A stretch of DNA of 64,000 bases from positions 620,001 through 684,000 of the forward strand of contig JANLFQ010000001.1 of NCBI GenBank assembly GCA_024653355.1, read 5' to 3'. Numbering within the stretch: position 1 is the stretch's first letter; the number at the start of each line of letters is the position of its first letter. The notes under the pieces were generated by a model. The model did no database searches, was not told the origin of the DNA, and was given only the letters and a program-made list of their open reading frames with translations. Made by a program: the position numbers and the translations under genes. Shown one piece after another: positions 1 through 64,000 of this stretch. The DNA comes from a candidate division WOR-3 bacterium (GTDB lineage Bacteria > Hydrothermota > Tepidihabitantia > Tepidihabitantales > Tepidihabitantaceae).

Positions 1-86
1 ATTCAATCCTTTTGATGAATGTCGCCACACCGTTGATCGACCGTCTGACTTTGCCCCGGGTATTTGGCACAAGGAGCAAAAAGTGA
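1..86 (+). CDS. rnfD: RnfD C-terminus (partial)
   Basis: Last 27 codons of a gene that begins before the window (reading frame starts at base 3). They read through NVATPLIDRLTLPRVFG to a TGA at 84-86. This matches the conserved C-terminal end of RnfD, the membrane subunit of the Rnf complex that carries covalent FMN. The TGA overlaps the GTG start of rnfG (GTGA at 83-86), as expected for translational coupling in the standard order rnfC-D-G-E-A-B. The flavin-binding motif lies outside the window, so the call rests on this tail plus gene order. Confidence 0.85.
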   Translation, partial: SILLMNVATPLIDRLTLPRVFGTRSKK

Positions 87-640
87 AGGAAAGCAAACTC
101 TGGATGGTCATTTCCCTCTTCATTACCTGCTGTATCGCCGCCTTTGCCCTATCTCAGGTCTATGCCATAACGAAGCCAAAAATTGATTATCAACGACAGG
201 TCGCAGGGTTACGCACCGCACTCGGCGCGGTAATGCCGGAAGCAAACCGGTTTGAGCCCGTTAATGACGACTCTACTGTCTGGCGTGCCTATGCGGATGA
301 CCAGCACATTGGCACCGTAATCCGTGCCGCAAAACAGGGCTATGGCGGGCTGGTACCGGTCACGGCGGGAATCGACCTTGAAGGTAAAATCGTTGCCATT
401 CGGGTCGCCAGTTCCGCCGAAGGTTTAAAGGAAACGCCTGGGTTGGGACTTAAGGCGACCGAAGAAAAGTTTTGTGACCAGTTCAAAGGCAAAAGTTTAT
501 CAGAACTTCGGCTGAAAAAAGACGGTGGGACAATTGAAGCAATAACCGGTGCGACAATTACCTCTCGAGCAGTTACCGATGCCATCCGGGAAACAATGGA
601 AAAATATCAGGATATCATTATCATCAAAGGCAATGAGTAA
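83..640 (+). CDS. rnfG: RnfG, FMN-binding electron transport subunit
   Basis: A 185-residue subunit of the Rnf complex, which couples electron flow between ferredoxin and NAD to Na+ or H+ translocation across the inner membrane. Residues 7-28 form one hydrophobic anchor, leaving the rest outside the cytoplasm. The FMN-binding domain follows, with the flavinylation motif ITGAT near the C-terminus; Thr158 is the expected site of covalent FMN attachment by an ApbE-type transferase (family knowledge; no apbE is in the window). The start is GTG, overlapping the rnfD stop by 4 bp. The 3' end overlaps rnfE by 8 bp. Length is typical. Confidence 0.95.
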   Translation: MKESKLWMVISLFITCCIAAFALSQVYAITKPKIDYQRQVAGLRTALGAVMPEANRFEPVNDDSTVWRAYADDQHIGTVIRAAKQGYGGLVPVTAGIDLEGKIVAIRVASSAEGLKETPGLGLKATEEKFCDQFKGKSLSELRLKKDGGTIEAITGATITSRAVTDAIRETMEKYQDIIIIKGNE

Positions 641-1250
641 CAAAAAACCATCCCGCCTTGCTTACCTGACATCAGGGATTGTAAAAGAGAACCCAACTCT
701 CATCTTGATGATTGGCTTATGCCCCACCCTTGCCACGACCGTTTCTGCTCGTGATGGACTGGGAATGGGCCTCGCCGCATCCTTCGTTCTCATCGGCTCG
801 AATGTCGTTGTCTCCGCAGTGCGAAAACTGGTACCCGATTCAGTGCGTATCCCGATTTTTATTATCATCATCTCGACCTTTGTTACAATTGTTGATTATC
901 TTATGCAGGCTTATCAACCCGGTCTTTACCGCGTGCTTGGCGTATTCGTACCATTAATTGTCGTTAACTGCATCATTCTTGGCCGGGCTGAGGCATTCGC
1001 TTACAAACATGGAATCTTCGACTCTCTTCTGGACGGACTGGGTAAATCGATTGGTTTCACTTTGGTGCTGTTTATTATGGGCACAATTCGCGAAATCGTT
1101 GGCAACGGCACCTTCTTTGGCCAAGCCGTCACCCCTGCCTGGTACCGTAATGCGCCGATGCTCTTTGCCATCTTTCCTCCCGGTGCCTTCTTCTTAATCG
1201 GATTGCTCAAAGCGCTCGTCAACAAAACAAAACTCGGGGGAAATAAATGA
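633..1250 (+). CDS. rnfE: RnfE, membrane subunit
   Basis: A 205-residue integral membrane protein with about six hydrophobic segments. I start it at the ATG at 633, which lies inside the 3' end of rnfG; a longer reading from 549 would add 28 residues that are out of character for the family. The Cys of GLCP (Cys30) and of the later NCIILG motif are the pair which, with their counterparts in RnfA, hold the intramembrane iron-sulfur centre known from Rnf/Nqr structures. The stop overlaps the rnfA start by 4 bp (ATGA). Confidence 0.95.
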   Translation: MSNKKPSRLAYLTSGIVKENPTLILMIGLCPTLATTVSARDGLGMGLAASFVLIGSNVVVSAVRKLVPDSVRIPIFIIIISTFVTIVDYLMQAYQPGLYRVLGVFVPLIVVNCIILGRAEAFAYKHGIFDSLLDGLGKSIGFTLVLFIMGTIREIVGNGTFFGQAVTPAWYRNAPMLFAIFPPGAFFLIGLLKALVNKTKLGGNK

Positions 1251-1837
1251 GCCAAATGAATCCCGCCAAAATCTTTCTCGCTGCCTTTCTGGTCAACAAT
1301 ATCATCCTGATGCGCTTCATTGGACTCTGTCCATTCTTTGGCGTATCAACATCGCTTAACACCTCAGCGGGAATGAGTGCTGCGGTTTTGTTTGTAATGC
1401 TGCTCGCCGCCTGGGTCTCCTGGATTCTGTATCACACCCTCCTCATACCTTTAGGGCTAATCTTCCTGCGTACCGCAGTATTTATCCTCGTGATTGCGGC
1501 ACTTGTTCAGTTCGTCGAAATGTTCCTCAAACGTTACGTCCGTAACCTTTACTCCGCAATGGGCATTTACCTGCCCTTAATCACCACCAACTGTGCCATC
1601 CTCGGCGTTACCTTTCTCAACATCGATTACAAATTTAACATTCTTCAGGCAACAATCTTTGCCCTCGGAACCGCCTTTGGCTTCGCCCTCGCTATCATTC
1701 TTTTTGCGGCGATTCGCGAACGCCTTGAAGATGCACCCATATCACCGGCATTTAAAGGTTATCCCATCGCCTTTATTGGTGCCGCCTTGGTATCGTTAGC
1801 ATTTATGGGCTTTACCGCCCTTTTTGGAATTTCGTAA
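1247..1837 (+). CDS. rnfA: RnfA, membrane subunit
   Basis: A 196-residue paralogue of RnfE, inserted with opposite topology. About six hydrophobic segments are visible. The paired motifs FIGLCP (Cys28) and NCAILG are present, supplying the other two cysteine ligands for the shared intramembrane cluster (family knowledge). The ATG overlaps the rnfE stop, and rnfB follows directly with no intergenic base (TAA then ATG at 1838). The gene order and tight coupling support assembly of the full complex. Confidence 0.95.
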   Translation: MSQMNPAKIFLAAFLVNNIILMRFIGLCPFFGVSTSLNTSAGMSAAVLFVMLLAAWVSWILYHTLLIPLGLIFLRTAVFILVIAALVQFVEMFLKRYVRNLYSAMGIYLPLITTNCAILGVTFLNIDYKFNILQATIFALGTAFGFALAIILFAAIRERLEDAPISPAFKGYPIAFIGAALVSLAFMGFTALFGIS

Positions 1838-2848
1838 ATGGACTGGTTTCTAATTTTAAAATCACTATTAGTTCTCGGTGGCTTGGGTCTTATCCTCGCA
1901 GTTGTCCTCCTGATCGCCTACCTGAAACTTACCGTCAAAGTTGACGAACGTGAGGCACAGATTCGTTCCGTCCTGCCCGGAGCTAACTGTGGTGCCTGTG
2001 GTTATCCCGGCTGTGATGGCTATGCTGCTGCGATTGTCGCCGGTAAAGCCCCGTTAAATGCCTGCTCGGTTGGTGGTCCTGCCGTCGCTGAAAAAATTGG
2101 CCAGATTATGGGCCAGGAGGTAACAGCCTCCCAACCCCAGGTTGCAGTGTTAATCTGTCGGGGCGGGAAAGAACAAGCCCCGAACCGATTTGAATACCGG
2201 GGTGCCGAAGACTGCCGGCAGGCAGCGCTTCTACTCGGCGGGCCTAAAGCCTGCATCTACGGTTGCGTCGGGTTAGGGCATTGCGTCAAAGTCTGCCCGG
2301 TCAATGCGATTAAGATGGGAGAAAACAGACTTCCCGTAATTGACGAAAAGACCTGTATTGGGTGCGGTAAATGTGTCAAAGAGTGCCCCAAAGGCACGCT
2401 GCGCCTTATCCCCCGTTCGAAACTGGTCTACCTCGCCTGTGTATCCCACGACCGCGGGAAAGCGGTCAAGGATGTTTGCTCGGTTGGTTGCATCGCCTGT
2501 GGTCTTTGTGTCAAAGTTTGCCCGGTCGGCGCCCTGAAAATGGAAAACAACCTGCCGGTTATGGATTTCAGCAAATGTATCGACTGCGGGATTTGCGTCC
2601 ACAAATGTCCGACTAAATCGTTCATTGACCGCGCCCCGGGACGCCCGAAAGCTTCGATCAACCCCCGCTGCAACGGCTGTGGTGAATGCATCAAAGTTTG
2701 CCAGTTCAAAGCAATTGAAGGTGAACCCGGTAAACAGCACCGGGTTATTCCGGAAAAATGTATCGGGTGTGGCCAATGTGTCCTGGTCTGTCCGGTTAAA
2801 GCAATTGACCTTGTCGGCGCGCTCGGCCATTCAATGAAAACTGTCTGA
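1838..2848 (+). CDS. rnfB: RnfB, multi-cluster ferredoxin-like subunit
   Basis: A 336-residue entry subunit that takes electrons from ferredoxin. Residues 1-30 are a hydrophobic anchor. A Cys-rich [4Fe-4S] module follows (CGACGYPGC plus a later Cys), then six further CxxC-type ferredoxin motifs, beginning with CIYGCVGLGHC and continuing with CIGCGKC, CIACGLC, CIDCGIC, CNGCGEC and CIGCGQC. That is enough for about six ferredoxin clusters in addition to the N-terminal one. The short enterobacterial form (about 190 residues) has far fewer; the long form is known from anaerobes such as clostridia. It is the last gene of the operon, and an 81-bp gap with a new promoter follows. Confidence 0.95.
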   Translation: MDWFLILKSLLVLGGLGLILAVVLLIAYLKLTVKVDEREAQIRSVLPGANCGACGYPGCDGYAAAIVAGKAPLNACSVGGPAVAEKIGQIMGQEVTASQPQVAVLICRGGKEQAPNRFEYRGAEDCRQAALLLGGPKACIYGCVGLGHCVKVCPVNAIKMGENRLPVIDEKTCIGCGKCVKECPKGTLRLIPRSKLVYLACVSHDRGKAVKDVCSVGCIACGLCVKVCPVGALKMENNLPVMDFSKCIDCGICVHKCPTKSFIDRAPGRPKASINPRCNGCGECIKVCQFKAIEGEPGKQHRVIPEKCIGCGQCVLVCPVKAIDLVGALGHSMKTV

Positions 2849-2895
2849 GCCTGCTGTTTCCCTAATTAAAATCTAAATTCTTATCCGCTCTTTCC

Positions 2896-2923
2896 TTGAC
2901 AGTCTTATTCTTAGTGCTACCAT
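2896..2923 (+). promoter_or_regulatory. Promoter of the MFS gene (leaderless type)
   Basis: TTGACA at 2896-2901, a 16-bp spacer and TACCAT at 2918-2923. The GTG start at 2930 begins 6 nt after the -10 box, where transcription should start, so the mRNA is predicted to have no 5' leader. No Shine-Dalgarno is seen before the GTG. Confidence 0.6.
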
Positions 2924-2929
2924 CCAGTA

Positions 2930-4210
2930 GTGCCCAACCGATATGTCGTGCTCCTGCGCAACAAAAACTTTCTTTTTTTAACCCTTGCCGGAGCGATGTC
3001 ACAGTTAGGCGACCGTCTTTCCCATATGCTGCTAATTACGCTTATTGGCGTTGCCGCACCCGGGAAACTACTCGCCTATTCGGGCGGCTCTCTTACCTTC
3101 GTGTTCCCCACCTTAATACTCTCGCCGATTGCCGGTGTCTTAGTTGACCACTGGGACAAACGCAAAACCATCAGCCGCACCCACTTCATCCAGACAACAA
3201 TTCTGCTCTTAACCCCGTTTGCCATGAAACTTACCCATAACTTCACCCCCTTCTGGGTCGCACTGACTTTATTCTTTGGACTGGATATCTTCAACAACAC
3301 CGCCAATCCCGCGCTCCTGCCCAATCTGGTCGCCTCGGACAAATTACTCCTCGCCAATTCCGTGAGCCTCGCCTTCGCACGCATCGCCACAGTTTTAGGA
3401 ATGGTAATTGGGGGATTTCTGATTAAATGGGCAGGCTGGAACAATGCGCTATTTATCGACGCTTCCTGTCATCTTATTGCCGGTTTTTTAATCCTTAACA
3501 TCATAACCACCAGAACAACGGCAGTCGCATATTCTGCGCCCCAACCTCGTGCCAGTATCCTCTTGAGCTTGATCAATGCCTTAAAACAGTTTTTTAGTGA
3601 CCTAGTAGAACTCATCCGTTTGGTTTTACACAACCGAATTGTTGCCTTTGTCCTCGCTTCTATCGTCATTTCCACTTTCATCTCTGCCGTCTCTTACACA
3701 ATTCTCATCTACCTTGTACAGCAGGTTTTGAATATGGGCACGGCCGGAGTTGGTATCTTTGCCGGGATTTTGGCAATCGGTATGATTGCCGGCGCGGCGG
3801 TGATGGGACTTTTACCACCGAATATCAACCGTCCTCTTGTCATCGTCACGATCACAATTTTATACGGCTTACTTTTTTTCATTGGTAACTGGCTCATAAC
3901 CGTCTGGTTTATGATTGTTGTCGCACTCATCGCCGGCGTTGCCTTTTCCTGGTTGGGGATTGTTCAAAGTACCCTCTTACAGGAGGAAGTGGCACCAACC
4001 ATCCGGGGCCGAATTTTCTCCACGCGCGAATTCGTCACCAACAGCACCTTCCTCATCACCACCGTCGTCATCGGCATCCTCGGTGACTTTACATCCTACC
4101 GCATCGCCCTTCTTGCCATTGGCATCGCTTTAATTGTTCTGGGAAGCGCCGGGTTTTTCTGGGTCCATAATGGACTAATTCCGGCCCGCCGATTAAACCC
4201 GGACGATTAG
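2930..4210 (+). CDS. Major facilitator superfamily transporter
   Basis: A 426-residue integral membrane protein with about twelve hydrophobic segments and a basic cytoplasmic loop (DHWDKRKT near residue 72), the usual MFS loop 2-3 signature. The N-terminal part ([10 protein letters not shown]) resembles the MFS_3/enterobactin-exporter and macrolide-efflux branch of drug or metabolite exporters. The substrate cannot be read from sequence. The GTG start is supported by a promoter ending 6 nt upstream and by the absence of a Shine-Dalgarno. The gene stands alone: rnfB lies upstream behind its own stop, and the 3' end overlaps the convergent panC by 18 bp. Confidence 0.85.
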
Positions 4211-5035
4211 ATTGTCGATCAACCTCGCTTTACCAAAATAAACTGCCAGCGCAATAAGTATTTCATTTTTAATTAATTGTATTGGTTTTAAGTAATCTGT
4301 ATCAACAATTTCAATATAATCAATTCTCCCTGACGAGGAGTTCTGGATTATACGGCGCATTGCCCGTTTGACCTTTCGAGCATCCCGTTCCCCATCCTTT
4401 ATCAGCTGCTCAGCATGGCGCAGTGCTTTATAGAGCACCACCGCCTGTTGCCGTTCATCAGGAGTTAAATAGGAGTTACGGGAACTCATAGCTAACCCAT
4501 CAGGTTCACGCACCGTGGGCACAACGACAATCTCAATATCAAAGTTTAAATCCCGCACCATCCTCTTAATGACAAAAGCCTGCTGGGCGTCTTTCTGCCC
4601 GAACACCGCAATGTGGGGCTTTACGATATTAAAAAGTTTGGCAACAACCGTGGCCACACCGCGAAAATGACCGGGCCGGGACTTGCCACAGAGATGCTGA
4701 GTCAACCCTTCAACCTCAACATAAGTTGAGTAGTTTTCCGGATACATCTCGTGAACATCGGGATAAAATATCACATCAACCCCGATTTCGCGCAGCAATT
4801 TCCGGTCGCGCGCAAAATCGCGCGGGTAGCGTTGGTAATCTTCCTTGGGACCAAACTGCATCGGATTGACAAAAATAGATACCACCACCCCATCACACCG
4901 CTGCTGTGCTACCCGCACCAGTTCCAGATGCCCTTGATGCAGGGCTCCCATCGTCGGCACAAATCCCAGTTTTCCCCTTGCCCGCATCTGCGTGGCAAGT
5001 CGTTGCATCTCCCTTATCGTTCTAACGACTTTCAT
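4193..5035 (-). CDS. panC: Pantothenate synthetase PanC
   Basis: Joins pantoate and beta-alanine with ATP to give pantothenate, the last step of vitamin B5 synthesis. At 280 residues from the chosen ATG it has the normal family length. An upstream in-frame ATG would add 19 residues inside panB and is not supported by the family. Visible motifs are [10 protein letters not shown] (nucleotide-binding HxGH), FVNPMQFGP, the [16 protein letters not shown] stretch and SSRNSYL near residue 180. The start lies 14 bp inside the end of panB, so translation is coupled. It is the last gene of folK-dNK-panB-panC. Confidence 0.96.
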
Positions 5036-5846
5036 CGGTGTAAAACGAGTGCTCGGGACCGGGAAATTTCCCCTGGCGCACCTCGGCAACATATTCCTGA
5101 ACCGCCTGCCGCGTCATCCGATTTAGTTCTGCATAACGCTTTACGAATTTGTACGGCTCTTCTTCAAACATCCCGAGCATATCCTGCAGTACCAGTATCT
5201 GACCATCACATTCAGGACCAGCGCCAATTCCGATTACCGGAATCTGTAGCGCCTTTGTTACTTTTGATGCTGCCTCGGCCGGGACTTTTTCCAGAATGAT
5301 GGCAAAGCATCCTGCCGCTGCCAGCGCCTGGGCATCCGTTAGCAATTTCTCTTGTTCTTCAGGTCGCCGAGCCTGCAGCCGATAACCACCTAACTTATGG
5401 ACCGATTGCGGCGTAAGCCCAAGATGCCCCATCACCGGTATTCCATAATCAACCAAACGCCGCACCGTTTCCAGAACCGGCCCGGCACCTTCCAGTTTCA
5501 CCGCTTCGGCACCAGCCTTAAGCAAACGCCCGGCATTCTCAATCGCCTGTTCAAGTGATACCTGATAAGACAAGAAAGGCATATCACTCACAACCAGTGC
5601 CCGTTTCACACCGCTCGCAACCGCTCGGGTGTGATACACCATCTCATCCATACCAATACCGATGGTTGTTTTCATCCCGTAGACCACATTTGCAACCGAA
5701 TCCCCGACCAGAATTATATCAACCCCCGCTTCGTCTAAAATTCGAGCAAATGGATAATCGTAGGCGGTCAAACAGACGATTTTCTCCCCGCGCATCTTTT
5801 TTTTCATTACTCGCAGGGTAGTAACTTTATCAATCGGGGTCGCCAT
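5022..5846 (-). CDS. panB: 3-methyl-2-oxobutanoate hydroxymethyltransferase PanB
   Basis: Transfers a hydroxymethyl group from methylenetetrahydrofolate to ketoisovalerate, giving ketopantoate. At 274 residues it is of standard length, with a (beta/alpha)8 barrel pattern. Family motifs are present: [53 protein letters not shown] and [20 protein letters not shown]. The start has a good ribosome site (AAAGGAG, 9 nt upstream). It sits 13 bp after the deoxynucleoside kinase gene and overlaps panC by 14 bp. Grouping with folK makes sense because the PanB cosubstrate is a folate. Confidence 0.97.
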
Positions 5847-5859
5847 CTATTTAACTCCT

Positions 5860-6531
5860 TTAACGTTTCCGACTCCGGGGCGAATAAAACTTCCTCCCTC
5901 GGTCGTGCTCAACAATCGCCCGAAACAGCCCCTCGAAATCCTCCGGATTGTTCACGAAATTAAGCCGGTCGGTATTGACGATTAGAACGGGTGCCTCTTC
6001 GTAATGGAGAAAAAAAGAGTTGTAAAGGTTGCTCAAATTGTTGAGATATTCAGGCTCGATATTTGCCTCAAAACTGCGTCCCCTTTGCCGGATTCGTGCC
6101 AGAAGAACATCAACCTGGGCTTGCAGATAAACAACCAAATCCGGCTTCGGGATATCATTCTTTACCAGTTCATAAATCCGATAGTAAAGCGCCAATTCGG
6201 GTTCGTTGAGATTAAGTGTCGCAAAAATACGGTCTTTATCGAAAAGATAGTCACTTACCACCGCCGGTTCGGGAATTAGTTCTCCTGCCACCATGATTAT
6301 CCTGCTCTGAAAAATCTCCCGCAACTGTCGATGCCGGGAAAGGAGAAAAAACAGCTGGGTTTGGAATGCGTAACCGCGGATATCACGGTAGAACTTTTCT
6401 AAAAATGGATTTTCTTCGACCACTTCTTGCACCAGCCTTGCCGACAAACGCCGGGCAAGTAATTCCGCCAACGCCGTTTTCCCAACACCGATTGGTCCCT
6501 CAACCGCAATATATTTCAACCGTTGTTCCAC
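5860..6531 (-). CDS. Deoxynucleoside kinase (dGK/dCK family)
   Basis: A 223-residue salvage kinase that phosphorylates a deoxynucleoside with ATP. The P-loop GPIGVGKTA is at residues 13-21, the VEENPFLEKFY substrate motif follows, then SDYLFDKDRIFA (the position of the DRS-type motif) and the arginine-rich lid RQRGRSFE near residue 150. The family includes deoxyguanosine, deoxyadenosine and deoxycytidine kinases; specificity cannot be read from these motifs. Its first 16 bp overlap folK, a pairing seen in many genomes, so it is translated from the folK transcript. Confidence 0.9.
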   Translation of the reverse strand: MEQRLKYIAVEGPIGVGKTALAELLARRLSARLVQEVVEENPFLEKFYRDIRGYAFQTQLFFLLSRHRQLREIFQSRIIMVAGELIPEPAVVSDYLFDKDRIFATLNLNEPELALYYRIYELVKNDIPKPDLVVYLQAQVDVLLARIRQRGRSFEANIEPEYLNNLSNLYNSFFLHYEEAPVLIVNTDRLNFVNNPEDFEGLFRAIVEHDRGRKFYSPRSRKR

Positions 6532-7001
6532 TTTCTTACCCCTTTAAGAGAAATCCCGTTCAACATCTCCTGTACCGTCATCCCCAGTATTGGATGACGC
6601 AACTCTGGTGCCAGTTCGGCAAGCGGCACTAGCACAAACGCCCGCGCGGCAAGCCGGGGATGCGGTACAATCAGCCCAGGCGCGGAAAAAACCTCATCAC
6701 CATAAAAAAGGATGTCAATATCAATCGTCCGCGGTTCCTTTTCAACGCCGTCGTGCCGCACGCGACCCAATTTTTTTTCAATCTCTTGCACTGAGTCAAA
6801 AAGTTGCCAAAGAGCACAATCGGTCCACAACCTTACCACGCCATTAAGAAAAAGGGGCGACCCAGGCATGTCTATCGGCTCCGTTTCATACCAGGACGAA
6901 CGTTCCAACGGCCCTAACTTAAGCAGTTCGACCAACGCCCGTAAAAGATTAACCTCCCGGTCGCCGAGATTTGTTCCCAGACTCAAGAATACTTCCTTCA
7001 C
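6516..7001 (-). CDS. folK: Hydroxymethyldihydropterin pyrophosphokinase FolK
   Basis: Transfers pyrophosphate from ATP to 6-hydroxymethyl-7,8-dihydropterin in folate synthesis. At 161 residues it matches the family. Motifs are LSLGTNLGDRE at the N-terminus, then PRTIDIDILFYGDE and VPHPRLAARAFVLVPLAEL. The start is GTG at 7001. A TTGACA-N16-TACTCT promoter ends 7 nt before it, so the transcript is predicted to be leaderless; there is no Shine-Dalgarno. It is the first gene of folK-dNK-panB-panC. Confidence 0.96.
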   Translation of the reverse strand: MKEVFLSLGTNLGDREVNLLRALVELLKLGPLERSSWYETEPIDMPGSPLFLNGVVRLWTDCALWQLFDSVQEIEKKLGRVRHDGVEKEPRTIDIDILFYGDEVFSAPGLIVPHPRLAARAFVLVPLAELAPELRHPILGMTVQEMLNGISLKGVRKWNNG

Positions 7002-7008
7002 TAAAATA

Positions 7009-7036
7009 AGAGTAGAGCAATCCCGGAAACTGTCAA
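7009..7036 (-). promoter_or_regulatory. Promoter of folK operon (leaderless type)
   Basis: On the minus strand, TTGACA lies at 7036-7031, followed by a 16-bp spacer and TACTCT at 7014-7009. The GTG of folK begins 7 nt later. The -35 box directly abuts the stop codon of csp at 7037. The -10 is weak, but the same TACTCT occurs with the same spacing before glyA. Confidence 0.5.
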
Positions 7037-7264
7037 CTAAGAACCGGCTTGATTTTCGGGCAGGATTTTACGCACATTTATCGCCCGGGGTCCCTGGGGC
7101 GTTTCCAGCAGTTCAAACTCAACCTCGTCTTCGATTCTCAGTAAATCCCTTTTCCCGCCATCGACATCGGAAAAATGAACGAAAACAGTACGCCCATCGT
7201 CCACCCCTTGAATCATACCGTAACCTTTATCCGAATCGTACCATTTCACTCTGCCTTTAAGCAT
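7037..7264 (-). CDS. Cold-shock domain protein
   Basis: A 75-residue single-stranded nucleic-acid-binding protein of the CspA family. RNP1 reads KGYGMIQ (residues 13-19, Met replacing the usual Phe) and RNP2 reads VFVHFSDV (residues 27-34). The start is ATG at 7264, with a GAAAGGGG ribosome site 6 nt upstream; a longer frame from 7402 would add 46 unrelated residues and run through the promoter. Unlike its neighbours it has a leader of about 37 nt, which fits the known post-transcriptional control of csp genes. A role as RNA chaperone is inferred from the family. Confidence 0.93.
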   Translation of the reverse strand: MLKGRVKWYDSDKGYGMIQGVDDGRTVFVHFSDVDGGKRDLLRIEDEVEFELLETPQGPRAINVRKILPENQAGS

Positions 7265-7307
7265 AAAGCCCCTTTCACTGCATTTTAGGAAAAAATCAAG
7301 TAAAAGA

Positions 7308-7335
7308 ACTTTATTCAAATTCAGTTCCGTGTCAA
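7308..7335 (-). promoter_or_regulatory. Promoter of csp
   Basis: On the minus strand, TTGACA at 7335-7330, 16-bp spacer, TAAAGT at 7313-7308. Transcription should start near 7301, leaving about 37 nt of leader with a Shine-Dalgarno before the csp ATG. It is divergent from the nnr promoter at 7396-7423. Confidence 0.5.
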
Positions 7336-7395
7336 GCGTTTCATCACTCTGCCCTGCCAATACACCACGCCTTGGTATTTTGCCTGGCTTTCGTA

Positions 7396-7423
7396 TTGAC
7401 ACCCTGTTCCTTTCTCCTATAAT
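7396..7423 (+). promoter_or_regulatory. Consensus promoter of nnr (leaderless type)
   Basis: A perfect TTGACA at 7396-7401 and a perfect TATAAT at 7418-7423, separated by 16 bp. The ATG at 7430 begins 6 nt after the -10 box and should be the first transcribed base. This is one of the two clearest cases in the window. Confidence 0.8.
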
Positions 7424-7429
7424 TTTCCT

Positions 7430-8974
7430 ATGATTCCTCTTATCCCGGGTTCATTAATGAAAGAAATCGATCGGAAAGCGATTGAAAACTGGGGGATAAG
7501 TGGATTGGTGTTAATGGAAAACGCGGGCCGGGCGGTCGTCGACTTTATTGAAGAAGAAGTAGGAAAGGTCAAGGGGAAAAAGTTCGTCGTTGTTTGTGGT
7601 AAGGGCAACAATGGCGGTGACGGTTTTGTCATAACCCGCCATCTGCTCAATCGGGACGCAAGGGTCGATTGCATCCTTTTAGGAGAACGGACACGATTAA
7701 AAGGTGATGCCCGCACCAACGCCGAAATTTTACGCCAAGCCGGTATCCCTATTCGAGAAACAACCCATCCGGATGAAATATCTTCAATCATCAGTACCGC
7801 CCAGTTTATCGTTGATGCCATATTTGGAACCGGGCTCTCTGCACCCCCAACCGATATCTTTGCCCAAACAATTCAACTTATTAATGAAAGCGCCGCTTAT
7901 GTAATAAGTGTTGACCTTCCTTCCGGTCTTGATGCCGATACGGGAAAGGTCTTCGGTACTGCGGTAAAAGCCAATCTTACGGTGACAATGGGAGCACCAA
8001 AGTACGGGCTGGTTCTATATCCGGGGAAAATTTTTACCGGTAAATTACGCATTGCTGATATTGGAATTCCCAAAACCCTAATTGAGCAACACGCCGATAC
8101 CTTTTTAGTAACCGCAACCTCGGCCCGGCAACACCTGCCCCCACGGCGTCCTGATGGCCATAAAGGAACATTTGGCACCTGTTTAGTTATTGCCGGAGCA
8201 CGTGGCTACTCGGGTGCCGCCTGTCTCACCGCAATGGCTGCAGTGCGCGCGGGCGCGGGATTGGTGCGTCTCGCCTTCCCCAGAAGCCTTGCTCCGGTAA
8301 TCGAAGCCCAAATCCTTGAACCTGTTAAACACCCTCTTCCGGAGACCGCTGATGAGACGCTCAGTCCCGAAGCCGCTAACACAATCCTTGAACTTGCCGC
8401 TGGTGCCACCAGCATCGCAATCGGTCCGGGAATTACCACCCAATCCCAGACCAAAACTTTAATCCGGGAAATCCTGCCCCGTCTCAGCAGACCGGTAGTT
8501 CTTGACGCCGATGGCATCAACAACCTTGTCGGTGCCGAAGAGTTAATCCCGCAATGCTCCGCACCAATTATTCTTACCCCTCACCCTGGTGAACTCAGCC
8601 GATTAATCGGAATTCCGCCGGATGAAATCAATACCAATCGAATAGAAATCGCCCGTACTACCGCTAAGCGGTTCAATTGCGTACTCGTTTTGAAAGGCGC
8701 TCCCACCGTTACTGCAACACCGCAAGGTCGGGTGTTTGTCAACCCAACTGGAAACTCCGGCTTGGGCTCGGGTGGCACGGGCGATATTCTCACCGGGTTG
8801 ATTGCTGGATTACTGGCTCAAGGCGCCTCACCTCTTGACGCTGCCCTTACCGGTGTTTTCTTACACGGCAGGGCCGCGGACCTCGCGGTTCAAGAACTTT
8901 CCGAATACTCCCTTTGCGCCCGGGACCTTTTACAATTTCTTCCTCGTGCCTTTACCGAACTTCTCTCTTGTTGA
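7430..8974 (+). CDS. nnr: Bifunctional NAD(P)HX epimerase/dehydratase
   Basis: Repairs hydrated NADH and NADPH. The N-terminal half (about 1-215) is the YjeF_N epimerase: LMENAGRAV, VCGKGNNGGDGFVITRHL and VDAIFGTGL are visible. The C-terminal half (about 225-514) is the ADP-dependent dehydratase, with PDGHKGTFGT, VLDADGIN, LTPHPGELSRL and the catalytic-region GSGGTGDILTGLIAG. At 514 residues it matches the usual NnrE-NnrD fusion. The ATG follows a consensus promoter by 6 nt and has no Shine-Dalgarno. The stop overlaps the next gene by one base (TGATG). Confidence 0.95.
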   Translation: MIPLIPGSLMKEIDRKAIENWGISGLVLMENAGRAVVDFIEEEVGKVKGKKFVVVCGKGNNGGDGFVITRHLLNRDARVDCILLGERTRLKGDARTNAEILRQAGIPIRETTHPDEISSIISTAQFIVDAIFGTGLSAPPTDIFAQTIQLINESAAYVISVDLPSGLDADTGKVFGTAVKANLTVTMGAPKYGLVLYPGKIFTGKLRIADIGIPKTLIEQHADTFLVTATSARQHLPPRRPDGHKGTFGTCLVIAGARGYSGAACLTAMAAVRAGAGLVRLAFPRSLAPVIEAQILEPVKHPLPETADETLSPEAANTILELAAGATSIAIGPGITTQSQTKTLIREILPRLSRPVVLDADGINNLVGAEELIPQCSAPIILTPHPGELSRLIGIPPDEINTNRIEIARTTAKRFNCVLVLKGAPTVTATPQGRVFVNPTGNSGLGSGGTGDILTGLIAGLLAQGASPLDAALTGVFLHGRAADLAVQELSEYSLCARDLLQFLPRAFTELLSC

Positions 8975-10377
8975 TGTTTGCAATTCTCCCGGTTATTTTA
9001 ACACTTTTTTATGAACCCCGTTACTGGCTTGTCTACCCGGCGCTCAGCGAATTCCGGTCGATAACCGCCAGCCCGCATTCAGTTTTCATCGCCGTCCCAA
9101 ACGGCATCTACATTTTAGACCACAGAACCCTTGTTCATAATCGAACCCTCACCGTGCTTGATGGCATTGAAGGCGAAATCAAAATCTGCGCCTACAATCC
9201 GGCCTACAATGAGTTGCTCATCGTCACCGACCACCATCACTACAACTTCCTTCCCACCACCAACCGGCTATTTCCTCTCAACCCGCCATTTAAACAAACT
9301 TATTCAATCGGTATAACCCGGCAGGGAGCATATTTTGATACCGACAAAGGGCTCTTTCATAAACTGCGTTCTGCCGACCTGTATCAACCGGTTTCTACAG
9401 TACCCGAACCGGTTGTCTGGTATGGGGACAAAGACACCGTTTCCGTCCGAAACTACCCATTCCTCACCCCTTATTTCATTGTTGACCAACAGTTGAATCT
9501 TTGTCCATTCATCAAAGCCTGGCAGAACCCCTTTGATAACCGGTTGTTTGTCTTCGCCCAGAACTACGGTGTTCTTGTCTACAACTCCCGCACCGGCCTG
9601 AAAGAAAGAGAAATCCGTATCGGACCGCTGACATCTAATATTGGTCGCATCGTGCCCTGGCAAAATAAAATGTTTTTTTTCGCCCGAGACCGTTTTCTCA
9701 TCCTTGATTCAACTGGAAACTGGAATGTTTTCTTCTTCGGCTCAGACCAACTTTTCCCCGCCACCGCACAACCATTTCTTTTTCGCCTAAACCAGCTCAG
9801 TCAGATAGAAAAAATCACTTCAATTCTTTATCAAAACGGCACCACCGCTTTAATCGGGACAGAACGCGGTGTCTATCGACTCGGGCCCGAAGAAACCAGT
9901 ACCTTCTTCCTGCCGACAAACTCGCGCGTAAATGCCCTCACAGAGATGAACGACTCAATAATCGTTGCCACTGACGACGGTATGTTTATCCTCATCAATG
10001 ACAGCCTCACTCTGGTGACTGACCCATTTGCCCGCAGTGACTGGGGTATTTTTGCTATCGCCCGTGCCCACCGTAAGACCTTTTTCGGGGCTCAGGGCGC
10101 AATCCTGGAACTGGACTCAAGTAACACCTGGCGTGTACTGATACCGCCCGGCTTTGACCTTTCGCAGCAGGTTCGTGCCCTTGCCACAAACGGCCGTTTT
10201 CTCTTTGTCGGTTCCCACAATGGCATTGATGTTTATGACACGGAACAGAACATCTGGACAAAACTCGACCTGCCCGTTCAATTTCCGGTCAATGAACTGT
10301 ATGCCGATAATCGTTACCTCTGGCTGGTTGCCAACGAAGTGGTCGCGCGTTACGAATACCGTGCCCAGTTTCGCTAA
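8974..10377 (+). CDS. Secreted or anchored beta-propeller protein
   Basis: 467 residues from an ATG that shares its A with the nnr stop codon. A longer frame from 8914 exists but would lie inside nnr. The N-terminus (MFAILPVILTLF) is a short hydrophobic segment, possibly a signal peptide or anchor. The rest shows recurring beta-rich units with patterns such as VPNGIYILD, TDKGLFHK, GTERGVYRL, TDDGMFIL and GSHNGIDVYD, each G-V/I-Y/F-x-L, like the sensor propellers of two-component regulators. I count at least six units. No catalytic residues are recognisable; a binding or scaffold role is likely. Function is unknown. Confidence 0.75.
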   Translation: MFAILPVILTLFYEPRYWLVYPALSEFRSITASPHSVFIAVPNGIYILDHRTLVHNRTLTVLDGIEGEIKICAYNPAYNELLIVTDHHHYNFLPTTNRLFPLNPPFKQTYSIGITRQGAYFDTDKGLFHKLRSADLYQPVSTVPEPVVWYGDKDTVSVRNYPFLTPYFIVDQQLNLCPFIKAWQNPFDNRLFVFAQNYGVLVYNSRTGLKEREIRIGPLTSNIGRIVPWQNKMFFFARDRFLILDSTGNWNVFFFGSDQLFPATAQPFLFRLNQLSQIEKITSILYQNGTTALIGTERGVYRLGPEETSTFFLPTNSRVNALTEMNDSIIVATDDGMFILINDSLTLVTDPFARSDWGIFAIARAHRKTFFGAQGAILELDSSNTWRVLIPPGFDLSQQVRALATNGRFLFVGSHNGIDVYDTEQNIWTKLDLPVQFPVNELYADNRYLWLVANEVVARYEYRAQFR

Positions 10378-10386
10378 TCTGAATCT

Positions 10387-11085
10387 ATGCCTTTAAACCA
10401 ATCTGTCCAGGCGGTCATCTTTGACCTATTCCACACCCTTGTGTCTCTCCAGTTATCAAACGCCCCGGGACCAAGCACCGCCGAACTCCTTAATGTCGAC
10501 CCGGACGAATGGAATCGACACTGGCTTGCCGACCCTTCGGATTATGTCCTGGGTCTGGCACCGATTGAAGTTCCCTTCCGTCGCATCGCCCGTCAGCTCA
10601 ACCCCGCGGTCACCGAAGAACAAATCCAGAAGACGCTTGAAATTCGGCGTTATCGCTTTCGCCATACCCTGCTCAATGTCGAACCGGAAACTTTAGCCGG
10701 TTTAAAAACCCTGCGCCGCCTCGGATTCAAAACCGGTTTAATATCAAACTGCGGCTGGGATGAAATTGCGGCCTGGAACGACTCACCACTTGCCCCGTTA
10801 TTTGACACCGTACTTTTCTCCTGTGAAGTTAAATTGAAAAAACCCGACCCGGCGATTTACCATCTTGCTGCCCGCAACCTTGCGGTACCCGTTGCCCACT
10901 GTCTGTTCGTTGGCAACGGTGGCTCCCAGGAACTAACCGGTGCCCGCAACGCTGGTATGACACCGGTCCTCATTACCCGTCATCTTGAAGTGATAAACCC
11001 CGAACGTATCATCGATGTCCTGCCCGATGCCCGTATTGTTATCCGCCGGATTAGCGAACTGGCGTTGATTTTAACCCGGAAATAA
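10387..11085 (+). CDS. HAD-superfamily hydrolase
   Basis: A 232-residue haloacid-dehalogenase-like hydrolase. Motif I is FDLFHTL, with nucleophile Asp13; the second acidic position of a phosphatase (D+2) is Phe, as in several dehalogenase-like and YjjG-like members. Motif II is ISNCGWD, motif III the Lys of KKPDPAIY, and motif IV VGNGGSQELTGARNAG, in which the usual GDG is GNG. Substrate is unknown. The start is ATG, 9 bp after the propeller gene; both are probably read from the nnr transcript. The gene converges on gyrA with only two bases between the stops. Confidence 0.85.
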   Translation: MPLNQSVQAVIFDLFHTLVSLQLSNAPGPSTAELLNVDPDEWNRHWLADPSDYVLGLAPIEVPFRRIARQLNPAVTEEQIQKTLEIRRYRFRHTLLNVEPETLAGLKTLRRLGFKTGLISNCGWDEIAAWNDSPLAPLFDTVLFSCEVKLKKPDPAIYHLAARNLAVPVAHCLFVGNGGSQELTGARNAGMTPVLITRHLEVINPERIIDVLPDARIVIRRISELALILTRK

Positions 11086-11087
11086 AC

Positions 11088-13505
11088 TTAATCTTCAACC
11101 AGGGCGACATCGACCACCGCATCGCCTTTTTCCACCGCCATCACCTTCACCCCGGTTGTTGCCCGACCACACTTTCGGATTTCAGAACACTTCACCCGGA
11201 TTACAATCCCTTGCCTCGATGTAACGATTATTTCCGATGTTTCGCTTACCGCCTTGGCGCAGGCAAGGCGCCCTGATTTTTCCACCGGCTTTGCGGCAAT
11301 CACACCTTTACCACCGCGTTTCTGGGTAGGGAACAATTCGAAATCGGTACGTTTACCAAACCCGTTATCAAATATCGTTAACAGCGACCGACCGGCGGCA
11401 CAAACTACCGCCCCAATAACCTCATCGCCTTTTCCTAATTTGATTCCCCGGACCCCAGCCGCATTCCTTCCCATCTCCCGAACATCGGTTTCCTTGAACT
11501 TTATACCCATACCATTTCTCGTCACGAGTAGAATCTCATCATTTCCGCAAGTCAAAAGGGTAGCAATCAACGCATCCTTATCGTCTACTGTCATCGCAAT
11601 AATACCTTTCCGCCGCGGATTAGAGAATGCCTCAAGACTTGTGCGTTTAACGATTCCCTGGCGCGTGACGAAGAAAACATACCGGTCGGCAGAAAATTCT
11701 CGCACCGCCACATAGGAAGTTGTCACTTCACCCTTCTCCATCTCAACTAAATTGGCAATTGAACGCCCTTTGGAAGCATAAGAACCCTCGGGAATCTCAT
11801 ACACCTTCTGCCAGTAACACCTTCCCCGGTCGGTAAAGAACATCATATAGTCGTGGGTTGAGGCGATAAACAACCCTTCAACAAAATCCTCCTCTGCCAC
11901 CGGAACACCAGTTCTTCCTTGACCGCCCCGTCCCTGACGACGGTAAACGCTTACCGGCATCCGTTTGATGTACCCCCGATGCGTGACGGTCACCACCATA
12001 TCCTCTTCTTTAATTAAATCTTCAATAGAAACATCGGCCGGTTTTTCCGCAAGAATTTCGGTGCGTCGCTCATCGCCGAACTTCTGTTTTAACTCCAGCA
12101 ACTCCTGCCGGATTTCACCCATCATCATCTTCTTGGAAGCCAAAAGACTCTTCAACCGGGCAATCTCTTTAATCAACTCCTTATACTCGGCGTCGATTTT
12201 CTCTCGCTCCAGTCCGGTGAGCCGCGACAACCGCATTTCGAGAATCGCGTCTGCCTGACGCTGGGTAAGTTTGAACCTATCCATCAAACCTTTACGCGCC
12301 GTCTCAACATCTTTAGAACGCTTGATAAGTTCAATAACCGCATCGATACTCTTCAGGGCAATCTTCAACCCTTCAAGGATATGTGCTCGTTCCTCGGCCC
12401 TTGCCAGTTCAAATTTAGTTCGCCTGGTAACAACCTCTAACCGAAATTCGAGAAACTTCTCAAGTAGCCCCTTCAAATTCAAAACCTTGGGCTCGCCGTT
12501 GACCAGTACCAAAAGAATTGCCCCAAAACTTGACTCCAGCGGTGTCCACTTAAACAGTTGATTCAACACAACCTCTTTGGGCGTCTCTTTCTTCAACTCG
12601 AGGACGATTCTCATCCCCTCCCGGTCGGACTCATCGCGCAGGTCAGCAACGCCCTGAATCTTCTTCTCGCGCACCAGCTCGGCAATGCGCTCTACCAGCG
12701 CTGACTTATTAACCTGATAAGGAATTTCGGTAATCACCAGTCGGTCGCGCCCCGCCTTTACCTCTTCGAATACAACCTTACCGCGCACGATAAAACTTCC
12801 CCGGCCTGTTTCATAAGTCTGCTTTATTCCGTCCAGACCAACAACCGTTCCCCCGGTAGGGAAGTCCGGACCTTTTATCCAGCGCATCAACTCACTCACC
12901 GTGATATCGGGATTGTCAATCAGGGCAACCAGTCCATCAATTAACTCGCCTAAATTGTGCGGCGGGATACTCGTCGCCATTCCAACCGCAATGCCGGTTG
13001 CACCGTTAGCTAAAAGATTGGGAAATGCTGCCGGCAGGACCACCGGCTCTTTTAATCTTTCATCAAAATTGGGTTGAAAGTCAACCGTATCTTTATCCAA
13101 ATCCCGGAGAAGTTCCATCGCCAGCGGCGCCAGTCGGGCTTCGGTATAGCGATAGGCAGCCGCGGCATCGCCATCAATCGAACCAAAATTCCCCTGCCCC
13201 TGGACGAGCGGATAACGCAACGAAAAATCCTGTGCCATTCGCACCAGCGCATCGTAAACCGCCGCATCACCATGGGGATGATACTTACCGAGAACATCTC
13301 CCACCACCGCCGCCGACTTACGGAATGGGCGATTGGGAAACAGCCCCATCTCCTGCATCGTCCAGAGAATCCGGCGCTGCACCGGTTTCAAACCATCACG
13401 AACATCAGGCAGCGCCCGGGCAACAATAACCGACATTGCGTAGTCCAGAAAGGACTTACGCACCTCATCTTCGATATATACCGGGATTACCGAATTGTCA
13501 TTCAC
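11088..13505 (-). CDS. gyrA: DNA gyrase subunit A
   Basis: Cuts and rejoins DNA to introduce negative supercoils together with GyrB. I start it at GTG 13505 (805 residues, [14 protein letters not shown]). A GTG six codons upstream is possible but falls inside the promoter: a -10 box ends 7 nt before 13505. The catalytic Tyr is in AYRYTEARL (residue 120). The C-terminal pinwheel carries the GyrA box QKRGGKG near residue 730, which separates it from ParC. At the position of E. coli Ser83 this protein has Ala (HGDAAVYD), a natural variant associated with reduced fluoroquinolone sensitivity in other species. Confidence 0.97.
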
Positions 13506-13512
13506 GCCTTGA

Positions 13513-13540
13513 AATATACCCACTCTAACACTAAAGTCAA
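13513..13540 (-). promoter_or_regulatory. Promoter of gyrA (leaderless type)
   Basis: On the minus strand, TTGACT at 13540-13535, 16-bp spacer, TATATT at 13518-13513. The GTG at 13505 begins 7 nt after the -10 box. This fixes the gyrA start and rules out the upstream in-frame GTG at 13523, which lies between -35 and -10. Confidence 0.65.
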
Positions 13541-13622
13541 ATATCTTACACCGTCTTTTAAAATCAGTTTACCATCTGGGGTAATGGAGTAGACCTGTCC
13601 TGCCTTATCTACAAACGAACTT

Positions 13623-14312
13623 TTAACGGAACCGCGGAAACAACATCGCCACCTGCTGGAACTGGGAAAATTCTGATTTGAGAATTGGGGCTAAAGCCTT
13701 CTCCTCATACCGTACTTGGATTAAAATCAATGGCAGACCTAAAACTCCGACGAGTAGCAACCCACCCCAGGAACAGAAGATCAGGGCGATGCCAACAAGC
13801 TGAACTAAAGTCCCCAAATATCGTGGATGACGACAGATTTTCTGCCACTTGAGCTCTAAAAATCGCCGGGGAGAGAAAACAACCTCACCGGTATTGGGCT
13901 TTATCTGGGCAATCTTAATCAGTCCAAACAGAGTTGCCAGTCTGATGTACACACCAAAACCAAAAATTAAAAGCCCCAAAATACCAAAGACATAATGAGG
14001 CACTGGAAACTGAGTCTGACGCCACCAGATAAAATCGGCTACGACATAACCAATATACGGGTAAACGAAAAAGGCAAATACCCCGCGCCACAAAGGCGAA
14101 GGCTCAACCACCCCGGACTGGAAAAAGGGCGAGCCAAAGTAGTACTCCACCGCCAGCCACAGGACAAAAAGATAAGCAAAAATCAAGGGAACAACCATCC
14201 GCTCGGGCACCGCATCGGCAAAGAAGTTGGTGAAAAATACCCCGAAATACAAACTGACCAGCACCGTCCAGACAAATCGACCGGTTCGGAACTTCAAAAC
14301 CAAACTGCTCAT
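13623..14312 (-). CDS. ICMT/PEMT-like membrane methyltransferase
   Basis: A 229-residue membrane protein with about five hydrophobic segments. The C-terminal third has the signature of the isoprenylcysteine carboxyl methyltransferase / phospholipid methyltransferase family: CRHPRYLGTLVQLVG and RYEEKAL, the residues that bind S-adenosylmethionine. Bacterial members are usually of unknown substrate, often lipid or small hydrophobic compounds. The ATG overlaps the stop of the upstream lipoprotein gene (ATGA, 14309-14312), so the two are co-translated. No recognisable N-terminal catalytic domain. Confidence 0.75.
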   Translation of the reverse strand: MSSLVLKFRTGRFVWTVLVSLYFGVFFTNFFADAVPERMVVPLIFAYLFVLWLAVEYYFGSPFFQSGVVEPSPLWRGVFAFFVYPYIGYVVADFIWWRQTQFPVPHYVFGILGLLIFGFGVYIRLATLFGLIKIAQIKPNTGEVVFSPRRFLELKWQKICRHPRYLGTLVQLVGIALIFCSWGGLLLVGVLGLPLILIQVRYEEKALAPILKSEFSQFQQVAMLFPRFR

Positions 14313-15520
14313 CTCTTGCCCTGCGCCTGAAGGATATCAGCCGCATACTCCCACAACTGCCGGGGAGAGAGTTCCAAAGCCCTAATTGACGCCGCATCGA
14401 TTGTCTGCAAAACACCGATGGTTGTTGCCACCCGGTAGCGTTTGCGTGCCATAATTCGCCTGCCCCGCAGGCCGCTGCGGCTCTCCATTATCAGTTTTCT
14501 GTTACCTCTCAACAACCGATTTATCTCCTCGCCCTCGAGTTCTATCAAAGCCAGCCGCCCCGGCTCGGAAAGTGTCGACATTAGCTTCAACCGGGTAATT
14601 GTTCCCGGTAAGATTGTGTCCCGGACAAAATTAGAACTGTCATAAATAAAAAGGTCAACCGCGCGTAACCCCAGATAACCGTCAACTATCGCCCGACTTA
14701 ACACCCAGGGTGAAATTTTGACCCTTGTCTCAATAACCGGCAACGCGCCAATGGAATCAAGCATTATCCGCAACGAATCTACCGCTCGCGCCACTTTGGG
14801 TTGTGGTTCACCTGCTTCAAGAGAAACAACCTCTTTTTTGACATTTTGAACCTTACCATTGACAAAAACAAAATCATAACGCAAAACGCTCTCATCCGGC
14901 GCGTCTAAAATTACATCAAAGCCCGAAACTGCTCCTGAATCTAACACCAGGACCGCGGTCAAATCGGCTTTATTTTTGAGCAAGGTCAATAACTTTTGTC
15001 CGGCATAACCCGGAGAGACAAATTTCAACCCTTTAAGGCGCAAAAGCACGTTAACCGAGTCAAGAAGTAACCCACTGATTGCTAAATTTATGCCCGCCAC
15101 TTTTTTTATCATCCAGGGATGGACCAGCGGCAAATCAAAACTGTCGGAAAGATTATATCCCAGCACGCGAAATTGTGCCCGGTCTGTCAGTTGCCTTACC
15201 CGCTCAACACCGAACCCCAGCCATCCCGGCGAAAAAAGTATCGCATCTACCCCGGCAAGTGAAAGCAAATCAATATTTGCCTCGCCATCGGTCAAAGGCG
15301 CAAACTTTTCATCAAAGACATCGCCGGCAATCAACCATAAACAGGGTCGTTCCTTTTTTATTCGGGAAACAACCTCACAAAGAAACGGTAACTCTTCGGT
15401 TTTCCAACCACCACTGACGAAGATGGTAAAGTTTTCTACCGTAACAGGTTTTGCCATCCGGGGTGCACAACCAGCAACGACAAAGACGACCCCGATGAGA
15501 CCGAGATATAAAAAACGCAC
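14309..15520 (-). CDS. Lipoprotein, 5'-nucleotidase/metallophosphoesterase-like
   Basis: 403 residues with a lipoprotein signal (hydrophobic stretch 3-16, lipobox VAGC). The N-terminal region has LIAGDVFDEK and a beta/alpha pattern like the metallophosphoesterase half of UshA-type 5'-nucleotidases. The C-terminal region (IELEGEEINRLLRGN) resembles the 5'-nucleotidase substrate-binding domain. Several metal ligands expected at the start of the domain (the DxH motif) are missing, so catalytic activity is doubtful. The start is GTG, 5 nt after a consensus -10 box. It is co-transcribed with the ICMT-like gene. Confidence 0.6.
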   Translation of the reverse strand: MRFLYLGLIGVVFVVAGCAPRMAKPVTVENFTIFVSGGWKTEELPFLCEVVSRIKKERPCLWLIAGDVFDEKFAPLTDGEANIDLLSLAGVDAILFSPGWLGFGVERVRQLTDRAQFRVLGYNLSDSFDLPLVHPWMIKKVAGINLAISGLLLDSVNVLLRLKGLKFVSPGYAGQKLLTLLKNKADLTAVLVLDSGAVSGFDVILDAPDESVLRYDFVFVNGKVQNVKKEVVSLEAGEPQPKVARAVDSLRIMLDSIGALPVIETRVKISPWVLSRAIVDGYLGLRAVDLFIYDSSNFVRDTILPGTITRLKLMSTLSEPGRLALIELEGEEINRLLRGNRKLIMESRSGLRGRRIMARKRYRVATTIGVLQTIDAASIRALELSPRQLWEYAADILQAQGKR

Positions 15521-15525
15521 AGCCG

Positions 15526-15553
15526 ATTATACCCTATCCCTATTTGGTGTCAA
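15526..15553 (-). promoter_or_regulatory. Consensus promoter of the lipoprotein gene (leaderless type)
   Basis: On the minus strand, perfect TTGACA at 15553-15548, 16-bp spacer, perfect TATAAT at 15531-15526. The GTG at 15520 starts 5 nt later, so little or no leader is possible. Confidence 0.75.
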
Positions 15554-16130
15554 GTGTAATGGTAAGCCCGATGCCTTTGCGATATTTTAAGAATGCACGC
15601 ACTCCAGATGCTTTTCGCTCAACCCTAAAAAGGAAATTTTATTCTAACTTGTCCCCTGTTCATTAAATCAACAACAATGGTGATACGAGATTGTATTTTT
15701 AATCCACCGGGCGGATAAAGTTATGCCCTTCGACCAAATGACAGTGTGTGATACTTAATAAAGTCAATACCTGATTACATAAAAGGGCGCCGAAGGAAAC
15801 CGATATTAAACGCGTATTCAAAACCACCATATCCATCAATAATCCCGGCGAAAGTTTACGGGGATACCATCCCGGAAACGACCCTGTAGTCCACCCTATA
15901 CTTAAATCTAACAATACGGCAATTATTTGACAAAAAGTAACTTACAATTGGGAATACAAATTGGAGCGTTAACCGTTGCCAATTTTAGGGTCTTAATAAC
16001 CAAAGCAAACGGCTGATTTCTCTCTCATTATAAGCAAAACCAGCACACCCCCCATATCCTTTGCCTGTTATCTTTGGTCTTTTAATCATCCCTTATATAT
16101 AAGATACCATTAAAATCTCATTTTGCACGC
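15554..16130. other. Intergenic stretch without recognised gene
   Basis: About 580 bp between the lipoprotein promoter and the tRNA-Gln promoter. It is AT-richer than its surroundings and has a 71-codon minus-strand frame (15699-15914) with no ribosome site, no promoter and no family resemblance. Short inverted repeats (CCTTCG at 15728 with CGAAGG at 15791; ATCCC with GGGAT near 15841-15863) are too weak to call. I see no definable feature. Confidence 0.5.
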
Positions 16131-16158
16131 TTGACTTTGGTTCAGCATTTTTTATATT
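16131..16158 (+). promoter_or_regulatory. Promoter of tRNA-Gln
   Basis: TTGACT at 16131-16136, 16-bp spacer, TATATT at 16153-16158. The tRNA begins 11 nt after the -10 box. Confidence 0.6.
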
Positions 16159-16169
16159 CTTTTACTCAC

Positions 16170-16241
16170 TGGGGGATCGTCTAACTGGCAGGACGGCTGG
16201 CTCTGGACCAGCTAGTCGGGGTTCGAATCCCTGTCCCCCAG
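16170..16241 (+). tRNA. tRNA-Gln (CTG)
   Basis: A 72-nt cloverleaf. Acceptor TGGGGGA pairs with TCCCCCA and the discriminator is G. The anticodon stem GCTGG/CCAGC encloses loop CTCTGGA, giving anticodon CTG. The T arm is CGGGG-TTCGAAT-CCCTG. CCA is not encoded. A run of five T follows at once. It converges on the barrel gene whose stop is 9 bp away. Confidence 0.95.
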
Positions 16242-16249
16242 CATTTTTC

Positions 16250-17557
16250 CTAAAATCGATACCGGACCCCGAAAAATAGTTCATCAACCTCGTTGAGCGG
16301 CGCGAACGCTGAACCGTTACCACCACTAAAGACCATGCCACCCAGGTCAATCTCAAATCCACCTACCGGCTGAAAACGGATTAGGGGTACCAATCCAAAT
16401 GACCCCTTTTTCAAATCAACCACTCCACCCAGTCGTGTCAAAACTCTATCAGTAAACAATTTCCGTTCCACCGCGCCCAGGATGAAATCCTTCACCCGCT
16501 CCTTTTGTAACCGTGCCAGTGGAAAATCGCCGTGTAGATATTGAAGGTTAAAGTAAAACCCGGCAACAGCGTAATCAAAACCGCAAATAACAGAGGGTTC
16601 GTCTTTTACCAGTGTATCTTCATAAAACGCATACGCCGCTTCCGCCCAGAACCCAACACCAAAAAGGTTTCCTGCCAATTCTGCACCCACCACCTTCTTC
16701 TCCGGAAACCACTGCTTTAGGACAAAATCCAACCGCTGCTCCATCACATCAATATTCGTTACCGGCTGTACTGCGGGCAAAAAGTCGTAGCCGCGTAAAA
16801 AACTCAAGGCAAAGTCAAAGTTTCCCCGATGACCTTTTAATCTTCCACCCCAGGTAATATCCCGGACATTTTTACTCGGGAGTTTTATATCTTCATTTAC
16901 TGTTATGGTATACGCGGCTGCTATCTGTCGGGCAGTAAGAGAGTCTAATCCCTGCCGGATAAACTCTTGTATTAGACCATTGCGCAGTTGCTCAATATCG
17001 GGCAAAACTGCGACAGAAAACCATTCGGGTGCGGTTGCCACTGCTGGCTCAAAAATTGGTTTTGCCCCAAGTTCTATTCCGAAATCACCAACCGGCATAT
17101 ACCCAAGATAAACCATCCATACTGGTCGGCGTTCATCCCAGACCAAAGGGTCCGAATAGTCCGGAGTGGTGAAATTGTCCGTGGGATTAACCGCATCTGC
17201 TGTGCCCCAATGAACCTTTTGCCGCCCTGCCGTCAAGTTCAACCCGGGCAAAATGTCATAAACCCGGACAAATACCTCATCCAGCATAAAAGATACCGGC
17301 TCCAGTTTACTGGCATCGCTCAAATCAGAAGCATTGGTTAAAAATGGGTAACCGTTTGTTTTAACCGTCATTCCCAGCTTTGTTTCCAACCGTTCTGAAG
17401 TAACTGGCACAAAACTTAAACTTGCCCGGGTGGAAAACCAGGTAAACGCTGTGCTGTCTTTTCCTCCGTATCTAACATGCGCTCGTGTGCGCAAATCGCC
17501 CTGGATTGAAACCTGCATTAGAATTAGGATGTTCAGTAAGGTTGCGCCGATGCCCAT
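16250..17557 (-). CDS. Outer-membrane beta-barrel (DUF1302-like)
   Basis: 435 residues with a short N-terminal hydrophobic segment, alternating beta strands throughout and a C-terminal Phe after YRF, as expected for a barrel inserted by the Bam machinery. The motif RQKVHWGTADAVNPTDNF near residue 112 is typical of DUF1302-type proteins, which commonly sit with MMPL transporters and outer-membrane-lipoprotein-sorting proteins, as here. It follows the LolA-like gene directly, with an AAAGGGGG ribosome site. A role as the outer-membrane partner of the MMPL exporter is inferred from context only. Confidence 0.7.
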   Translation of the reverse strand: MGIGATLLNILILMQVSIQGDLRTRAHVRYGGKDSTAFTWFSTRASLSFVPVTSERLETKLGMTVKTNGYPFLTNASDLSDASKLEPVSFMLDEVFVRVYDILPGLNLTAGRQKVHWGTADAVNPTDNFTTPDYSDPLVWDERRPVWMVYLGYMPVGDFGIELGAKPIFEPAVATAPEWFSVAVLPDIEQLRNGLIQEFIRQGLDSLTARQIAAAYTITVNEDIKLPSKNVRDITWGGRLKGHRGNFDFALSFLRGYDFLPAVQPVTNIDVMEQRLDFVLKQWFPEKKVVGAELAGNLFGVGFWAEAAYAFYEDTLVKDEPSVICGFDYAVAGFYFNLQYLHGDFPLARLQKERVKDFILGAVERKLFTDRVLTRLGGVVDLKKGSFGLVPLIRFQPVGGFEIDLGGMVFSGGNGSAFAPLNEVDELFFGVRYRF

Positions 17558-18286
17558 TTATGCCCCCTTTTTCATATTCTCTTCTGTAAAGTAAGTGTCC
17601 TTAATCCCCACATCAATCTCAACATCAAGGAGTTTTAACTCGGTTATCGTACCCCGTGCCAGGTTGTCCAATCGCACCGTTCGGGGAATCCAGACCTCAT
17701 TTGCCTTTTGGAAATCGGCAAAAACTATACATTTTGCCACACGCCCGTCCCGGGCAATCTTTTCCAATCGTAATGGGAGAAACCGCTCCATCTCCACCCA
17801 GAGTCGGCTCCTTTCGCCATCCTGTTCCAGCGTAATAAGATAAGCCTTTACTCCGTTAAGTTCCACTTCATCCGCCTCCCCGGAGGCGACACTCGTTCCG
17901 AACGATATACTTGCCATCTCTTTATACGAAAAGTCTGACCCGCCAAAACTCTGGTCCGCAGCACTCCCGGAAATTCTCCTTACCCGGCCCTGCGCGGGCA
18001 GATAGACCCACATATTTTCCGGCGCTGTCGTAAGAAAACTCACTCCTCGTAACTCAGCAGGCGAAATAAAAGTCACCAGCATCTTCTTGTCACCCTTCAT
18101 CACCATCCGCAAGGTGCGCTCCTGCACCCTTTTACTTTTATCGGTTATCCGCATTACCGCTTTAACCCGGCGGTCCTGAGCTGTAGTGCTATTTCGTAAC
18201 CGATTCAAAACCTCCTGGGCGCTCATTCCGTAAACCCCGATAAAAAGTCCGCCCAGAAGCAGCATTATTCTTTTTATTTTACCCAT
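17558..18286 (-). CDS. LolA-like outer-membrane lipoprotein-sorting protein
   Basis: 242 residues with a signal peptide (residues 1-23, ending near SAQ). The body has the LolA/LppX-like half-barrel pattern: KRVQERTLRMVMKGDKKMLV, then PAELRGVSFLTT, MWVYLPAQGRVRRISG and SFGGSDFSYKEM, the stretch typical of the COG2834 sorting proteins. Such proteins accompany MMPL pumps and are thought to carry hydrophobic cargo across the periplasm (family and context; cargo unknown). Its start overlaps the MMPL stop by 8 bp. Confidence 0.8.
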   Translation of the reverse strand: MGKIKRIMLLLGGLFIGVYGMSAQEVLNRLRNSTTAQDRRVKAVMRITDKSKRVQERTLRMVMKGDKKMLVTFISPAELRGVSFLTTAPENMWVYLPAQGRVRRISGSAADQSFGGSDFSYKEMASISFGTSVASGEADEVELNGVKAYLITLEQDGERSRLWVEMERFLPLRLEKIARDGRVAKCIVFADFQKANEVWIPRTVRLDNLARGTITELKLLDVEIDVGIKDTYFTEENMKKGA

Positions 18287-20555
18287 TCTGACCTCCTTTT
18301 ATATTGCTTTTATCTCTAAATCCAACGAAAATTGCCGGTAACAAGACCAGCGCACCGATGCCGGATAGAAACATCGCACCGGCAATCAGAAGCCCGAACT
18401 TCTGAATTATCACCAGAGAAGCAAACGCCAGCACTGCAAAACCAAGGCCAACTGCCAGGGCATTGATGATAACCGGTGGTCCAACACCCGCAAGGGTACG
18501 GCGCAGGCACTCCTTACGGTCAACGCCGTTTCCGCTTTCCTCCTGAAAACGGCCGAGAAAATGACAGGAGTAATCAATCCCAATCCCTAAGGCGATTGCC
18601 CCGAGCATTGCAGTGACGATATCAACCTCAATACCCAGCACGCCCATAACCCCAAAGGCAACCGTTAAAGTAAAGCCAATGGGAACCATCCCTGCCAATC
18701 CAAAACGCACCGAGCGGAAAGAAGCGGCGATAATAACAAATACGGCAAGAAATGCCACGATAATGCTCCATAACTGGCTTGTGGCAATCCCTCGATGCAA
18801 GGCGTAAACCGCCAGAGGCATCCCACCCAGCTCAACCTTCACATCAGAACCGAAGTTTCGCTTAATCAAATTACGAATCTCTATCACCGCCTTGCCAATC
18901 TCGCTACTCCTCTCCTGACTAAACTGGGCGGCAATCCTTGCCCGGGCGTAATCACTCGTAACCATACTAGCCAGATAGTCCGAACCGGAGAAAGAAAGTA
19001 ATAACAAAAATTGCGCAACACCATCTCTCGTATCAGGAATCACCTCAAACTTCGGGTCGTCGCCATGAAACGCCCGATTGGCTTTTTTTAACACCTCAAC
19101 AATCGAAGTGACATGAGTAACATACTGCACCTGTTTTAATTCGTTGGTAAATTTCTCCATTTGCCGCAAAACCGCCGGATCCTGAATGTCGCCCTCAACA
19201 ATAATCTCAAATTGCAATTCTCCACCAAACTGTTCATTGACAATTTTCGCTGCCCGGGTTGGACTGGAATTGGGCTTGAAATAGCGGACAAAATCGGTCT
19301 CGGGTTTCACTTTCACACCCCAAAATAGCGAGCCAATCATAATAATAGCGGCACAAATAAGTACCGGTATGCGACCACGCCCAATCCAATCTGCCCACCT
19401 TTCAAAAATTGAACCTCTACCTTTCAACATCCTTGTCGGTAGCCCGATGTGACACCTTATTCTCCGTTCCAGCAAAACAAGCAACGCGGGCAAAAACACT
19501 ACCGCCAAAATGAAGGAAAATATCACGCCCACCACAGAGAAAATTGCAAAAGCACGAATCGCATTAATTCTCATCACCATATTTGCGCCAAATCCGACAA
19601 CCGTTGTTGCCATCGCCAGAAACACAGGCATTCCGGTATTACCCACGACCGCCTGAACAAGTTCCCGACCACATATGCCCTTCCGCCTTTCCTGAATCCA
19701 GCGTTCTACGATATGAATGCCATATGCACTGCCCACCGAAAGCAACACCGGAGGTAAAACTATCAAAACCACAGTCAAAGGTTGTCCGCTCAAACCAATA
19801 ACCCCCAAAGTCCATAGCACCGCAATGCCAACGGTCAGTAAAGGTAGAACCACCCCACGCCAGTTACGAAACAGAAAGACAAACACCAGCACCAGTACAA
19901 GCACAACCAGCGGAATGAGTCGGGTCAGGTCCTGCATCATCCAGTCGCGCATAAATTTCATCAGAGCGGCGGAACCCGTCAGCGACACCTGGGTGCCACG
20001 CCATTTTTTCTGTACCTCCTTTTCAATCTCCTGTACTGCTAACAACTTGTCAACGCCAGGTCTCAACCGAACAAGCAACAGCATGCTGTTACCATCCTCG
20101 GCAAGCAATCTTCCCCGATACCGCTCATCGCTTAAAAGCCGTTCCCGTAGTTTCTTTAACCCTGTTTCACTCGAAGGTATCGATTCAATCACCCGGGATA
20201 TTATCACCTCCTCACTTACTCCAACGACATCCTGAAGATTGGTGAGCGCTACTACTTCGTTTACCGCTGGCAGCCCTTCAAGACCTTGCACCAGACTGTC
20301 TAACTGCATCAACCTGCCGGGCGCAAATAAATTATCTGTTTCCACCAGCACCACCACCTGGTCGGAACCACCGAAATCATCGTCCACAACTTTTAACACC
20401 CTAACTCCAGGCTCATTCTCGGGCAAAAGTTGTATTACATCGGCTTCAATCCTCAAACGGCGCAGAAAAAACCCCGCCCCCACTGTCAAAAGACAAACGC
20501 CTAAAACAACCCACCCCGGGTATTTAATAACCAATCGGCTTATTTGCTGCATCAT
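18279..20555 (-). CDS. MMPL-family RND transporter
   Basis: 758 residues with the RND/MMPL two-fold plan: TM1 at residues 13-30, a large periplasmic loop, a block of five to six TM segments (about 215-370), TM7, a second loop and a second TM block (about 600-750). The motif LGIGIDYSCHFLGRF in the second block and GSAYGIHIVERW in the first are the sterol-sensing-like segments of MMPL proteins that bear the proton-relay Asp/Tyr. These pumps export lipids or hydrophobic compounds. It is the first gene after its own promoter, which carries two palindromes that look like the operator of the adjacent MarR gene. Confidence 0.88.
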   Translation of the reverse strand: MMQQISRLVIKYPGWVVLGVCLLTVGAGFFLRRLRIEADVIQLLPENEPGVRVLKVVDDDFGGSDQVVVLVETDNLFAPGRLMQLDSLVQGLEGLPAVNEVVALTNLQDVVGVSEEVIISRVIESIPSSETGLKKLRERLLSDERYRGRLLAEDGNSMLLLVRLRPGVDKLLAVQEIEKEVQKKWRGTQVSLTGSAALMKFMRDWMMQDLTRLIPLVVLVLVLVFVFLFRNWRGVVLPLLTVGIAVLWTLGVIGLSGQPLTVVLIVLPPVLLSVGSAYGIHIVERWIQERRKGICGRELVQAVVGNTGMPVFLAMATTVVGFGANMVMRINAIRAFAIFSVVGVIFSFILAVVFLPALLVLLERRIRCHIGLPTRMLKGRGSIFERWADWIGRGRIPVLICAAIIMIGSLFWGVKVKPETDFVRYFKPNSSPTRAAKIVNEQFGGELQFEIIVEGDIQDPAVLRQMEKFTNELKQVQYVTHVTSIVEVLKKANRAFHGDDPKFEVIPDTRDGVAQFLLLLSFSGSDYLASMVTSDYARARIAAQFSQERSSEIGKAVIEIRNLIKRNFGSDVKVELGGMPLAVYALHRGIATSQLWSIIVAFLAVFVIIAASFRSVRFGLAGMVPIGFTLTVAFGVMGVLGIEVDIVTAMLGAIALGIGIDYSCHFLGRFQEESGNGVDRKECLRRTLAGVGPPVIINALAVGLGFAVLAFASLVIIQKFGLLIAGAMFLSGIGALVLLPAIFVGFRDKSNIKGGQNG

Positions 20556-20588
20556 GAAGACATTCCTTTAACCCGGCAATAAATTTAT

Positions 20589-20633
20589 AATATTAAATAT
20601 TAACTATATAAATAATAAATAATATTAAATATT
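20589..20633. promoter_or_regulatory. Paired palindromes, likely MarR operator
   Basis: The 13-bp sequence AATATTAAATATT (AATATT-A-AATATT) occurs twice, at 20589-20601 and 20621-20633. The copies are in the same orientation with centres 32 bp apart, three helical turns. One copy fills most of the spacer between the -35 and -10 boxes of the MMPL promoter, the other lies just past the transcription start. This is a classic arrangement for repression, and the nearest regulator is the adjacent MarR gene. Confidence 0.55.
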
Positions 20634-20639
20634 TGTCAA
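20612..20639 (-). promoter_or_regulatory. Promoter of MMPL-LolA-barrel operon
   Basis: On the minus strand, TTGACA at 20639-20634, 16-bp spacer, TATTAT at 20617-20612. The start should be near 20605, leaving about 50 nt of leader before the MMPL ATG. The region is strongly AT-rich and overlapped by two palindromes. Confidence 0.6.
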
Positions 20640-20682
20640 CAAAAAAATAATATGTAGTTCCGGATGTAATTACAAACCGTAA

Positions 20683-21093
20683 TTACTTCTTTGCTATTAG
20701 CCCCTGCGCCAGTTGTTCTAAGGTGTCGATAAAAACCTTCAGGTTTTGGTCGGGGATGCGCCGCATCATCTTCACCAACCCCTGACGGTTCAACTTTGCC
20801 AGTTGCTGCGCCGTCTTAATTCCAGCCGGGGTTAATTGTACTAAAACCACCCGCCGGTCTTCAGTAGACCGGTCACGCTCTACCAACCTTTTCTTCACTA
20901 ACCGGTCCACAAGACCACTGGCATTGGCTTTAGAAATTCCCAGAACCTCAGCCAGCTTATTCATACTGGTCTGCCGCATATTCAATAAGGTTATAAGTAC
21001 CATTGCCTGGGAAAAAGAAAACTCCTGCCCTAACGCCTCAACCGAACTCAATAGCCTCAAACCCCGGACAAGAATCGGTCCGAGCCATTCCAA
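20683..21093 (-). CDS. MarR-family transcriptional regulator
   Basis: 136 residues from TTG 21093. The winged helix-turn-helix is clear: NKLAEVLGISKANASGLVDRLVKKRLVERDRSTEDRRVVLVQLTPAG, with the DRR wing. Members dimerise and bind palindromes, usually released by a small phenolic or lipophilic ligand. The gene lies directly upstream of the MMPL operon in the same direction but is separated by the operon's own promoter, which fits control of that promoter. The start is uncertain: no ATG or GTG is available, and an in-frame ATC at 21126 lies 5 nt after a -10 box (see findings). Confidence 0.88.
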   Translation of the reverse strand: MEWLGPILVRGLRLLSSVEALGQEFSFSQAMVLITLLNMRQTSMNKLAEVLGISKANASGLVDRLVKKRLVERDRSTEDRRVVLVQLTPAGIKTAQQLAKLNRQGLVKMMRRIPDQNLKVFIDTLEQLAQGLIAKK

Positions 21094-21131
21094 TTTTGTT
21101 AAATAAAAATCCTCTTTTTTGCCGATGTATT

Positions 21132-21159
21132 ATTATTCTATTTTTACAGCGGTTGTCAA
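21132..21159 (-). promoter_or_regulatory. Promoter of marR-like gene
   Basis: On the minus strand, TTGACA at 21159-21154, 16-bp spacer, AATAAT at 21137-21132. The spacing agrees with the other promoters in the window; an alternative TAATAA two bases downstream would give 18 bp. Confidence 0.5.
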
Positions 21160-21219
21160 TCACAACCCTGATGATTAAAAAACCGGTGCAAAGATTAAAA
21201 CAAGCCTCCCCTATTTATC

Positions 21220-21247
21220 TTGACTTTTATCCTCAATGTCATACTCT
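21220..21247 (+). promoter_or_regulatory. Promoter of glyA-eno-ftsB operon
   Basis: TTGACT at 21220-21225, 16-bp spacer, TACTCT at 21242-21247, the same -10 as folK. The start should be near 21254, giving about 39 nt of leader that includes an AAGGAG site for glyA and a possible leaderless small ORF. Confidence 0.5.
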
Positions 21248-21255
21248 TTTTATTA

Positions 21256-21321
21256 ATGAAAAACATTAAAGTAAAAAGTAAGGAGTTAAATTATGACGGC
21301 AAAAAAACTATTGGAAATTGA
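21256..21321 (+). CDS. Possible leaderless upstream ORF of glyA (21 codons)
   Basis: An ATG 8 nt after the glyA -10 box opens a 21-residue frame beginning [13 protein letters not shown]. It passes over the glyA Shine-Dalgarno (AAGGAG at 21280-21285) and ends 26 bp inside glyA in another frame. Translation of it would compete with or gate glyA initiation. The only evidence is position relative to the promoter. Confidence 0.25.
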
Positions 21322-22573
21322 CCCGGAAGTTTTCGACGCAATTGTCAAAGAAACCGACCGGCAGCACTCCAATTTAGAATTAATCGCTTCCGAAAACTTC
21401 TGCTCGGAAGCGGTACTTGCGGCACTTGGGTCGGTTTTAACCAATAAGTATGCTGAAGGTTATCCGAAAAAAAGGTATTACGGCGGATGCCGATATGTTG
21501 ACATTGCCGAAGAGTTAGCAATTCAGCGCGCCAAGGAGTTGTTCGGCTGTGACCACGCCAATGTCCAGCCCCATTCCGGCACACAGGCGAATATCGCCGC
21601 TTATTTAACACTGGCTCAACCCGGTGACACCATTATGGGACTGTCGCTTTCGCACGGTGGCCACCTTTCCCATGGCCATCCGATAAATTTCTCAGGCCGC
21701 TATTTCAAGGTTGTTCATTACACCGTTGACCCGAACACCGAAATGCTCGACTATGAAGCGATTCGAAAACTGGCGCGGGAACACAAACCACGGGTCATTG
21801 TTAGCGGTGCATCTGCTTACCCGCGGATTATTCACTTTGACCGATTTCAGGAAATCTGCGATGAGGTTGGTGCCGCCCAGCTTGCCGATATCGCCCACAT
21901 TGCTGGTCCGGTTGCCGCGGGTCTGCATCCATCACCCGTCCCCTATGCTGACATCGTTACGACGACAACTCACAAAACCCTGCGCGGTCCCCGGGGCGCA
22001 ATCATAATGTGTAAGGCAAAGTATGCCGAAGAACTGGACAAAGTAGTTTTCCCGGGCACACAAGGTGGTCCGCTTGAGCATTGCATTGCCGCAAAGGCGG
22101 TGGCTTTCAAAGAGGCTCTAACACCCGAATTCAAAGAGTATCAGCGCCAAACTCTTGCCAATGCCCGAACCTTAGCCGAAGAGTTGGCGAAGCGGGGCTT
22201 CCGCCTCTGTACCGGCGGCACCGACAACCATCTGATGCTCGTTGACCTGCGGCCGAAGAACATCAAAGGGCGCGATGCAGAACGGCTTCTGGGAAAGGTC
22301 GGTATCACCGTCAACCGCAACACCATCCCCTTTGACCCGGAAAAACCTTTCATCGCCTCGGGAATGCGGCTGGGCACTCCCGCACTCACAACCCGCGGTA
22401 TGAAGGAACCGGAAATGGTAAAAATTGCCGAACTGATTGACCGAACCATCACCGCTGGTGAAGACGAAACTCAACTGGAAAAAATCAAAGCCGAAGTTAA
22501 AGAACTGGTTGACGCCTTTCCGCTTTATCCGGAACGGCGAGCCGAGTATCAAACCATCCTTTCCAAGGAGTAA
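21293..22573 (+). CDS. glyA: Serine hydroxymethyltransferase
   Basis: Interconverts serine and glycine with transfer of a one-carbon unit to tetrahydrofolate; PLP-dependent. At 426 residues it has the normal length. Lys228 in [13 protein letters not shown] is the PLP Schiff-base lysine. [26 protein letters not shown] and the YGGCRYVD stretch near the N-terminus are the substrate-binding region. The start has AAGGAG with 7 nt spacing. Enolase follows 2 bp later in the same operon. Confidence 0.98.
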
Positions 22574-22575
22574 AA

Positions 22576-23856
22576 ATGGCACGACCAACAATCGCCCGTT
22601 TTACCGCCCGAGAAATCCTTGACTCTCGGGGTAACCCAACGCTGGAAGTTGATTGCATCCTCGCGAACGGAATTATGGGAAGGGCATCGGTGCCGTCCGG
22701 CGCCTCGGTTGGTTCCTTTGAAGCCCTGGAACTCCGCGACAAAGACCCGAACCGCTACCATGGTAAAGGCGTGCTCAAGGCAATCGCCAGTATTCACGAT
22801 GTCATCGCGCCGCGCCTGGTAGGAATGGATGCCACCGACCAGTTTCAAATTGACCGCATGTTGATTGAACTGGACGGCACAAAAAACAAATCAAGACTCG
22901 GTGCCAATGCCATCCTTGGCGTTTCGCTTGCGGTCTGTCGCGCGGCAGCGGTCTGCGCCGGACTCCCCATCTATCGGCTGCTGGGTGGTGCTGGAACCAG
23001 ATTCACCCCAACCCCATTCCTCAATATTATCAATGGCGGGCTCCACGCCCCTAACAATCTTGACTTTCAAGAGTATATGATTGTCCCTGCTGGATTACCA
23101 ACCTTCCGGGATGCGATTCGCGCGGCAGCGGAAATTTACCAGACGCTAAAGAAAATTCTCGAAAACCGGAACCTTCCAACAACAGTCGGAGATGAAGGTG
23201 GAATGGCACCCAATTTTGCAAGCAACGAAGAGCCACTGCAAATCATCATGCAGGCTATCGAGCAGACAGGCTACCATCCGGGAGAACAGGTCTACCTGGC
23301 AATTGATGTTGCCGCCAGCACCATTTACCAGGACGGAGTCTATCTTCTCAGCAATCCTGAAGAACGAACCGTCACCGCCAATGAACTGATTGACCTTTAT
23401 AGCGAATGGATTGAACGCTACCCGATAATCTCAATTGAAGACGGACTGGCAGAAGAAGACTGGGCTGGCTGGCACGAATTAACCTCCCGATTGGGTAAAA
23501 GGGTTCAACTGGTCGGCGACGACATCTTTGTCACCAACATCGAACGGCTCCGTCGGGGCATTCAGGAAGGTGCCGCCAATGCAGTTCTGGTAAAACCCAC
23601 CCAGATTGGTACAGTAAGCGAAACAATCGACTGCGTTAAAGTGGCGATGGAAAACGGCTACCGCGCCATCGTCTCGCACCGTTCTGGTGAAACCGACGAC
23701 CATTTTATTGCCGACCTTGCCGTTGCCGTTAACTGTGGTCAGATTAAAACCGGTGCCCCCTGCCGGGGTGAAAGAACCGCTAAATACAACCGACTGATCC
23801 GGATCGAAGAAGAAGACCGGCTTCCCTACGCTGGTCTAAAAACTCTTTTACGATGA
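22576..23856 (+). CDS. eno: Enolase
   Basis: Converts 2-phosphoglycerate to phosphoenolpyruvate in glycolysis, Mg2+-dependent. At 426 residues it is of standard length. Landmarks are [20 protein letters not shown] at the start, the catalytic GDEGGMAPN, metal ligands in [11 protein letters not shown] and GDDIFVTN, the catalytic Lys in LVKPTQIGT, and SHRSGETDD near the end. Its start follows glyA by 2 bp and its stop overlaps the FtsB-like gene by 4 bp (ATGA). Confidence 0.98.
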
Positions 23857-24125
23857 GTGGTAAGCGCAAAAGTGTTTTGCTTCTTACCGGGGGTACGCTG
23901 CTCCTGCTTAGCCTCATATTCCTCCCTGGCCCCAACGGACTGGTGCGGGTACTTTTGAAACTGTACCGTATCAAACAGCACCAGACCGCCATCCTTCAAT
24001 TGAAAAACGAAGCAGACACACTGGAACAAAAAATAAAACTCTGGCAGGACCCGCGTTATGCCACAAAAATGGCACACAATGTTTTCGGTTCCGACACAAC
24101 GCCACACTCGGACACGATAAAATAA
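23853..24125 (+). CDS. FtsB/DivIC-like septum formation protein
   Basis: A 90-residue single-pass membrane protein. Residues 8-24 are the hydrophobic anchor, followed by a coiled coil (about 36-66, heptads around [13 protein letters not shown]) and a short tail ([14 protein letters not shown]) at the place where FtsB/DivIC proteins have the ARE-LG-motif. The position right after eno is the conserved ftsB position in many bacteria. Proteins of this family join FtsL and FtsQ in the divisome. The tail is divergent. It converges on the ABC ATPase with 3 bp between the stops. Confidence 0.75.
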
Positions 24126-24128
24126 TCG

Positions 24129-24902
24129 CTAAATCGGGGGAAACAAAACCTGGGGTTTTCCGGTACAAGGATGCTTTGTAACAACCGGCTCCAAACCATA
24201 GGCGGCACGAATTAAATCAGGAGTCAAAACCTTCGCTGGAATATCACAGGCGACCGTTTTGCCCTGAGCCAGTAAAAGTAACCGGGAACATAATGCCGCT
24301 TCATTCAAATCGTGGGACACCAGCACAATCGTCTTTCCTTGCTCATTTAGAATCTTCAGGATCTGCAACAATGCCACCTGATGCGCAAGGTCAAGGTGAG
24401 AAGTCGCTTCATCGAGCAAGAGAATTTGTGGCTCCTGGGCAAGTGCCCGAGCAAGCAGCACCCGTTGTTTTTCACCCGCCGATATTGAGTTGATACTTTT
24501 TGTTGCCAGCATCTGCACCCCGGTCAACTTCATTGTCTCCGCAACCTTGTTCAAATCCTCCTGCCGCGGCCGCTCGAGAAGTTTGAGATAGGGATTACGT
24601 CCCATCAGCACCACCTCTTGTACGGTCCATTCAAAGGCAAAAAAACTCTCCTGCGGGACTAAGGCAATTGTTTGGGCAATTTCCTTTCGAGATAAACGGT
24701 TAATTTCCTTCCCCAGAACATTAACAACACCTCGCAGTGGTCTTAATGTCCCATTAAGCAAACGCAAAAGGGTTGATTTCCCCGAACCATTCGGGCCAAT
24801 GATGCCCAAAAACTCACCCGATTCTATCGCGAGAGAAAAGCCATCAAAAATCAATTCGTTGCCATAGCCAAAACTTAAACCTTCGGCAGTTAGCGCTTTC
24901 AT
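24129..24902 (-). CDS. ABC transporter ATP-binding protein (BtuD/FecE type)
   Basis: A 257-residue ATPase of a type II importer. Walker A is GPNGSGKST (residues 36-44), the signature is SISAGEKQR (Ala in place of the first Gly of LSGGQ), Walker B is ILLLDEATSHLD and the switch His is in LVSHDLNEAA. It powers uptake of cobalamin, haem or a ferric siderophore. Its ATG overlaps the permease stop by 4 bp. It is the last gene of trmI-SBP-permease-ATPase. Confidence 0.92.
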   Translation of the reverse strand: MKALTAEGLSFGYGNELIFDGFSLAIESGEFLGIIGPNGSGKSTLLRLLNGTLRPLRGVVNVLGKEINRLSRKEIAQTIALVPQESFFAFEWTVQEVVLMGRNPYLKLLERPRQEDLNKVAETMKLTGVQMLATKSINSISAGEKQRVLLARALAQEPQILLLDEATSHLDLAHQVALLQILKILNEQGKTIVLVSHDLNEAALCSRLLLLAQGKTVACDIPAKVLTPDLIRAAYGLEPVVTKHPCTGKPQVLFPPI

Positions 24903-25846
24903 ACCCTGGTTCGCAAGAGATAGATAAAGAAAGGTACACCGACCAGCGCCGTAACAACTGATAACGGTAAACCTGTTGGCGTCAATGTGCGGACCAGCAC
25001 ATCGGCAAATAGCAAAACCCCGGCACCGAGCAGAAAAGAGCCCGGCAAAACCTGACTGTGTTTTGGACCAAATAGCATCCTTACCAGATGAGGAACCACC
25101 AAACCAACAAAACTTATTGCCCCGGTCCAGGCAACAATCAAACCAACCGCAACCGACCCTACCAGAAAGACCATTCTTGTCAACCGCTGAACATCAACCC
25201 CCAAACTCAGCGCTGTTTCTTCGCTCAGGGAAATAACATCCAGCTCCCGATTATGAACCATTAACCAGCCACATCCGGCCAGTGCTAAAATCGCAGAGAT
25301 AACAAAAAGAGCAAGTGACTTTCGGGTAAAGACCACCGTCAAACTCCCCATCATCAGGTAAACCGCCTCGCCAAGTGATCGATGCGAAATAACCATTACC
25401 AGCATCACCAAACTGGAGAAGAAAAAACTGACAATAACTCCGGCTAAAACAAGCCGAATAACAGTTAAACCGCCTCGCCCCCGAGCAAGAACATACACCA
25501 GTGCGATTGCCAGAACCGCTCCTGAAAAAGCAAAAACTGGTAAAAGTACACTTGACCCGGTGCCGGTAACAATGGCAAAAGCCGCCCCTAGTGCCGCACC
25601 ACTCGCAACACCAAGCGTCCAGGGGTCCACCAGCGGGTTGCGCAACAGCCCCTGGAATGCACCACCTACTACCGCCAGTACCCCACCAGCAACAACGCCC
25701 ACTAAAACCCGGGGCAACCGGAAAAGAAGCACCTGGTTGAGTATACGATAAGAAAAACCCCCAGGCCCGGTTAAAATTGAAAGCACTCCACTAAAAATCA
25801 ACAAAAGAACTATTACGGCCCAGCTCAATCGCCTTTTTGAACTCAC
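24899..25846 (-). CDS. ABC permease, FecCD/BtuC family
   Basis: 315 residues with about nine to ten hydrophobic segments. FecCD signatures are LLRNPLVDPWTLGVASGAALGA and, near the end, GAISFVGLVVPHLVRMLFGPKHS, the coupling-helix region that contacts the ATPase. It forms the homodimeric transmembrane channel with the neighbouring ATPase. Its start shares one base with the stop of the binding-protein gene. Confidence 0.93.
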   Translation of the reverse strand: MSSKRRLSWAVIVLLLIFSGVLSILTGPGGFSYRILNQVLLFRLPRVLVGVVAGGVLAVVGGAFQGLLRNPLVDPWTLGVASGAALGAAFAIVTGTGSSVLLPVFAFSGAVLAIALVYVLARGRGGLTVIRLVLAGVIVSFFFSSLVMLVMVISHRSLGEAVYLMMGSLTVVFTRKSLALFVISAILALAGCGWLMVHNRELDVISLSEETALSLGVDVQRLTRMVFLVGSVAVGLIVAWTGAISFVGLVVPHLVRMLFGPKHSQVLPGSFLLGAGVLLFADVLVRTLTPTGLPLSVVTALVGVPFFIYLLRTRV

Positions 25847-26688
25847 TACCGAAACCTCTCGGGATGGAGTATCCGAGCAAGTAGTATCACACCATCAACG
25901 ACCCTGGGACCAGGACGAAAAAAAAGGTCTTCATCCAGACCGGTGTAAATTCTTCCCGAAAGCACGGCATTGATATTTGACCAGCCTACGCGCTTTTTTA
26001 ACTCATCCTTATTAGCCAATGGATGGAGTAAGAGAATTACATCCGGATTTTCCTGGACAACCGCTTCCGGGTCAACAACCGGGTAAGGTATATTAAGGTG
26101 CTGAAAAATATTTTGTCCGCCTGCCCGGGAGATGATGTCATTGATAAATACCCCCTGACCAACACTCATCAGTGGCGCCATTGAAATTTCGACATAAACT
26201 TTCGGCTTATAAGAAAAGGTTGGCAATGAATCAAGTCGGCGGCGTAAAGCGGCCACCAACCTTTCCGCTTCCTTTGTCCGTCTTAGTATCACACCCACGG
26301 ACTCAATCTCAGCAAATACCCCTTCAACATCAGCCGGATTCGACACATAGACCTGCACTTTAAACTCCGCAAGCCTTTCGATAAGACGTTGATGTATTGG
26401 CTGAGTGGCAAAAACGACATCAGGTTTCAAAGATACAATTCGTTCAATGTCCGGAGATTGAAAATCACCAACCTTGGTCTTCTCCTTGGCAGCCGGCGGG
26501 AAATCACACTGATTTGTCGTTCCAACAAGCATATCCTCTGCTCCAATGGCAAAAATTATTTCTGTTACACTGGGCACAAGCGAAACACATTTTACCCTCT
26601 TTTCTGGTATCTGGCGCTCTTTATGGACACCACAATTGACCACCATCAACATGATCAGCCAAAGGGCGCAACCTGAGTAGCGCATCAT
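25846..26688 (-). CDS. BtuF-like substrate-binding lipoprotein
   Basis: 280 residues with a lipoprotein signal (lipobox VVNC near residue 19). The class III binding-protein fold is clear: VSLVPSVTEIIFAIGAEDMLVGTT, then SPDIERIVSLKPDVVFA, and the later AGGQNIF. These patterns are typical of the BtuF/FhuD family that binds cobalamin, haem or siderophores. Which one is used cannot be told from the protein. No cobalamin riboswitch is seen upstream; the gene is read from the trmI promoter and starts at the base after the trmI stop. Confidence 0.88.
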   Translation of the reverse strand: MMRYSGCALWLIMLMVVNCGVHKERQIPEKRVKCVSLVPSVTEIIFAIGAEDMLVGTTNQCDFPPAAKEKTKVGDFQSPDIERIVSLKPDVVFATQPIHQRLIERLAEFKVQVYVSNPADVEGVFAEIESVGVILRRTKEAERLVAALRRRLDSLPTFSYKPKVYVEISMAPLMSVGQGVFINDIISRAGGQNIFQHLNIPYPVVDPEAVVQENPDVILLLHPLANKDELKKRVGWSNINAVLSGRIYTGLDEDLFFRPGPRVVDGVILLARILHPERFR

Positions 26689-27465
26689 CTACTCTTCCAC
26701 ATTTTGGGTCTTGTGAGCAAAAACCAGATAAGCAGTATGTGCTACCATTCTGTCTACCGGCCGAATCCCGGTCTCGCGCAAAAATAAACCCCGTTCAAGA
26801 ATCTCTTTTGCCCGAACGCGCACAAACCCTGCCGCTCCCAGTGCCGAATTAAGCCGCCGTAACTGCTCTACGGTCGGCACCAGTGCCGCAAGGGCATAAC
26901 CACTCTTCAAAGCCTGCCGCGCCGGTTTGACGAGAGTCCAAGGTTCAGGCACATCAAGAAAAACCGCATCCACCTCTTTTTGCTGAAAGCCCTGTTCTGC
27001 TGGGTCTAAAACGAAAAATTCACAGACCGCTTCCAGCCCATATCTTGCGACATTCTCCTGCGCGAGGGTGCTAAATTCCGGCCGTCGCTCATACGAATAA
27101 ACCCGCCCCTGCGGCCCAACAAACGAAGCCAGAACCACTGTCAAACCACCGGACCCTGAACCCACTTCAATAACCCGGGCTCCGGGAAATACGAGTGTCT
27201 GCAGCAACATAAAACCCGTGTCTTTGGGATAAACCACCGTCGTTTTTCTCTTTACCTTCAATAGCAGGTCAGCCAGCGTTGGCTTAAGAATATAGAATTT
27301 CGTGCCCAGTTGAGTTTCCACCCAATCGCCATATTCCTTGCCAATTATATCTTTAAATTCCACATTGCCTCGATGGGTTGAAAACTTCCCTTGTTCCTCC
27401 ACGCGGATAAGAAACTTCATATCTTCGGAATGGTAGAGCAAAACAAAATCACCACACCTGATCAT
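26689..27465 (-). CDS. trmI: tRNA (adenine-58-N1)-methyltransferase TrmI
   Basis: 258 residues. The N-terminal beta domain (LLYHSEDMKFLIRV, STHRGNVEFKDIIGKEYGD) and the SAM-binding motif EVGSGSGGLTVVLA with YSYERRPEF define the TrmI family, which makes m1A58 in the T loop of tRNA. The catalytic-region DVPEPW is present. The ATG begins 6 nt after a TACAAT box, so the mRNA is predicted to be leaderless. The downstream uptake genes depend on this promoter. Confidence 0.92.
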   Translation of the reverse strand: MIRCGDFVLLYHSEDMKFLIRVEEQGKFSTHRGNVEFKDIIGKEYGDWVETQLGTKFYILKPTLADLLLKVKRKTTVVYPKDTGFMLLQTLVFPGARVIEVGSGSGGLTVVLASFVGPQGRVYSYERRPEFSTLAQENVARYGLEAVCEFFVLDPAEQGFQQKEVDAVFLDVPEPWTLVKPARQALKSGYALAALVPTVEQLRRLNSALGAAGFVRVRAKEILERGLFLRETGIRPVDRMVAHTAYLVFAHKTQNVEE

Positions 27466-27471
27466 TAGCTG

Positions 27472-27499
27472 ATTGTAAAATTTTGGCTCAACAGGTCAA
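27472..27499 (-). promoter_or_regulatory. Promoter of trmI operon (leaderless type)
   Basis: On the minus strand, TTGACC at 27499-27494, 16-bp spacer, TACAAT at 27477-27472, then 6 nt to the ATG at 27465. It is divergent from the propeller promoter at 27540-27567. Confidence 0.65.
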
Positions 27500-27539
27500 G
27501 TTCACCAGTCTCTGTTGCGCTTTTAACTTAACCGTATCC

Positions 27540-27567
27540 TTGACTTTTCTACCTTAGCGAATATCAT
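27540..27567 (+). promoter_or_regulatory. Promoter of NHL-propeller gene (leaderless type)
   Basis: TTGACT at 27540-27545, 16-bp spacer, TATCAT at 27562-27567, then 7 nt to the GTG at 27575. Confidence 0.65.
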
Positions 27568-27574
27568 CCTAATA

Positions 27575-28870
27575 GTGTTTGCAGTATTAACAACTTTACT
27601 ATTTGCCGAAGCAACAACATTGGTCGCACCACCATTTTCCCACACCCTTGGATTCACCCGGGTAAGTAGTTTTTACCTCAATATGTTCCTCGGCAAAGAT
27701 TTTCGGGTTGATAATCCCCAGGGGTTAGCCTGTGCCAAAATCAAAGAAGAGGAAGACACCACCACTTGGCGGGATGATGCCCTGCTGACCCTGTTTGCCG
27801 TAAACTCCAACACCGGGCAAATTGTCTACAACGTCAAACTCGTCCGGCCGGGCATTTTTGGTGCTCAAGGACAGGGTGTAGGTCAATTCAACCACCCCCA
27901 TGGAATCACCTGCAATGAAGACGGTGATGTCTATGTGGCTGACACCGACAACAACCGACTGGTTCGGTTGCGCTACACCGGTGGTAAACTCCATTGGGTG
28001 ACCGTAGTTGATTCAACCTTAAATCACCCTTATGATGTTACGATGGATTCCAAGGGTCGAGTGTTTGTCACCGATACCGACAACGACCAAATCGTCGTTT
28101 ATGCCCCGGACAACAACCGAATCGCCACCTTAACCCCGGGGCTAAAAAAACCGAGCGCGATTGCGATTCTTGACCACCTTGCCCCTTTTAATGAAACCGG
28201 TCTTGATTTACTGGTAGTCGTTGACCATTCAGGCACAACCGTAAATCAGCTGTCAACTTCCGGTGAAATTTTGCGCTCGGTCGATTACCGACGCATCGGA
28301 TTGGATAGCGCTTATTTTGCCTATTGTGCCTTTGACCGCCATGGTAATGTTTATGTAACCGACATGCTAAATTCCCAGATTCACATCTTCGCACCGGGTT
28401 TAAAATACATCGTTTCCTTTGGCCGTACCGCATCAAGTAAATCTGACCAGCCCGTTTTCAATGCACCGCGCGGTATCGCAATTGGTAGGAAATTTGGTCA
28501 ACTGTTTGTCAGTGAAGCCGATGGAGGTCAGTACTATTTAATTGCGCTTGATGGTTACCTCATCGGTTGCTACCCGGAACAGTTCAAAGCCGACAAACCC
28601 GGCACCACCATCGCGCTCTATCTCACTCAACGGGCTGAAATCATCGTTGAAATTAGCGATTCCACAGGCAACATTATTAGAAGCCTTACGCCCCCCTATC
28701 ACCAGGGACCGGGCGAAGTTCTTATCGTGTGGGACGGCAGAGACAACGAAGGTAACATCGTCCCTATAGGTGAATACCATATTAAAACAATTATCCGCCC
28801 CACCTACTCACGCCCGAGGTATACATTAAAAAAAGAGCTTTTCACCCGGGTTGTGCGTCTACCGGGATAA
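27575..28870 (+). CDS. Secreted NHL-repeat propeller with FlgD-like tail
   Basis: 431 residues with a short signal peptide (VLTTLLFAEA). NHL units are clear: FNHPHGITCNEDGDVYVADTDNNRLVRL, LNHPYDVTMDSKGRVFVTDTDNDQIVVY and others with the G-[DRN]-[VI]-[YF]-V-[TA]-D core, probably six blades. After about residue 350, an Ig-like FlgD-type domain reads VWDGRDNEGNIVPIGEYHIK. NHL propellers bind proteins, nucleic acids or sugars; no enzyme motif is seen. The GTG start lies 7 nt after the promoter. It is probably transcribed with the PorV/PorQ-like gene. Confidence 0.8.
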   Translation: MFAVLTTLLFAEATTLVAPPFSHTLGFTRVSSFYLNMFLGKDFRVDNPQGLACAKIKEEEDTTTWRDDALLTLFAVNSNTGQIVYNVKLVRPGIFGAQGQGVGQFNHPHGITCNEDGDVYVADTDNNRLVRLRYTGGKLHWVTVVDSTLNHPYDVTMDSKGRVFVTDTDNDQIVVYAPDNNRIATLTPGLKKPSAIAILDHLAPFNETGLDLLVVVDHSGTTVNQLSTSGEILRSVDYRRIGLDSAYFAYCAFDRHGNVYVTDMLNSQIHIFAPGLKYIVSFGRTASSKSDQPVFNAPRGIAIGRKFGQLFVSEADGGQYYLIALDGYLIGCYPEQFKADKPGTTIALYLTQRAEIIVEISDSTGNIIRSLTPPYHQGPGEVLIVWDGRDNEGNIVPIGEYHIKTIIRPTYSRPRYTLKKELFTRVVRLPG

Positions 28871-28891
28871 TTTAAGGAGGAGTTGAGTTAT

Positions 28892-29821
28892 ATGATTAAG
28901 AAATTAACCTTGCAGATTTGTGTTATACTATTCACTTCTCTCTGGGCAACAAAGTACGCCGGGGATTTTGAAGAGCTCGGAACATCAGCGCGTGCCATTG
29001 GTATGGGAGGCGCGGTCACCGCCAGCGCCAACGACCCCAGCACGATTTACTACAACCCGGCACTCTCCTCTCGGCTTGCGCGAAACTCAGTGCTGCTAAT
29101 GCACTCCGAAGACTTTTCCGGACTTGTAAAACACAACTTCGTCGGCATCAGTTTTCCGGATGGGTGCCAGGCTTTCGGCTTTGCTATCCTGCACAATGGC
29201 ATACCCGGTATAAAACTTACGAAAGTGCCCGATTCAACTCAGGAACCCGGGGAAAACAACCGCCCCTATGTGGATAAAATTGTCAACGCCAACCAGCTTG
29301 TCGGATACTTCAACTACGCGCGGAATTTATCTTCCCGGCTTGCCCTGGGCGGTAACGCCAAAATTATCTATCAAGAACTCGGTGGCACCGGTTCCTGTCT
29401 TGGAATGGGGGTTGACCTTGGTTTGATTTTGACACCAATCGTCGACATCAATCTTGGCTGCCGGATTCGCAACATCAGCACCTCGCCTCTTTTCTGGAAC
29501 ACCGGAAGAAAGGAATACATCACCCCTCGAGCCGCTTTGGGTATCAGCAAACTATTTACCTTCGGCCACAACCGTCTCCAGCTCGCGGTTGAAGTAGAAA
29601 GCAACTTTGAAGAAAAAACATTGCTGCCCAACTTCGGAATTGAATATGCCTTTCGCGAAGCTCTCTTCGGGCGAATCGGCATATTCCGTAACAACTTCAG
29701 TTTTGGACTGGGATTTAAATTCAAGCGTTTTCATATCGACTACGGCTACGCTACCGGTACGGCTCCGGAATCCAGAGAACTGGGCACTCCGCAGCAAATC
29801 TCAGGAGGTGTTGAGTTTTAG
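28892..29821 (+). CDS. PorV/PorQ-family outer-membrane protein
   Basis: 309 residues from ATG 28892 (AAGGAGG 11 nt upstream); a TTG three codons earlier is too close to that site. A signal peptide covers about residues 1-20. The motif ARAIGMGGAVTASANDPSTIYYNPA directly after it is typical of the PorV/PorQ and FadL-like (UPF0164) outer-membrane family, in which PorV/PorQ act in type IX secretion. The protein ends in Phe (GGVEF), as expected for a barrel. The presence of a T9SS-type sorting domain at 45588 makes a T9SS link plausible, not proven. Confidence 0.75.
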   Translation: MIKKLTLQICVILFTSLWATKYAGDFEELGTSARAIGMGGAVTASANDPSTIYYNPALSSRLARNSVLLMHSEDFSGLVKHNFVGISFPDGCQAFGFAILHNGIPGIKLTKVPDSTQEPGENNRPYVDKIVNANQLVGYFNYARNLSSRLALGGNAKIIYQELGGTGSCLGMGVDLGLILTPIVDINLGCRIRNISTSPLFWNTGRKEYITPRAALGISKLFTFGHNRLQLAVEVESNFEEKTLLPNFGIEYAFREALFGRIGIFRNNFSFGLGFKFKRFHIDYGYATGTAPESRELGTPQQISGGVEF

Positions 29822-29871
29822 GTCCAGAACTCGGTCGTAAGTTAGCGCACCTCATTGCTCTCATCATCCCG

Positions 29872-30414
29872 ATGGCGTATTACGCCATCCCTAACCGTTA
29901 CCTTTCACTGGTACTGATGGCGATTGCCACCGCAATATTTCTTACTGTTGACCTGCTGCGTCTCCGGCTTAATCCCTTTAAGGATATATTTATTATTCTG
30001 TTTGGCTCACTTCTCCGGCGCAAGGAATTTTCCTCCTTAACCGGCGGTAGTTACCTTATGGTCGCTTCACTTGTCGCGATGTTACTGTTCGGCACCAACA
30101 AGGGTGTCTTAATTGCTGCAATATCTTTCTTAGCCATCGGCGACACGGTTGCCGCCCTCGTCGGGCTTTCCTTTGGTAAAATTCGGGTATTTCGCAAAAC
30201 TCTTGAAGGAACTCTTGCCGGGCTATTTGCCTGCGTTGCTGTTGCCATCACAGTATCTTTTCTTCCCGGTATTGACATGCCGTTGATTATTGGTATCATT
30301 GGTGCAATATCCGCTTCAGTCGTTGAAGCTTTGCCGTTTGAAATAAACGACAATGTCGTCGTCCCGCTTTTTTCCGGGACGGTAATGATGATTGCAACCC
30401 AGATTATCCACTGA
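29872..30414 (+). CDS. Polyprenol/phytol kinase-like CTP-dependent kinase (SEC59/DGK1/VTE5)
   Basis: 180 residues from the first ATG, with about six hydrophobic segments and the motifs FLAIGDTVAALVGLSFGK, KTLEGTLAG and VEALPFEINDNVVVPLFSG, which define CTP-dependent lipid kinases (dolichol, phytol or diacylglycerol kinases). The family's conserved N-terminal ELGRKLAHL lies in frame upstream (about 29824-29850) but no ATG, GTG or TTG precedes it before a TGA at 29812. A strong AGGAGG at 29803-29808 sits where initiation should occur. So the real start is probably upstream at an unusual codon, and the coordinates given are a minimum. Confidence 0.7.
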   Translation: MAYYAIPNRYLSLVLMAIATAIFLTVDLLRLRLNPFKDIFIILFGSLLRRKEFSSLTGGSYLMVASLVAMLLFGTNKGVLIAAISFLAIGDTVAALVGLSFGKIRVFRKTLEGTLAGLFACVAVAITVSFLPGIDMPLIIGIIGAISASVVEALPFEINDNVVVPLFSGTVMMIATQIIH

Positions 30415-30470
30415 AGCGGAATGGCGGTAAATTTCACACTGAACTGTAAGTTAAAAAGGAGGACTGATAT

Positions 30471-32999
30471 ATGAAGAAATGGTATCTGAGCATATTAGTA
30501 TTGGTAACGATGTGCCTCGGTGCGAAAACTACCTTTCCGCCGCTCGACAGCATTTACTTTTACTACGCCGAGGGGGCTTACGACAAGGCAAAAATCTTGA
30601 TGACAAACCTCAGCACCAAGCAGTTCACGCCGGAACAGCATTTTTTATTAACCCTCGAACTTGGTGACTACTACCTCGACAAAGCCAGCGATTACCCCCG
30701 TGCCGAATCCATCTATCAGCGACTAATCGAACAGTACCCAAAACACAACCAATTGCCCGATATCCTCTATCGACTTGCCCTTGCCCAGGAATTACAGGAA
30801 AAGTTTCTGGATGCAGCCAAAAATTACGAACTGGTGGCGACAAAATATTTCAAATCCCGGTATGGTCAAGAGGCGCTCGATGCAATTGAACGCTGCTTCC
30901 GCAAAAACTATCAGGAACGTGTTGCTTATGTCAATGGCTACCCTCTGACTCGCATCGAACTCGATGACCGAATCAGCCGCAATCCAACTCTGTATGAGAC
31001 CTTCGATAAAAAAATGGCATTGCTTGATACGATGATTGACAATCGTCTGCTTTATGAAGCGGCCCTTGCTCGGGGAATTGAAAAAGACCCAACGGTCGTA
31101 CGGAGTATTACCGACACCCGAAACCGACTGATGTTTCAAACCTGGTATGAGCGCAAGGTTACAAGCAAAGCCGAACCTGCGGAAAAGGAACTGAAAGTGC
31201 TCTACAGGAAAAACCAGTCAAAGTACACAACACCCGAAAAAGTCCGTGCCTATCAACTGGTCGTTGTATCGAAAGCCCGCGCCGATTCACTCCGCGCTCT
31301 GCTCATCGCCGACCCTACAAAATGGGATACACTGGTTAAATTGCATTCAATCGCGCCTGATAAGGAAAAAGCGGGCGATTTAGGTTTTTTTGCCCGGGGC
31401 GTGCACCCAAGGGAAATTGAAGAAATCGCTTTCAAACTTAAGCCGGGTGAAATCAGCCCGCCGGTGGCCATCCGCGATACTTATTATATCATCCGTGTTA
31501 CCCAGAAGGAACCGCGTCACGTCAAACCATTTGATGAAGTTAAAAACCAGATTGCCGTTGAACTCCGCCAAGAACGAAACAATCGTCTTTACGAACAGGA
31601 AATCGACCGTTTGAAGAAAGCCGCCCACATCGTACGCGATAGCCTTGCAATCGAACAAAACAAAGAGACTTTAGCAATAATCAACGGTGTCCCGATAACC
31701 TGGGAACATCTCCAACAACGACTTAACGCAATTCCCCCATTCTTCCGCGGACAGTTCGAAACACCCGAAGGTAAACTCCGCATCCTTGACCAGTTAATCA
31801 CTGAAAAACTTCTCCTCCGCGAATGTGAAAAGGAAAAGTTGTGGCTTGCCAATCGAGTAGTTGAACAGGTCCTGAATCGCAAAACCGCCTTGCTCATCGA
31901 TACCTATCGCCGGCAACAAACTACCGAAAGAATCCGGATCGACTCCCTTACTCTGATAAAAGAGTACCAGGCAACCATCAACGACTTCAAAGAACCGGCG
32001 CGGGTACGTTGTCGGGAAATGGTCGCCCGCACCAAAGAAAAAGCGGAACAGTTGCGCCGTTGGGCTATCGCGGGCCAAATACCGACGCTCATCAGTGGCG
32101 TTGCTTTTCTCGTACCGAACGAAGAAAAAGCGCGGGAACTTGCTAACATCCTCGCTCAAACTACCAACCCCGATTCAATCGCAGTTCTTGGCGCGCTTGC
32201 TGGTTTTAATGTCCGCGTTTCTGGCACCCCAACGCTAAATATCGCTGGCCGTGATGTGAGTGACCTCTCCCAACCCTGTCAACTTGCCGGACCGTTCTTA
32301 CCTGCTGACTTTTGTGGTCTTGCTTTTAACGACATCTCCCGCCAAGATAAACTTTACGAACCGGTTCTCATCCCTGTTTCCAACACCGAACAGTTGCAAT
32401 CTCTTTTAAAACAAAACCGTCCCCCGTTTACTATGGAGATTATCGACTCAACCCGTTTCGGCAACTATATCCAACTCACCAACCCGCTTCCAACCGGTTT
32501 CCTAAACAACCTCTTCGCCCTTGAGACCGGCGCTGTTACACCTATCTATAAAACGGCTAATGGTTACCTGATTGTCAAAATAACGAAAAAAGACACCGCC
32601 CAAAAAGTGACGTTCGAGGAACTCATTCGGCGATTCTCGACCTCGGGTAGCAAATGGGTTGGCGGCGAAATTTCCCTGACACGCGACGACAAATCCCGGG
32701 ATAAAAAGGTTGTTGATGCTGCCTACTCAATTAGTAAGGGAGCCTACTCTCCCATAATCCGGCTCAACGATACCACTTTTACATTTATCAAAGTGGAAGA
32801 AAAGAAACCCGCTTACACGCGACCTTTCTCCGAAGTCCGGAGCAAAATTGAAAACAAACTACGCCGTCAGCAGGAAAAAGAACTTTACGAACAACTGCTG
32901 AAAGAACTTCGAACTAAGGCAAAAATTGAAATTCTGATGAAAGAGGAAGACTTCGAGCCGGTTGAACCAACTCCCCAGTCTGAACAACAGAATAAATAA
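30471..32999 (+). CDS. SurA/PrsA-like peptidyl-prolyl isomerase with TPR region
   Basis: 842 residues with a signal peptide (1-18). Residues about 25-150 form TPR-like helical repeats (AKILMTNL, YPRAESIYQRLIEQYP). Two parvulin-type units follow, each preceded by a SurA_N-like helical segment (VNGYPLTRIELDDR; INGVPITWEHLQQR). The first parvulin domain is intact (VRAYQLVVVSK, KEKAGDLGFFARG, FKLKPGEISPPV); the later ones (about 500-800) are divergent. It probably folds or escorts outer-membrane and secreted proteins. Start has AAGGAGG 9 nt upstream. A strong terminator follows. Confidence 0.88.
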   Translation: MKKWYLSILVLVTMCLGAKTTFPPLDSIYFYYAEGAYDKAKILMTNLSTKQFTPEQHFLLTLELGDYYLDKASDYPRAESIYQRLIEQYPKHNQLPDILYRLALAQELQEKFLDAAKNYELVATKYFKSRYGQEALDAIERCFRKNYQERVAYVNGYPLTRIELDDRISRNPTLYETFDKKMALLDTMIDNRLLYEAALARGIEKDPTVVRSITDTRNRLMFQTWYERKVTSKAEPAEKELKVLYRKNQSKYTTPEKVRAYQLVVVSKARADSLRALLIADPTKWDTLVKLHSIAPDKEKAGDLGFFARGVHPREIEEIAFKLKPGEISPPVAIRDTYYIIRVTQKEPRHVKPFDEVKNQIAVELRQERNNRLYEQEIDRLKKAAHIVRDSLAIEQNKETLAIINGVPITWEHLQQRLNAIPPFFRGQFETPEGKLRILDQLITEKLLLRECEKEKLWLANRVVEQVLNRKTALLIDTYRRQQTTERIRIDSLTLIKEYQATINDFKEPARVRCREMVARTKEKAEQLRRWAIAGQIPTLISGVAFLVPNEEKARELANILAQTTNPDSIAVLGALAGFNVRVSGTPTLNIAGRDVSDLSQPCQLAGPFLPADFCGLAFNDISRQDKLYEPVLIPVSNTEQLQSLLKQNRPPFTMEIIDSTRFGNYIQLTNPLPTGFLNNLFALETGAVTPIYKTANGYLIVKITKKDTAQKVTFEELIRRFSTSGSKWVGGEISLTRDDKSRDKKVVDAAYSISKGAYSPIIRLNDTTFTFIKVEEKKPAYTRPFSEVRSKIENKLRRQQEKELYEQLLKELRTKAKIEILMKEEDFEPVEPTPQSEQQNK

Positions 33000-33010
33000 A
33001 CCTGAACATT

Positions 33011-33048
33011 AAGGCGGGGTAATGGGCTTCGTTACCCCGCCTTTTATT
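33011..33048 (+). terminator. Rho-independent terminator after the PPIase
   Basis: AAGGCGGGGTAA (33011-33022) pairs perfectly with TTACCCCGCCTT (33032-33043) around a 9-nt loop; TTTTATTTATT follows. It lies between convergent genes. On the other strand the T-run is short, so it mainly serves the plus strand. Confidence 0.9.
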
Positions 33049-34463
33049 TATTCAAACTCCAGAATCTTGATTCCGATTTTCTTTACTAATCCCAGCACCT
33101 CTGCCTGGCGGCTCAATTCACCTTCGGCAAGTTTCAAATGCAAGGCACTGGCGGGAAATTCACCAAAAGTAGCATCAACCGGCACCCAGCGGTCAAGATA
33201 AACCTCGTTCCAGGCATGGTAATAAAATGCACCATCCATGTAAACTAAACCGACAACTACTTTTGCGGGAATACCTGCGGCGCGACTTAGTGCAGCGTAA
33301 AGCACTGAATGCTCATTGCAATCACCTTTTAGATTCTCTAAAACATCCAATGCATTAGGCAATGAGGCAACCGCCTCCTTCTTTAGAGAGCGGTGAACCC
33401 AGTTCAAAATTCTTTCTGCCGCTGCCGAGGCATCTTCTACTCCTTTAACAATTTCCCTCGCCTTCTCCTTAATCGGTGCCGCGTCCGCCTGAATTGAAAC
33501 TGAAGGTTGAAGATACTCTGATTCTGAAGTTATCGGCAGTTTCCGCCCAAGAATCGGGGAAGGGGTCACAATCTCCAGACGCAACGGCGACCTCGTCATA
33601 ACCTGTTGATAGGTTCCGTCGAGGTCAAACTCTGCTGTATCAAGCCCGGTAACCTCCATCACTACTCGTCTTACCTTATTCGGCTCAGGAACCACCGTGT
33701 CAACGGGCACCGCAAACAGACGCAGCAGGTCAACAGGATATCCTGACTCTCCCGCTAACGCCTCTTTCTCGCTAACCCGATAAGAGTTCAACCCCATGGG
33801 AGACTCTTCTTTAACGGTCATTCCGTTCGCATCCAGCCAGGTTGTAACTTCGGTTTTTGCCCGCTTAACTTTCACCTTCAATGTCGGGATTGTTCCCCCG
33901 TTTAATTTAATTGATTCAGGACCCAACACCGTAACAGTTGTGGGTAATGTATCCATCACCGTGCCGTCAAATGTCAGATAATTTAAACTCATGCCTGATT
34001 CGTGATTTCCCGTAACCACTATGCGACCAAGCGCTTCGATTGGATAAAGCTGCCGTGTTAATTTGATACGATGCGCACCTTTCACCCCCACTCGCTCCAT
34101 TATCAACCACCCATCCTCAACCCTTCCGTTAGCCTTAAATAAACCGTCTTGCGAACCCAGTTCAAATTGAAAAGAACGCAGGGTCCAATCGGAATTGGTA
34201 ACTACCCGGGAATGAAAATTAACCCGCTGGATTTTGCCCAGCATACCTACTGTCATTCTCATAATGTTGTCAAATTTATACCCGTCTGCGACTGGAACAC
34301 ATCTCGTTACCGCCCAGCCGACCTTCTTCCCCATTAGATATGTCGCCAGCCACACACCATTCGAATCGTTACCCGAATCTGTAAACCCTCTTGCTTTTCT
34401 ATCGGTTTTGCCTCCACAGGCAAAAATTAAAACAAATATTACTCCTATTACTATCTTCTTCAT
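33048..34463 (-). CDS. Lipoprotein with transglutaminase-like domain
   Basis: 471 residues with a lipoprotein signal (lipobox FACG, Cys16). The first 300 residues are beta-rich and unassigned. The C-terminal transglutaminase-like domain carries the full triad: Cys382 in GDCNEHSVLYAAL, His416 in YYHAWNEVY and Asp430 in PVDATFGE. Such domains act as cysteine proteases, amidases or crosslinkers in the cell envelope. The ATG begins 7 nt after a TAGTTT box, so the mRNA is predicted to be leaderless. It is a single-gene unit. Confidence 0.85.
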   Translation of the reverse strand: MKKIVIGVIFVLIFACGGKTDRKARGFTDSGNDSNGVWLATYLMGKKVGWAVTRCVPVADGYKFDNIMRMTVGMLGKIQRVNFHSRVVTNSDWTLRSFQFELGSQDGLFKANGRVEDGWLIMERVGVKGAHRIKLTRQLYPIEALGRIVVTGNHESGMSLNYLTFDGTVMDTLPTTVTVLGPESIKLNGGTIPTLKVKVKRAKTEVTTWLDANGMTVKEESPMGLNSYRVSEKEALAGESGYPVDLLRLFAVPVDTVVPEPNKVRRVVMEVTGLDTAEFDLDGTYQQVMTRSPLRLEIVTPSPILGRKLPITSESEYLQPSVSIQADAAPIKEKAREIVKGVEDASAAAERILNWVHRSLKKEAVASLPNALDVLENLKGDCNEHSVLYAALSRAAGIPAKVVVGLVYMDGAFYYHAWNEVYLDRWVPVDATFGEFPASALHLKLAEGELSRQAEVLGLVKKIGIKILEFE

Positions 34464-34470
34464 CCATTTA

Positions 34471-34498
34471 AAACTAACAAGGAATCATCGTGTGTCAA
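34471..34498 (-). promoter_or_regulatory. Promoter of the transglutaminase lipoprotein (leaderless type)
   Basis: On the minus strand, TTGACA at 34498-34493, 16-bp spacer, TAGTTT at 34476-34471, then 7 nt to the ATG. It is divergent from the tRNA-Leu promoter, with 12 bp between the -35 boxes. Confidence 0.55.
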
Positions 34499-34510
34499 CA
34501 GGTTCTGGTG

Positions 34511-34538
34511 TTGACTTTACCCCTGATTATTTTACAAT
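34511..34538 (+). promoter_or_regulatory. Promoter of tRNA-Leu
   Basis: TTGACT at 34511-34516, 16-bp spacer, TACAAT at 34533-34538. The tRNA begins 8 nt later. Confidence 0.6.
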
Positions 34539-34545
34539 TTCCTGC

Positions 34546-34631
34546 GCCGAAGTGGCGGAAATGGCAGACGCAGCGGACTCAAAATCCGCCGCCCAGCGAT
34601 GGGCTTGTGGGTTCGACTCCCACCTTCGGCA
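34546..34631 (+). tRNA. tRNA-Leu (CAA)
   Basis: An 86-nt class II tRNA. Acceptor GCCGAAG pairs with CTTCGGC and the discriminator is A. Anticodon stem GCGGA/TCCGC encloses CTCAAAA, giving anticodon CAA. The long variable arm (GCCCAGCGATGGGC) is present and the T loop is TTCGACT. CCA is not encoded. Confidence 0.96.
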
Positions 34632-34635
34632 GTTA

Positions 34636-35796
34636 CTATTTAAAAACGGGGAAAGTTGCCACAACCGGACGATGGTCGGAAATCAGACGTAGATAATCAA
34701 CCAGTTCATCATCCAGACGCAGCGTAGTTGTCCTCCCACCTGTGTACTCAGTCAGGACATCGCTGGTCACCAGAATATGGTCGAAAAGCACCCCGGAAGT
34801 AACAAGCGACCCATAAAACTCGTTTCCCGCCAGAGGTTGCGTCAGAAAGCGGTAATTAATTGTATCTGCAAGAAATGGTAAAAATACATTTTGTGGCTCA
34901 GGTTTATCCAATTCGTCATTCCAATCACCCGCAACTACAAAATCTTGTTCACCACCCCGTGCCAGTTGACTGTCAATGTACGTTTTAAGTAACCTACAGG
35001 CACCAGCCCGCCTTGCCCGGTCGGAAACACTCGACCCCGCTTTCAGATGTAAAACAATTAATCGGAAATCAAAAGTAGCGCCATTGCTTGATGCAGTAAC
35101 CGTCATCACCAGCGGCGGTCGAGGAAAAGAGTCGTTCCCCCAGAAAATCTGGTGAACATCGCTCACATCAATCATCCCGCTCTTGTATATCACCGCCGTC
35201 TTCTGATAAAACGACCCGTAATTATCACGGGAATAAAATCCCTGATAATTGGGTAAACCTGCAAGAAGATTTAAAAAGGCAATTGTGTCTTCAATCTCCT
35301 GGATGCAATACAAATCCAAATCCATCCGCGGAATAATTGTCCTAAGTAACATCAAGGTAGAATCGCCATTCTTGGGAAAGTTCTGAATGTTCCAGGTAAC
35401 GATTTCCAGTGTCGTATCGTCGCCCAGAGAAGGAATCGCACCGGGAAACTCAATACGAAAGGGCGCCAGTGCAACAATTGAACGGGCGCCCGAATCATCA
35501 ACCGCCTGGAGGCAAAAAACATGACTCCCCCACGAAAGGTTATAAAGCGTTACCCCGGTAGATTCGGTCCAGATGCTCGGCGTCGTATCATCCAGACCGT
35601 AAAAGTAACCGACAATCCTACCATCAAAGTCGGTCCCCTGCCATTGAAATCGGGCTGAATCGACATCAGTAATGACGCTGGGTTTAATGGTAAACACAAC
35701 CGTTGGTTTCCGATTGCCATTGGGTAATGGTTCGGTACAACTTAAAATAAGAATTAATCCCAAGAGCCACTTATTCATCAAAAAAAAGATTATCAT
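34636..35796 (-). CDS. Endonuclease/exonuclease/phosphatase-family lipoprotein
   Basis: 386 residues with a lipoprotein signal (lipobox ILSC near residue 20). Residues about 30-115 look like an Ig-like domain. The EEP catalytic domain follows, with all the motifs: VTWNIQNF, CIQEIED, LIVLHLKAGS, VAGDWNDE and SDHRPVVATF. The family comprises Mg2+-dependent nucleases and phosphodiesterases; an exported enzyme could degrade extracellular DNA or phospholipid head groups. The start is ATG with AGGGG 6 nt upstream; a second ATG six codons on is possible. The gene converges on tRNA-Leu. Confidence 0.85.
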   Translation of the reverse strand: MIIFFLMNKWLLGLILILSCTEPLPNGNRKPTVVFTIKPSVITDVDSARFQWQGTDFDGRIVGYFYGLDDTTPSIWTESTGVTLYNLSWGSHVFCLQAVDDSGARSIVALAPFRIEFPGAIPSLGDDTTLEIVTWNIQNFPKNGDSTLMLLRTIIPRMDLDLYCIQEIEDTIAFLNLLAGLPNYQGFYSRDNYGSFYQKTAVIYKSGMIDVSDVHQIFWGNDSFPRPPLVMTVTASSNGATFDFRLIVLHLKAGSSVSDRARRAGACRLLKTYIDSQLARGGEQDFVVAGDWNDELDKPEPQNVFLPFLADTINYRFLTQPLAGNEFYGSLVTSGVLFDHILVTSDVLTEYTGGRTTTLRLDDELVDYLRLISDHRPVVATFPVFK

Positions 35797-35909
35797 TACC
35801 AGCCCCTATGTCCAGAATATGCTCTTCAATTAGATAACTCTAAACTCCTCTTTCCGTTTCATATTACATAACAAATAACAAACAGTTGATATTGAATACC
35901 GCTGTCTTC

Positions 35910-35938
35910 TTGACTCCATTTAAAATAGCCGGTATAAT
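35910..35938 (+). promoter_or_regulatory. Promoter of nusA-infB operon
   Basis: TTGACT at 35910-35915, 17-bp spacer, perfect TATAAT at 35933-35938. An ATG lies 7 nt later at 35946, so the transcript probably begins with a small leaderless ORF ahead of nusA. Confidence 0.75.
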
Positions 35939-35945
35939 GCCCATT

Positions 35946-36008
35946 ATGAATTGGTTGACATTTGGAATTGGGACAAACTTAGAAAAGGAGAAAGAAAGAA
36001 AGCGATGA
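35946..36008 (+). CDS. Putative leaderless leader peptide of nusA (20 codons)
   Basis: An ATG placed 7 nt after a consensus -10 box opens a 20-residue frame (MNWLTFGIGTN, then a Lys/Glu/Arg-rich end). Its TGA (36006-36008) overlaps the nusA ATG at 36005 (ATGA), the arrangement typical of coupled translation. It contains the AAAGGAG that would otherwise have to serve nusA at an over-long 14-nt spacing. Support is geometric only; no homologue was checked. Confidence 0.45.
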   Translation: MNWLTFGIGTNLEKEKERKR

Positions 36009-37246
36009 ACAATAAAGAAGTTGCCAATCTTATTGCCCAGATAGCACGAATCAGAAATGTCGATATTACTTATGTCTGCGAAATTCTGCGGATGAGCATC
36101 ATCACCGGACTAAAGCGCCGCTTTGGGCCAAATACCGAAGCCGAGGTTACCATCAACCCGGAACAGGGCGAAATCAGGGTTTTTCTAACAAAAAAGGTTG
36201 TTGAGCGGGTTAACAATCCGGGACAGGAAATAAGTCTCGAAGAAGCAAAGGTTACAAACCCGACTGCCGGCATCGGTGATGTCGTACGCGTTGAAATGCC
36301 ACTTGATGAACTGGGACGAATCGCCATTCGTAAGGCATCGGACGAGTTGATGCAAAAACTGCGTGAAGCAGAACGCGACCGCCTCTATGAAGAGTACAGC
36401 CGAAAGAAAGGCGAAATCGTTACCGGTACCATTCAAAGAATTGGCGAACGGGAAATCATCGTTAATCTCGGACTTATTGAAGCAACGCTCCTCAACCGCG
36501 ACCAGTTAAAAACCGACCATTATCGTCAAGGACTACCGATTAAAGCCTATGTCTACAAAGTAGAGAAAACACCGATTGGTCCTCGGGTTTATCTGTCCCG
36601 AACCCATCCCGAATTTCTCCGCAAACTTCTTACCCGGGAAGTTCCGGAAATCAAAGAGGGGGTTGTTGAAATCAAGGCGATTGCCCGGGCACCCGGTTCT
36701 CGCTCAAAAGTTGCCGTCGCTTCGCTGGACGATAAAATCGACCCCATCGGCGCGTGTGTTGGTTACCGTAAGTCGCGCATTGAAAATATCATCAAAGAAT
36801 TGTCCGGTGAGAAAATCGACATTATTCAGTGGAGTCGGGACATTCAGGTTTTTATCGCTCGTGCCCTCGGTCCAGCAAAAGTTTCTGAAATCGTCCGCGA
36901 GGGTGATACCTATTATGTTGTTGTTCCTGACGCCGAATTCTCCATCGCTATCGGCAAGAAGGGTCAGAATGTCTGGCTTGCCAGCCTCCTCACCAACACC
37001 AAGATTGAAGTCCTGAAAGAAAGTGATTACCGTAACCGCCAAATTATGAACCGGGCGGCAAAAATTTCCTTAAACGACCTGGGATTCTCGGAAGATTTAA
37101 CGGCAAAATTCCAGGAAGCGGGCTTGAAAACCGCTTTCGATTTTCTCAACCTCCCGCCCGAAGAGTTAGTCCGCATAACCCAATTGAGTGACGACGAAAT
37201 TAAAACCCTTAAAGAACAGGCGCGGGAAAAGATATGGTCAAGTTAA
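36005..37246 (+). CDS. nusA: Transcription factor NusA
   Basis: 413 residues. Binds RNA polymerase and modulates pausing, termination and antitermination. The N-terminal domain (MNNKEVANLIAQIARIRNVD), S1 domain (GEIVTGTIQRIGEREIIVNLG) and two KH domains (DPIGACVGYRKSRIENIIKELSGEKIDI; AIGKKGQNVWLA) are in the normal order, followed by one helix-hairpin-helix acidic-repeat-like tail (FQEAGLKTAFDFLNLPPEEL). A TTG at 35951 would extend the frame by 18 residues, which the family does not have. It overlaps infB by 13 bp. Confidence 0.97.
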   Translation: MNNKEVANLIAQIARIRNVDITYVCEILRMSIITGLKRRFGPNTEAEVTINPEQGEIRVFLTKKVVERVNNPGQEISLEEAKVTNPTAGIGDVVRVEMPLDELGRIAIRKASDELMQKLREAERDRLYEEYSRKKGEIVTGTIQRIGEREIIVNLGLIEATLLNRDQLKTDHYRQGLPIKAYVYKVEKTPIGPRVYLSRTHPEFLRKLLTREVPEIKEGVVEIKAIARAPGSRSKVAVASLDDKIDPIGACVGYRKSRIENIIKELSGEKIDIIQWSRDIQVFIARALGPAKVSEIVREGDTYYVVVPDAEFSIAIGKKGQNVWLASLLTNTKIEVLKESDYRNRQIMNRAAKISLNDLGFSEDLTAKFQEAGLKTAFDFLNLPPEELVRITQLSDDEIKTLKEQAREKIWSS

Positions 37247-39342
37247 AAGTCTTTGAGGCTGCCAAACAGTTAAGCCTTTCCAGCGAGGCGCTGCTGGCGC
37301 TCCTCAAAGAACTAAATTTCCCTCCCCGGGGCTACACTTCTTACATTACCGAAACAGAATTTGAAGCGGTGAAACAGAAGCTCCGGAGAGAAAAACACCA
37401 GTTCAAAGAGTCGATCCGCCGCCGCAAACCACCGGAATCATCAGCGCTTAACACCCGAAAGATTGACGAAAAAGAGATCAATCAAAACCTAAAACAAACT
37501 TTAGCGAAAGTTTACGGTCGGGACAAAAAGAAACGAAAACCGACCCGGGAAGAACTTAAATGTGAACCTGTCGAATCAACCGGCACCGCCGCGGTTAAAA
37601 TTACCCCTTATATGACCGTTACCGAACTGGCGCACGCTTTCAACATCCCGGTTTCGGAGATTATTAAAAAGTGTTTAGCCATTGGTTTACGCGCCACCGT
37701 CAATCATCGCCTCGACCTTGATACGATTATGTTAATCGCTGACGAATTCAAAATTGCGGTCCAGCAAGAGGAAGAGATTGAAAAGCCAATTGCAAGATGT
37801 GACTTTAGACCCCGACCGCCGGTCGTTGTTGTAATGGGACATGTTGACCATGGAAAAACCGCTTTACTCGACTACATCCGCAAGACAAAAGTGGCTGAAC
37901 AAGAGGTTGGCAGGATAACGCAGCACATTGGTGCCTATGTCGCCCATTACGGCGACAAGCCGATTGTCTTTCTTGATACACCGGGGCACGAAGCGTTCAC
38001 CGCAATGCGGGCACGCGGTGCCCAGGTGACCGATATTGCCGTACTTGTTGTCGCCGCCGATGAGGGCATTATGCCCCAAACGCTCGAAGCCCTTGACCAC
38101 GCCCGGGCCGCCGGTGTCCCGATTATCGTTGCCATCACCAAGTGCGACCTGCCCACCGCAAACCCGGAACGGGTAAAAAGTCAGCTTGCCAACCACAATC
38201 TCCGGGTAGAAGAGTACGGTGGCCATACGGTGTGCATTGAAACTTCATCAGTTACCGGTCAGGGCATTGAGGCGTTACTTGACGCCATTGCTGTAGTCAG
38301 TCTGGAAATGAATCTCCAGGCCCCCTATGATGGACCAGCCCGCGGCGTGGTGATTGAAGCCCGAGTTGACCGGGGCCGGGGTAACATTGCCACCGTATTG
38401 ATTCAAGAAGGGACATTAAAGCGCGGTGACCCTTTTGTTGCCGGTGAGCATTATGGCAGAGTGCGCGATATGCTCAACGAATCGTTCATCTCAATTGAAA
38501 ACGCAACACCATCGATTCCTGTACAGGTACTTGGTTTTTCGGGATTGCCTCAAGCCGGCGACCGCTTTGAGGTAGTAGAAGATGAACGCACCGCGCGCGA
38601 AATCGCCCGGCGGCGATTACTCGCGAAACGCGACCGCATCCTTGCCGCCAGCAAGCCCAAAGTGTCTCTCGAGGCGCTCCAGGACCAGATTGCCAAAGGA
38701 CAGGTCAAAGAGTTAAAAATCGTCCTGAAAACTGATGTCTCCGGCTCCGCCGAAGCACTGAAAGATGCCCTTGAAGGTTTGTCACTGGACGAAGTAAAAG
38801 TCAAAGTTATTCACTCTGGTGTCGGACCAATAACCCAGAACGATGTTCTTCTGGCTCAGGCATCAGAGGCAATTGTTATCGGTTTCAATGTCCGTCCTCT
38901 GGCTGACGCCCGCCAATTTGCTGAGCGTGAAGGGGTTGAAATTCGCACCTATCGAATAATCTACGCGGCAATCGACGATGTCCGGGCGGCAATGTTGGGT
39001 ATGCTCGAACCGGAACAAAAAGAGGTAATCTTGGGGCGCGCCGAGGTCCGACAGGTCTTCTCCGCTCCGCGTATCGGTTTGATTGCCGGTTCCTTTATCA
39101 CCGAAGGTAAAGCGGTCCGCGGTGCTCTGGTTCGGGTTATCCGTCAGAACCGAACAATTTTTTCCAGCGAGGTCGTGTCGCTGCGGCGTTTCAAGGATGA
39201 TGTCAAGGAAGTTGCCACCGGCTACGAATGCGGTATCGGCATCAAGGATATAACTGACCTCAAGGAGGGCGACATCCTTGAATTTTATCAGATTGAAGAA
39301 ATAAAGCGCGGTACACCCAGTTCAAACGAACGGGGAAGTTGA
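37234..39342 (+). CDS. infB: Translation initiation factor IF-2
   Basis: A 702-residue GTPase that recruits fMet-tRNA and joins ribosomal subunits. An N-terminal IF2_N-like helix domain ([25 protein letters not shown]) is followed by a short charged linker and a second IF2_N domain (about 125-175). The G domain has [16 protein letters not shown] and TKCD. Domains II-IV follow to about residue 695. The long repetitive linker of many IF-2 proteins is absent, so this is a short form. The ATG lies 13 bp inside nusA. Confidence 0.98.
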
Positions 39343-39362
39343 CCGTATACGCCAACCGGCAG

Positions 39363-39647
39363 ATGAGTGTTGGTTTACTACTGGTTGACTGCTTTCTCGG
39401 GAACAGTTTTTCATTAAAAGAAAAACGCCGGGTGCTATCCAGTTTAACCACCCACCTCCGGCGTGACTACAACATTGCGCTGTGCGAAGTTGAATACCAG
39501 AACCAGTGGCAGCGCGCGAAGTTAGCAATTGTTTTCGTTAATACCGAATGGCAGATGGTGCTCCAAAATGCCCAGAAAATCATCACCCGGATTGAACAAG
39601 ATGGCCGGGTCAGCGTCTTGAACTCGGAAATGACCCGCCTTCGTTAA
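39363..39647 (+). CDS. DUF503 (YlxP-like) protein
   Basis: 94 residues from ATG 39363 (MSVGLLLVDCFLGNSFSLKEKRRVLSSL), which matches the DUF503/YlxP family start. A TTG overlapping the infB stop would add eight residues not seen in the family. DUF503 genes commonly follow infB and precede rbfA; here no rbfA follows. Function is unknown, with a role in ribosome or translation biology suggested by the neighbourhood. There is no clear Shine-Dalgarno, so reinitiation after infB (20 bp gap) is likely. Its 3' end overlaps uppP by 4 bp. Confidence 0.85.
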   Translation: MSVGLLLVDCFLGNSFSLKEKRRVLSSLTTHLRRDYNIALCEVEYQNQWQRAKLAIVFVNTEWQMVLQNAQKIITRIEQDGRVSVLNSEMTRLR

Positions 39648-40426
39648 CGCAAAAATAATAAAACCGCAACTCCAACGAGCCAGCAGTAAAATCCAAATAA
39701 AAAGAACCAGCGGCTGAGTACAAACCGCCGTAAAAATAGAATCATAAAAAAACCAACCACCCCCGCCGTAACGATACCCAGGATTACCGGTCCCAAGGCA
39801 ATGACGGAAAAGTCAAAGCGCAGCAGTTCAAAAATCGCCGCACCCACCGTAATCGGTACCGCCAGCAGGAAAGAAAATTCAAATGCCTGATACCGACTGA
39901 TTCCCAGCAATAGTGCCAGACCGATTGTTGTCCCGGAACGGGAAATTGCCGGTAGTATCGCTGTCGATTGAATCAGCCCGATCAACAGTGCTTCTTTCCA
40001 GTTAACAGACTTGGTGCCATTCGGGGCATACCGCGTGGCAAAAAGTAAAAAACCATTGAGTAAGAAGAACATGCCGATTAATTTTGCGCTGGTAAAAATG
40101 TGCTCAACCAATTCACCCATCAACACCCCGACAACTACCGCCGGCAAAGAGCCGACGAGCACCATAAAAATCAGCTTCCGGTTGCAATTACGCTCCTGTT
40201 GCTCGCTGGAAAACGCTCCCCGCACGACCTCTTTTAGCCTACCGGCAAAGAACGCAATAAGCGCAACTGCGGTACCAAGATGAAGGGCGGCGGTTAGATT
40301 AACCCTCACCTTTTCGGGGATGTTCCACAGATATTGCAAAACCGCTAAATGGCCATCGCTCGAAATCGGCAGGATTTCGGTAACTCCTTGCACTAAACCC
40401 AGAACAAAGCTTTCTAACCAGCCCAT
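39644..40426 (-). CDS. uppP: Undecaprenyl-diphosphatase UppP (BacA)
   Basis: 260 residues with about eight hydrophobic segments. It recycles undecaprenyl pyrophosphate to the monophosphate lipid carrier for peptidoglycan. The two family motifs are visible: GVTEILPISSDGHL near residue 15 (Asp in place of the usual third Ser) and SRSGTTIGLALLLG near residue 165. The BacA family also confers bacitracin tolerance. It directly follows the Omp85 gene (stop at 40427), suggesting one envelope-biogenesis transcript. Confidence 0.96.
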   Translation of the reverse strand: MGWLESFVLGLVQGVTEILPISSDGHLAVLQYLWNIPEKVRVNLTAALHLGTAVALIAFFAGRLKEVVRGAFSSEQQERNCNRKLIFMVLVGSLPAVVVGVLMGELVEHIFTSAKLIGMFFLLNGFLLFATRYAPNGTKSVNWKEALLIGLIQSTAILPAISRSGTTIGLALLLGISRYQAFEFSFLLAVPITVGAAIFELLRFDFSVIALGPVILGIVTAGVVGFFMILFLRRFVLSRWFFLFGFYCWLVGVAVLLFLR

Positions 40427-42103
40427 TTAAAAACCCGCTTCAAAACTAAAATGGACCTTACCCTGCCAGACACTTTTCGCCCAACCCAGACCATAATCGA
40501 TTCCCACAACCCCAACTTTTGTCCGCCACCTGCCGCCCAATCCATACCCTGCTAAAAACTGACAATTACCCGCCGAATTCTGGAAAGTCCCGGCATCAAA
40601 GAAAAGCTGTGCTCGGGTCATTGTTGAAAAATTATACCTTAACTCACAATTCCACCAGCCCGCTTTAGGTGTAACAAAGAGCCCATCCCGATAGCCGCGA
40701 ACATTTAAAATTCCCCCCATTCGATAAAGCTCCGGTACAACCATTTCATAATTGGCAAACGCCAGACGGCAGGCAAAACGGTTAACCAACACGAAATTTC
40801 CCGTTAAAGGGATAAACGGCTCCAAATCTATCTCAACCTTTGTTATCACTTCATTTTTCTCTTTGTTAATGCGCTGCCCGGCACGGGTAAAAACCCGTGC
40901 CCAAAGACCACGGCGCGCATTGACGATTCTGTCCCGACTGTCAAAAGTCAAACCGCTTCCCAGCCAGCGCGTTGTGTTACTCTCTTGCCCTGCTGTTCGG
41001 TCCAGCCCGGCACCAACACTGAAACCGGTGTTACCCGCGGTGAATGTGCCTGTTATCGACAAAGTAGTAAAGGAGTAACTGGTGTCAAAAACATTATGCT
41101 CAACCGCTCCTTTTAATTCAACCGGTAGACGAAAAACCCAGGGTTCGGAATAAGTTAGACTGTAATAACTGAACCAGGGCACCGAACGCCATTCACCCTC
41201 CATCCTCCGGCCCGAGTTCAAAATATTCAAAAGCCGCAACCTTCCCCAACCGGTCCAGCGCCGTTCTTCAGGGAGATAACCCGCTACACCCAAAATCTCC
41301 CCCTTCCGATAAGTAGAAATCCAGTAACGCACGCCATAAGCGCCGTCGCGTCTCATTACAATATCCTGACTGTCAACAACCACCCAGCCGCTTCTTTCCA
41401 CTCCTCTACGCCAGTTGTTAACAACCGCCGTGGAATACGGCACATTCTTTTTAAATCCGGCGTAGCGCATTAGTAACATTTCTGAATTTTGCGACTTACC
41501 ACTAAAAGTTATAAAGTTTACCACCACTTTGGGTCCGGTATCAATCCGAATGACCGGAAACAAAAAGCCGGCGGTTTCCGCAACGCCCACAACTCCAACC
41601 CAGATCCAGGGATAACCTGCCTCGCGATAAAAGTTTGCTATTTTTTCTTCAAATTTATTTATCAGTTTTGCGTTTAAAACCGCTCCTTTAACAGGAGTTC
41701 GGGCAACCGCCCGTGGCGAAACTTCTGATATTCCTTCAAAAGACCAGCCGCCAAACCGGGCGCGTGCTATGCTGTCAATTAGATATGTTATCTTTACACC
41801 CTTTTCATTGACATCCGTTTCAACCGTTACTTGACGCACCCAGAAACCAAGGTCAAACAATCGCTGTCTTAATTCTTCCTTTCCGGCTTCAATCGCCTGA
41901 AAGTCGACAGTGTCACCGACTTTAATACCGGGCAACACCCCACGCGGCAAACCTTTACCATCAACCGAAAGCGAAACAACCCGATACCTCACATTGCTAA
42001 TAGAATCTACCGCCGGTAATTCCAGCGGGAAAAGCAGTAATAGCGTCTGACTAACTGAGAAAAAGGTACTGACGCCAATCCTCCGGTATGTCTCCCAGCG
42101 CAT
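40427..42103 (-). CDS. Omp85/BamA-TamA-like outer-membrane protein
   Basis: 558 residues: an N-terminal hydrophobic signal (about 10-30), roughly two to three POTRA-like domains up to about residue 270, then a beta-barrel ending in Phe (FEAGF). The motif GGILNVRGY near residue 460 corresponds to the conserved R-G-[FY] loop element of Omp85 barrels. With few POTRA domains it looks more like TamA or a BamA paralogue than the essential BamA. The ATG lies 53 bp inside the upstream HNH gene, a long overlap. Confidence 0.8.
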   Translation of the reverse strand: MRWETYRRIGVSTFFSVSQTLLLLFPLELPAVDSISNVRYRVVSLSVDGKGLPRGVLPGIKVGDTVDFQAIEAGKEELRQRLFDLGFWVRQVTVETDVNEKGVKITYLIDSIARARFGGWSFEGISEVSPRAVARTPVKGAVLNAKLINKFEEKIANFYREAGYPWIWVGVVGVAETAGFLFPVIRIDTGPKVVVNFITFSGKSQNSEMLLMRYAGFKKNVPYSTAVVNNWRRGVERSGWVVVDSQDIVMRRDGAYGVRYWISTYRKGEILGVAGYLPEERRWTGWGRLRLLNILNSGRRMEGEWRSVPWFSYYSLTYSEPWVFRLPVELKGAVEHNVFDTSYSFTTLSITGTFTAGNTGFSVGAGLDRTAGQESNTTRWLGSGLTFDSRDRIVNARRGLWARVFTRAGQRINKEKNEVITKVEIDLEPFIPLTGNFVLVNRFACRLAFANYEMVVPELYRMGGILNVRGYRDGLFVTPKAGWWNCELRYNFSTMTRAQLFFDAGTFQNSAGNCQFLAGYGLGGRWRTKVGVVGIDYGLGWAKSVWQGKVHFSFEAGF

Positions 42104-42554
42104 TCAAGGCAAAGGTCACATAATGGGGTGCCTTGGGTTTCCGGCGTAGTTTCATATTTGCCTGCGCTGGGGTGCGATTCCCCTTTCGGGCATTACATTG
42201 CGGGCAGGCGCAAACCATATTTTCCCACGAATCGTTCCCCCCCATTGATTTCGGAATAACGTGGTCGGCGGTCATCACCGGTCCCCGTGCGCCACAGTAC
42301 TGACAGGTGTTATTGTCGCGGCGCAGGATGTTTCTTTTGGTTAAAGGGACTTCCCGGCGCTTAACCCGCACATAATAGTTCAACCGCAGCACACTCGGCA
42401 GGGGAAAACTCATCTTAACCGTGTGCAACTCGACTCCAGCATTCTCTACCGGCTCTGCTTTGCGGGTCAGGACCAAAACCAAAGCCCGTCTTGTGCGACA
42501 GACGGAAATCGGCTCGTAGTTTTGGTTTAAAAGTAAAACCGGACGATTTAGCAT
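42051..42554 (-). CDS. HNH endonuclease-domain protein
   Basis: 167 residues. An N-terminal region with VLLLNQNYEPISVCRTRRAL, common to this HNH subfamily, is followed by the HNH core: CQYCG, TADHVIPKSMGG, NMVCACPQCNARKG. The four Cys are the usual structural zinc site and the DH is catalytic. These stand-alone chromosomal HNH proteins are widespread and of unclear role. The last 53 bp encode the start of the Omp85 protein in another frame. It follows the TPR lipoprotein gene by 14 bp. Confidence 0.9.
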   Translation of the reverse strand: MLNRPVLLLNQNYEPISVCRTRRALVLVLTRKAEPVENAGVELHTVKMSFPLPSVLRLNYYVRVKRREVPLTKRNILRRDNNTCQYCGARGPVMTADHVIPKSMGGNDSWENMVCACPQCNARKGNRTPAQANMKLRRKPKAPHYVTFALNALGDIPEDWRQYLFLS

Positions 42555-42568
42555 CTCATCTCTAAAAA

Positions 42569-43750
42569 CTACCGGACAAACAACTCCTTGTCAATAGCGT
42601 TGATACTTTTGTCGATATACTCAATCTGTGCCCGGGCGTAGCCGGCTAAAGTAGAATCGCTAAGCGCCTTCTGATAATAACCCCGCGCCTCTTCATACAA
42701 CGCCTTAGCCGCACGCAGATTGGCGGTTGAAGTTTGGGCAAGATTAGTACCCCGTTTGCCATCGGCTTGTTTGCGCCGATTGTCACCCAGGTCAACATAC
42801 GCCTGGAGTAAGTTCGGGTCCAAAGCCAGCGCCCGGCGCAGATTCGCATCCGAAGCCCCATAATTACCCTGCTCGCTCAACGCCTCTCCCTTGTAGAGAT
42901 AGGCAATCGCAAGGGTTGAATCACTGGCAATCACCTCATCAAACTTCTTTATCGCATCCTTCATCTTGCCCTGGCGTGCCAGAATTAAACCCTGCCGCAA
43001 CTTCGCCTGATAATTTGTCGGTTCCAGCGTCAAAATCGTGTCAATCTGTGCCAGCGCTCCTTTATAATCCTTCAACTCAACCATCGCATCAACCAGTTTC
43101 GCGCGTAAACTTGTTACCTGGGGAAACCGTGCCGCCAGCGGTTTCAAAGCTTCCACCGCCTCGCGATACCGCCCAACCTTATAGAGAAACTCGCCCCAGA
43201 GCCGTTGTACCGCCAGGTCATCCGGAAAACGCTTCAATGCTATTTGATAAATCGAATCAGCCTGGGACATCATTCCTTTACGCACATAAATATCGGCGAC
43301 GCCGTTGTACAAATCAGCAAGACTTGAATCCTGTCTCAACCCCTCCTGATATACACCGAGCGCTTCATCGACTCGCCCCATCTCAAGGTACATATCACCC
43401 AGTGCCTCATAAGCCTTTGCCTTCCTGGGGTCTATTCTCATCGCCTTCCGATAGTACTCCTCGGCCTGACTTGCATCCCGTTTTTTCCGCCAGATATTAC
43501 CAATTGCGATATACGGGTCGTAATAAAGCGAATCGTATGCCAGTGCCTGCGCAAAATTCTTGAGTGCCGATTCAAAATCTCCCTGCTGGTAATAGCCGGC
43601 ACCGATGCTATAACTCTGTTGCGCCGAGTCGCGCCTTGCCTGCAACTGCTCCTCGGAAAATTTGGTAACTGTCTGCGTCGGGGCACATCCAGTGCTGAGT
43701 GCTCCTCCAATGAACAGCGCAACCATTACAAAAAACCAGAAATTTTTCAT
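42569..43750 (-). CDS. TPR-repeat lipoprotein
   Basis: 393 residues with a lipoprotein signal (lipobox LSTGC, Cys22). About eight to nine tetratricopeptide repeats fill residues 45-340, for example AYEALGDMYLEMGRVDEALGVYQ and LYNGVADIYVRKGMMSQADS. It is probably a periplasmic or outer-membrane scaffold for complex assembly, consistent with the downstream Omp85. The ATG has AAAGGAG 5-6 nt upstream. tRNA-Ala ends 50 bp before it on the same strand and no separate promoter is obvious, so read-through from the tRNA is possible. Confidence 0.85.
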   Translation of the reverse strand: MKNFWFFVMVALFIGGALSTGCAPTQTVTKFSEEQLQARRDSAQQSYSIGAGYYQQGDFESALKNFAQALAYDSLYYDPYIAIGNIWRKKRDASQAEEYYRKAMRIDPRKAKAYEALGDMYLEMGRVDEALGVYQEGLRQDSSLADLYNGVADIYVRKGMMSQADSIYQIALKRFPDDLAVQRLWGEFLYKVGRYREAVEALKPLAARFPQVTSLRAKLVDAMVELKDYKGALAQIDTILTLEPTNYQAKLRQGLILARQGKMKDAIKKFDEVIASDSTLAIAYLYKGEALSEQGNYGASDANLRRALALDPNLLQAYVDLGDNRRKQADGKRGTNLAQTSTANLRAAKALYEEARGYYQKALSDSTLAGYARAQIEYIDKSINAIDKELFVR

Positions 43751-43799
43751 CTCAGCTCCTTTTCGTAAACTTCAAGCAACACCTTACTCCTTCAAACTA

Positions 43800-43872
43800 T
43801 GGAGCCGACGGGATTCGAACCCGTGACCTTTTGACTGCCAGTCAAACGCGCTCCCAACTGCGCCACGGCCCC
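43800..43872 (-). tRNA. tRNA-Ala (GGC)
   Basis: A 73-nt cloverleaf on the minus strand. Acceptor GGGGCCG pairs with CGGCTCC and includes the G3:U70 wobble that identifies alanine tRNAs. The anticodon stem TTTGA/TCAAA encloses CTGGCAG, giving anticodon GGC. T loop TTCGAAT; discriminator A. CCA is not encoded. A -35-like TTGACT lies at 43949-43944 but no convincing -10 was found. Confidence 0.96.
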
Positions 43873-43949
43873 AGAATGGTAACCCGTCAATAACAAGCAC
43901 GGCTTAACCAAACTTTATTAAGTTTTACCCAATTTCCATCCAAAGTCAA

Positions 43950-44457
43950 GGTATGCTTGATGTTATGACCCCTGCGTAACTGTCGCGGTTCGGTTTCTAT
44001 TTTGCCATTTGCAATTTTTCCCCTCTATTTGTATACGAAAAATCAACAAAAAGTGACAAAAAACCACCCACCCAGTAGTCCGGGAGCAGTTCTGGAGATA
44101 GCCCCTGACGCGCCCTTTATAAACCAAGGTAAGATACCGTAGAAGCCTGATGGCGCGGTGGTTGGAATCGCGCCCTTCGGTTATACCTTAATAACAATTC
44201 ATCAGGTTATATTCAGAACCCTATTCGCCATCATCTTTTAAATAATAAACCGGTTAACCTTGTGTGCTGTTGCTATTACCATTTACCCCTGTGCCATCAG
44301 GTGTGCCTTAGAGGCTATTTTCCAGTCTGTGGTCCAGTGCGTTGTGTCAGCCCTGAAATAGACCCCGCTCTTTGCCCATTTAATTGTACCACAGCGAAAA
44401 CCTTTTAAACTGCGTTGCTTTGCCCTGGCGGGCAATAAAAAGGTAGGACAAATTGAC
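43950..44457. other. Intergenic region around the candidate RNA
   Basis: About 500 bp without a supported protein gene. A 61-codon minus-strand frame (44283-44468) overlaps the next promoter and resembles nothing. The only structure I see is the set of complementary segments at 44089-44219. A weak plus-strand promoter-like TTGCAA-N17-TATACG precedes it near 44011-44040. Confidence 0.4.
44089..44219. ncRNA. Candidate structured RNA with nested helices and pseudoknot
   Basis: In the 585-bp gap between tRNA-Ala and 44458 several complementary segments nest. GTTCTG (44089-44094) with CAGAAC (44214-44219) closes the element. AAGGT and ATACCG (44126-44130, 44134-44139) pair with CGGTTAT and ACCTT (44178-44184, 44185-44189, one bulge). 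GGCGCG (44152-44157) pairs with CGCGCC (44169-44174). CCTGATG (44146-44152), inside the second helix, pairs with CATCAGG (44200-44206) outside it, making a pseudoknot. The strand is not known. No known family is recognised. Confidence 0.3.
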
Positions 44458-44485
44458 TTGACTGACAAACATCAATTAATATCAT
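44458..44485 (+). promoter_or_regulatory. Promoter of PK-C-like/HIT genes (leaderless type)
   Basis: TTGACT at 44458-44463, 16-bp spacer, TATCAT at 44480-44485, then 7 nt to the ATG at 44493. A second TTGACT overlaps 5 bp upstream (44453). Confidence 0.65.
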
Positions 44486-44492
44486 TTAGCAG

Positions 44493-45071
44493 ATGAGAGA
44501 ACTGAGTTCCATTCCGATTTATTTTCCCCGTGCCGGTAGCAAAAACACCGCTCAAACCATCGCCCTTGCCCTGAACCGCGCCCTTGAACTCAACATCAAA
44601 CACCTCATCGTCGCCTCCACCACCGGAAAAACCGCCCTCAACTTAATCCGCCAGGCAAAAAAGGGATTTAACATCGTCTGCGTTACCCATCATTCCGGTT
44701 TTGCCCAGCCGGGCAAATCAGAACTTTCTCTAGCAACCGAAGCCCGGCTGAAAGCATCCGGCGTCGCCGTTTTACGAACGACCCATCTCTTTGCTGGAAT
44801 TGACCGCGCCCTGCGCCTCAAATTCGGCGGTGCGGGTCCTGCTGAGGTAGTCGCCAGCGCATACCGTACCCTGGGCGAAGGCGTTAAAGTGGCGATTGAA
44901 ATCTCGGTAATGGCACTTGACGCCGGCCTTGTTCCCTATGGCAAAGACCTCATCAGTATCGCCGGCACCGGTTCGGGCGCCGACACTGCAATCGTTATCC
45001 AGCCTGCTCATTCCAGCCGCTTTTTTGAAACGAAGGTAAGAGAAATCATCTGCAAACCAAGGAATTTTTAG
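44493..45071 (+). CDS. Pyruvate kinase alpha/beta-domain-like protein (COG1751 type)
   Basis: 192 residues resembling the isolated C-terminal domain of pyruvate kinase, without the catalytic barrel. Recognisable parts are HLIVASTTGKTALNLIRQAK, CVTHHSGFAQPG and ISVMALDAGLVPYGKDLISIAGTGSGADTAIVI. Such stand-alone proteins are common in archaea and anaerobes and have no known reaction; the fold binds a phosphorylated ligand in pyruvate kinase. The ATG lies 7 nt after a -10 box and is predicted leaderless. A HIT-protein gene follows by 13 bp. Confidence 0.75.
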   Translation: MRELSSIPIYFPRAGSKNTAQTIALALNRALELNIKHLIVASTTGKTALNLIRQAKKGFNIVCVTHHSGFAQPGKSELSLATEARLKASGVAVLRTTHLFAGIDRALRLKFGGAGPAEVVASAYRTLGEGVKVAIEISVMALDAGLVPYGKDLISIAGTGSGADTAIVIQPAHSSRFFETKVREIICKPRNF

Positions 45072-45084
45072 GAGGAGACTAATA

Positions 45085-45522
45085 ATGAGTGACTGCCCTT
45101 TTTGTTCAATCGTCGCCGGTAAAGCACCCTGCCGTAAAGTATATGAAGACGAGCACACCTTGGGGTTTTTGGACCTTTACCCCATTTCCCGCGGTCACTG
45201 TCTTGTCATCACCAAAAAGCATATCCGCCTGTTTACCGACATCCAGCCCCAGGACAACATCGCCGGACCTTTTCTCCGTGCCTGCTACCTCGTTGCCCGC
45301 AAGATAAAAAACGCCTTAGATTGCGAATATGTCACGATGCTCATTCGGGGCACCAGGGTACCTCATCTCCATATGTTACTCGTCCCGACAATCCGAAACG
45401 AAGAAAACATCCTTGACAAAACGCTCAATCTGCACCACTTCTGTCAGGTGCGCCTTAAACCACAGTTTTCTGAAGCCGAGTTGGATGCCATCGCCGAAAA
45501 GATAAGAGCCGCTGCCCCCTAA
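45085..45522 (+). CDS. HIT-family protein with altered motif
   Basis: 145 residues of the histidine-triad superfamily (nucleotide hydrolases and transferases). The N-terminal CPFC (Cys4, Cys7) with GHCLVI His38 are typical of zinc-binding HIT proteins. The triad region reads PHLHMLLVP: His94 and His96 are present, and His96 is the expected nucleophile, but the third His is Leu98. Activity on nucleotide phosphoramidates may be altered. The start has AGGAGG 8 nt upstream. It is co-transcribed with the PK-C-like gene and followed by a hairpin. Confidence 0.85.
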   Translation: MSDCPFCSIVAGKAPCRKVYEDEHTLGFLDLYPISRGHCLVITKKHIRLFTDIQPQDNIAGPFLRACYLVARKIKNALDCEYVTMLIRGTRVPHLHMLLVPTIRNEENILDKTLNLHHFCQVRLKPQFSEAELDAIAEKIRAAAP

Positions 45523-45535
45523 AAGACCCCAGAAA

Positions 45536-45563
45536 GATACGGGGCGAAAGCCCGCCCCGTATC
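45536..45563. terminator. Hairpin between convergent genes
   Basis: GATACGGGGCG (45536-45546) pairs with CGCCCCGTATC (45553-45563) around a 6-nt loop. Neither side has a good T-run, so it may be a bidirectional but weak terminator for the HIT gene and the T9SS cargo. Confidence 0.6.
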
Positions 45564-45587
45564 ATTAATACCGATTACCGGTCTGCG

Positions 45588-48500
45588 CTATTTCACAACC
45601 AGTTTCCGGGTCACGGTGTATTCGCCATCCAGTTTCAGAAGATAGACACCGCTCGGCAACATCCGCAGGTTCACCGTCGCCCGGGCGCTTCCCAGCGGCT
45701 GACTCAACACCATTCTGCCCGTCGCATCAAAAATCTGAACTCGCATCCCTGGTGTTGTACCCGAGATGAACAGCACACCCTGACTTCCTGTTGGATTAGG
45801 CGCAATGGTCAGCGAACCGGGCTCGTTTTGCACCGTACCCATTACGCCGCTTTTATCCGGAACATCGGCGAAGAGAGTATCGGCGGAAACATAACACCAC
45901 AACTCCGGTGTCTTATTCCCTTTCAGGGCAAAGAAAATCCCATCCTCATAAAGCACGATGTCGCCCCCACCTTTCACCCGCTTCTTCCTTCCCGTCGAGC
46001 CAACCGAAGGCATCGTATCCAGTTCCACCCAGGAGTCGCCCAGTGCATCGTAACGCCAGAACTCGCAGGTGTTGCCGCCTTTGAGCGCATAGATTGCATC
46101 ATTGTACCAGGCACCAGAACTGCCATCCTTACACTTCTTTGTCTTGCCCAACTTTCCGATAAATGGCATTCCGGATAAAGACTGACTGAACCAGGTATCG
46201 GCAAGGACATCGTACTTCCACAACTCGTGCACCTTGGATTTATGGGCATAAATGTAAAACTGATTTTGTCCCGGTCGCGCGTTATAAACAATCCAGGAGC
46301 CCCGGTCCCATCTTCTGCCGGTCGCGGTTAACGGTGCGGGTGCACGTGGCTCCCATACACCGGAAACGGTGTTAAACCGGTAGAACTCATCGGTATAACC
46401 CTTCAGAAGATAGACATAACCGGTGTCGGTATGGGGTCGCTTGATATACACCATATCGGTGCCGGCTTTCACCCGTTTCCCGCTGGAACCAGGTGGCACA
46501 TTCTCCAGTGGCACCCAGGTATCAAGCTCTACATTGTAAGCCCAGAACCCTAAGGTGTTGTTACCCTTGGTCGCATAAACATAGTCACCACCCGCAACAC
46601 CCACTGAGCCCCGACGCGGGGGTCTGCCATCCGCACCTAAAGGCATCGACTTTAACTGATGCCAGGTGTCGGCTAATGGGTCGTAGAGATAAAAGTCGCC
46701 CACCTTGTTCCCTTTCAGGACAAAAAGGCAACGCGTCCCGCTCACACGCATCTGAGTCAGCCATCCTCCATCACTTACCCCTCTATTGGAAGGTGCCAGT
46801 GGCACCTGACTCACCTCGTGCCAGCCATAGGGCCAATGGGGAATGCGCCGGACCACGAAATCGGCACTGAGCACATCGTTGTCCGGAAATGTGTCGTTGC
46901 TACAGAAGGTTGAACACCGCACCGACCATGTTCCAGGCACACCGCCCATCGTATACGCCGGGAAGTTAACAATCGTGTCCCTTCGACCGGCAAGACCAAT
47001 GATGGGAACCGATTCGTTGTATACCACCGTTCCGCTGGCATCAATCAGTTTTAAAAAGGCACTGAAATCTGCCGGATTATCTCCCCGGTTCCACCAGCGC
47101 GCCCGGGGTGTCACTACCGCGCCACTATCAATTGTGCCACTGGGCGCTTGAATCTGAAACATCTCGATATCGGTGTTGTAAACTGTAAAAGTTCCTTCCC
47201 GCACATCGTTCGTTGAGTTTTTATCCAAAACCGCTGTGGTTGAGCATCGCACCGTCCATTGCCCCGCCCCATTCACCACAAAATCAGAAAAAACAAGGGT
47301 GGTCTCAGCACCGGGTGCTAAATTAGCAACATCCAGCGACTCCGAATAAACCCTGTTGCCTGCCGGATTGATAAGGAAGCAAAACAACCGAAAGTCAACA
47401 TTGTTAAATGCGCCGAAATTGCGGCAAACCACCCGGGGCGTAACAGCGGTTCCGGGTATTATCAATCCCGAAGGTGACAAAATTGAAGACACCCCGGCAT
47501 CAACCAGTTCACCTCTAATGTAATAAACATCGTTGTCACCATCGGAATTGTCATACCAGACGATGTGCAGGTCGTCGAACTCGCCCGCCCATAAAGCCGG
47601 GTAATAAAGACCGGTCTGTGCCCGATTGGTCAACTGCATCACCTCTCCCCAGCTGCCCGCCTGTTTCTGCCGGTAGAGGATTTCGAAACGGGTAGGCGAA
47701 ATCTCGGTATAACCCCGCCAGACAACATTCACTATCCCATCAACCTCGGCAACAACCGGGTCGTATTGATTGCCATTGTTATAGGTACTGACCGTTTCCG
47801 TGGTCCCCCAACCGGACCCGGTTTTTGCTCGATAAAAAATCCGGTCGTTGGAAGAACTCGGAACATCTCCATTCCAGACCACATGAACCGTAGAACCGTC
47901 TTCACTCACCGCAACCGCACACGCAAACATATCAGCATTTGCGTTAACATCTGACACCTGCTCAATATCCCGCCACACGCCGCTACCGCTGCGCCCACGA
48001 TAAAAGACCTGGTAGTAACCAGCCACCCTTTTCCGCCAGACAACATAAACACTGTCCGCCTGGTCAACCGCTACTGATGCCTGGATGTTTGAATCGCTCG
48101 GAAAGTTATCAACAATCGAAACAGAACTCCACCCTGTACCCGGGGTGTACTCCATATGTTTGATTCTGAAAAAGGTCGGGTTCGACGCATCCCTTCCATA
48201 CCAGACAATATGGACATTATTTCCTCCAGGCCGACAGGCAATTGACGGGTAGTAGTTGAGATAATTGCCTCCGGGATTGTAAAGATAAACCGAATCTCCC
48301 CAGGTGCCGGTGGCGACATTCCATCTTTTATACCATATCCCGTAGTTCGGCGATGTTGATTGATACCAAGTAATGTGAACATTCCCTGAATCGTCACAGG
48401 CAACAGCCGGACGATAAGCCGCAACCGATTGATTGGTCACCTGGGTAATTGGACCCCAGGTACCAGTCGCTCTTGACCACTTCCGATAAAAAACCTGATT

Positions 48501-48713
48501 GGTGCCGGTTCGGTTGTCATACCACACAACATGAACATTACCACCCGTATCGGTTGCCACAGTATGCTGATAACCATAACCCATATATTGAGTTGTTGCG
48601 TCATCGGAAATATTAACCGGGCCCGACCAGCCATCAGTGCCCGCAACAGGAATTCCATTGCTGCTGAAAACCATTGTGATTAAACTCAGCAGCGTGATAA
48701 CTATACCGCTCAT
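45588..48713 (-). CDS. Very large secreted propeller/kelch protein with T9SS type A sorting domain
   Basis: 1041 residues from ATG 48713 (AAGGAGG 6 nt upstream); an ATG ten codons earlier lacks such a site. A signal peptide is followed by seven units of the form VHVVWYDNRTGTNQVFYR (a seven-blade BNR/sialidase-like propeller, about 30-410). Two CARDB/Ig-like domains (about 410-630) come next, then six kelch-like units with a recurrent LKGN-(x)n-FW-YD pattern (about 640-950). The tail (NPTGSQG, FDATGRMVLSQPL, LPSGVYLLKL, RKLVVK) is a type IX sorting domain. It is probably an exported surface adhesin or binding protein. No catalytic Asp-box triad is evident. Confidence 0.85.
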   Translation of the reverse strand: MSGIVITLLSLITMVFSSNGIPVAGTDGWSGPVNISDDATTQYMGYGYQHTVATDTGGNVHVVWYDNRTGTNQVFYRKWSRATGTWGPITQVTNQSVAAYRPAVACDDSGNVHITWYQSTSPNYGIWYKRWNVATGTWGDSVYLYNPGGNYLNYYPSIACRPGGNNVHIVWYGRDASNPTFFRIKHMEYTPGTGWSSVSIVDNFPSDSNIQASVAVDQADSVYVVWRKRVAGYYQVFYRGRSGSGVWRDIEQVSDVNANADMFACAVAVSEDGSTVHVVWNGDVPSSSNDRIFYRAKTGSGWGTTETVSTYNNGNQYDPVVAEVDGIVNVVWRGYTEISPTRFEILYRQKQAGSWGEVMQLTNRAQTGLYYPALWAGEFDDLHIVWYDNSDGDNDVYYIRGELVDAGVSSILSPSGLIIPGTAVTPRVVCRNFGAFNNVDFRLFCFLINPAGNRVYSESLDVANLAPGAETTLVFSDFVVNGAGQWTVRCSTTAVLDKNSTNDVREGTFTVYNTDIEMFQIQAPSGTIDSGAVVTPRARWWNRGDNPADFSAFLKLIDASGTVVYNESVPIIGLAGRRDTIVNFPAYTMGGVPGTWSVRCSTFCSNDTFPDNDVLSADFVVRRIPHWPYGWHEVSQVPLAPSNRGVSDGGWLTQMRVSGTRCLFVLKGNKVGDFYLYDPLADTWHQLKSMPLGADGRPPRRGSVGVAGGDYVYATKGNNTLGFWAYNVELDTWVPLENVPPGSSGKRVKAGTDMVYIKRPHTDTGYVYLLKGYTDEFYRFNTVSGVWEPRAPAPLTATGRRWDRGSWIVYNARPGQNQFYIYAHKSKVHELWKYDVLADTWFSQSLSGMPFIGKLGKTKKCKDGSSGAWYNDAIYALKGGNTCEFWRYDALGDSWVELDTMPSVGSTGRKKRVKGGGDIVLYEDGIFFALKGNKTPELWCYVSADTLFADVPDKSGVMGTVQNEPGSLTIAPNPTGSQGVLFISGTTPGMRVQIFDATGRMVLSQPLGSARATVNLRMLPSGVYLLKLDGEYTVTRKLVVK

Positions 48714-48803
48714 TTTAACCTCCTTACTTTTGGCTGTTTGCAACCCTTAATTTACGGCAATTAAACTGTTAACCGGAAGAAACAGGATGTAACCCGCCGG
48801 TTA

Positions 48804-48832
48804 AATATACGCCAGTTTCTTTTGAATGTCAA
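48804..48832 (-). promoter_or_regulatory. Promoter of T9SS-cargo gene
   Basis: On the minus strand, TTGACA at 48832-48827, 17-bp spacer, TATATT at 48809-48804. The start near 48797 leaves about 84 nt of leader with a Shine-Dalgarno, so this gene is not leaderless. Confidence 0.55.
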
Positions 48833-49196
48833 CTAAATTTTGTATTAAGAATCGTCAAAAAGTCTGTTATTCCCCAAAAAAGTTATGCCCGCACACAGCG
48901 ACAACTCCAGTTTCCATTACCATCCCTGAAACTACTCCGGGGTTGGGTAGGGAAAACAAGGCTCAAACTTATTAACCTGTTGAAAACAAACGCATTATGT
49001 AAAACCGCCCTACCGCTGAAAGTATACTTAAAAGTATACTTAACTCTAAATTATCCGCTACCGGCACAGTAAGTTATGGCTCATTACCCTCTGACTATGA
49101 GATTCAGGTTTGCGCTCAATGTTGCCAGTTCGAAACCAGAAACAGTGCCGAACCTTTTTATCCCCCAACACCCTGTTACCCCAAAACATCTTTTCC
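48833..49196. other. Intergenic region upstream of miaB
   Basis: About 360 bp between divergent promoters. An in-frame extension of miaB back to ATG 49076 is open but has no family resemblance and is interrupted by the miaB promoter. The only distinct element is the tandem palindrome at 49020-49041. Confidence 0.45.
49020..49041. repeat. Tandem 10-bp palindrome
   Basis: AAGTATACTT, a perfect 10-bp palindrome, occurs at 49020-49029 and again at 49032-49041, a period of 12 bp. It may be an operator for an unidentified regulator of miaB or of the divergent cargo gene. Confidence 0.4.
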
Positions 49197-49225
49197 TTGA
49201 CAATCTGTCCTATATGATAGAAAAT
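49197..49225 (+). promoter_or_regulatory. Promoter of miaB operon (leaderless type)
   Basis: TTGACA at 49197-49202, 17-bp spacer, GAAAAT at 49220-49225, then 6 nt to the GTG at 49232. TAGAAA at 49218 with a 15-bp spacer is an alternative -10. The -10 is weaker than in the other cases. Confidence 0.45.
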
Positions 49226-49231
49226 CTACTG

Positions 49232-50554
49232 GTGTCAAAATTCTATTTGCAGGTTTACGGCTGTCAGATGAATCAATACGAAGCCGAATTGGTGCGCCAC
49301 ATACTTAATCAATCGGGATTTAGTGAAACTGATAACGCAGAGGACGCCGATGTCTTCTTAATGGTCACCTGCTCGGTACGCGACCACGCCGAACAAAGAG
49401 CCCTGGGCAGACTGGCAACATTTAAATCCTACAAAAACCGCTCGTCGGAAAAAATCGTCGGCGTTCTCGGTTGTGCTGCCCAGCGCCTAAACGAAAAACT
49501 AATCACCGACTACGGAGCGGATATCGTTGTTGGACCTGACGGTTACCGACACCTTCCCGAACTTATCAACCGCCGAAGAAACGGTGCCCCGCCCCAGTTG
49601 TTTGTGCCGATTAACGACGAGTGCTATCCGGACATTCACCCCCAAATCCGAAATGCCGTTACCGCAAATGTAACAATAATGCGCGGTTGTAACAACTTTT
49701 GTTCATACTGCATCGTCCCTTATGTAAAAGGTCCGGAACGTTCCCGACCGGTGGAAAGCATCGTAAATGAAGTCGAGCAGCTGGTACGCGCCGGAGTAAA
49801 AGAGGTAACGCTTTTGGGCCAGAATGTCCTTGCCTATCAGGACCGGGAAACAAGTTTCACCGAACTGCTGGCAACCGTTTGCACTATTGACGGTATCGAA
49901 CGGGTTCGTTTTCTTACATCTCATCCCCGTGATTTGACGGAAAAAATAATCGACCGGATTGCCCGTTTACCGAAAGTTTGCCCGCAGTTCCACCTCCCAT
50001 TACAGTCGGGTTCCAATCGTATCCTGCAGCTTATGAACCGGGGCTACACCCGCGAGGAGTACATGGAGAAAGTGCAGCTGTTAAGAGATAAAATACCCGA
50101 AGTGTCAATTACCACCGACATCATTGTGGGATTTCCCACCGAGGATGAAGATGATTTTGCTGCCACACTGGAAACTGTCCGGGCGGTCAAATTTGACTTT
50201 GCCTATATGTTCAAATATTCACCCCGGCCCGGAACGCGCGCCGCCGCAATCCAGCCTGCGGTGCCGGAAGCCATAGCCCGGCGTCGCCTTACCGAACTGA
50301 TTAAATTGCAAAACCAGATTACCCGGAATGCCAATCAGGCGCTGGTCGGAAAAACCTGCGAACTGCTGATTGAAGGACCGAGTCCGCGTGGCCAGGGTAG
50401 CCTGGGCAGAACCCGCCAAGGAAAGGTTGTCATCCTTGACGAGGAAATTCCGCCGGGTACTCTTGTCTCAACTATGGTCAAAGCGGTTCGAGGTTGGACG
50501 CCAATCGGTCAGGTGCGCAATACAATACAAGCCCTTGTCACAGGAGGTTGTTAA
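49232..50554 (+). CDS. miaB: tRNA-2-methylthio-N6-isopentenyladenosine synthase MiaB
   Basis: 440 residues from GTG 49232, giving MSKFYLQVYGCQMNQYEAE, the normal N-terminus. Adds methylthio to i6A37 of tRNA. The N-terminal cluster Cys are in YGCQMN (Cys11), VTCSVRD and LGCAAQR. The radical-SAM cluster is CNNFCSYC. The TRAM domain closes the protein (about 375-438). Starting at the upstream ATG (49076) would add 52 residues unlike any MiaB. The stop adjoins lapA, and lapA, lapB and probably mutS belong to the same transcript. Confidence 0.95.
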   Translation: MSKFYLQVYGCQMNQYEAELVRHILNQSGFSETDNAEDADVFLMVTCSVRDHAEQRALGRLATFKSYKNRSSEKIVGVLGCAAQRLNEKLITDYGADIVVGPDGYRHLPELINRRRNGAPPQLFVPINDECYPDIHPQIRNAVTANVTIMRGCNNFCSYCIVPYVKGPERSRPVESIVNEVEQLVRAGVKEVTLLGQNVLAYQDRETSFTELLATVCTIDGIERVRFLTSHPRDLTEKIIDRIARLPKVCPQFHLPLQSGSNRILQLMNRGYTREEYMEKVQLLRDKIPEVSITTDIIVGFPTEDEDDFAATLETVRAVKFDFAYMFKYSPRPGTRAAAIQPAVPEAIARRRLTELIKLQNQITRNANQALVGKTCELLIEGPSPRGQGSLGRTRQGKVVILDEEIPPGTLVSTMVKAVRGWTPIGQVRNTIQALVTGGC

Positions 50555-50908
50555 ATGCTTACATTTAGAGTAATTCTTATCTTACTTGCCTTTGTCATCC
50601 TTTTTATCCTGGGCTGGCAGAATCAAACCACGGCAACCGTTCAAGTGTTCTGGCGCACCTTTTACAATGTCCCCCTTGCCTTTGTAATGCTTTACTCTTT
50701 TGCCTTTGGTGCCCTGTGCGTCGGCATATTTACGATTGTTTCCGAAATCAGGTTGCGTACCCGACTCCACCGGCAGCGCCAGGAGATTGAAGCCTTAACC
50801 GAAGAACTTCGTGCCCTGCGCAATGCACCACTGAGCATAATTCCTTCACCCCAAGAACCGGCACCGAGCGAAATTCCCATCGACGACAACAGCCCAAAAG
50901 GAGCATAG
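50555..50908 (+). CDS. lapA: LapA-domain membrane protein
   Basis: 117 residues with two hydrophobic segments (about 3-21 and 38-60) separated by WQNQTTATVQVFW, the DUF1049/LapA pattern, then a coiled coil (RLHRQRQEIEALTEELRAL) and a proline-rich tail. In E. coli LapA pairs with LapB in control of lipopolysaccharide synthesis through LpxC degradation. The next gene is LapB-like, so the pair is conserved here. The ATG follows the miaB stop directly, with GGAGG in the end of miaB. Confidence 0.85.
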   Translation: MLTFRVILILLAFVILFILGWQNQTTATVQVFWRTFYNVPLAFVMLYSFAFGALCVGIFTIVSEIRLRTRLHRQRQEIEALTEELRALRNAPLSIIPSPQEPAPSEIPIDDNSPKGA

Positions 50909-50912
50909 CATT

Positions 50913-52016
50913 ATGTATCCACTGTTAATTGTCATTCTCGCCCTTTTAGTTGTCGCCCTGTATCCGGTCATCCGCGACTTCTTCCGTCAGCGCCGGGCAA
51001 CGATTCCCGCCTATGTTGAAGGTCTCAAACTACTCCTCGATGGCAATGTTGATGAAGCGGCAAAAAAGTTAAAACAGGCGGTAGAACAGGACACCAGCAA
51101 TGTTGACGCCTATATCCGGCTCGGCACGCTATTTCTCGAACAGGGTGACTTTGAAAGAGCGCTGCGCATCCACGAAAACCTTGCCCTGCGGCGCAATTTA
51201 AAACCAGAAGAAGAAAAAGCGATTTATCGGGCGCTGGTTCAAGACTACATAAAGACGGGCCGAAAGGTGAAGGCGATACCGTTACTTGAAGAGTTGATTC
51301 GGGCGGACCGCAAGGACCTTGCCAGCCGGGAGACCCTTCTCGAACTGTACATCGAAAACAACTCCTGGGATAAGTGTGAAGAGATTCTCAAAGAGTTACA
51401 GGCGGGAGACCCGAACCGTGCCAGCCGATTTTACGCCCTCTACGGCTATGTCTATGGCAAAGTTAACTATAAATCAGGTGTAAAATGGTTGCACGACGCC
51501 CTGAAACTCAATCCGAACTCCCTCCTTGCCCGAATTCTCCTTGGTGACCTCTTGTTAAGCCAGGGTGAAGTTGACGAGGCAATCCGGGTCTGGAAAGAGG
51601 TAATTGAAGTGGCGCCGGAAAAAAATTACCTCGTCCGGGAGCGACTGGAACGGGCATACTTTGAGAGTGGCCACTACGAAGAGGTTACCAACCTCTACCG
51701 CCGACTCCTGTTTCGGGTACCGCAAGACACCGGACTGGTTCTGGCGTTAGCCGAAATCTACGCCAAAATGGAAAACTTAAAGGAAGCCCGCAACATCCTT
51801 GAAAAGGCAACGAAAAACGGCGATGCTGCCACCCGCATCTTCCTGGCGCAGATTTTGCTGCGGGAAGGTGAAACGGCACGCGCACTCACCGTCCTCAATG
51901 AAGCGATGAGCAAGTTAGCCGCCAACACCCGGCACTGTAAAAAATGTAACGCCCTGCTCCGGCAGAGTGAAATCCGGTGCCACCAATGCGGCACCTGGCA
52001 GGATGATGTGACATAA
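50913..52016 (+). CDS. lapB: LapB-like TPR protein with rubredoxin-type zinc ribbon
   Basis: 367 residues: an N-terminal membrane anchor (2-18), about eight TPR-like repeats (residues 30-340) and a C-terminal CKKC-(x)10-CHQC metal site. This is the architecture of LapB (YciM), the adaptor that presents LpxC to FtsH and regulates lipopolysaccharide synthesis. It follows lapA by 4 bp. No lpxC or ftsH is in the window, so the role is inferred from architecture and pairing. The mutS gene starts 28 bp later. Confidence 0.85.
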   Translation: MYPLLIVILALLVVALYPVIRDFFRQRRATIPAYVEGLKLLLDGNVDEAAKKLKQAVEQDTSNVDAYIRLGTLFLEQGDFERALRIHENLALRRNLKPEEEKAIYRALVQDYIKTGRKVKAIPLLEELIRADRKDLASRETLLELYIENNSWDKCEEILKELQAGDPNRASRFYALYGYVYGKVNYKSGVKWLHDALKLNPNSLLARILLGDLLLSQGEVDEAIRVWKEVIEVAPEKNYLVRERLERAYFESGHYEEVTNLYRRLLFRVPQDTGLVLALAEIYAKMENLKEARNILEKATKNGDAATRIFLAQILLREGETARALTVLNEAMSKLAANTRHCKKCNALLRQSEIRCHQCGTWQDDVT

Positions 52017-52044
52017 GTTTACCGCGACCGTAGCCGACGCCGCA

Positions 52045-54627
52045 ATGGCAGAAAAACTCACTCCCCTTTTGACTCAGTACCACCGAATAAAGCAACGCTA
52101 TCCGGAAACACTTCTGCTCTTTCGGGTAGGTGACTTTTACGAGATGTTTTATCAGGATGCGGAAATCGGTGCCCGGGCGCTGAATCTGACCCTCACCTCC
52201 CGCTCACACGGTCCGAACCATCGCGTGCCCCTCGCCGGCATCCCGGCAAAGTCGCTCGACACCTATGTTGCCCGCCTCGTCGAACAGGGGTTCAAAATTG
52301 CGGTGTGCGAGCAACTCGAACCCCCCAATCAGGGGAAACCGGTTGTTGCCCGTGATGTGGTCGAGGTAATCACTCCGGGCACCCTGGTGCGCGACACCCT
52401 GCTTGATGAACACCGCAACAACTATCTACTGGCAATCTCACCGGGTGCCATCTGGGGTGTCGCCTTTACCGACCTTTCCACCGGAGAATTTTACGCTGCC
52501 GAAATTCCTCCGGCATCAATTGGCGAAGAACTTACCCGCATTGCACCTTCCGAAATCCTTTTGCCCCAGGGTTGGATGGGCGAACTTCCCTCTTACCTGC
52601 CGGGAAGGGTAACAAAACTGGACGACTACTACTTCACACCCGAATTTGCCTTTGAAAAACTCACCTCCCATTTCGGTGTTGCCAACCTTGCCGGTTTTGG
52701 TGTTGACCATCTGACCGAAGCGATCTGTGCCGCCGGCGCAATCCTCGAATACCTGGAGCAAACTCAATGCACGACTTTACCCCATCTCCAGCGCCTCACG
52801 CCTTATCAAAACACCGATTTTCTGCTCATCGACCGCATCTCACGGCGCAACCTTGAACTGCTCGAAAAACTTCACCCCCAAAACAAAGGGGACCGCGAAA
52901 TCGGAACGCTCTTCTGGCTTCTTAATCGAACCTGCACCCCGGCGGGCACCAGACTGCTCCGCCGCTGGCTTCTTACCCCATTACTCTCGGTCGAAAAAAT
53001 CAACGAACGGCTTGACGCCGTCGCAGCATTACTGACACCCGCCTCTCCCCTTGAACAACTCCAGCAACTCCTGAGCAAAGTTGGCGACCTCGAAAGAGTC
53101 GCCTCCCGTATCGCCTTAGACCGTGCCACCCCTCGTGATTTAGTTGCCCTCCGTTCCTGGTTGACCGTTGTCCCCGACATAAAACTGCTGCTGAAAGACC
53201 TTTCTGCCCTAATCCTTCAGAGGTCAGCCGAACTCATCCCTGACTTCACCCCGCTCGTAAAAGAACTGGAGCGCGCCCTGATCGACTCGCCGCCCACCAC
53301 CATCACCGACGGCGGTATCTTCCGACCAAGTTACAACGAAGAACTGGACAACCTCCGGGAACTCACCAAAGATGCGAAACAGTTCCTTGCCCGACTTCAG
53401 GAGTCCGAGCGCGCCCGCACCGGTATCCCCAACCTGCGCATCGGCTACAACTCGGTTTTTGGCTACTACATTGAAGTTACCCGGTCATATCTGCGCCTTG
53501 TTCCGAGTGACTACATCCGCAAACAAACCGTTACCGGCGGCGAACGGTTTATCACCCCGCAGTTAAAAGAGTACGAAACAAAAATCATCAACGCCGAAGA
53601 GCGCAGCAAAACCCTTGAATACGAACTGTTTATCGACCTGCGCAATCGCATCAAACCGGACTGTAACAAAATCATCGAACTGGCAAACACTCTTGCCACA
53701 GTTGATGTCCTGGCAGCCTTTGCCCGGCTTGCCCGGGAAAAAAACTACACCCGTCCGGTTATTGACAGTTCAACCACAATCGAAATCAAAGCGGGCCGCC
53801 ATCCCGTAGTGGAAACAATCTCTACCGAACCGTTCATCCCCAACGACACATATCTCGACACGACCAACAATCAGATTCTAATCATCACCGGACCGAATAT
53901 GGCGGGAAAATCCACCTACTTACGCCAGACGGCGTTGATTGTCATTATGGCGCAACTCGGCTCCTTTGTGCCGGCACGCTCTGCCCGGATTGGTATCGTC
54001 GATAAGATTTTCACCCGCATCGGCGCCTCAGACGACCTGGCGCGGGGTGTCTCCACATTCCTCGCAGAAATGAACGAAACCGCTAACATCCTGAACAACG
54101 CCACCTCACGCAGTTTAGTAATCTTAGATGAAGTTGGCCGGGGAACCGCAACCGAAGACGGTGTCGCTATCGCCTGGGCAACAGTTGAATATCTCCACGG
54201 CGATGAAAAGTTCTGCCCCCGAACCCTGTTCGCAACCCATTATCACGAACTGACCCAGCTTCCCAACCATTTGCCCCGGACAAAGAATTTCAGTTTTCTG
54301 GTCCGGGAAAAGGGTGATGAGGTCATCTTCTTGAGAAAAATCCATCCTGGTCCGGCGGATAAAAGTTACGGAATTGCGGTTGCCAAACTCGCTGGCTTAC
54401 CAGAACGAGTTATCCGCCGGGCGCGTGAACTGTTAACCCTCTTCACCAGAAACGAGCAGATTAACTTTGCGCAGTTAAAAGCAGCGCCGGAAAAACCCGT
54501 TGCTGCGGACCAGCCTTTTAATCATCCGGTGCTTGAGCGGCTGCGCAACCTGAACATAGACGAAATCTCTCCACTTAAGGCACTAAACCTCCTCGCCGAA
54601 CTCAACCGTCTTTTAAAAGACCAGTAA
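52045..54627 (+). CDS. mutS: DNA mismatch repair protein MutS
   Basis: 860 residues, the normal MutS1 length. The mismatch-reading motif is GDFYEMF (Phe31, Glu33). The connector, lever and clamp regions follow. The ATPase has Walker A TGPNMAGKSTYLRQ and Walker B ILDEVGRGTATEDG, with the FATHYHEL motif. The C-terminal tail carries the helix-turn-helix and dimerisation region. Presence of the N-terminal mismatch domain separates it from MutS2. No strong Shine-Dalgarno is seen before the ATG. Confidence 0.97.
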   Translation: MAEKLTPLLTQYHRIKQRYPETLLLFRVGDFYEMFYQDAEIGARALNLTLTSRSHGPNHRVPLAGIPAKSLDTYVARLVEQGFKIAVCEQLEPPNQGKPVVARDVVEVITPGTLVRDTLLDEHRNNYLLAISPGAIWGVAFTDLSTGEFYAAEIPPASIGEELTRIAPSEILLPQGWMGELPSYLPGRVTKLDDYYFTPEFAFEKLTSHFGVANLAGFGVDHLTEAICAAGAILEYLEQTQCTTLPHLQRLTPYQNTDFLLIDRISRRNLELLEKLHPQNKGDREIGTLFWLLNRTCTPAGTRLLRRWLLTPLLSVEKINERLDAVAALLTPASPLEQLQQLLSKVGDLERVASRIALDRATPRDLVALRSWLTVVPDIKLLLKDLSALILQRSAELIPDFTPLVKELERALIDSPPTTITDGGIFRPSYNEELDNLRELTKDAKQFLARLQESERARTGIPNLRIGYNSVFGYYIEVTRSYLRLVPSDYIRKQTVTGGERFITPQLKEYETKIINAEERSKTLEYELFIDLRNRIKPDCNKIIELANTLATVDVLAAFARLAREKNYTRPVIDSSTTIEIKAGRHPVVETISTEPFIPNDTYLDTTNNQILIITGPNMAGKSTYLRQTALIVIMAQLGSFVPARSARIGIVDKIFTRIGASDDLARGVSTFLAEMNETANILNNATSRSLVILDEVGRGTATEDGVAIAWATVEYLHGDEKFCPRTLFATHYHELTQLPNHLPRTKNFSFLVREKGDEVIFLRKIHPGPADKSYGIAVAKLAGLPERVIRRARELLTLFTRNEQINFAQLKAAPEKPVAADQPFNHPVLERLRNLNIDEISPLKALNLLAELNRLLKDQ

Positions 54628-54866
54628 ACCTTTTTAACCTCTGATCACGACTTCCACCCTGACAGCAAACCCGGAATGGGGTGTCGCACTCGTGTAAACC
54701 ACATATTTTCAACACACTAACCTATAAAGACATCTAACAAACTACCGTTACGCCAATTGTGCTTAACAAATTCTGATTGTTTAACTATCAATACTATAAA
54801 AACTTAGGCAATTGAATTGAAATTTTACCTCAGGGAACGCATATTGCTTAATTATAAAACGGAAAG
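54628..54866. other. AT-rich intergenic region before the GNAT leader
   Basis: About 240 bp with no open frame of note. A TTGAAA near 54818 could be a -35, but no convincing -10 at 16-17 bp follows, so the promoter of the GNAT gene is not identified. Confidence 0.4.
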
Positions 54867-54936
54867 GGTAACGGGATGGCCCAATTCAAGGGGTTACATC
54901 CGAAGGAGCGATAAGTTTATGGGCCATTCCGTTGCC
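54867..54936 (+). ncRNA. Candidate cis-regulatory hairpin upstream of GNAT gene
   Basis: GGTAACGGGATGGCCCA (54867-54883) pairs over all 17 positions with TGGGCCATTCCGTTGCC (54920-54936). Two pairs are G-U, which keeps the pairing in RNA but not in DNA. The 36-nt loop contains AAGGAG (54903-54908) and a small TCC-GAA-GGA stem. An ATG (54919) sits at the loop base and opens a 17-codon frame ending 3 nt before the GNAT start. No T-run follows, so it is not a terminator. The loop vaguely recalls glycine-riboswitch cores, but the rest does not fit. Confidence 0.45.
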
Positions 54937-54972
54937 TGCGGGATAGTTGTAAACAAACAAACGAGGGGGTGA
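54919..54972 (+). CDS. Possible leader peptide of the GNAT gene (17 codons)
   Basis: A frame from ATG 54919 reads MGHSVACGIVVNKQTRG and stops at 54970-54972, three bases before the GNAT ATG. AAGGAG lies 10 nt upstream, in the apical loop of the hairpin. The GNAT ribosome site (GAGGGGGTG) lies in its last codons, so translating it would open or occupy that site. Evidence is positional only. Confidence 0.3.
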   Translation: MGHSVACGIVVNKQTRG

Positions 54973-54975
54973 AAA

Positions 54976-56040
54976 ATGTTTGCAGAACTGCTTACCGTCG
55001 AACGTAACGAACTTATGCGTGACCTTTTTGCAACCTACCCATTTAAGCCCTATCTCTGGGCACTGGGTAAGGAAAGAGAAGGCGCGGCGGACAACTACAT
55101 CTTATCACAGATAAATGAAGCGGTAAAAGCCGGTGGCATCGCCCGCACCTATTATCTCGATGGCAAAGTGCAGGGATTATGCGTTATCAAACCGGACATT
55201 TTAGCAACCCAGGAACTCAACTGCCGGTCCTACCGAATAACCCATCTCATCGCAATGGGAAAACCTGATGTTCAGATGCTTGTCAAGAACTTGCTCATCC
55301 GCGAGACATTAAGAACACTGCCTAAAAACAGTTGTATCGTTGCCCGTTGCCCGTACTCAGACCTGACATCAATCAATGCCCTGGAAAGTTGCGGTTTTTT
55401 CACAACACACACCGCATTGATTCTGGCAAAAGAGCTGTCGAAAAACGATTGGCTGGCGACTCCGGCCGAAGATTACGAGGTAACACTGATAGACAGAAAC
55501 GACATTGATTACTTCGACGAGTCTGTTCTCGATATTCCGGAAGGGGTTCTGGGTTGGGATGTCAATCTGCCACCGCGCATCCTCAGTAAAGTCCATCGTG
55601 ATTGGTTGCGCACCTATGCGGCAACCGCACCGGCAACGGCAGCGCAATCCGCGGCAAGCACCTCCATCAACAAATCGAACGGTCTCAGCCAAGCGCTGTT
55701 TGCCGCCGTTGACCAGGGTCGCGTCGTTGGTATCGCCGCCGAACGCACTAAACCCGATGCCGGTAATGCACTCGGTTTTAATGTCGGAACTATTGACATT
55801 TTGACGACCGCTCCGGAATACCGCGGCAACGGTGTCGCAACCAAACTGCTCAAGGAGTCTTTGAACCAATTTGTTCAAAAAGGGGTTCGCGTCGCCGAAT
55901 TGATACTCCATACCAATGACGGCTTCCTAACGCAAACTTACCAGGAAATGGGTTTCTTCACCGTCGGTACTACCCTGACACTCGTTTACTGTGGCGGTAA
56001 ACAACCGGACCGGGCAAAATTAGCGCGAATCAGGGGGTAA
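54976..56040 (+). CDS. GNAT-family N-acetyltransferase (two-domain)
   Basis: 354 residues. The C-terminal part (about 210-345) is a GNAT domain: GRVVGIAAERT, then IDILTTAPEYRGNGVATKLLKESLNQF with the acetyl-CoA-binding R/Q-x-x-G-x-[GA] loop (RGNGVA), and LILHTNDGFLTQTYQEMGF. The N-terminal 200 residues look like a second, degenerate GNAT fold, an arrangement seen in WecD-like sugar-amine acetyltransferases. Acceptor is unknown. The start has GAGGGGGTG 4-5 nt upstream and an unusual hairpin leader. A 54-bp gap separates it from the SLBB gene. Confidence 0.8.
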   Translation: MFAELLTVERNELMRDLFATYPFKPYLWALGKEREGAADNYILSQINEAVKAGGIARTYYLDGKVQGLCVIKPDILATQELNCRSYRITHLIAMGKPDVQMLVKNLLIRETLRTLPKNSCIVARCPYSDLTSINALESCGFFTTHTALILAKELSKNDWLATPAEDYEVTLIDRNDIDYFDESVLDIPEGVLGWDVNLPPRILSKVHRDWLRTYAATAPATAAQSAASTSINKSNGLSQALFAAVDQGRVVGIAAERTKPDAGNALGFNVGTIDILTTAPEYRGNGVATKLLKESLNQFVQKGVRVAELILHTNDGFLTQTYQEMGFFTVGTTLTLVYCGGKQPDRAKLARIRG

Positions 56041-56094
56041 TATAAGAAATTCAAAGAGCAACAAAAGGCAGTTTAATATAACCAGGGAGGAAGT

Positions 56095-56541
56095 ATGGCT
56101 AAAATAGCGGTTGGGGTTTGGGCGATTTTCGGGTTAATGACCACGATTCTCGCCCAACCTATTGGCGGTCAGAACGACCAGTACCCGCAAGCGCCGGCAA
56201 TCTCAATCCGCGCGTCAATCTGGGGACAGGTTAATCACCCAGGTCAGTACTCATTCAACAGTGCTGCCGACCTTTTTGAACTGATTTCCGCTGCCGGTGG
56301 CCCAACAAGCAACGCCGATGTCCGCCATATCATCGTTCTACGGGAAAAAGACGGCACCCGGCACCGGTTTAATCTCCAGCGTCTCGCGATATCCGGTCAA
56401 CGGTTTTTCCTTGCCACCGGTGATGTGGTAATTATCCCGGAATCTTTCTGGAGCAAATTCCGTAACGGTTTACCGGTAATCACTGCTGCCGCGGCAGTCG
56501 CAAATGTTGCCATAACCGCAATCCTTCTATCACAAAGGTAA
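56095..56541 (+). CDS. Secreted SLBB-domain protein
   Basis: 148 residues: signal peptide (1-20), one SLBB domain (about 38-110: IRASIWGQVNHPGQYSFNSAADLFELISAAGGP, then GDVVIIPES) and a C-terminal hydrophobic segment (about 125-145). SLBB domains occur in Wza-type polysaccharide export proteins; this one lacks the PES and barrel parts and carries a single domain with a membrane anchor. A polysaccharide- or ligand-binding role is inferred. The start has GGGAGGAAG just upstream. The kinase gene follows by 7 bp. Confidence 0.75.
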   Translation: MAKIAVGVWAIFGLMTTILAQPIGGQNDQYPQAPAISIRASIWGQVNHPGQYSFNSAADLFELISAAGGPTSNADVRHIIVLREKDGTRHRFNLQRLAISGQRFFLATGDVVIIPESFWSKFRNGLPVITAAAAVANVAITAILLSQR

Positions 56542-56548
56542 TTACGAT

Positions 56549-58564
56549 GTGCGCGCTGTGATGACGGCATTAAAAGCACCCGCCACCGAGGGAAAAAGCC
56601 CGTCCGTCCTTATCGTTGATGACGAGTTAGACTTCGCCAACACCCTCGCTGACATCCTCCTCACTAAAGGCTATCAACCACTTATCGCCACATCGGGGTG
56701 GGAGGCAATTAACCTACTGGAACAAACTACGCCGGATGTAATTCTTGTCGACCTACGGCTTCCCGACACCAATGGTATCAATCTGTTACCAAAAATTAAA
56801 AAGTGCGCGCCGCACGCACAGGTAATCATCCTGACCGGCCACGCAACCCTGGAAACGGCAATTCAGGCTTTGCATGAGGGTGCCTTTGGCTATTTGCGCA
56901 AACCCTGCTCACCCGACCGCTTGTTTCTCACCTTAGAAAACGCCCTGCTCCGGCAGCAGAATGTCCACACATCACCCGGTGTCCTTGGTGAACTACTCTT
57001 CCATTCAGCGCTTCCCGCGTTTACCTTTGACCCGGAAAACGGTACAATCCTTAACTTCAACCCGGCATTTTTCAAATTGACAGAAACCGTCCCCAGTCCG
57101 GCTGTTACCCAGAACATTTTTTTCTTTTTGAACGAAAGTGAAGCGCAGATGCACTCTTATCTTGCCAACCTGAAAACTACGAGTACCGCCACGCGATTGG
57201 TAAAAATCCCTTCGGAAAATTCAACCCGTTACTATCGGTTGCTCGCTTTCCTGACACCGAAAAATCCTAACCGGGCGCTGGGTGTACTCATCGACATCAC
57301 CAACCATTATAAATCCGAACTCGCTGCCCGACGCCGTTTTGAGTACTTCCAGAGTATCTGGGAAAACCTTGCCACCGGCGTGGTGATTGTTGATAGCCAG
57401 TATGCGATTCAACAGGTAAACCCCTGGTTTGCACGTATCTACCAAACGACGCCCGAACAACTCAAAGAAAAAAAATGTCATAGTGTGGTACACGGCTTTT
57501 CCCGCCCCTGCCATCATTACGGCATAACCTGCCCGATTGTCAATGTCCTGGCATCAGGAACAACTTTTCGGGCAACCCACAAACACCTGACACCTGATGG
57601 AACCACCCGCCACATCGAAACTACGGTCGCACCGTTACACGATGAAGACAACACCATCATCGCCTTTCTAATGATTCACAACGACCTTACCGAGATGAAA
57701 CTGATTCAGGATGAACTAATCGAAAAGACCCAAAAACTGGCGGAATTAAATGAAGAATTGCGGCAGCAAGCCGAAAAACTGAAAAAGGCAAATTTTGAAC
57801 TGTTACGCCTCAGCACCGCAAAAGACGAGTTCATTTCCGTTGTCTCGCACGAACTGCGCACCCCACTCACCGTAATTGCCGAGGTGTTAAACCTGCTACT
57901 CGACGGTTCTTCCGGAACTATCTCGGAAAAGCAAAATCAACTGTTGACCGCCGCAAACCGAAACTGCCGCCGGCTCACCGCTCTGATCAATGACATCCTT
58001 GATTTGTCAAAACTTGAAGCCGATAAAATCAATATCCACCCCACAAGATTCGACATCTGTGGCCTGATTGAAGAGGTCAAAAGGTCGTTTCTACCGGCCG
58101 CTGCGGAAAAAGGACTTACACTTCAAACATCAACACCGCCGGCACCGGTAATGGTCTACGCCGACGAAAAACACATCCACCGCGTCCTGGTAAACCTTGT
58201 TGGTAACGCAATAAAATTTACCGAACAGGGCGGTATCACCATCGCCGTTGAGAAAAAAGAAAAACAGGCCCTCATATCGGTAACCGACACCGGAATTGGT
58301 ATCCCGGAATCAGAACAGTCCTGTATCTTTGACAAATTCTACCAGGCGCATCACCACACCGGATTACGGGTTCCAGGCACCGGGCTGGGGCTTGCCATTA
58401 CCAAAAAACTGCTCGAACTGAACAGCAGCACCATCGGGTTGGAAAGCAAACCCAATGCTGGCTCCCGATTCTATTTCCCGCTGCCATTGATCGGTGACGA
58501 CGAATCTTCTCAGGTAAAACAAAATGTCATAAACCTTGATGGTAACCATGGCACAGACAATTGA
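56549..58564 (+). CDS. Receiver-PAS-PAS-histidine kinase
   Basis: 671 residues from GTG 56549 (an ATG four codons later is equally possible). An N-terminal receiver domain has VDDE (Asp24, Asp25), phospho-acceptor Asp68, ILTGHA and the Lys of RKP. Two PAS regions follow; the second contains a Cys/His-rich stretch (KCHSVVHGFSRPCHHYGITCP) that could bind metal or sense redox. After a coiled coil, HisKA has His434 in SVVSHELRTPL and HATPase_c has NLVGNAIKF, DTGIGIP and GTGLGLAIT. There is no membrane segment, so it is a cytoplasmic sensor that receives phosphate at its own receiver. It overlaps the next receiver gene. Confidence 0.92.
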   Translation: MRAVMTALKAPATEGKSPSVLIVDDELDFANTLADILLTKGYQPLIATSGWEAINLLEQTTPDVILVDLRLPDTNGINLLPKIKKCAPHAQVIILTGHATLETAIQALHEGAFGYLRKPCSPDRLFLTLENALLRQQNVHTSPGVLGELLFHSALPAFTFDPENGTILNFNPAFFKLTETVPSPAVTQNIFFFLNESEAQMHSYLANLKTTSTATRLVKIPSENSTRYYRLLAFLTPKNPNRALGVLIDITNHYKSELAARRRFEYFQSIWENLATGVVIVDSQYAIQQVNPWFARIYQTTPEQLKEKKCHSVVHGFSRPCHHYGITCPIVNVLASGTTFRATHKHLTPDGTTRHIETTVAPLHDEDNTIIAFLMIHNDLTEMKLIQDELIEKTQKLAELNEELRQQAEKLKKANFELLRLSTAKDEFISVVSHELRTPLTVIAEVLNLLLDGSSGTISEKQNQLLTAANRNCRRLTALINDILDLSKLEADKINIHPTRFDICGLIEEVKRSFLPAAAEKGLTLQTSTPPAPVMVYADEKHIHRVLVNLVGNAIKFTEQGGITIAVEKKEKQALISVTDTGIGIPESEQSCIFDKFYQAHHHTGLRVPGTGLGLAITKKLLELNSSTIGLESKPNAGSRFYFPLPLIGDDESSQVKQNVINLDGNHGTDN

Positions 58565-58973
58565 AAGAAACAAAACGGTCCTGGTGGTTGACGATGAACC
58601 GGATATCAGAATGATTCTCCAGGCACGATTAGAAGCAGCCGGTTACCGGGTCGAAACCGCAGGCAACGGTTTAGAAGCGTTGAACCGTATCCGGTCACAA
58701 CCACCAGACCTGGTGATTCTCGACCTGATGTTACCCGGAATGGACGGTTTTGCGGTATGCGCAATGTTGAAGCACGACCAACGCTTTAGCCACATACCGA
58801 TCGTCATCCTCTCGGCACGCTCTCAGGCACAGGACAAAAAAACCGGCGTTAGTCTCGGGGCTGATGCCTATTTAACAAAGCCATTTCAACCCCAGGAGTT
58901 ACTGACCACCATCGAAAACCTTATTGAACCGAAAACCCCGGCTCATTCCGAACCCGGTGCGGAAAAACAATGA
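58548..58973 (+). CDS. Single-domain response regulator
   Basis: 141 residues, a lone CheY-like receiver with Asp16-Asp17 in VVDDEPD, phospho-acceptor Asp59 in VILDLMLPGMDG, VILSARS and Lys in YLTKPFQP. A charged tail follows with no output domain. The first Met could also be at 58539; I use 58548 (MAQTIERNKT). It overlaps the kinase gene by 17 bp and the GspE/PilB gene by 4 bp, so it probably passes the kinase's signal to that ATPase or another partner. Confidence 0.92.
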   Translation: MAQTIERNKTVLVVDDEPDIRMILQARLEAAGYRVETAGNGLEALNRIRSQPPDLVILDLMLPGMDGFAVCAMLKHDQRFSHIPIVILSARSQAQDKKTGVSLGADAYLTKPFQPQELLTTIENLIEPKTPAHSEPGAEKQ

Positions 58974-60661
58974 ACGAAACAAAACTAAAAAAAATCCTCA
59001 ATCAGCGTTTCGGGATACCCGACCCGGTGATCAACGAACTAAAACAGGAGGCATTACACAGCGGCTTGAAACTGGAAGAAGTCGCCCTGCGCCGGGGATT
59101 AATCCCAAACAAGGCAGCGCTCTACGAATCTTATGCGAACGAATTGAACATCCCCTACATTGACCTTGACCATTACACTCCAGACCCTCAGGCAATTGCC
59201 GCGCTTCCCGCGGAACTGGCACGCAAGTTTAAAGTTGTCCCCCTGTTGCAACTAAACAGCAACCTGATTGTCGCCACGGCAACGCCGGAAGACATCAGCC
59301 TGCTTGACGAACTCAATCGCCGCCTGCATCTCGAAATAAACCCGGCGCTATCATCTCCCGAAGCGATTGAAGCCGCAATTGACCGGTATTATCCCCAGGA
59401 AACACCCCGGGCTGAGATCGACACCGCCCTCATTGACCTTGAAGCCGAAGAGGCGCTGAATGTCTGTCGCCCTGACCAGGAAACGGTTTCCCTGGAAGAA
59501 CTGGCAAATCAGGCACCGGTTGTCCGATTTGTCAACACCCTGCTCGAACAATCACTTGTCGAGCGCGCCTCGGACATCCACATCGAGCCCGAAGAAGACG
59601 CTTTGATTATCAGGGTCCGCATCGACGGTTTGCTTCAGGAAAGAGGTCGTTTTTCCTTAAACCTCCACCCCCTTGTTACCTCGCGGATAAAACTCCTTGC
59701 CGGTATGGACATCTCCGAGAAACGAAAGCCCCAGGATGGCCAGATGGAGTTCAGAAACAATTCCCGGCGGGTTGACATTCGGGTATCATCCTTCCCCACC
59801 ATTTACGGCGAAAATTTAGTTCTCCGTTTACTTGACAAATCAAGCGGGCCCTTAAAGTTAACCGACATCGGAATGGATGAAACGCTAATACCCCAGTTCC
59901 AAAGATTAATCCATCAACCCCATGGCATCATCCTTGTCACCGGACCAACCGGCTCAGGCAAAAGCACCACCCTCTACGCCGTTCTCAACGAATTGAACAC
60001 CCCGGAAAAAAATATCATAACCCTTGAAGACCCGGTTGAATACCGGTTGCCCGGTATCCGACAGTGTCAAATCAATGTCCGGGCTGGAGTAACCTTTGCC
60101 TCAGGATTACGCGCCATACTCCGTCAGAACCCGGACATAATTATGGTGGGCGAAATCCGCGACTTTGAAACTGCGGAAATCGCCTTTCAAGCGGCTCTTA
60201 CCGGTCACCTCGTTCTCGCCACCCTGCACACCAACGATGCGCCCAGCGGTCTTACCAGAATGATTGATATGAAAGTTGAACCGTTTCTTATCGCCTCGAG
60301 CGTCATCGCCATCCTTGCCCAGCGCCTGGTGCGCAAGGTGTGTGACCGGTGTGCTGAAAGTTACAACCCGGAACCTGAACTCCTGAAAAGATTAAACATC
60401 GCACCGGAAACGACCTTCCGCCGGGGCAAAGGCTGTCCGGCCTGTGGTAACAGAGGTTACCGGGGCCGATTGGGAATTTTTGAACTCCTTCCGGTTCAAC
60501 CGGAAATCCGCGCGCTGATAATGAGAAACCGCTCCAGCGAAGAAATCGCCGCCGTTGCGATTCGCAATGGAATGAAAACCCTGCGGCAGGACGGTATTGC
60601 GAAAGCCCTTGCCGGTTTAACAACACCGGAAGAAGTCCTCAGAGTCACTCAGGACATCTAA
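58970..60661 (+). CDS. Type II secretion / type IV pilus assembly ATPase (GspE/PilB)
   Basis: 563 residues. The N-terminal MshEN-like domain (about 1-145) can bind cyclic di-GMP in related ATPases. The motor has the Walker A GPTGSGKSTT (Lys331), Asp box, Walker B (PDIIMVGEIRD) and His box (TGHLVLATLHTNDA). A C-terminal tetracysteine zinc site is CDRC-(x)n-CPAC. It drives pilus or pseudopilus assembly. No pilin, PilC/GspF or secretin gene is next to it, so the remaining parts must lie elsewhere. Its stop runs into the A-tract of the shared hairpin. Confidence 0.93.
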   Translation: MNETKLKKILNQRFGIPDPVINELKQEALHSGLKLEEVALRRGLIPNKAALYESYANELNIPYIDLDHYTPDPQAIAALPAELARKFKVVPLLQLNSNLIVATATPEDISLLDELNRRLHLEINPALSSPEAIEAAIDRYYPQETPRAEIDTALIDLEAEEALNVCRPDQETVSLEELANQAPVVRFVNTLLEQSLVERASDIHIEPEEDALIIRVRIDGLLQERGRFSLNLHPLVTSRIKLLAGMDISEKRKPQDGQMEFRNNSRRVDIRVSSFPTIYGENLVLRLLDKSSGPLKLTDIGMDETLIPQFQRLIHQPHGIILVTGPTGSGKSTTLYAVLNELNTPEKNIITLEDPVEYRLPGIRQCQINVRAGVTFASGLRAILRQNPDIIMVGEIRDFETAEIAFQAALTGHLVLATLHTNDAPSGLTRMIDMKVEPFLIASSVIAILAQRLVRKVCDRCAESYNPEPELLKRLNIAPETTFRRGKGCPACGNRGYRGRLGIFELLPVQPEIRALIMRNRSSEEIAAVAIRNGMKTLRQDGIAKALAGLTTPEEVLRVTQDI

Positions 60662-60693
60662 AAAAATGGGGGCACGAATTTCTGTGCCCCCAT
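60661..60693 (-). terminator. Rho-independent terminator of hppA
   Basis: ATGGGGGCAC (60666-60675) pairs with GTGCCCCCAT (60684-60693) around an 8-nt loop. Read on the minus strand it is followed by TTTTTT (60666-60661), so it ends the hppA transcript. The T-tract coincides with the last base of the gspE-like stop codon on the other strand. Confidence 0.88.
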
Positions 60694-60711
60694 CGTAGAT
60701 TACCGCGCTAT

Positions 60712-62838
60712 TTACTTAACCCAGGGCAGGTAAGCAGAAAACTTCAACACCAGACCGAGCACGACAATTGAAACCATCGACTGCAACTTAAGGAGGATGT
60801 TCAATGACGGGCCTGCCGCATCCTTCAATGGGTCACCAACCGTGTCGCCGACAATACCCGCCTTATGCGCATCCGAACCCTTGCCGCCGTAGTTACCCTT
60901 CTCAATAAACTTCTTCGCGTTATCCCACGCACCACCAGTATTTGCCATAAAAACCGCCAGACAGAAACCGCTTGCCAGCCCGCCAATCAGAAATCCCGCA
61001 ACACCTTCCGGGCCCAAAAGAAGCCCGGTTACCACCGGCGCAATTATCGCGGTCAAAGCCGGCGCCACCATCTCCTTCTGTGCCGCCTTCGTGCATATCG
61101 TAACCGCCTTAGCGTAATCCGGTTTCGCCTTACCTTCCATCAGTCCGGCAATCTCCCGAAACTGCCGCCGCACCTCATCAGCAATCTTGGATGCGGTCCT
61201 GCCCACCGCCTTCAACACCATTGAAGATACCCCCATCGGAATCACCGCGCCCGCAAAAAGCCCGGCAATAAGACGCGGATTCAGAAGCGAAAGGTCAAGC
61301 GTTTGCGTGTAACCAAGAAACCGCTGACTGACAATTCTTACCTCATCGCGATACGCCGCAATCAATGCCAGTGCGGTCAATGCCGCTGAGCCAATCGCAA
61401 ACCCCTTACCCGTGGCTGCGGTCGTGTTGCCGAGCGCATCCAGCGCATCGGTCCTTTGCCTTACAATTGGCTCTTGATGGGTCATCTCGGCATTGCCACC
61501 GGCATTGTCAGCAACCGGACCATAGGCATCAGTTGCCAGTGTAATACCGAGAGTTGAAAGCATACCCACCGCTGAAATCCCGATGCCGTAAAGCCCGAGC
61601 CCGGGATTGCCACCGCCCGCAAGATAGTAACTCAAAATAATCGCCACAACCACAACCAGGACAATGGGCAGCGTTGACCTCATTCCTACGGAAAGCCCTT
61701 CAATCACCACCGTTGCCGCTGAAGTCCTTGCCTCAGCCGCAATCGTCCGGGTTGGCGCATAAGAGTCCGAAGTGAAAAACTCGGTAAAGAAACCAATCAA
61801 AACCCCGGCAACAAGTCCGGAGAGAATCGAAAAGTAAACTGTCCAGTACTGCGGCAGAAGCCATTTTGTGACTAAAAACCCGACCACGGCGGCAAGAATT
61901 GCTGCCCCGTAAATTCCCCGACGCAGTGCGGCAAGAAGCACACTCTGTTCTGCCTTCTCGCCGGCACGCACCAGAAAACTACCAATGATTGAGGAAACAA
62001 TCCCAACGCCAGCGAGCACCATCGGCAACAACACCCCGGCGATTTCAAAACCGGTACCGCTGAACGCCACCACGGAAAGCGCCAACGAAGCGATGATTGA
62101 GTCAACATAAGACTCGTACAAATCAGCACCCATCCCGGCGATATCGCCCACATTGTCGCCCACATTATCGGCAATCACCGCCGGATTGCGCGGGTCATCT
62201 TCTGGAATCCCGGCCTCAACCTTGCCAACAAGGTCCGCGCCAACATCTGCTGCCTTGGTAAAAATACCACCGCCCACCCGCGCAAAGAGTGCCTGAGAAC
62301 TCGCGCCAATCCCGAAAGCGAGCATCGTCGAGGTAATCAACTCTAACTTGTGCGCCAGCGGCTCATGGGCATAGACCGCATTCAGAATCAGATACCAGAT
62401 GGAAATGTCAATTAAACCCAGACCAACAACCACCAAACCCATCACCATCCCGGAAGAAAACGCCACCCGCAAACCGGAGTTCAAACTTTGCTTTGCCGCC
62501 CAGGTCGTACGCGCACTGCAACGCACCCCAATTGACATTCCGATGAATCCGGCAAGCCCGGAAAAGAACCCGCCGGTCAGAAACGCAAAGGGCACAAACG
62601 GCGACTGCAACTTAAAGAGCGCCAGAATACCCAGCAGGACAAACACCACCGCAAAGAAAAGGCTGACACCCTTGTACTGCTGCTTCAAATAGGCGGTCGC
62701 TCCCTCTTTAACCGCCCGTGCAACCTCTTTCATCGGCTCAGTGCCTTCACTCTTGCGCAGACTGCTTATCGCAAGATACAGCGCAAACCCAAGCGCTAAC
62801 AATGCGCTTGTCGGCGCAATCCAGAATGTTGGTGCCAT
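60712..62838 (-). CDS. hppA: Membrane-bound K+-dependent pyrophosphatase (H+ or Na+ pump)
   Basis: 708 residues with about sixteen hydrophobic segments. Hydrolyses pyrophosphate and pumps ions. The substrate site is DVGADLVGKVEAGIPEDDPRNPAVIADNVGDNVGD, with a second acidic cluster (DNAGGNAEM) and DTVGDPLKDAAGPS near the end. NTTAATGKG has Ala at the position that is Lys in K+-independent enzymes, so K+ dependence is expected. Whether H+ or Na+ is pumped cannot be decided by eye. AAGGAG lies 11 nt before the ATG. Together with Rnf it suggests an energy-limited anaerobic life. Confidence 0.97.
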   Translation of the reverse strand: MAPTFWIAPTSALLALGFALYLAISSLRKSEGTEPMKEVARAVKEGATAYLKQQYKGVSLFFAVVFVLLGILALFKLQSPFVPFAFLTGGFFSGLAGFIGMSIGVRCSARTTWAAKQSLNSGLRVAFSSGMVMGLVVVGLGLIDISIWYLILNAVYAHEPLAHKLELITSTMLAFGIGASSQALFARVGGGIFTKAADVGADLVGKVEAGIPEDDPRNPAVIADNVGDNVGDIAGMGADLYESYVDSIIASLALSVVAFSGTGFEIAGVLLPMVLAGVGIVSSIIGSFLVRAGEKAEQSVLLAALRRGIYGAAILAAVVGFLVTKWLLPQYWTVYFSILSGLVAGVLIGFFTEFFTSDSYAPTRTIAAEARTSAATVVIEGLSVGMRSTLPIVLVVVVAIILSYYLAGGGNPGLGLYGIGISAVGMLSTLGITLATDAYGPVADNAGGNAEMTHQEPIVRQRTDALDALGNTTAATGKGFAIGSAALTALALIAAYRDEVRIVSQRFLGYTQTLDLSLLNPRLIAGLFAGAVIPMGVSSMVLKAVGRTASKIADEVRRQFREIAGLMEGKAKPDYAKAVTICTKAAQKEMVAPALTAIIAPVVTGLLLGPEGVAGFLIGGLASGFCLAVFMANTGGAWDNAKKFIEKGNYGGKGSDAHKAGIVGDTVGDPLKDAAGPSLNILLKLQSMVSIVVLGLVLKFSAYLPWVK

Positions 62839-62904
62839 AAAAATAACACTCCTTTCTTTTAATTTACCATCAGATTATTGCTTTTTCCCGCTAAAAAGAG
62901 ATTC

Positions 62905-62932
62905 AATATAATACAATCCCCTTTAATGTCAA
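62905..62932 (-). promoter_or_regulatory. Promoter of hppA
   Basis: On the minus strand, TTGACA at 62932-62927, 16-bp spacer, TATATT at 62910-62905. About 60 nt of leader follow. It is divergent from the promoter at 62968. Confidence 0.65.
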
Positions 62933-62967
62933 GAAATAGACTGGCTGAGTTGTTACCGCTGTTAAAA

Positions 62968-62995
62968 TTGACAAATCGGCCTTAAATGTTAACCT
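62968..62995 (+). promoter_or_regulatory. Promoter of the secreted-protein gene
   Basis: TTGACA at 62968-62973, 16-bp spacer, TAACCT at 62990-62995, then about 26 nt to the ATG with AAGGAGG in between. This gene is leadered. Confidence 0.5.
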
Positions 62996-63021
62996 GAATC
63001 AACAATAAAAAAGGAGGCTTA

Positions 63022-64000
63022 ATGAAAAAAGTACTGCTATTCCTGACTTTACTATTGATTGCAACCCCGGACCTGATACCGGCGCACAACATTACGATTG
63101 ACAGCCACGAAATCCCGCTCGTCATCGACACCTATGGAAGATACCGGCAGAACCAGTCCCTTTTTTACTGGACACCATTTGACTCCACCCGGCAGGTTTG
63201 GGACCTGACACGCTACCCTGGACAACTGCGTGCCAAACTCGGCTTACGCGACTACACCGAAGGCAGATATCCGGCACCGGACACAATGGAAAACGACCCA
63301 CCAGACCCGGATGTGTGTGAGTTCGACACCCTCGGAAACAACGCCGAATCCGAAGTGTACCTCTACTTAGACGAGTTCGGGCTCTATGCCGACGGCATTG
63401 ACTTCTCGCAGGGTGGTTTTCGTTTCCTCGGCAACTATCGGCCCGATGCCGTACTTTACAGCCTGCCGCTGTACTACGGTTCCAGCTGGATTTCCGCCTG
63501 GTCCTGGCAGTACGAAATCATTCCCGGCATACCCTATCAGGCAACAGAACAGCACCAGAAACGGATTGTTGCCAAAGGTAAGGTCAAAGTGCCAATGTCC
63601 GGTGAGTACTTCTGGCCCTGCCTCGTAATCAAAGATTATATGGTTTACTCCGACAATATGGGCACCAACGACCGGCGCTGGATTTACGAATGGGTTGTGC
63701 CCGGACACTTCTGCGGTGGCAACGGTGTTGCTGCGGCACTGAGCCAGAACGGTGCCGCACCGGACTTCGTCACCGTTGAAACCTTTATGCAACTGGACAC
63801 CCTTGTCATCCCGGACTGGGACCTCTATCCCCCGCGCTTCGGCGCCACCACAATCTGGACCGACACATCCTTTACCGGTCCATTTACTGTCTCGTCAGTA
63901 ATTACCGACAACAATGCGGTTGGTGCCGAGTCCCTTTTCTACCGCATCAACCTGAATCCAACCTGGACCGGCGTACCTGCCGACTCCCAGCGCGGCAGCA
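63022..64000 (+). CDS. Secreted protein of unknown function (C-terminus beyond window)
   Basis: At least 326 codons, open to the window end. The start is ATG 63022 with AAGGAGG 5 nt upstream. A signal peptide (MKKVLLFLTLLLIATPDLIPA) is clear. The mature part is rich in Trp, Tyr, Asp and Pro with beta-strand character (for example SLPLYYGSSWISAWSWQYE). I do not recognise a family. Given the other secreted propellers and the T9SS cargo here, a surface or extracellular protein with further domains downstream is likely. Confidence 0.75.
   Translation, partial: MKKVLLFLTLLLIATPDLIPAHNITIDSHEIPLVIDTYGRYRQNQSLFYWTPFDSTRQVWDLTRYPGQLRAKLGLRDYTEGRYPAPDTMENDPPDPDVCEFDTLGNNAESEVYLYLDEFGLYADGIDFSQGGFRFLGNYRPDAVLYSLPLYYGSSWISAWSWQYEIIPGIPYQATEQHQKRIVAKGKVKVPMSGEYFWPCLVIKDYMVYSDNMGTNDRRWIYEWVVPGHFCGGNGVAAALSQNGAAPDFVTVETFMQLDTLVIPDWDLYPPRFGATTIWTDTSFTGPFTVSSVITDNNAVGAESLFYRINLNPTWTGVPADSQRGS

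Follow-up and report, generated by a model that had tools for sequence, protein, structure and literature searches.

In this bacterium and its relatives, roughly between a third and a half of the genes that follow a promoter of their own appear, as judged from the sequence, to be transcribed into a message that begins at the start codon and lacks both a leader and a ribosome-binding site. These observations are very probably explained by leaderless mRNA made from sigma-70/sigma-A promoters, with the transcription start at, or within ∼ 3 nt of, an ATG or GTG codon (RTG). In the proposed mechanism, a housekeeping promoter of the sigma-70/sigma-A type would be sited such that transcription sets off at the first base of the ATG or GTG, or within ∼ 3 nt of it, and translation would depend on the RTG at the 5' end, through 70S or IF2-dependent leaderless initiation, and not on the anti-Shine-Dalgarno. 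The genome would be a mixed one, in which many first genes have a leaderless start, and many operon-internal genes and some first genes, such as nusA, are led by a Shine-Dalgarno (SD) sequence. We infer both the position of the transcription start and the 70S, 5'-terminal mode of translation.

Ten promoter-start sites in the window

The window, which is the whole stretch of 64,000 nucleotides that was analysed, contains ten places at which the earlier note had described a TTGAC-type -35 box, a spacer of 16 bp (17 bp once) and a -10 box ending 5-7 nt before an ATG or GTG. Each site was read on its own strand and then scored with the trained start model (LLR; Table 1). All ten sites have a TTGAC -35 and a -10 at d5-7 before an ATG or GTG, as described, with a spacer of 16 bp at nine of them and of 17 bp at 49232, and the boxes at 7430 and 15520 are indeed perfect copies of TTGACA and TATAAT. 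The -10 at 49232 is poor (an alternative, TAGAAA, lies at a spacer of 15), and this site and 34463 (TAGTTT) are the weakest of the ten. Weak individual sites such as these may be chance matches. In the folK ORF, GTG 7001 is the earliest possible start. The ORF at 44493-45071 (+ strand) encodes a stand-alone pyruvate-kinase C-terminal-domain protein (PK_C, 192 aa).

Table 1. Promoters placed directly before start codons in the window; d is the number of nt between the end of the -10 and the start codon, and the last column gives the state of the counterpart in the congener.
Gene or product	Promoter	Strand	-35	Spacer	-10	d	Start	LLR	Congener
MFS transporter gene (2930-4210)	2896..2932	+	TTGACA (2896-2901)	N16	TACCAT (2918-2923)	6	GTG 2930	9.1	promoter spacing identical
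folK (by NCBIfam)	6999..7036	-	TTGACA	N16	TACTCT	7	GTG 7001	7.3	
NAD(P)H-hydrate epimerase/dehydratase	7396..7432	+	TTGACA	N16	TATAAT	6	ATG 7430	11.4	d8
gyrA	13503..13540	-	TTGACT	N16	TATATT	7	GTG 13505		
Protein with weak SoxB/UshA-like match	15518..15553	-	TTGACA	N16	TATAAT	5	GTG 15520	10.7	promoter identical
TrmI-type tRNA methyltransferase	27463..27499	-	TTGACC	N16	TACAAT	6	ATG 27465	9.5	
NHL-repeat / FlgD-Ig protein	27540..27577	+	TTGACT	N16	TATCAT	7	GTG 27575	9.4	promoter same
Transglutaminase-core protein (weak promoter)	34461..34498	-	TTGACA	N16	TAGTTT	7	ATG 34463	6.7	d6
nusA mini-ORF	35910..35948	+	TTGACT	N17	TATAAT	7	ATG 35946		
Stand-alone PK_C-domain protein	44458..44495	+	TTGACT	N16	TATCAT	7	ATG 44493	9.4	
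miaB	49197..49234	+	TTGACA	N17	GAAAAT (poor)	6	GTG 49232	8.1	layout same

When the window was searched with the pattern TTGAC-N15-18-TANNNT-N5-7-RTG, 11 matches were found, compared with a mean of 0.47 and a maximum of 3 in 100 dinucleotide shuffles. Nine of these 11 matches are sites of the earlier note, and the two extra ones lie at 35946, where a 20-codon ORF precedes nusA, and at 42559, where the start codon is out of frame. The site at 49232 is missed by the pattern because its -10 does not fit TANNNT.

The promoters are of the sigma-70 type, with TTGACA and TATAAT hexamers at a spacing of 16-18 bp. The motif learned from the bacterium's own genome is TTGACA / TATAAT with a spacer of 16 bp (66%) or 17 bp (27%), and TTGACN17TATAAT has 47 matches in comparison with none in a reversed control. 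The optimal spacer is 16 bp rather than 17 bp (91% in G072, a more distant member of the class), in leadered and leaderless promoters alike. The 16-bp spacer was therefore rejected as a hallmark of leaderless genes: the spacing claimed for the ten sites holds at nine of them, but leadered promoters of the same genomes share it.

Distance between promoter and start codon

The genome of this bacterium comprises 1.88 Mb in 6 contigs and is compact (∼ 90% coding); 864 kb of it were analysed, together with 552 kb of G072. In a plot, independent of any gene caller, of the distance between TTGAC-N15-18-TANNNT and an RTG that begins a long ORF, the counts rise abruptly at d = 5 and peak at 6-7. The genome-wide peak at 5-7 nt that had been predicted was thus found, and it is specific to ATG and GTG. 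Moreover, among the 234 strong intergenic promoters in the 864 kb, 77 are followed at 5-8 nt by the in-frame RTG of a called gene, compared with 7-11 promoters in each of the other 4-nt bins tested, which covered 13 to 36 nt. The corresponding figure for G072 is 67 of 156 strong intergenic promoters, compared with 5-14 per other bin. A shoulder of ATG starts is visible at d8-12 in the distance plots.

Start classes and operon position

An expectation-maximisation start model with three classes (SD, leaderless and none) was used to sort 725 called genes of the own genome, and placed 332 in the SD class, 169 in the leaderless class (23%, the loose leaderless set) and 224 in neither; these numbers rest on a home-made caller that picks start codons with the promoter in its score, and caller-free counts agree but are smaller. 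At LLR ≥ 6, 126 real genes were called leaderless, compared with none when the upstream sequence was shuffled. When the promoter of the model was moved upstream by 12 or 18 nt, 71-72 genes were still called, 39 of them at LLR ≥ 6. These calls are ordinary leadered promoters, so that the signal is the excess at the start codon and not the raw count. The leaderless counts of the model span d3-12, and a strict set, confined to LLR ≥ 6 and d5-8, comprises 94 of the 725 genes (13%).

An SD motif precedes one of the 94 strict leaderless genes, compared with 262 of the 332 SD-class genes. The leaderless genes are first genes and not operon-internal ones: strict leaderless starts are found in 52 of 148 genes that have a divergent upstream neighbour (35%, and up to 59% loosely), and in 3 of 354 genes (1%) that lie ≤ 20 nt from the upstream gene. 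No upstream start option exists for 58 of the 94 strict leaderless genes, and an in-frame start preceded by an SD within 90 nt downstream is present in two. In the case of MiaB, FolK and GyrA, the protein-family match begins at residues 3-6 of the proposed proteins. With an intact anti-SD on its 16S rRNA and a full-length ribosomal protein S1, the bacterium has the SD pathway alongside the leaderless one. Consistent with the mixed leaderless/leadered genome put forward earlier, 332 SD-class genes stand beside 94 strict leaderless genes among the 725. Leaderless genes were also examined for weaker folding at the mRNA 5' end, and none was seen.

Start codons and the preceding base

The strict leaderless starts of the own genome are 66 ATG, 26 GTG and 2 TTG. 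GTG is over-represented in this set (26 of 94, compared with 54 of 332 SD genes; p 0.016), and such an over-representation among leaderless genes was absent when checked in G072. TTG starts occur in none of 79 leaderless genes of G072 versus 13 of 195 SD genes (p 0.02); in the own genome, the TTG deficit of leaderless genes alone is not significant (p 0.19). In mycobacteria, only ATG and GTG are functional at +1, that is, at the mRNA 5' end (PMC4633059).

GTG starts are confined to d5-8. Of the genes with d5 in the own genome, 15 of 16 have a pyrimidine immediately before the start codon, and in G072 a T occupies this position in 22 of 28; a pyrimidine, or T, is what position -1 of a transcription start usually carries. 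For d6-d8, a purine is often found at -1 in the own genome.

Conservation of promoters and start codons

The congener G111, with a median protein identity of 87%, has orthologs of 40 strict leaderless genes in the part of its genome that was read. Among the 33 of these that are in the same register, identity is 97.5% for the -35 and -10 boxes, 73% for the spacer and 81% for the discriminator. The distance from the -10 to the start codon is unchanged in 36 of the 40 orthologs, and the length of the spacer in all 40.

Of 29 genomes of the class, 25 carry a strong promoter immediately 5' of the gyrA start, in 24 cases at d5-9, with several relatives at d8-9. No SD was found before the gyrA start in those class genomes that have the promoter at the start. 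The N-terminus of gyrA ranges from 11 codons longer to 2 codons shorter, and the promoter shifts with the start codon in these 25 of 29 genomes. By contrast, an SD-like motif precedes the nusA start in most of this clade. From these two examples, gyrA and nusA, it looks as if each gene conserves its own mode of initiation. The gyrA match contains in-frame stop codons in two relatives, G096 and G073, which are draft genomes, and these are possibly assembly or frame errors.

Alternative explanations

Transcription might start 2-5 nt before the start codon, giving messages with ultra-short leaders that are not strictly leaderless. The ATG shoulder at d8-12, the frequent purine at -1 for d6-8 in the own genome and the location of gyrA at d8-9 in several relatives are all in keeping with this, and the shoulder together with the purine suggests that part of the leaderless set may have leaders of 1-4 nt. 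As an account of the whole set it is unlikely, given the sharp onset and maximum at d5-6, the pyrimidine at -1 for d5 and the confinement of GTG to d5-8. In addition, a leader of 1-3 nt has no room for an SD, so that initiation would follow the same leaderless mechanism in any case.

A different possibility is that in a genome as compact as this one the promoters lie near genes merely through the shortness of the intergenic space, with the true starts further downstream and preceded by an SD. Downstream starts of that kind are available in just 2 of 94 genes, however, the family matches of MiaB, FolK and GyrA begin too close to the proposed N-termini, and promoter and start codon shift together across the class, which makes this explanation very improbable. 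Still less credence, indeed almost none, can be given to chance matches to a loose consensus. The ten sites were selected by eye and the -10 boxes at 34463 and 49232 are poor, but chance does not account for 11 matches in the window where 0.47 are expected, for 77 matches against 6 in the whole genome, or for boxes that are 97.5% conserved in the congener.

Distribution across the phylum

The promoter-start pattern was surveyed across the phylum, in 147 genomes. At d5-7 it has 77 matches in the own genome, compared with 6 in the reversed control, and reaches its maximum for the phylum, 263 compared with 9 in the control, in G079, which belongs to another family of the same class. At d15-17 the pattern has 32 matches in the own genome and 108 in G079. 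Canonical promoters number 301 in the own genome (control 52) and 561 in G072 (control 114); after subtraction of the control, an RTG stands at 5-7 nt from ∼ 28% and ∼ 49% of them, respectively, where ∼ 9% would be expected by chance on our own estimate.

The signal runs through most of the 147-genome phylum and is strongest in the own class. It is lacking from named genomes of the FCB group, the counts being near control in 19 named genomes (Zixibacteria, Latescibacterota, KSB1, Cloacimonadota, Bacteroidota, Aerophobetes and unnamed bacteria), and families f22-f23 and most of f21 showed no excess of the promoter itself over control. Tentatively, and with slightly less than even confidence, a leaderless start is proposed to be the prevailing, probably ancestral, mode for the first genes of most of this uncultured FCB-like phylum, in > 100 sampled species, by way of a 16-bp-spaced sigma-70 promoter locked to the start codon; some clades would have lost it along with the canonical promoter.

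Genomes of f21-f23 (G034 and G043, for example) have little or no TTGAC/TANNAT signal above control. In G043, SD motifs are few (32 of 142 genes) and there is no clear -10 near the starts. From these features, the clades concerned would seem to use something else.

Relation to known leaderless systems

No earlier description of leaderless genes in this lineage was found in the literature searched under WOR-3, a presumed name for the lineage, and the earlier note knew of none either. Its statement that they are known for actinobacteria and Deinococcus is correct but incomplete, as Zheng et al. (2011) report leaderless genes also in Acidobacteria, Aquificae and delta-Proteobacteria (PMC3160421). 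The leaderless share given there averages 19% in Actinobacteria and 39% in Deinococcus-Thermus, and one of 37 Bacteroidetes/Chlorobi genomes is counted (PMC3160421). In the StartLink paper (PMC9581028), 21.6% of 4,769 bacterial genomes are cited as predicted leaderless by GeneMarkS-2, and the FCB group is assigned an AT-rich non-canonical RBS. Since leaderless genes are known in several phyla, the mechanism looks to be of a known kind and the novelty to be of lineage only. The form encountered here is an unusually clean full-promoter type with wide conservation.

As in mycobacteria and other Actinobacteria, the genome is a mixed leaderless/SD one with ATG or GTG, and not TTG, at +1, and leaderless genes are a substantial minority (∼ 20-25% there; PMC4633059, PMC9031893, PMC3160421). 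Unlike in Actinobacteria, which are a different phylum, a full TTGAC(A/T) -35 at 16-bp spacing accompanies the -10. The TA-led genes of Deinococcus-Thermus similarly have a Pribnow box just 5' of the start codon; these account for 36-46% of genes (Zheng et al., PMC3160421), and for ∼ 60% in D. deserti (PMC9031893), whereas here the share is ∼ 13% strictly (94 of 725) or 23% loosely (169 of 725), and the -35 boxes are strong. A D. deserti plasmid has only 2 TTGAC/TANNAT matches in 314 kb, too few for it to serve as a control. The leaderless class of GeneMarkS-2, as set out in PMC9581028, is also alike, in that one genome combines an SD model with a promoter-type model directly before many starts.

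Gene starts in this group are likely to be prone to mis-calling by tools that expect an SD, because many true starts would be an ATG or GTG with no ribosome-binding site. The clade is a deep one in which leaderless use is graded, from almost absent to roughly half of the promoters, and it offers a natural series for the gain, retention and loss of leaderless initiation, processes for which Actinobacteria, Deinococcus and archaea have so far been the main subjects.

The mini-ORF upstream of nusA

The mini-ORF at 35946-36008 (+ strand) has 20 codons and a start of the leaderless type, and its stop codon overlaps the nusA start (36005) as ATGA. Its promoter is probably the leadered SD promoter of nusA. 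A general coupling of leaderless mini-ORFs to downstream genes was considered and rejected, as its frequency in the own genome (7 of 15) is not clearly above that at other distances (3-8 of ∼ 25, or 4 of 15 at d9-12). The congener lacks the nusA mini-ORF, as do nearly all of the other relatives that were checked. Among these relatives, L245 has an RTG ORF of 23 codons at d4 before nusA, and L239 has one of 8 codons at d7, both with a sequence and stop offset unlike those of the mini-ORF.
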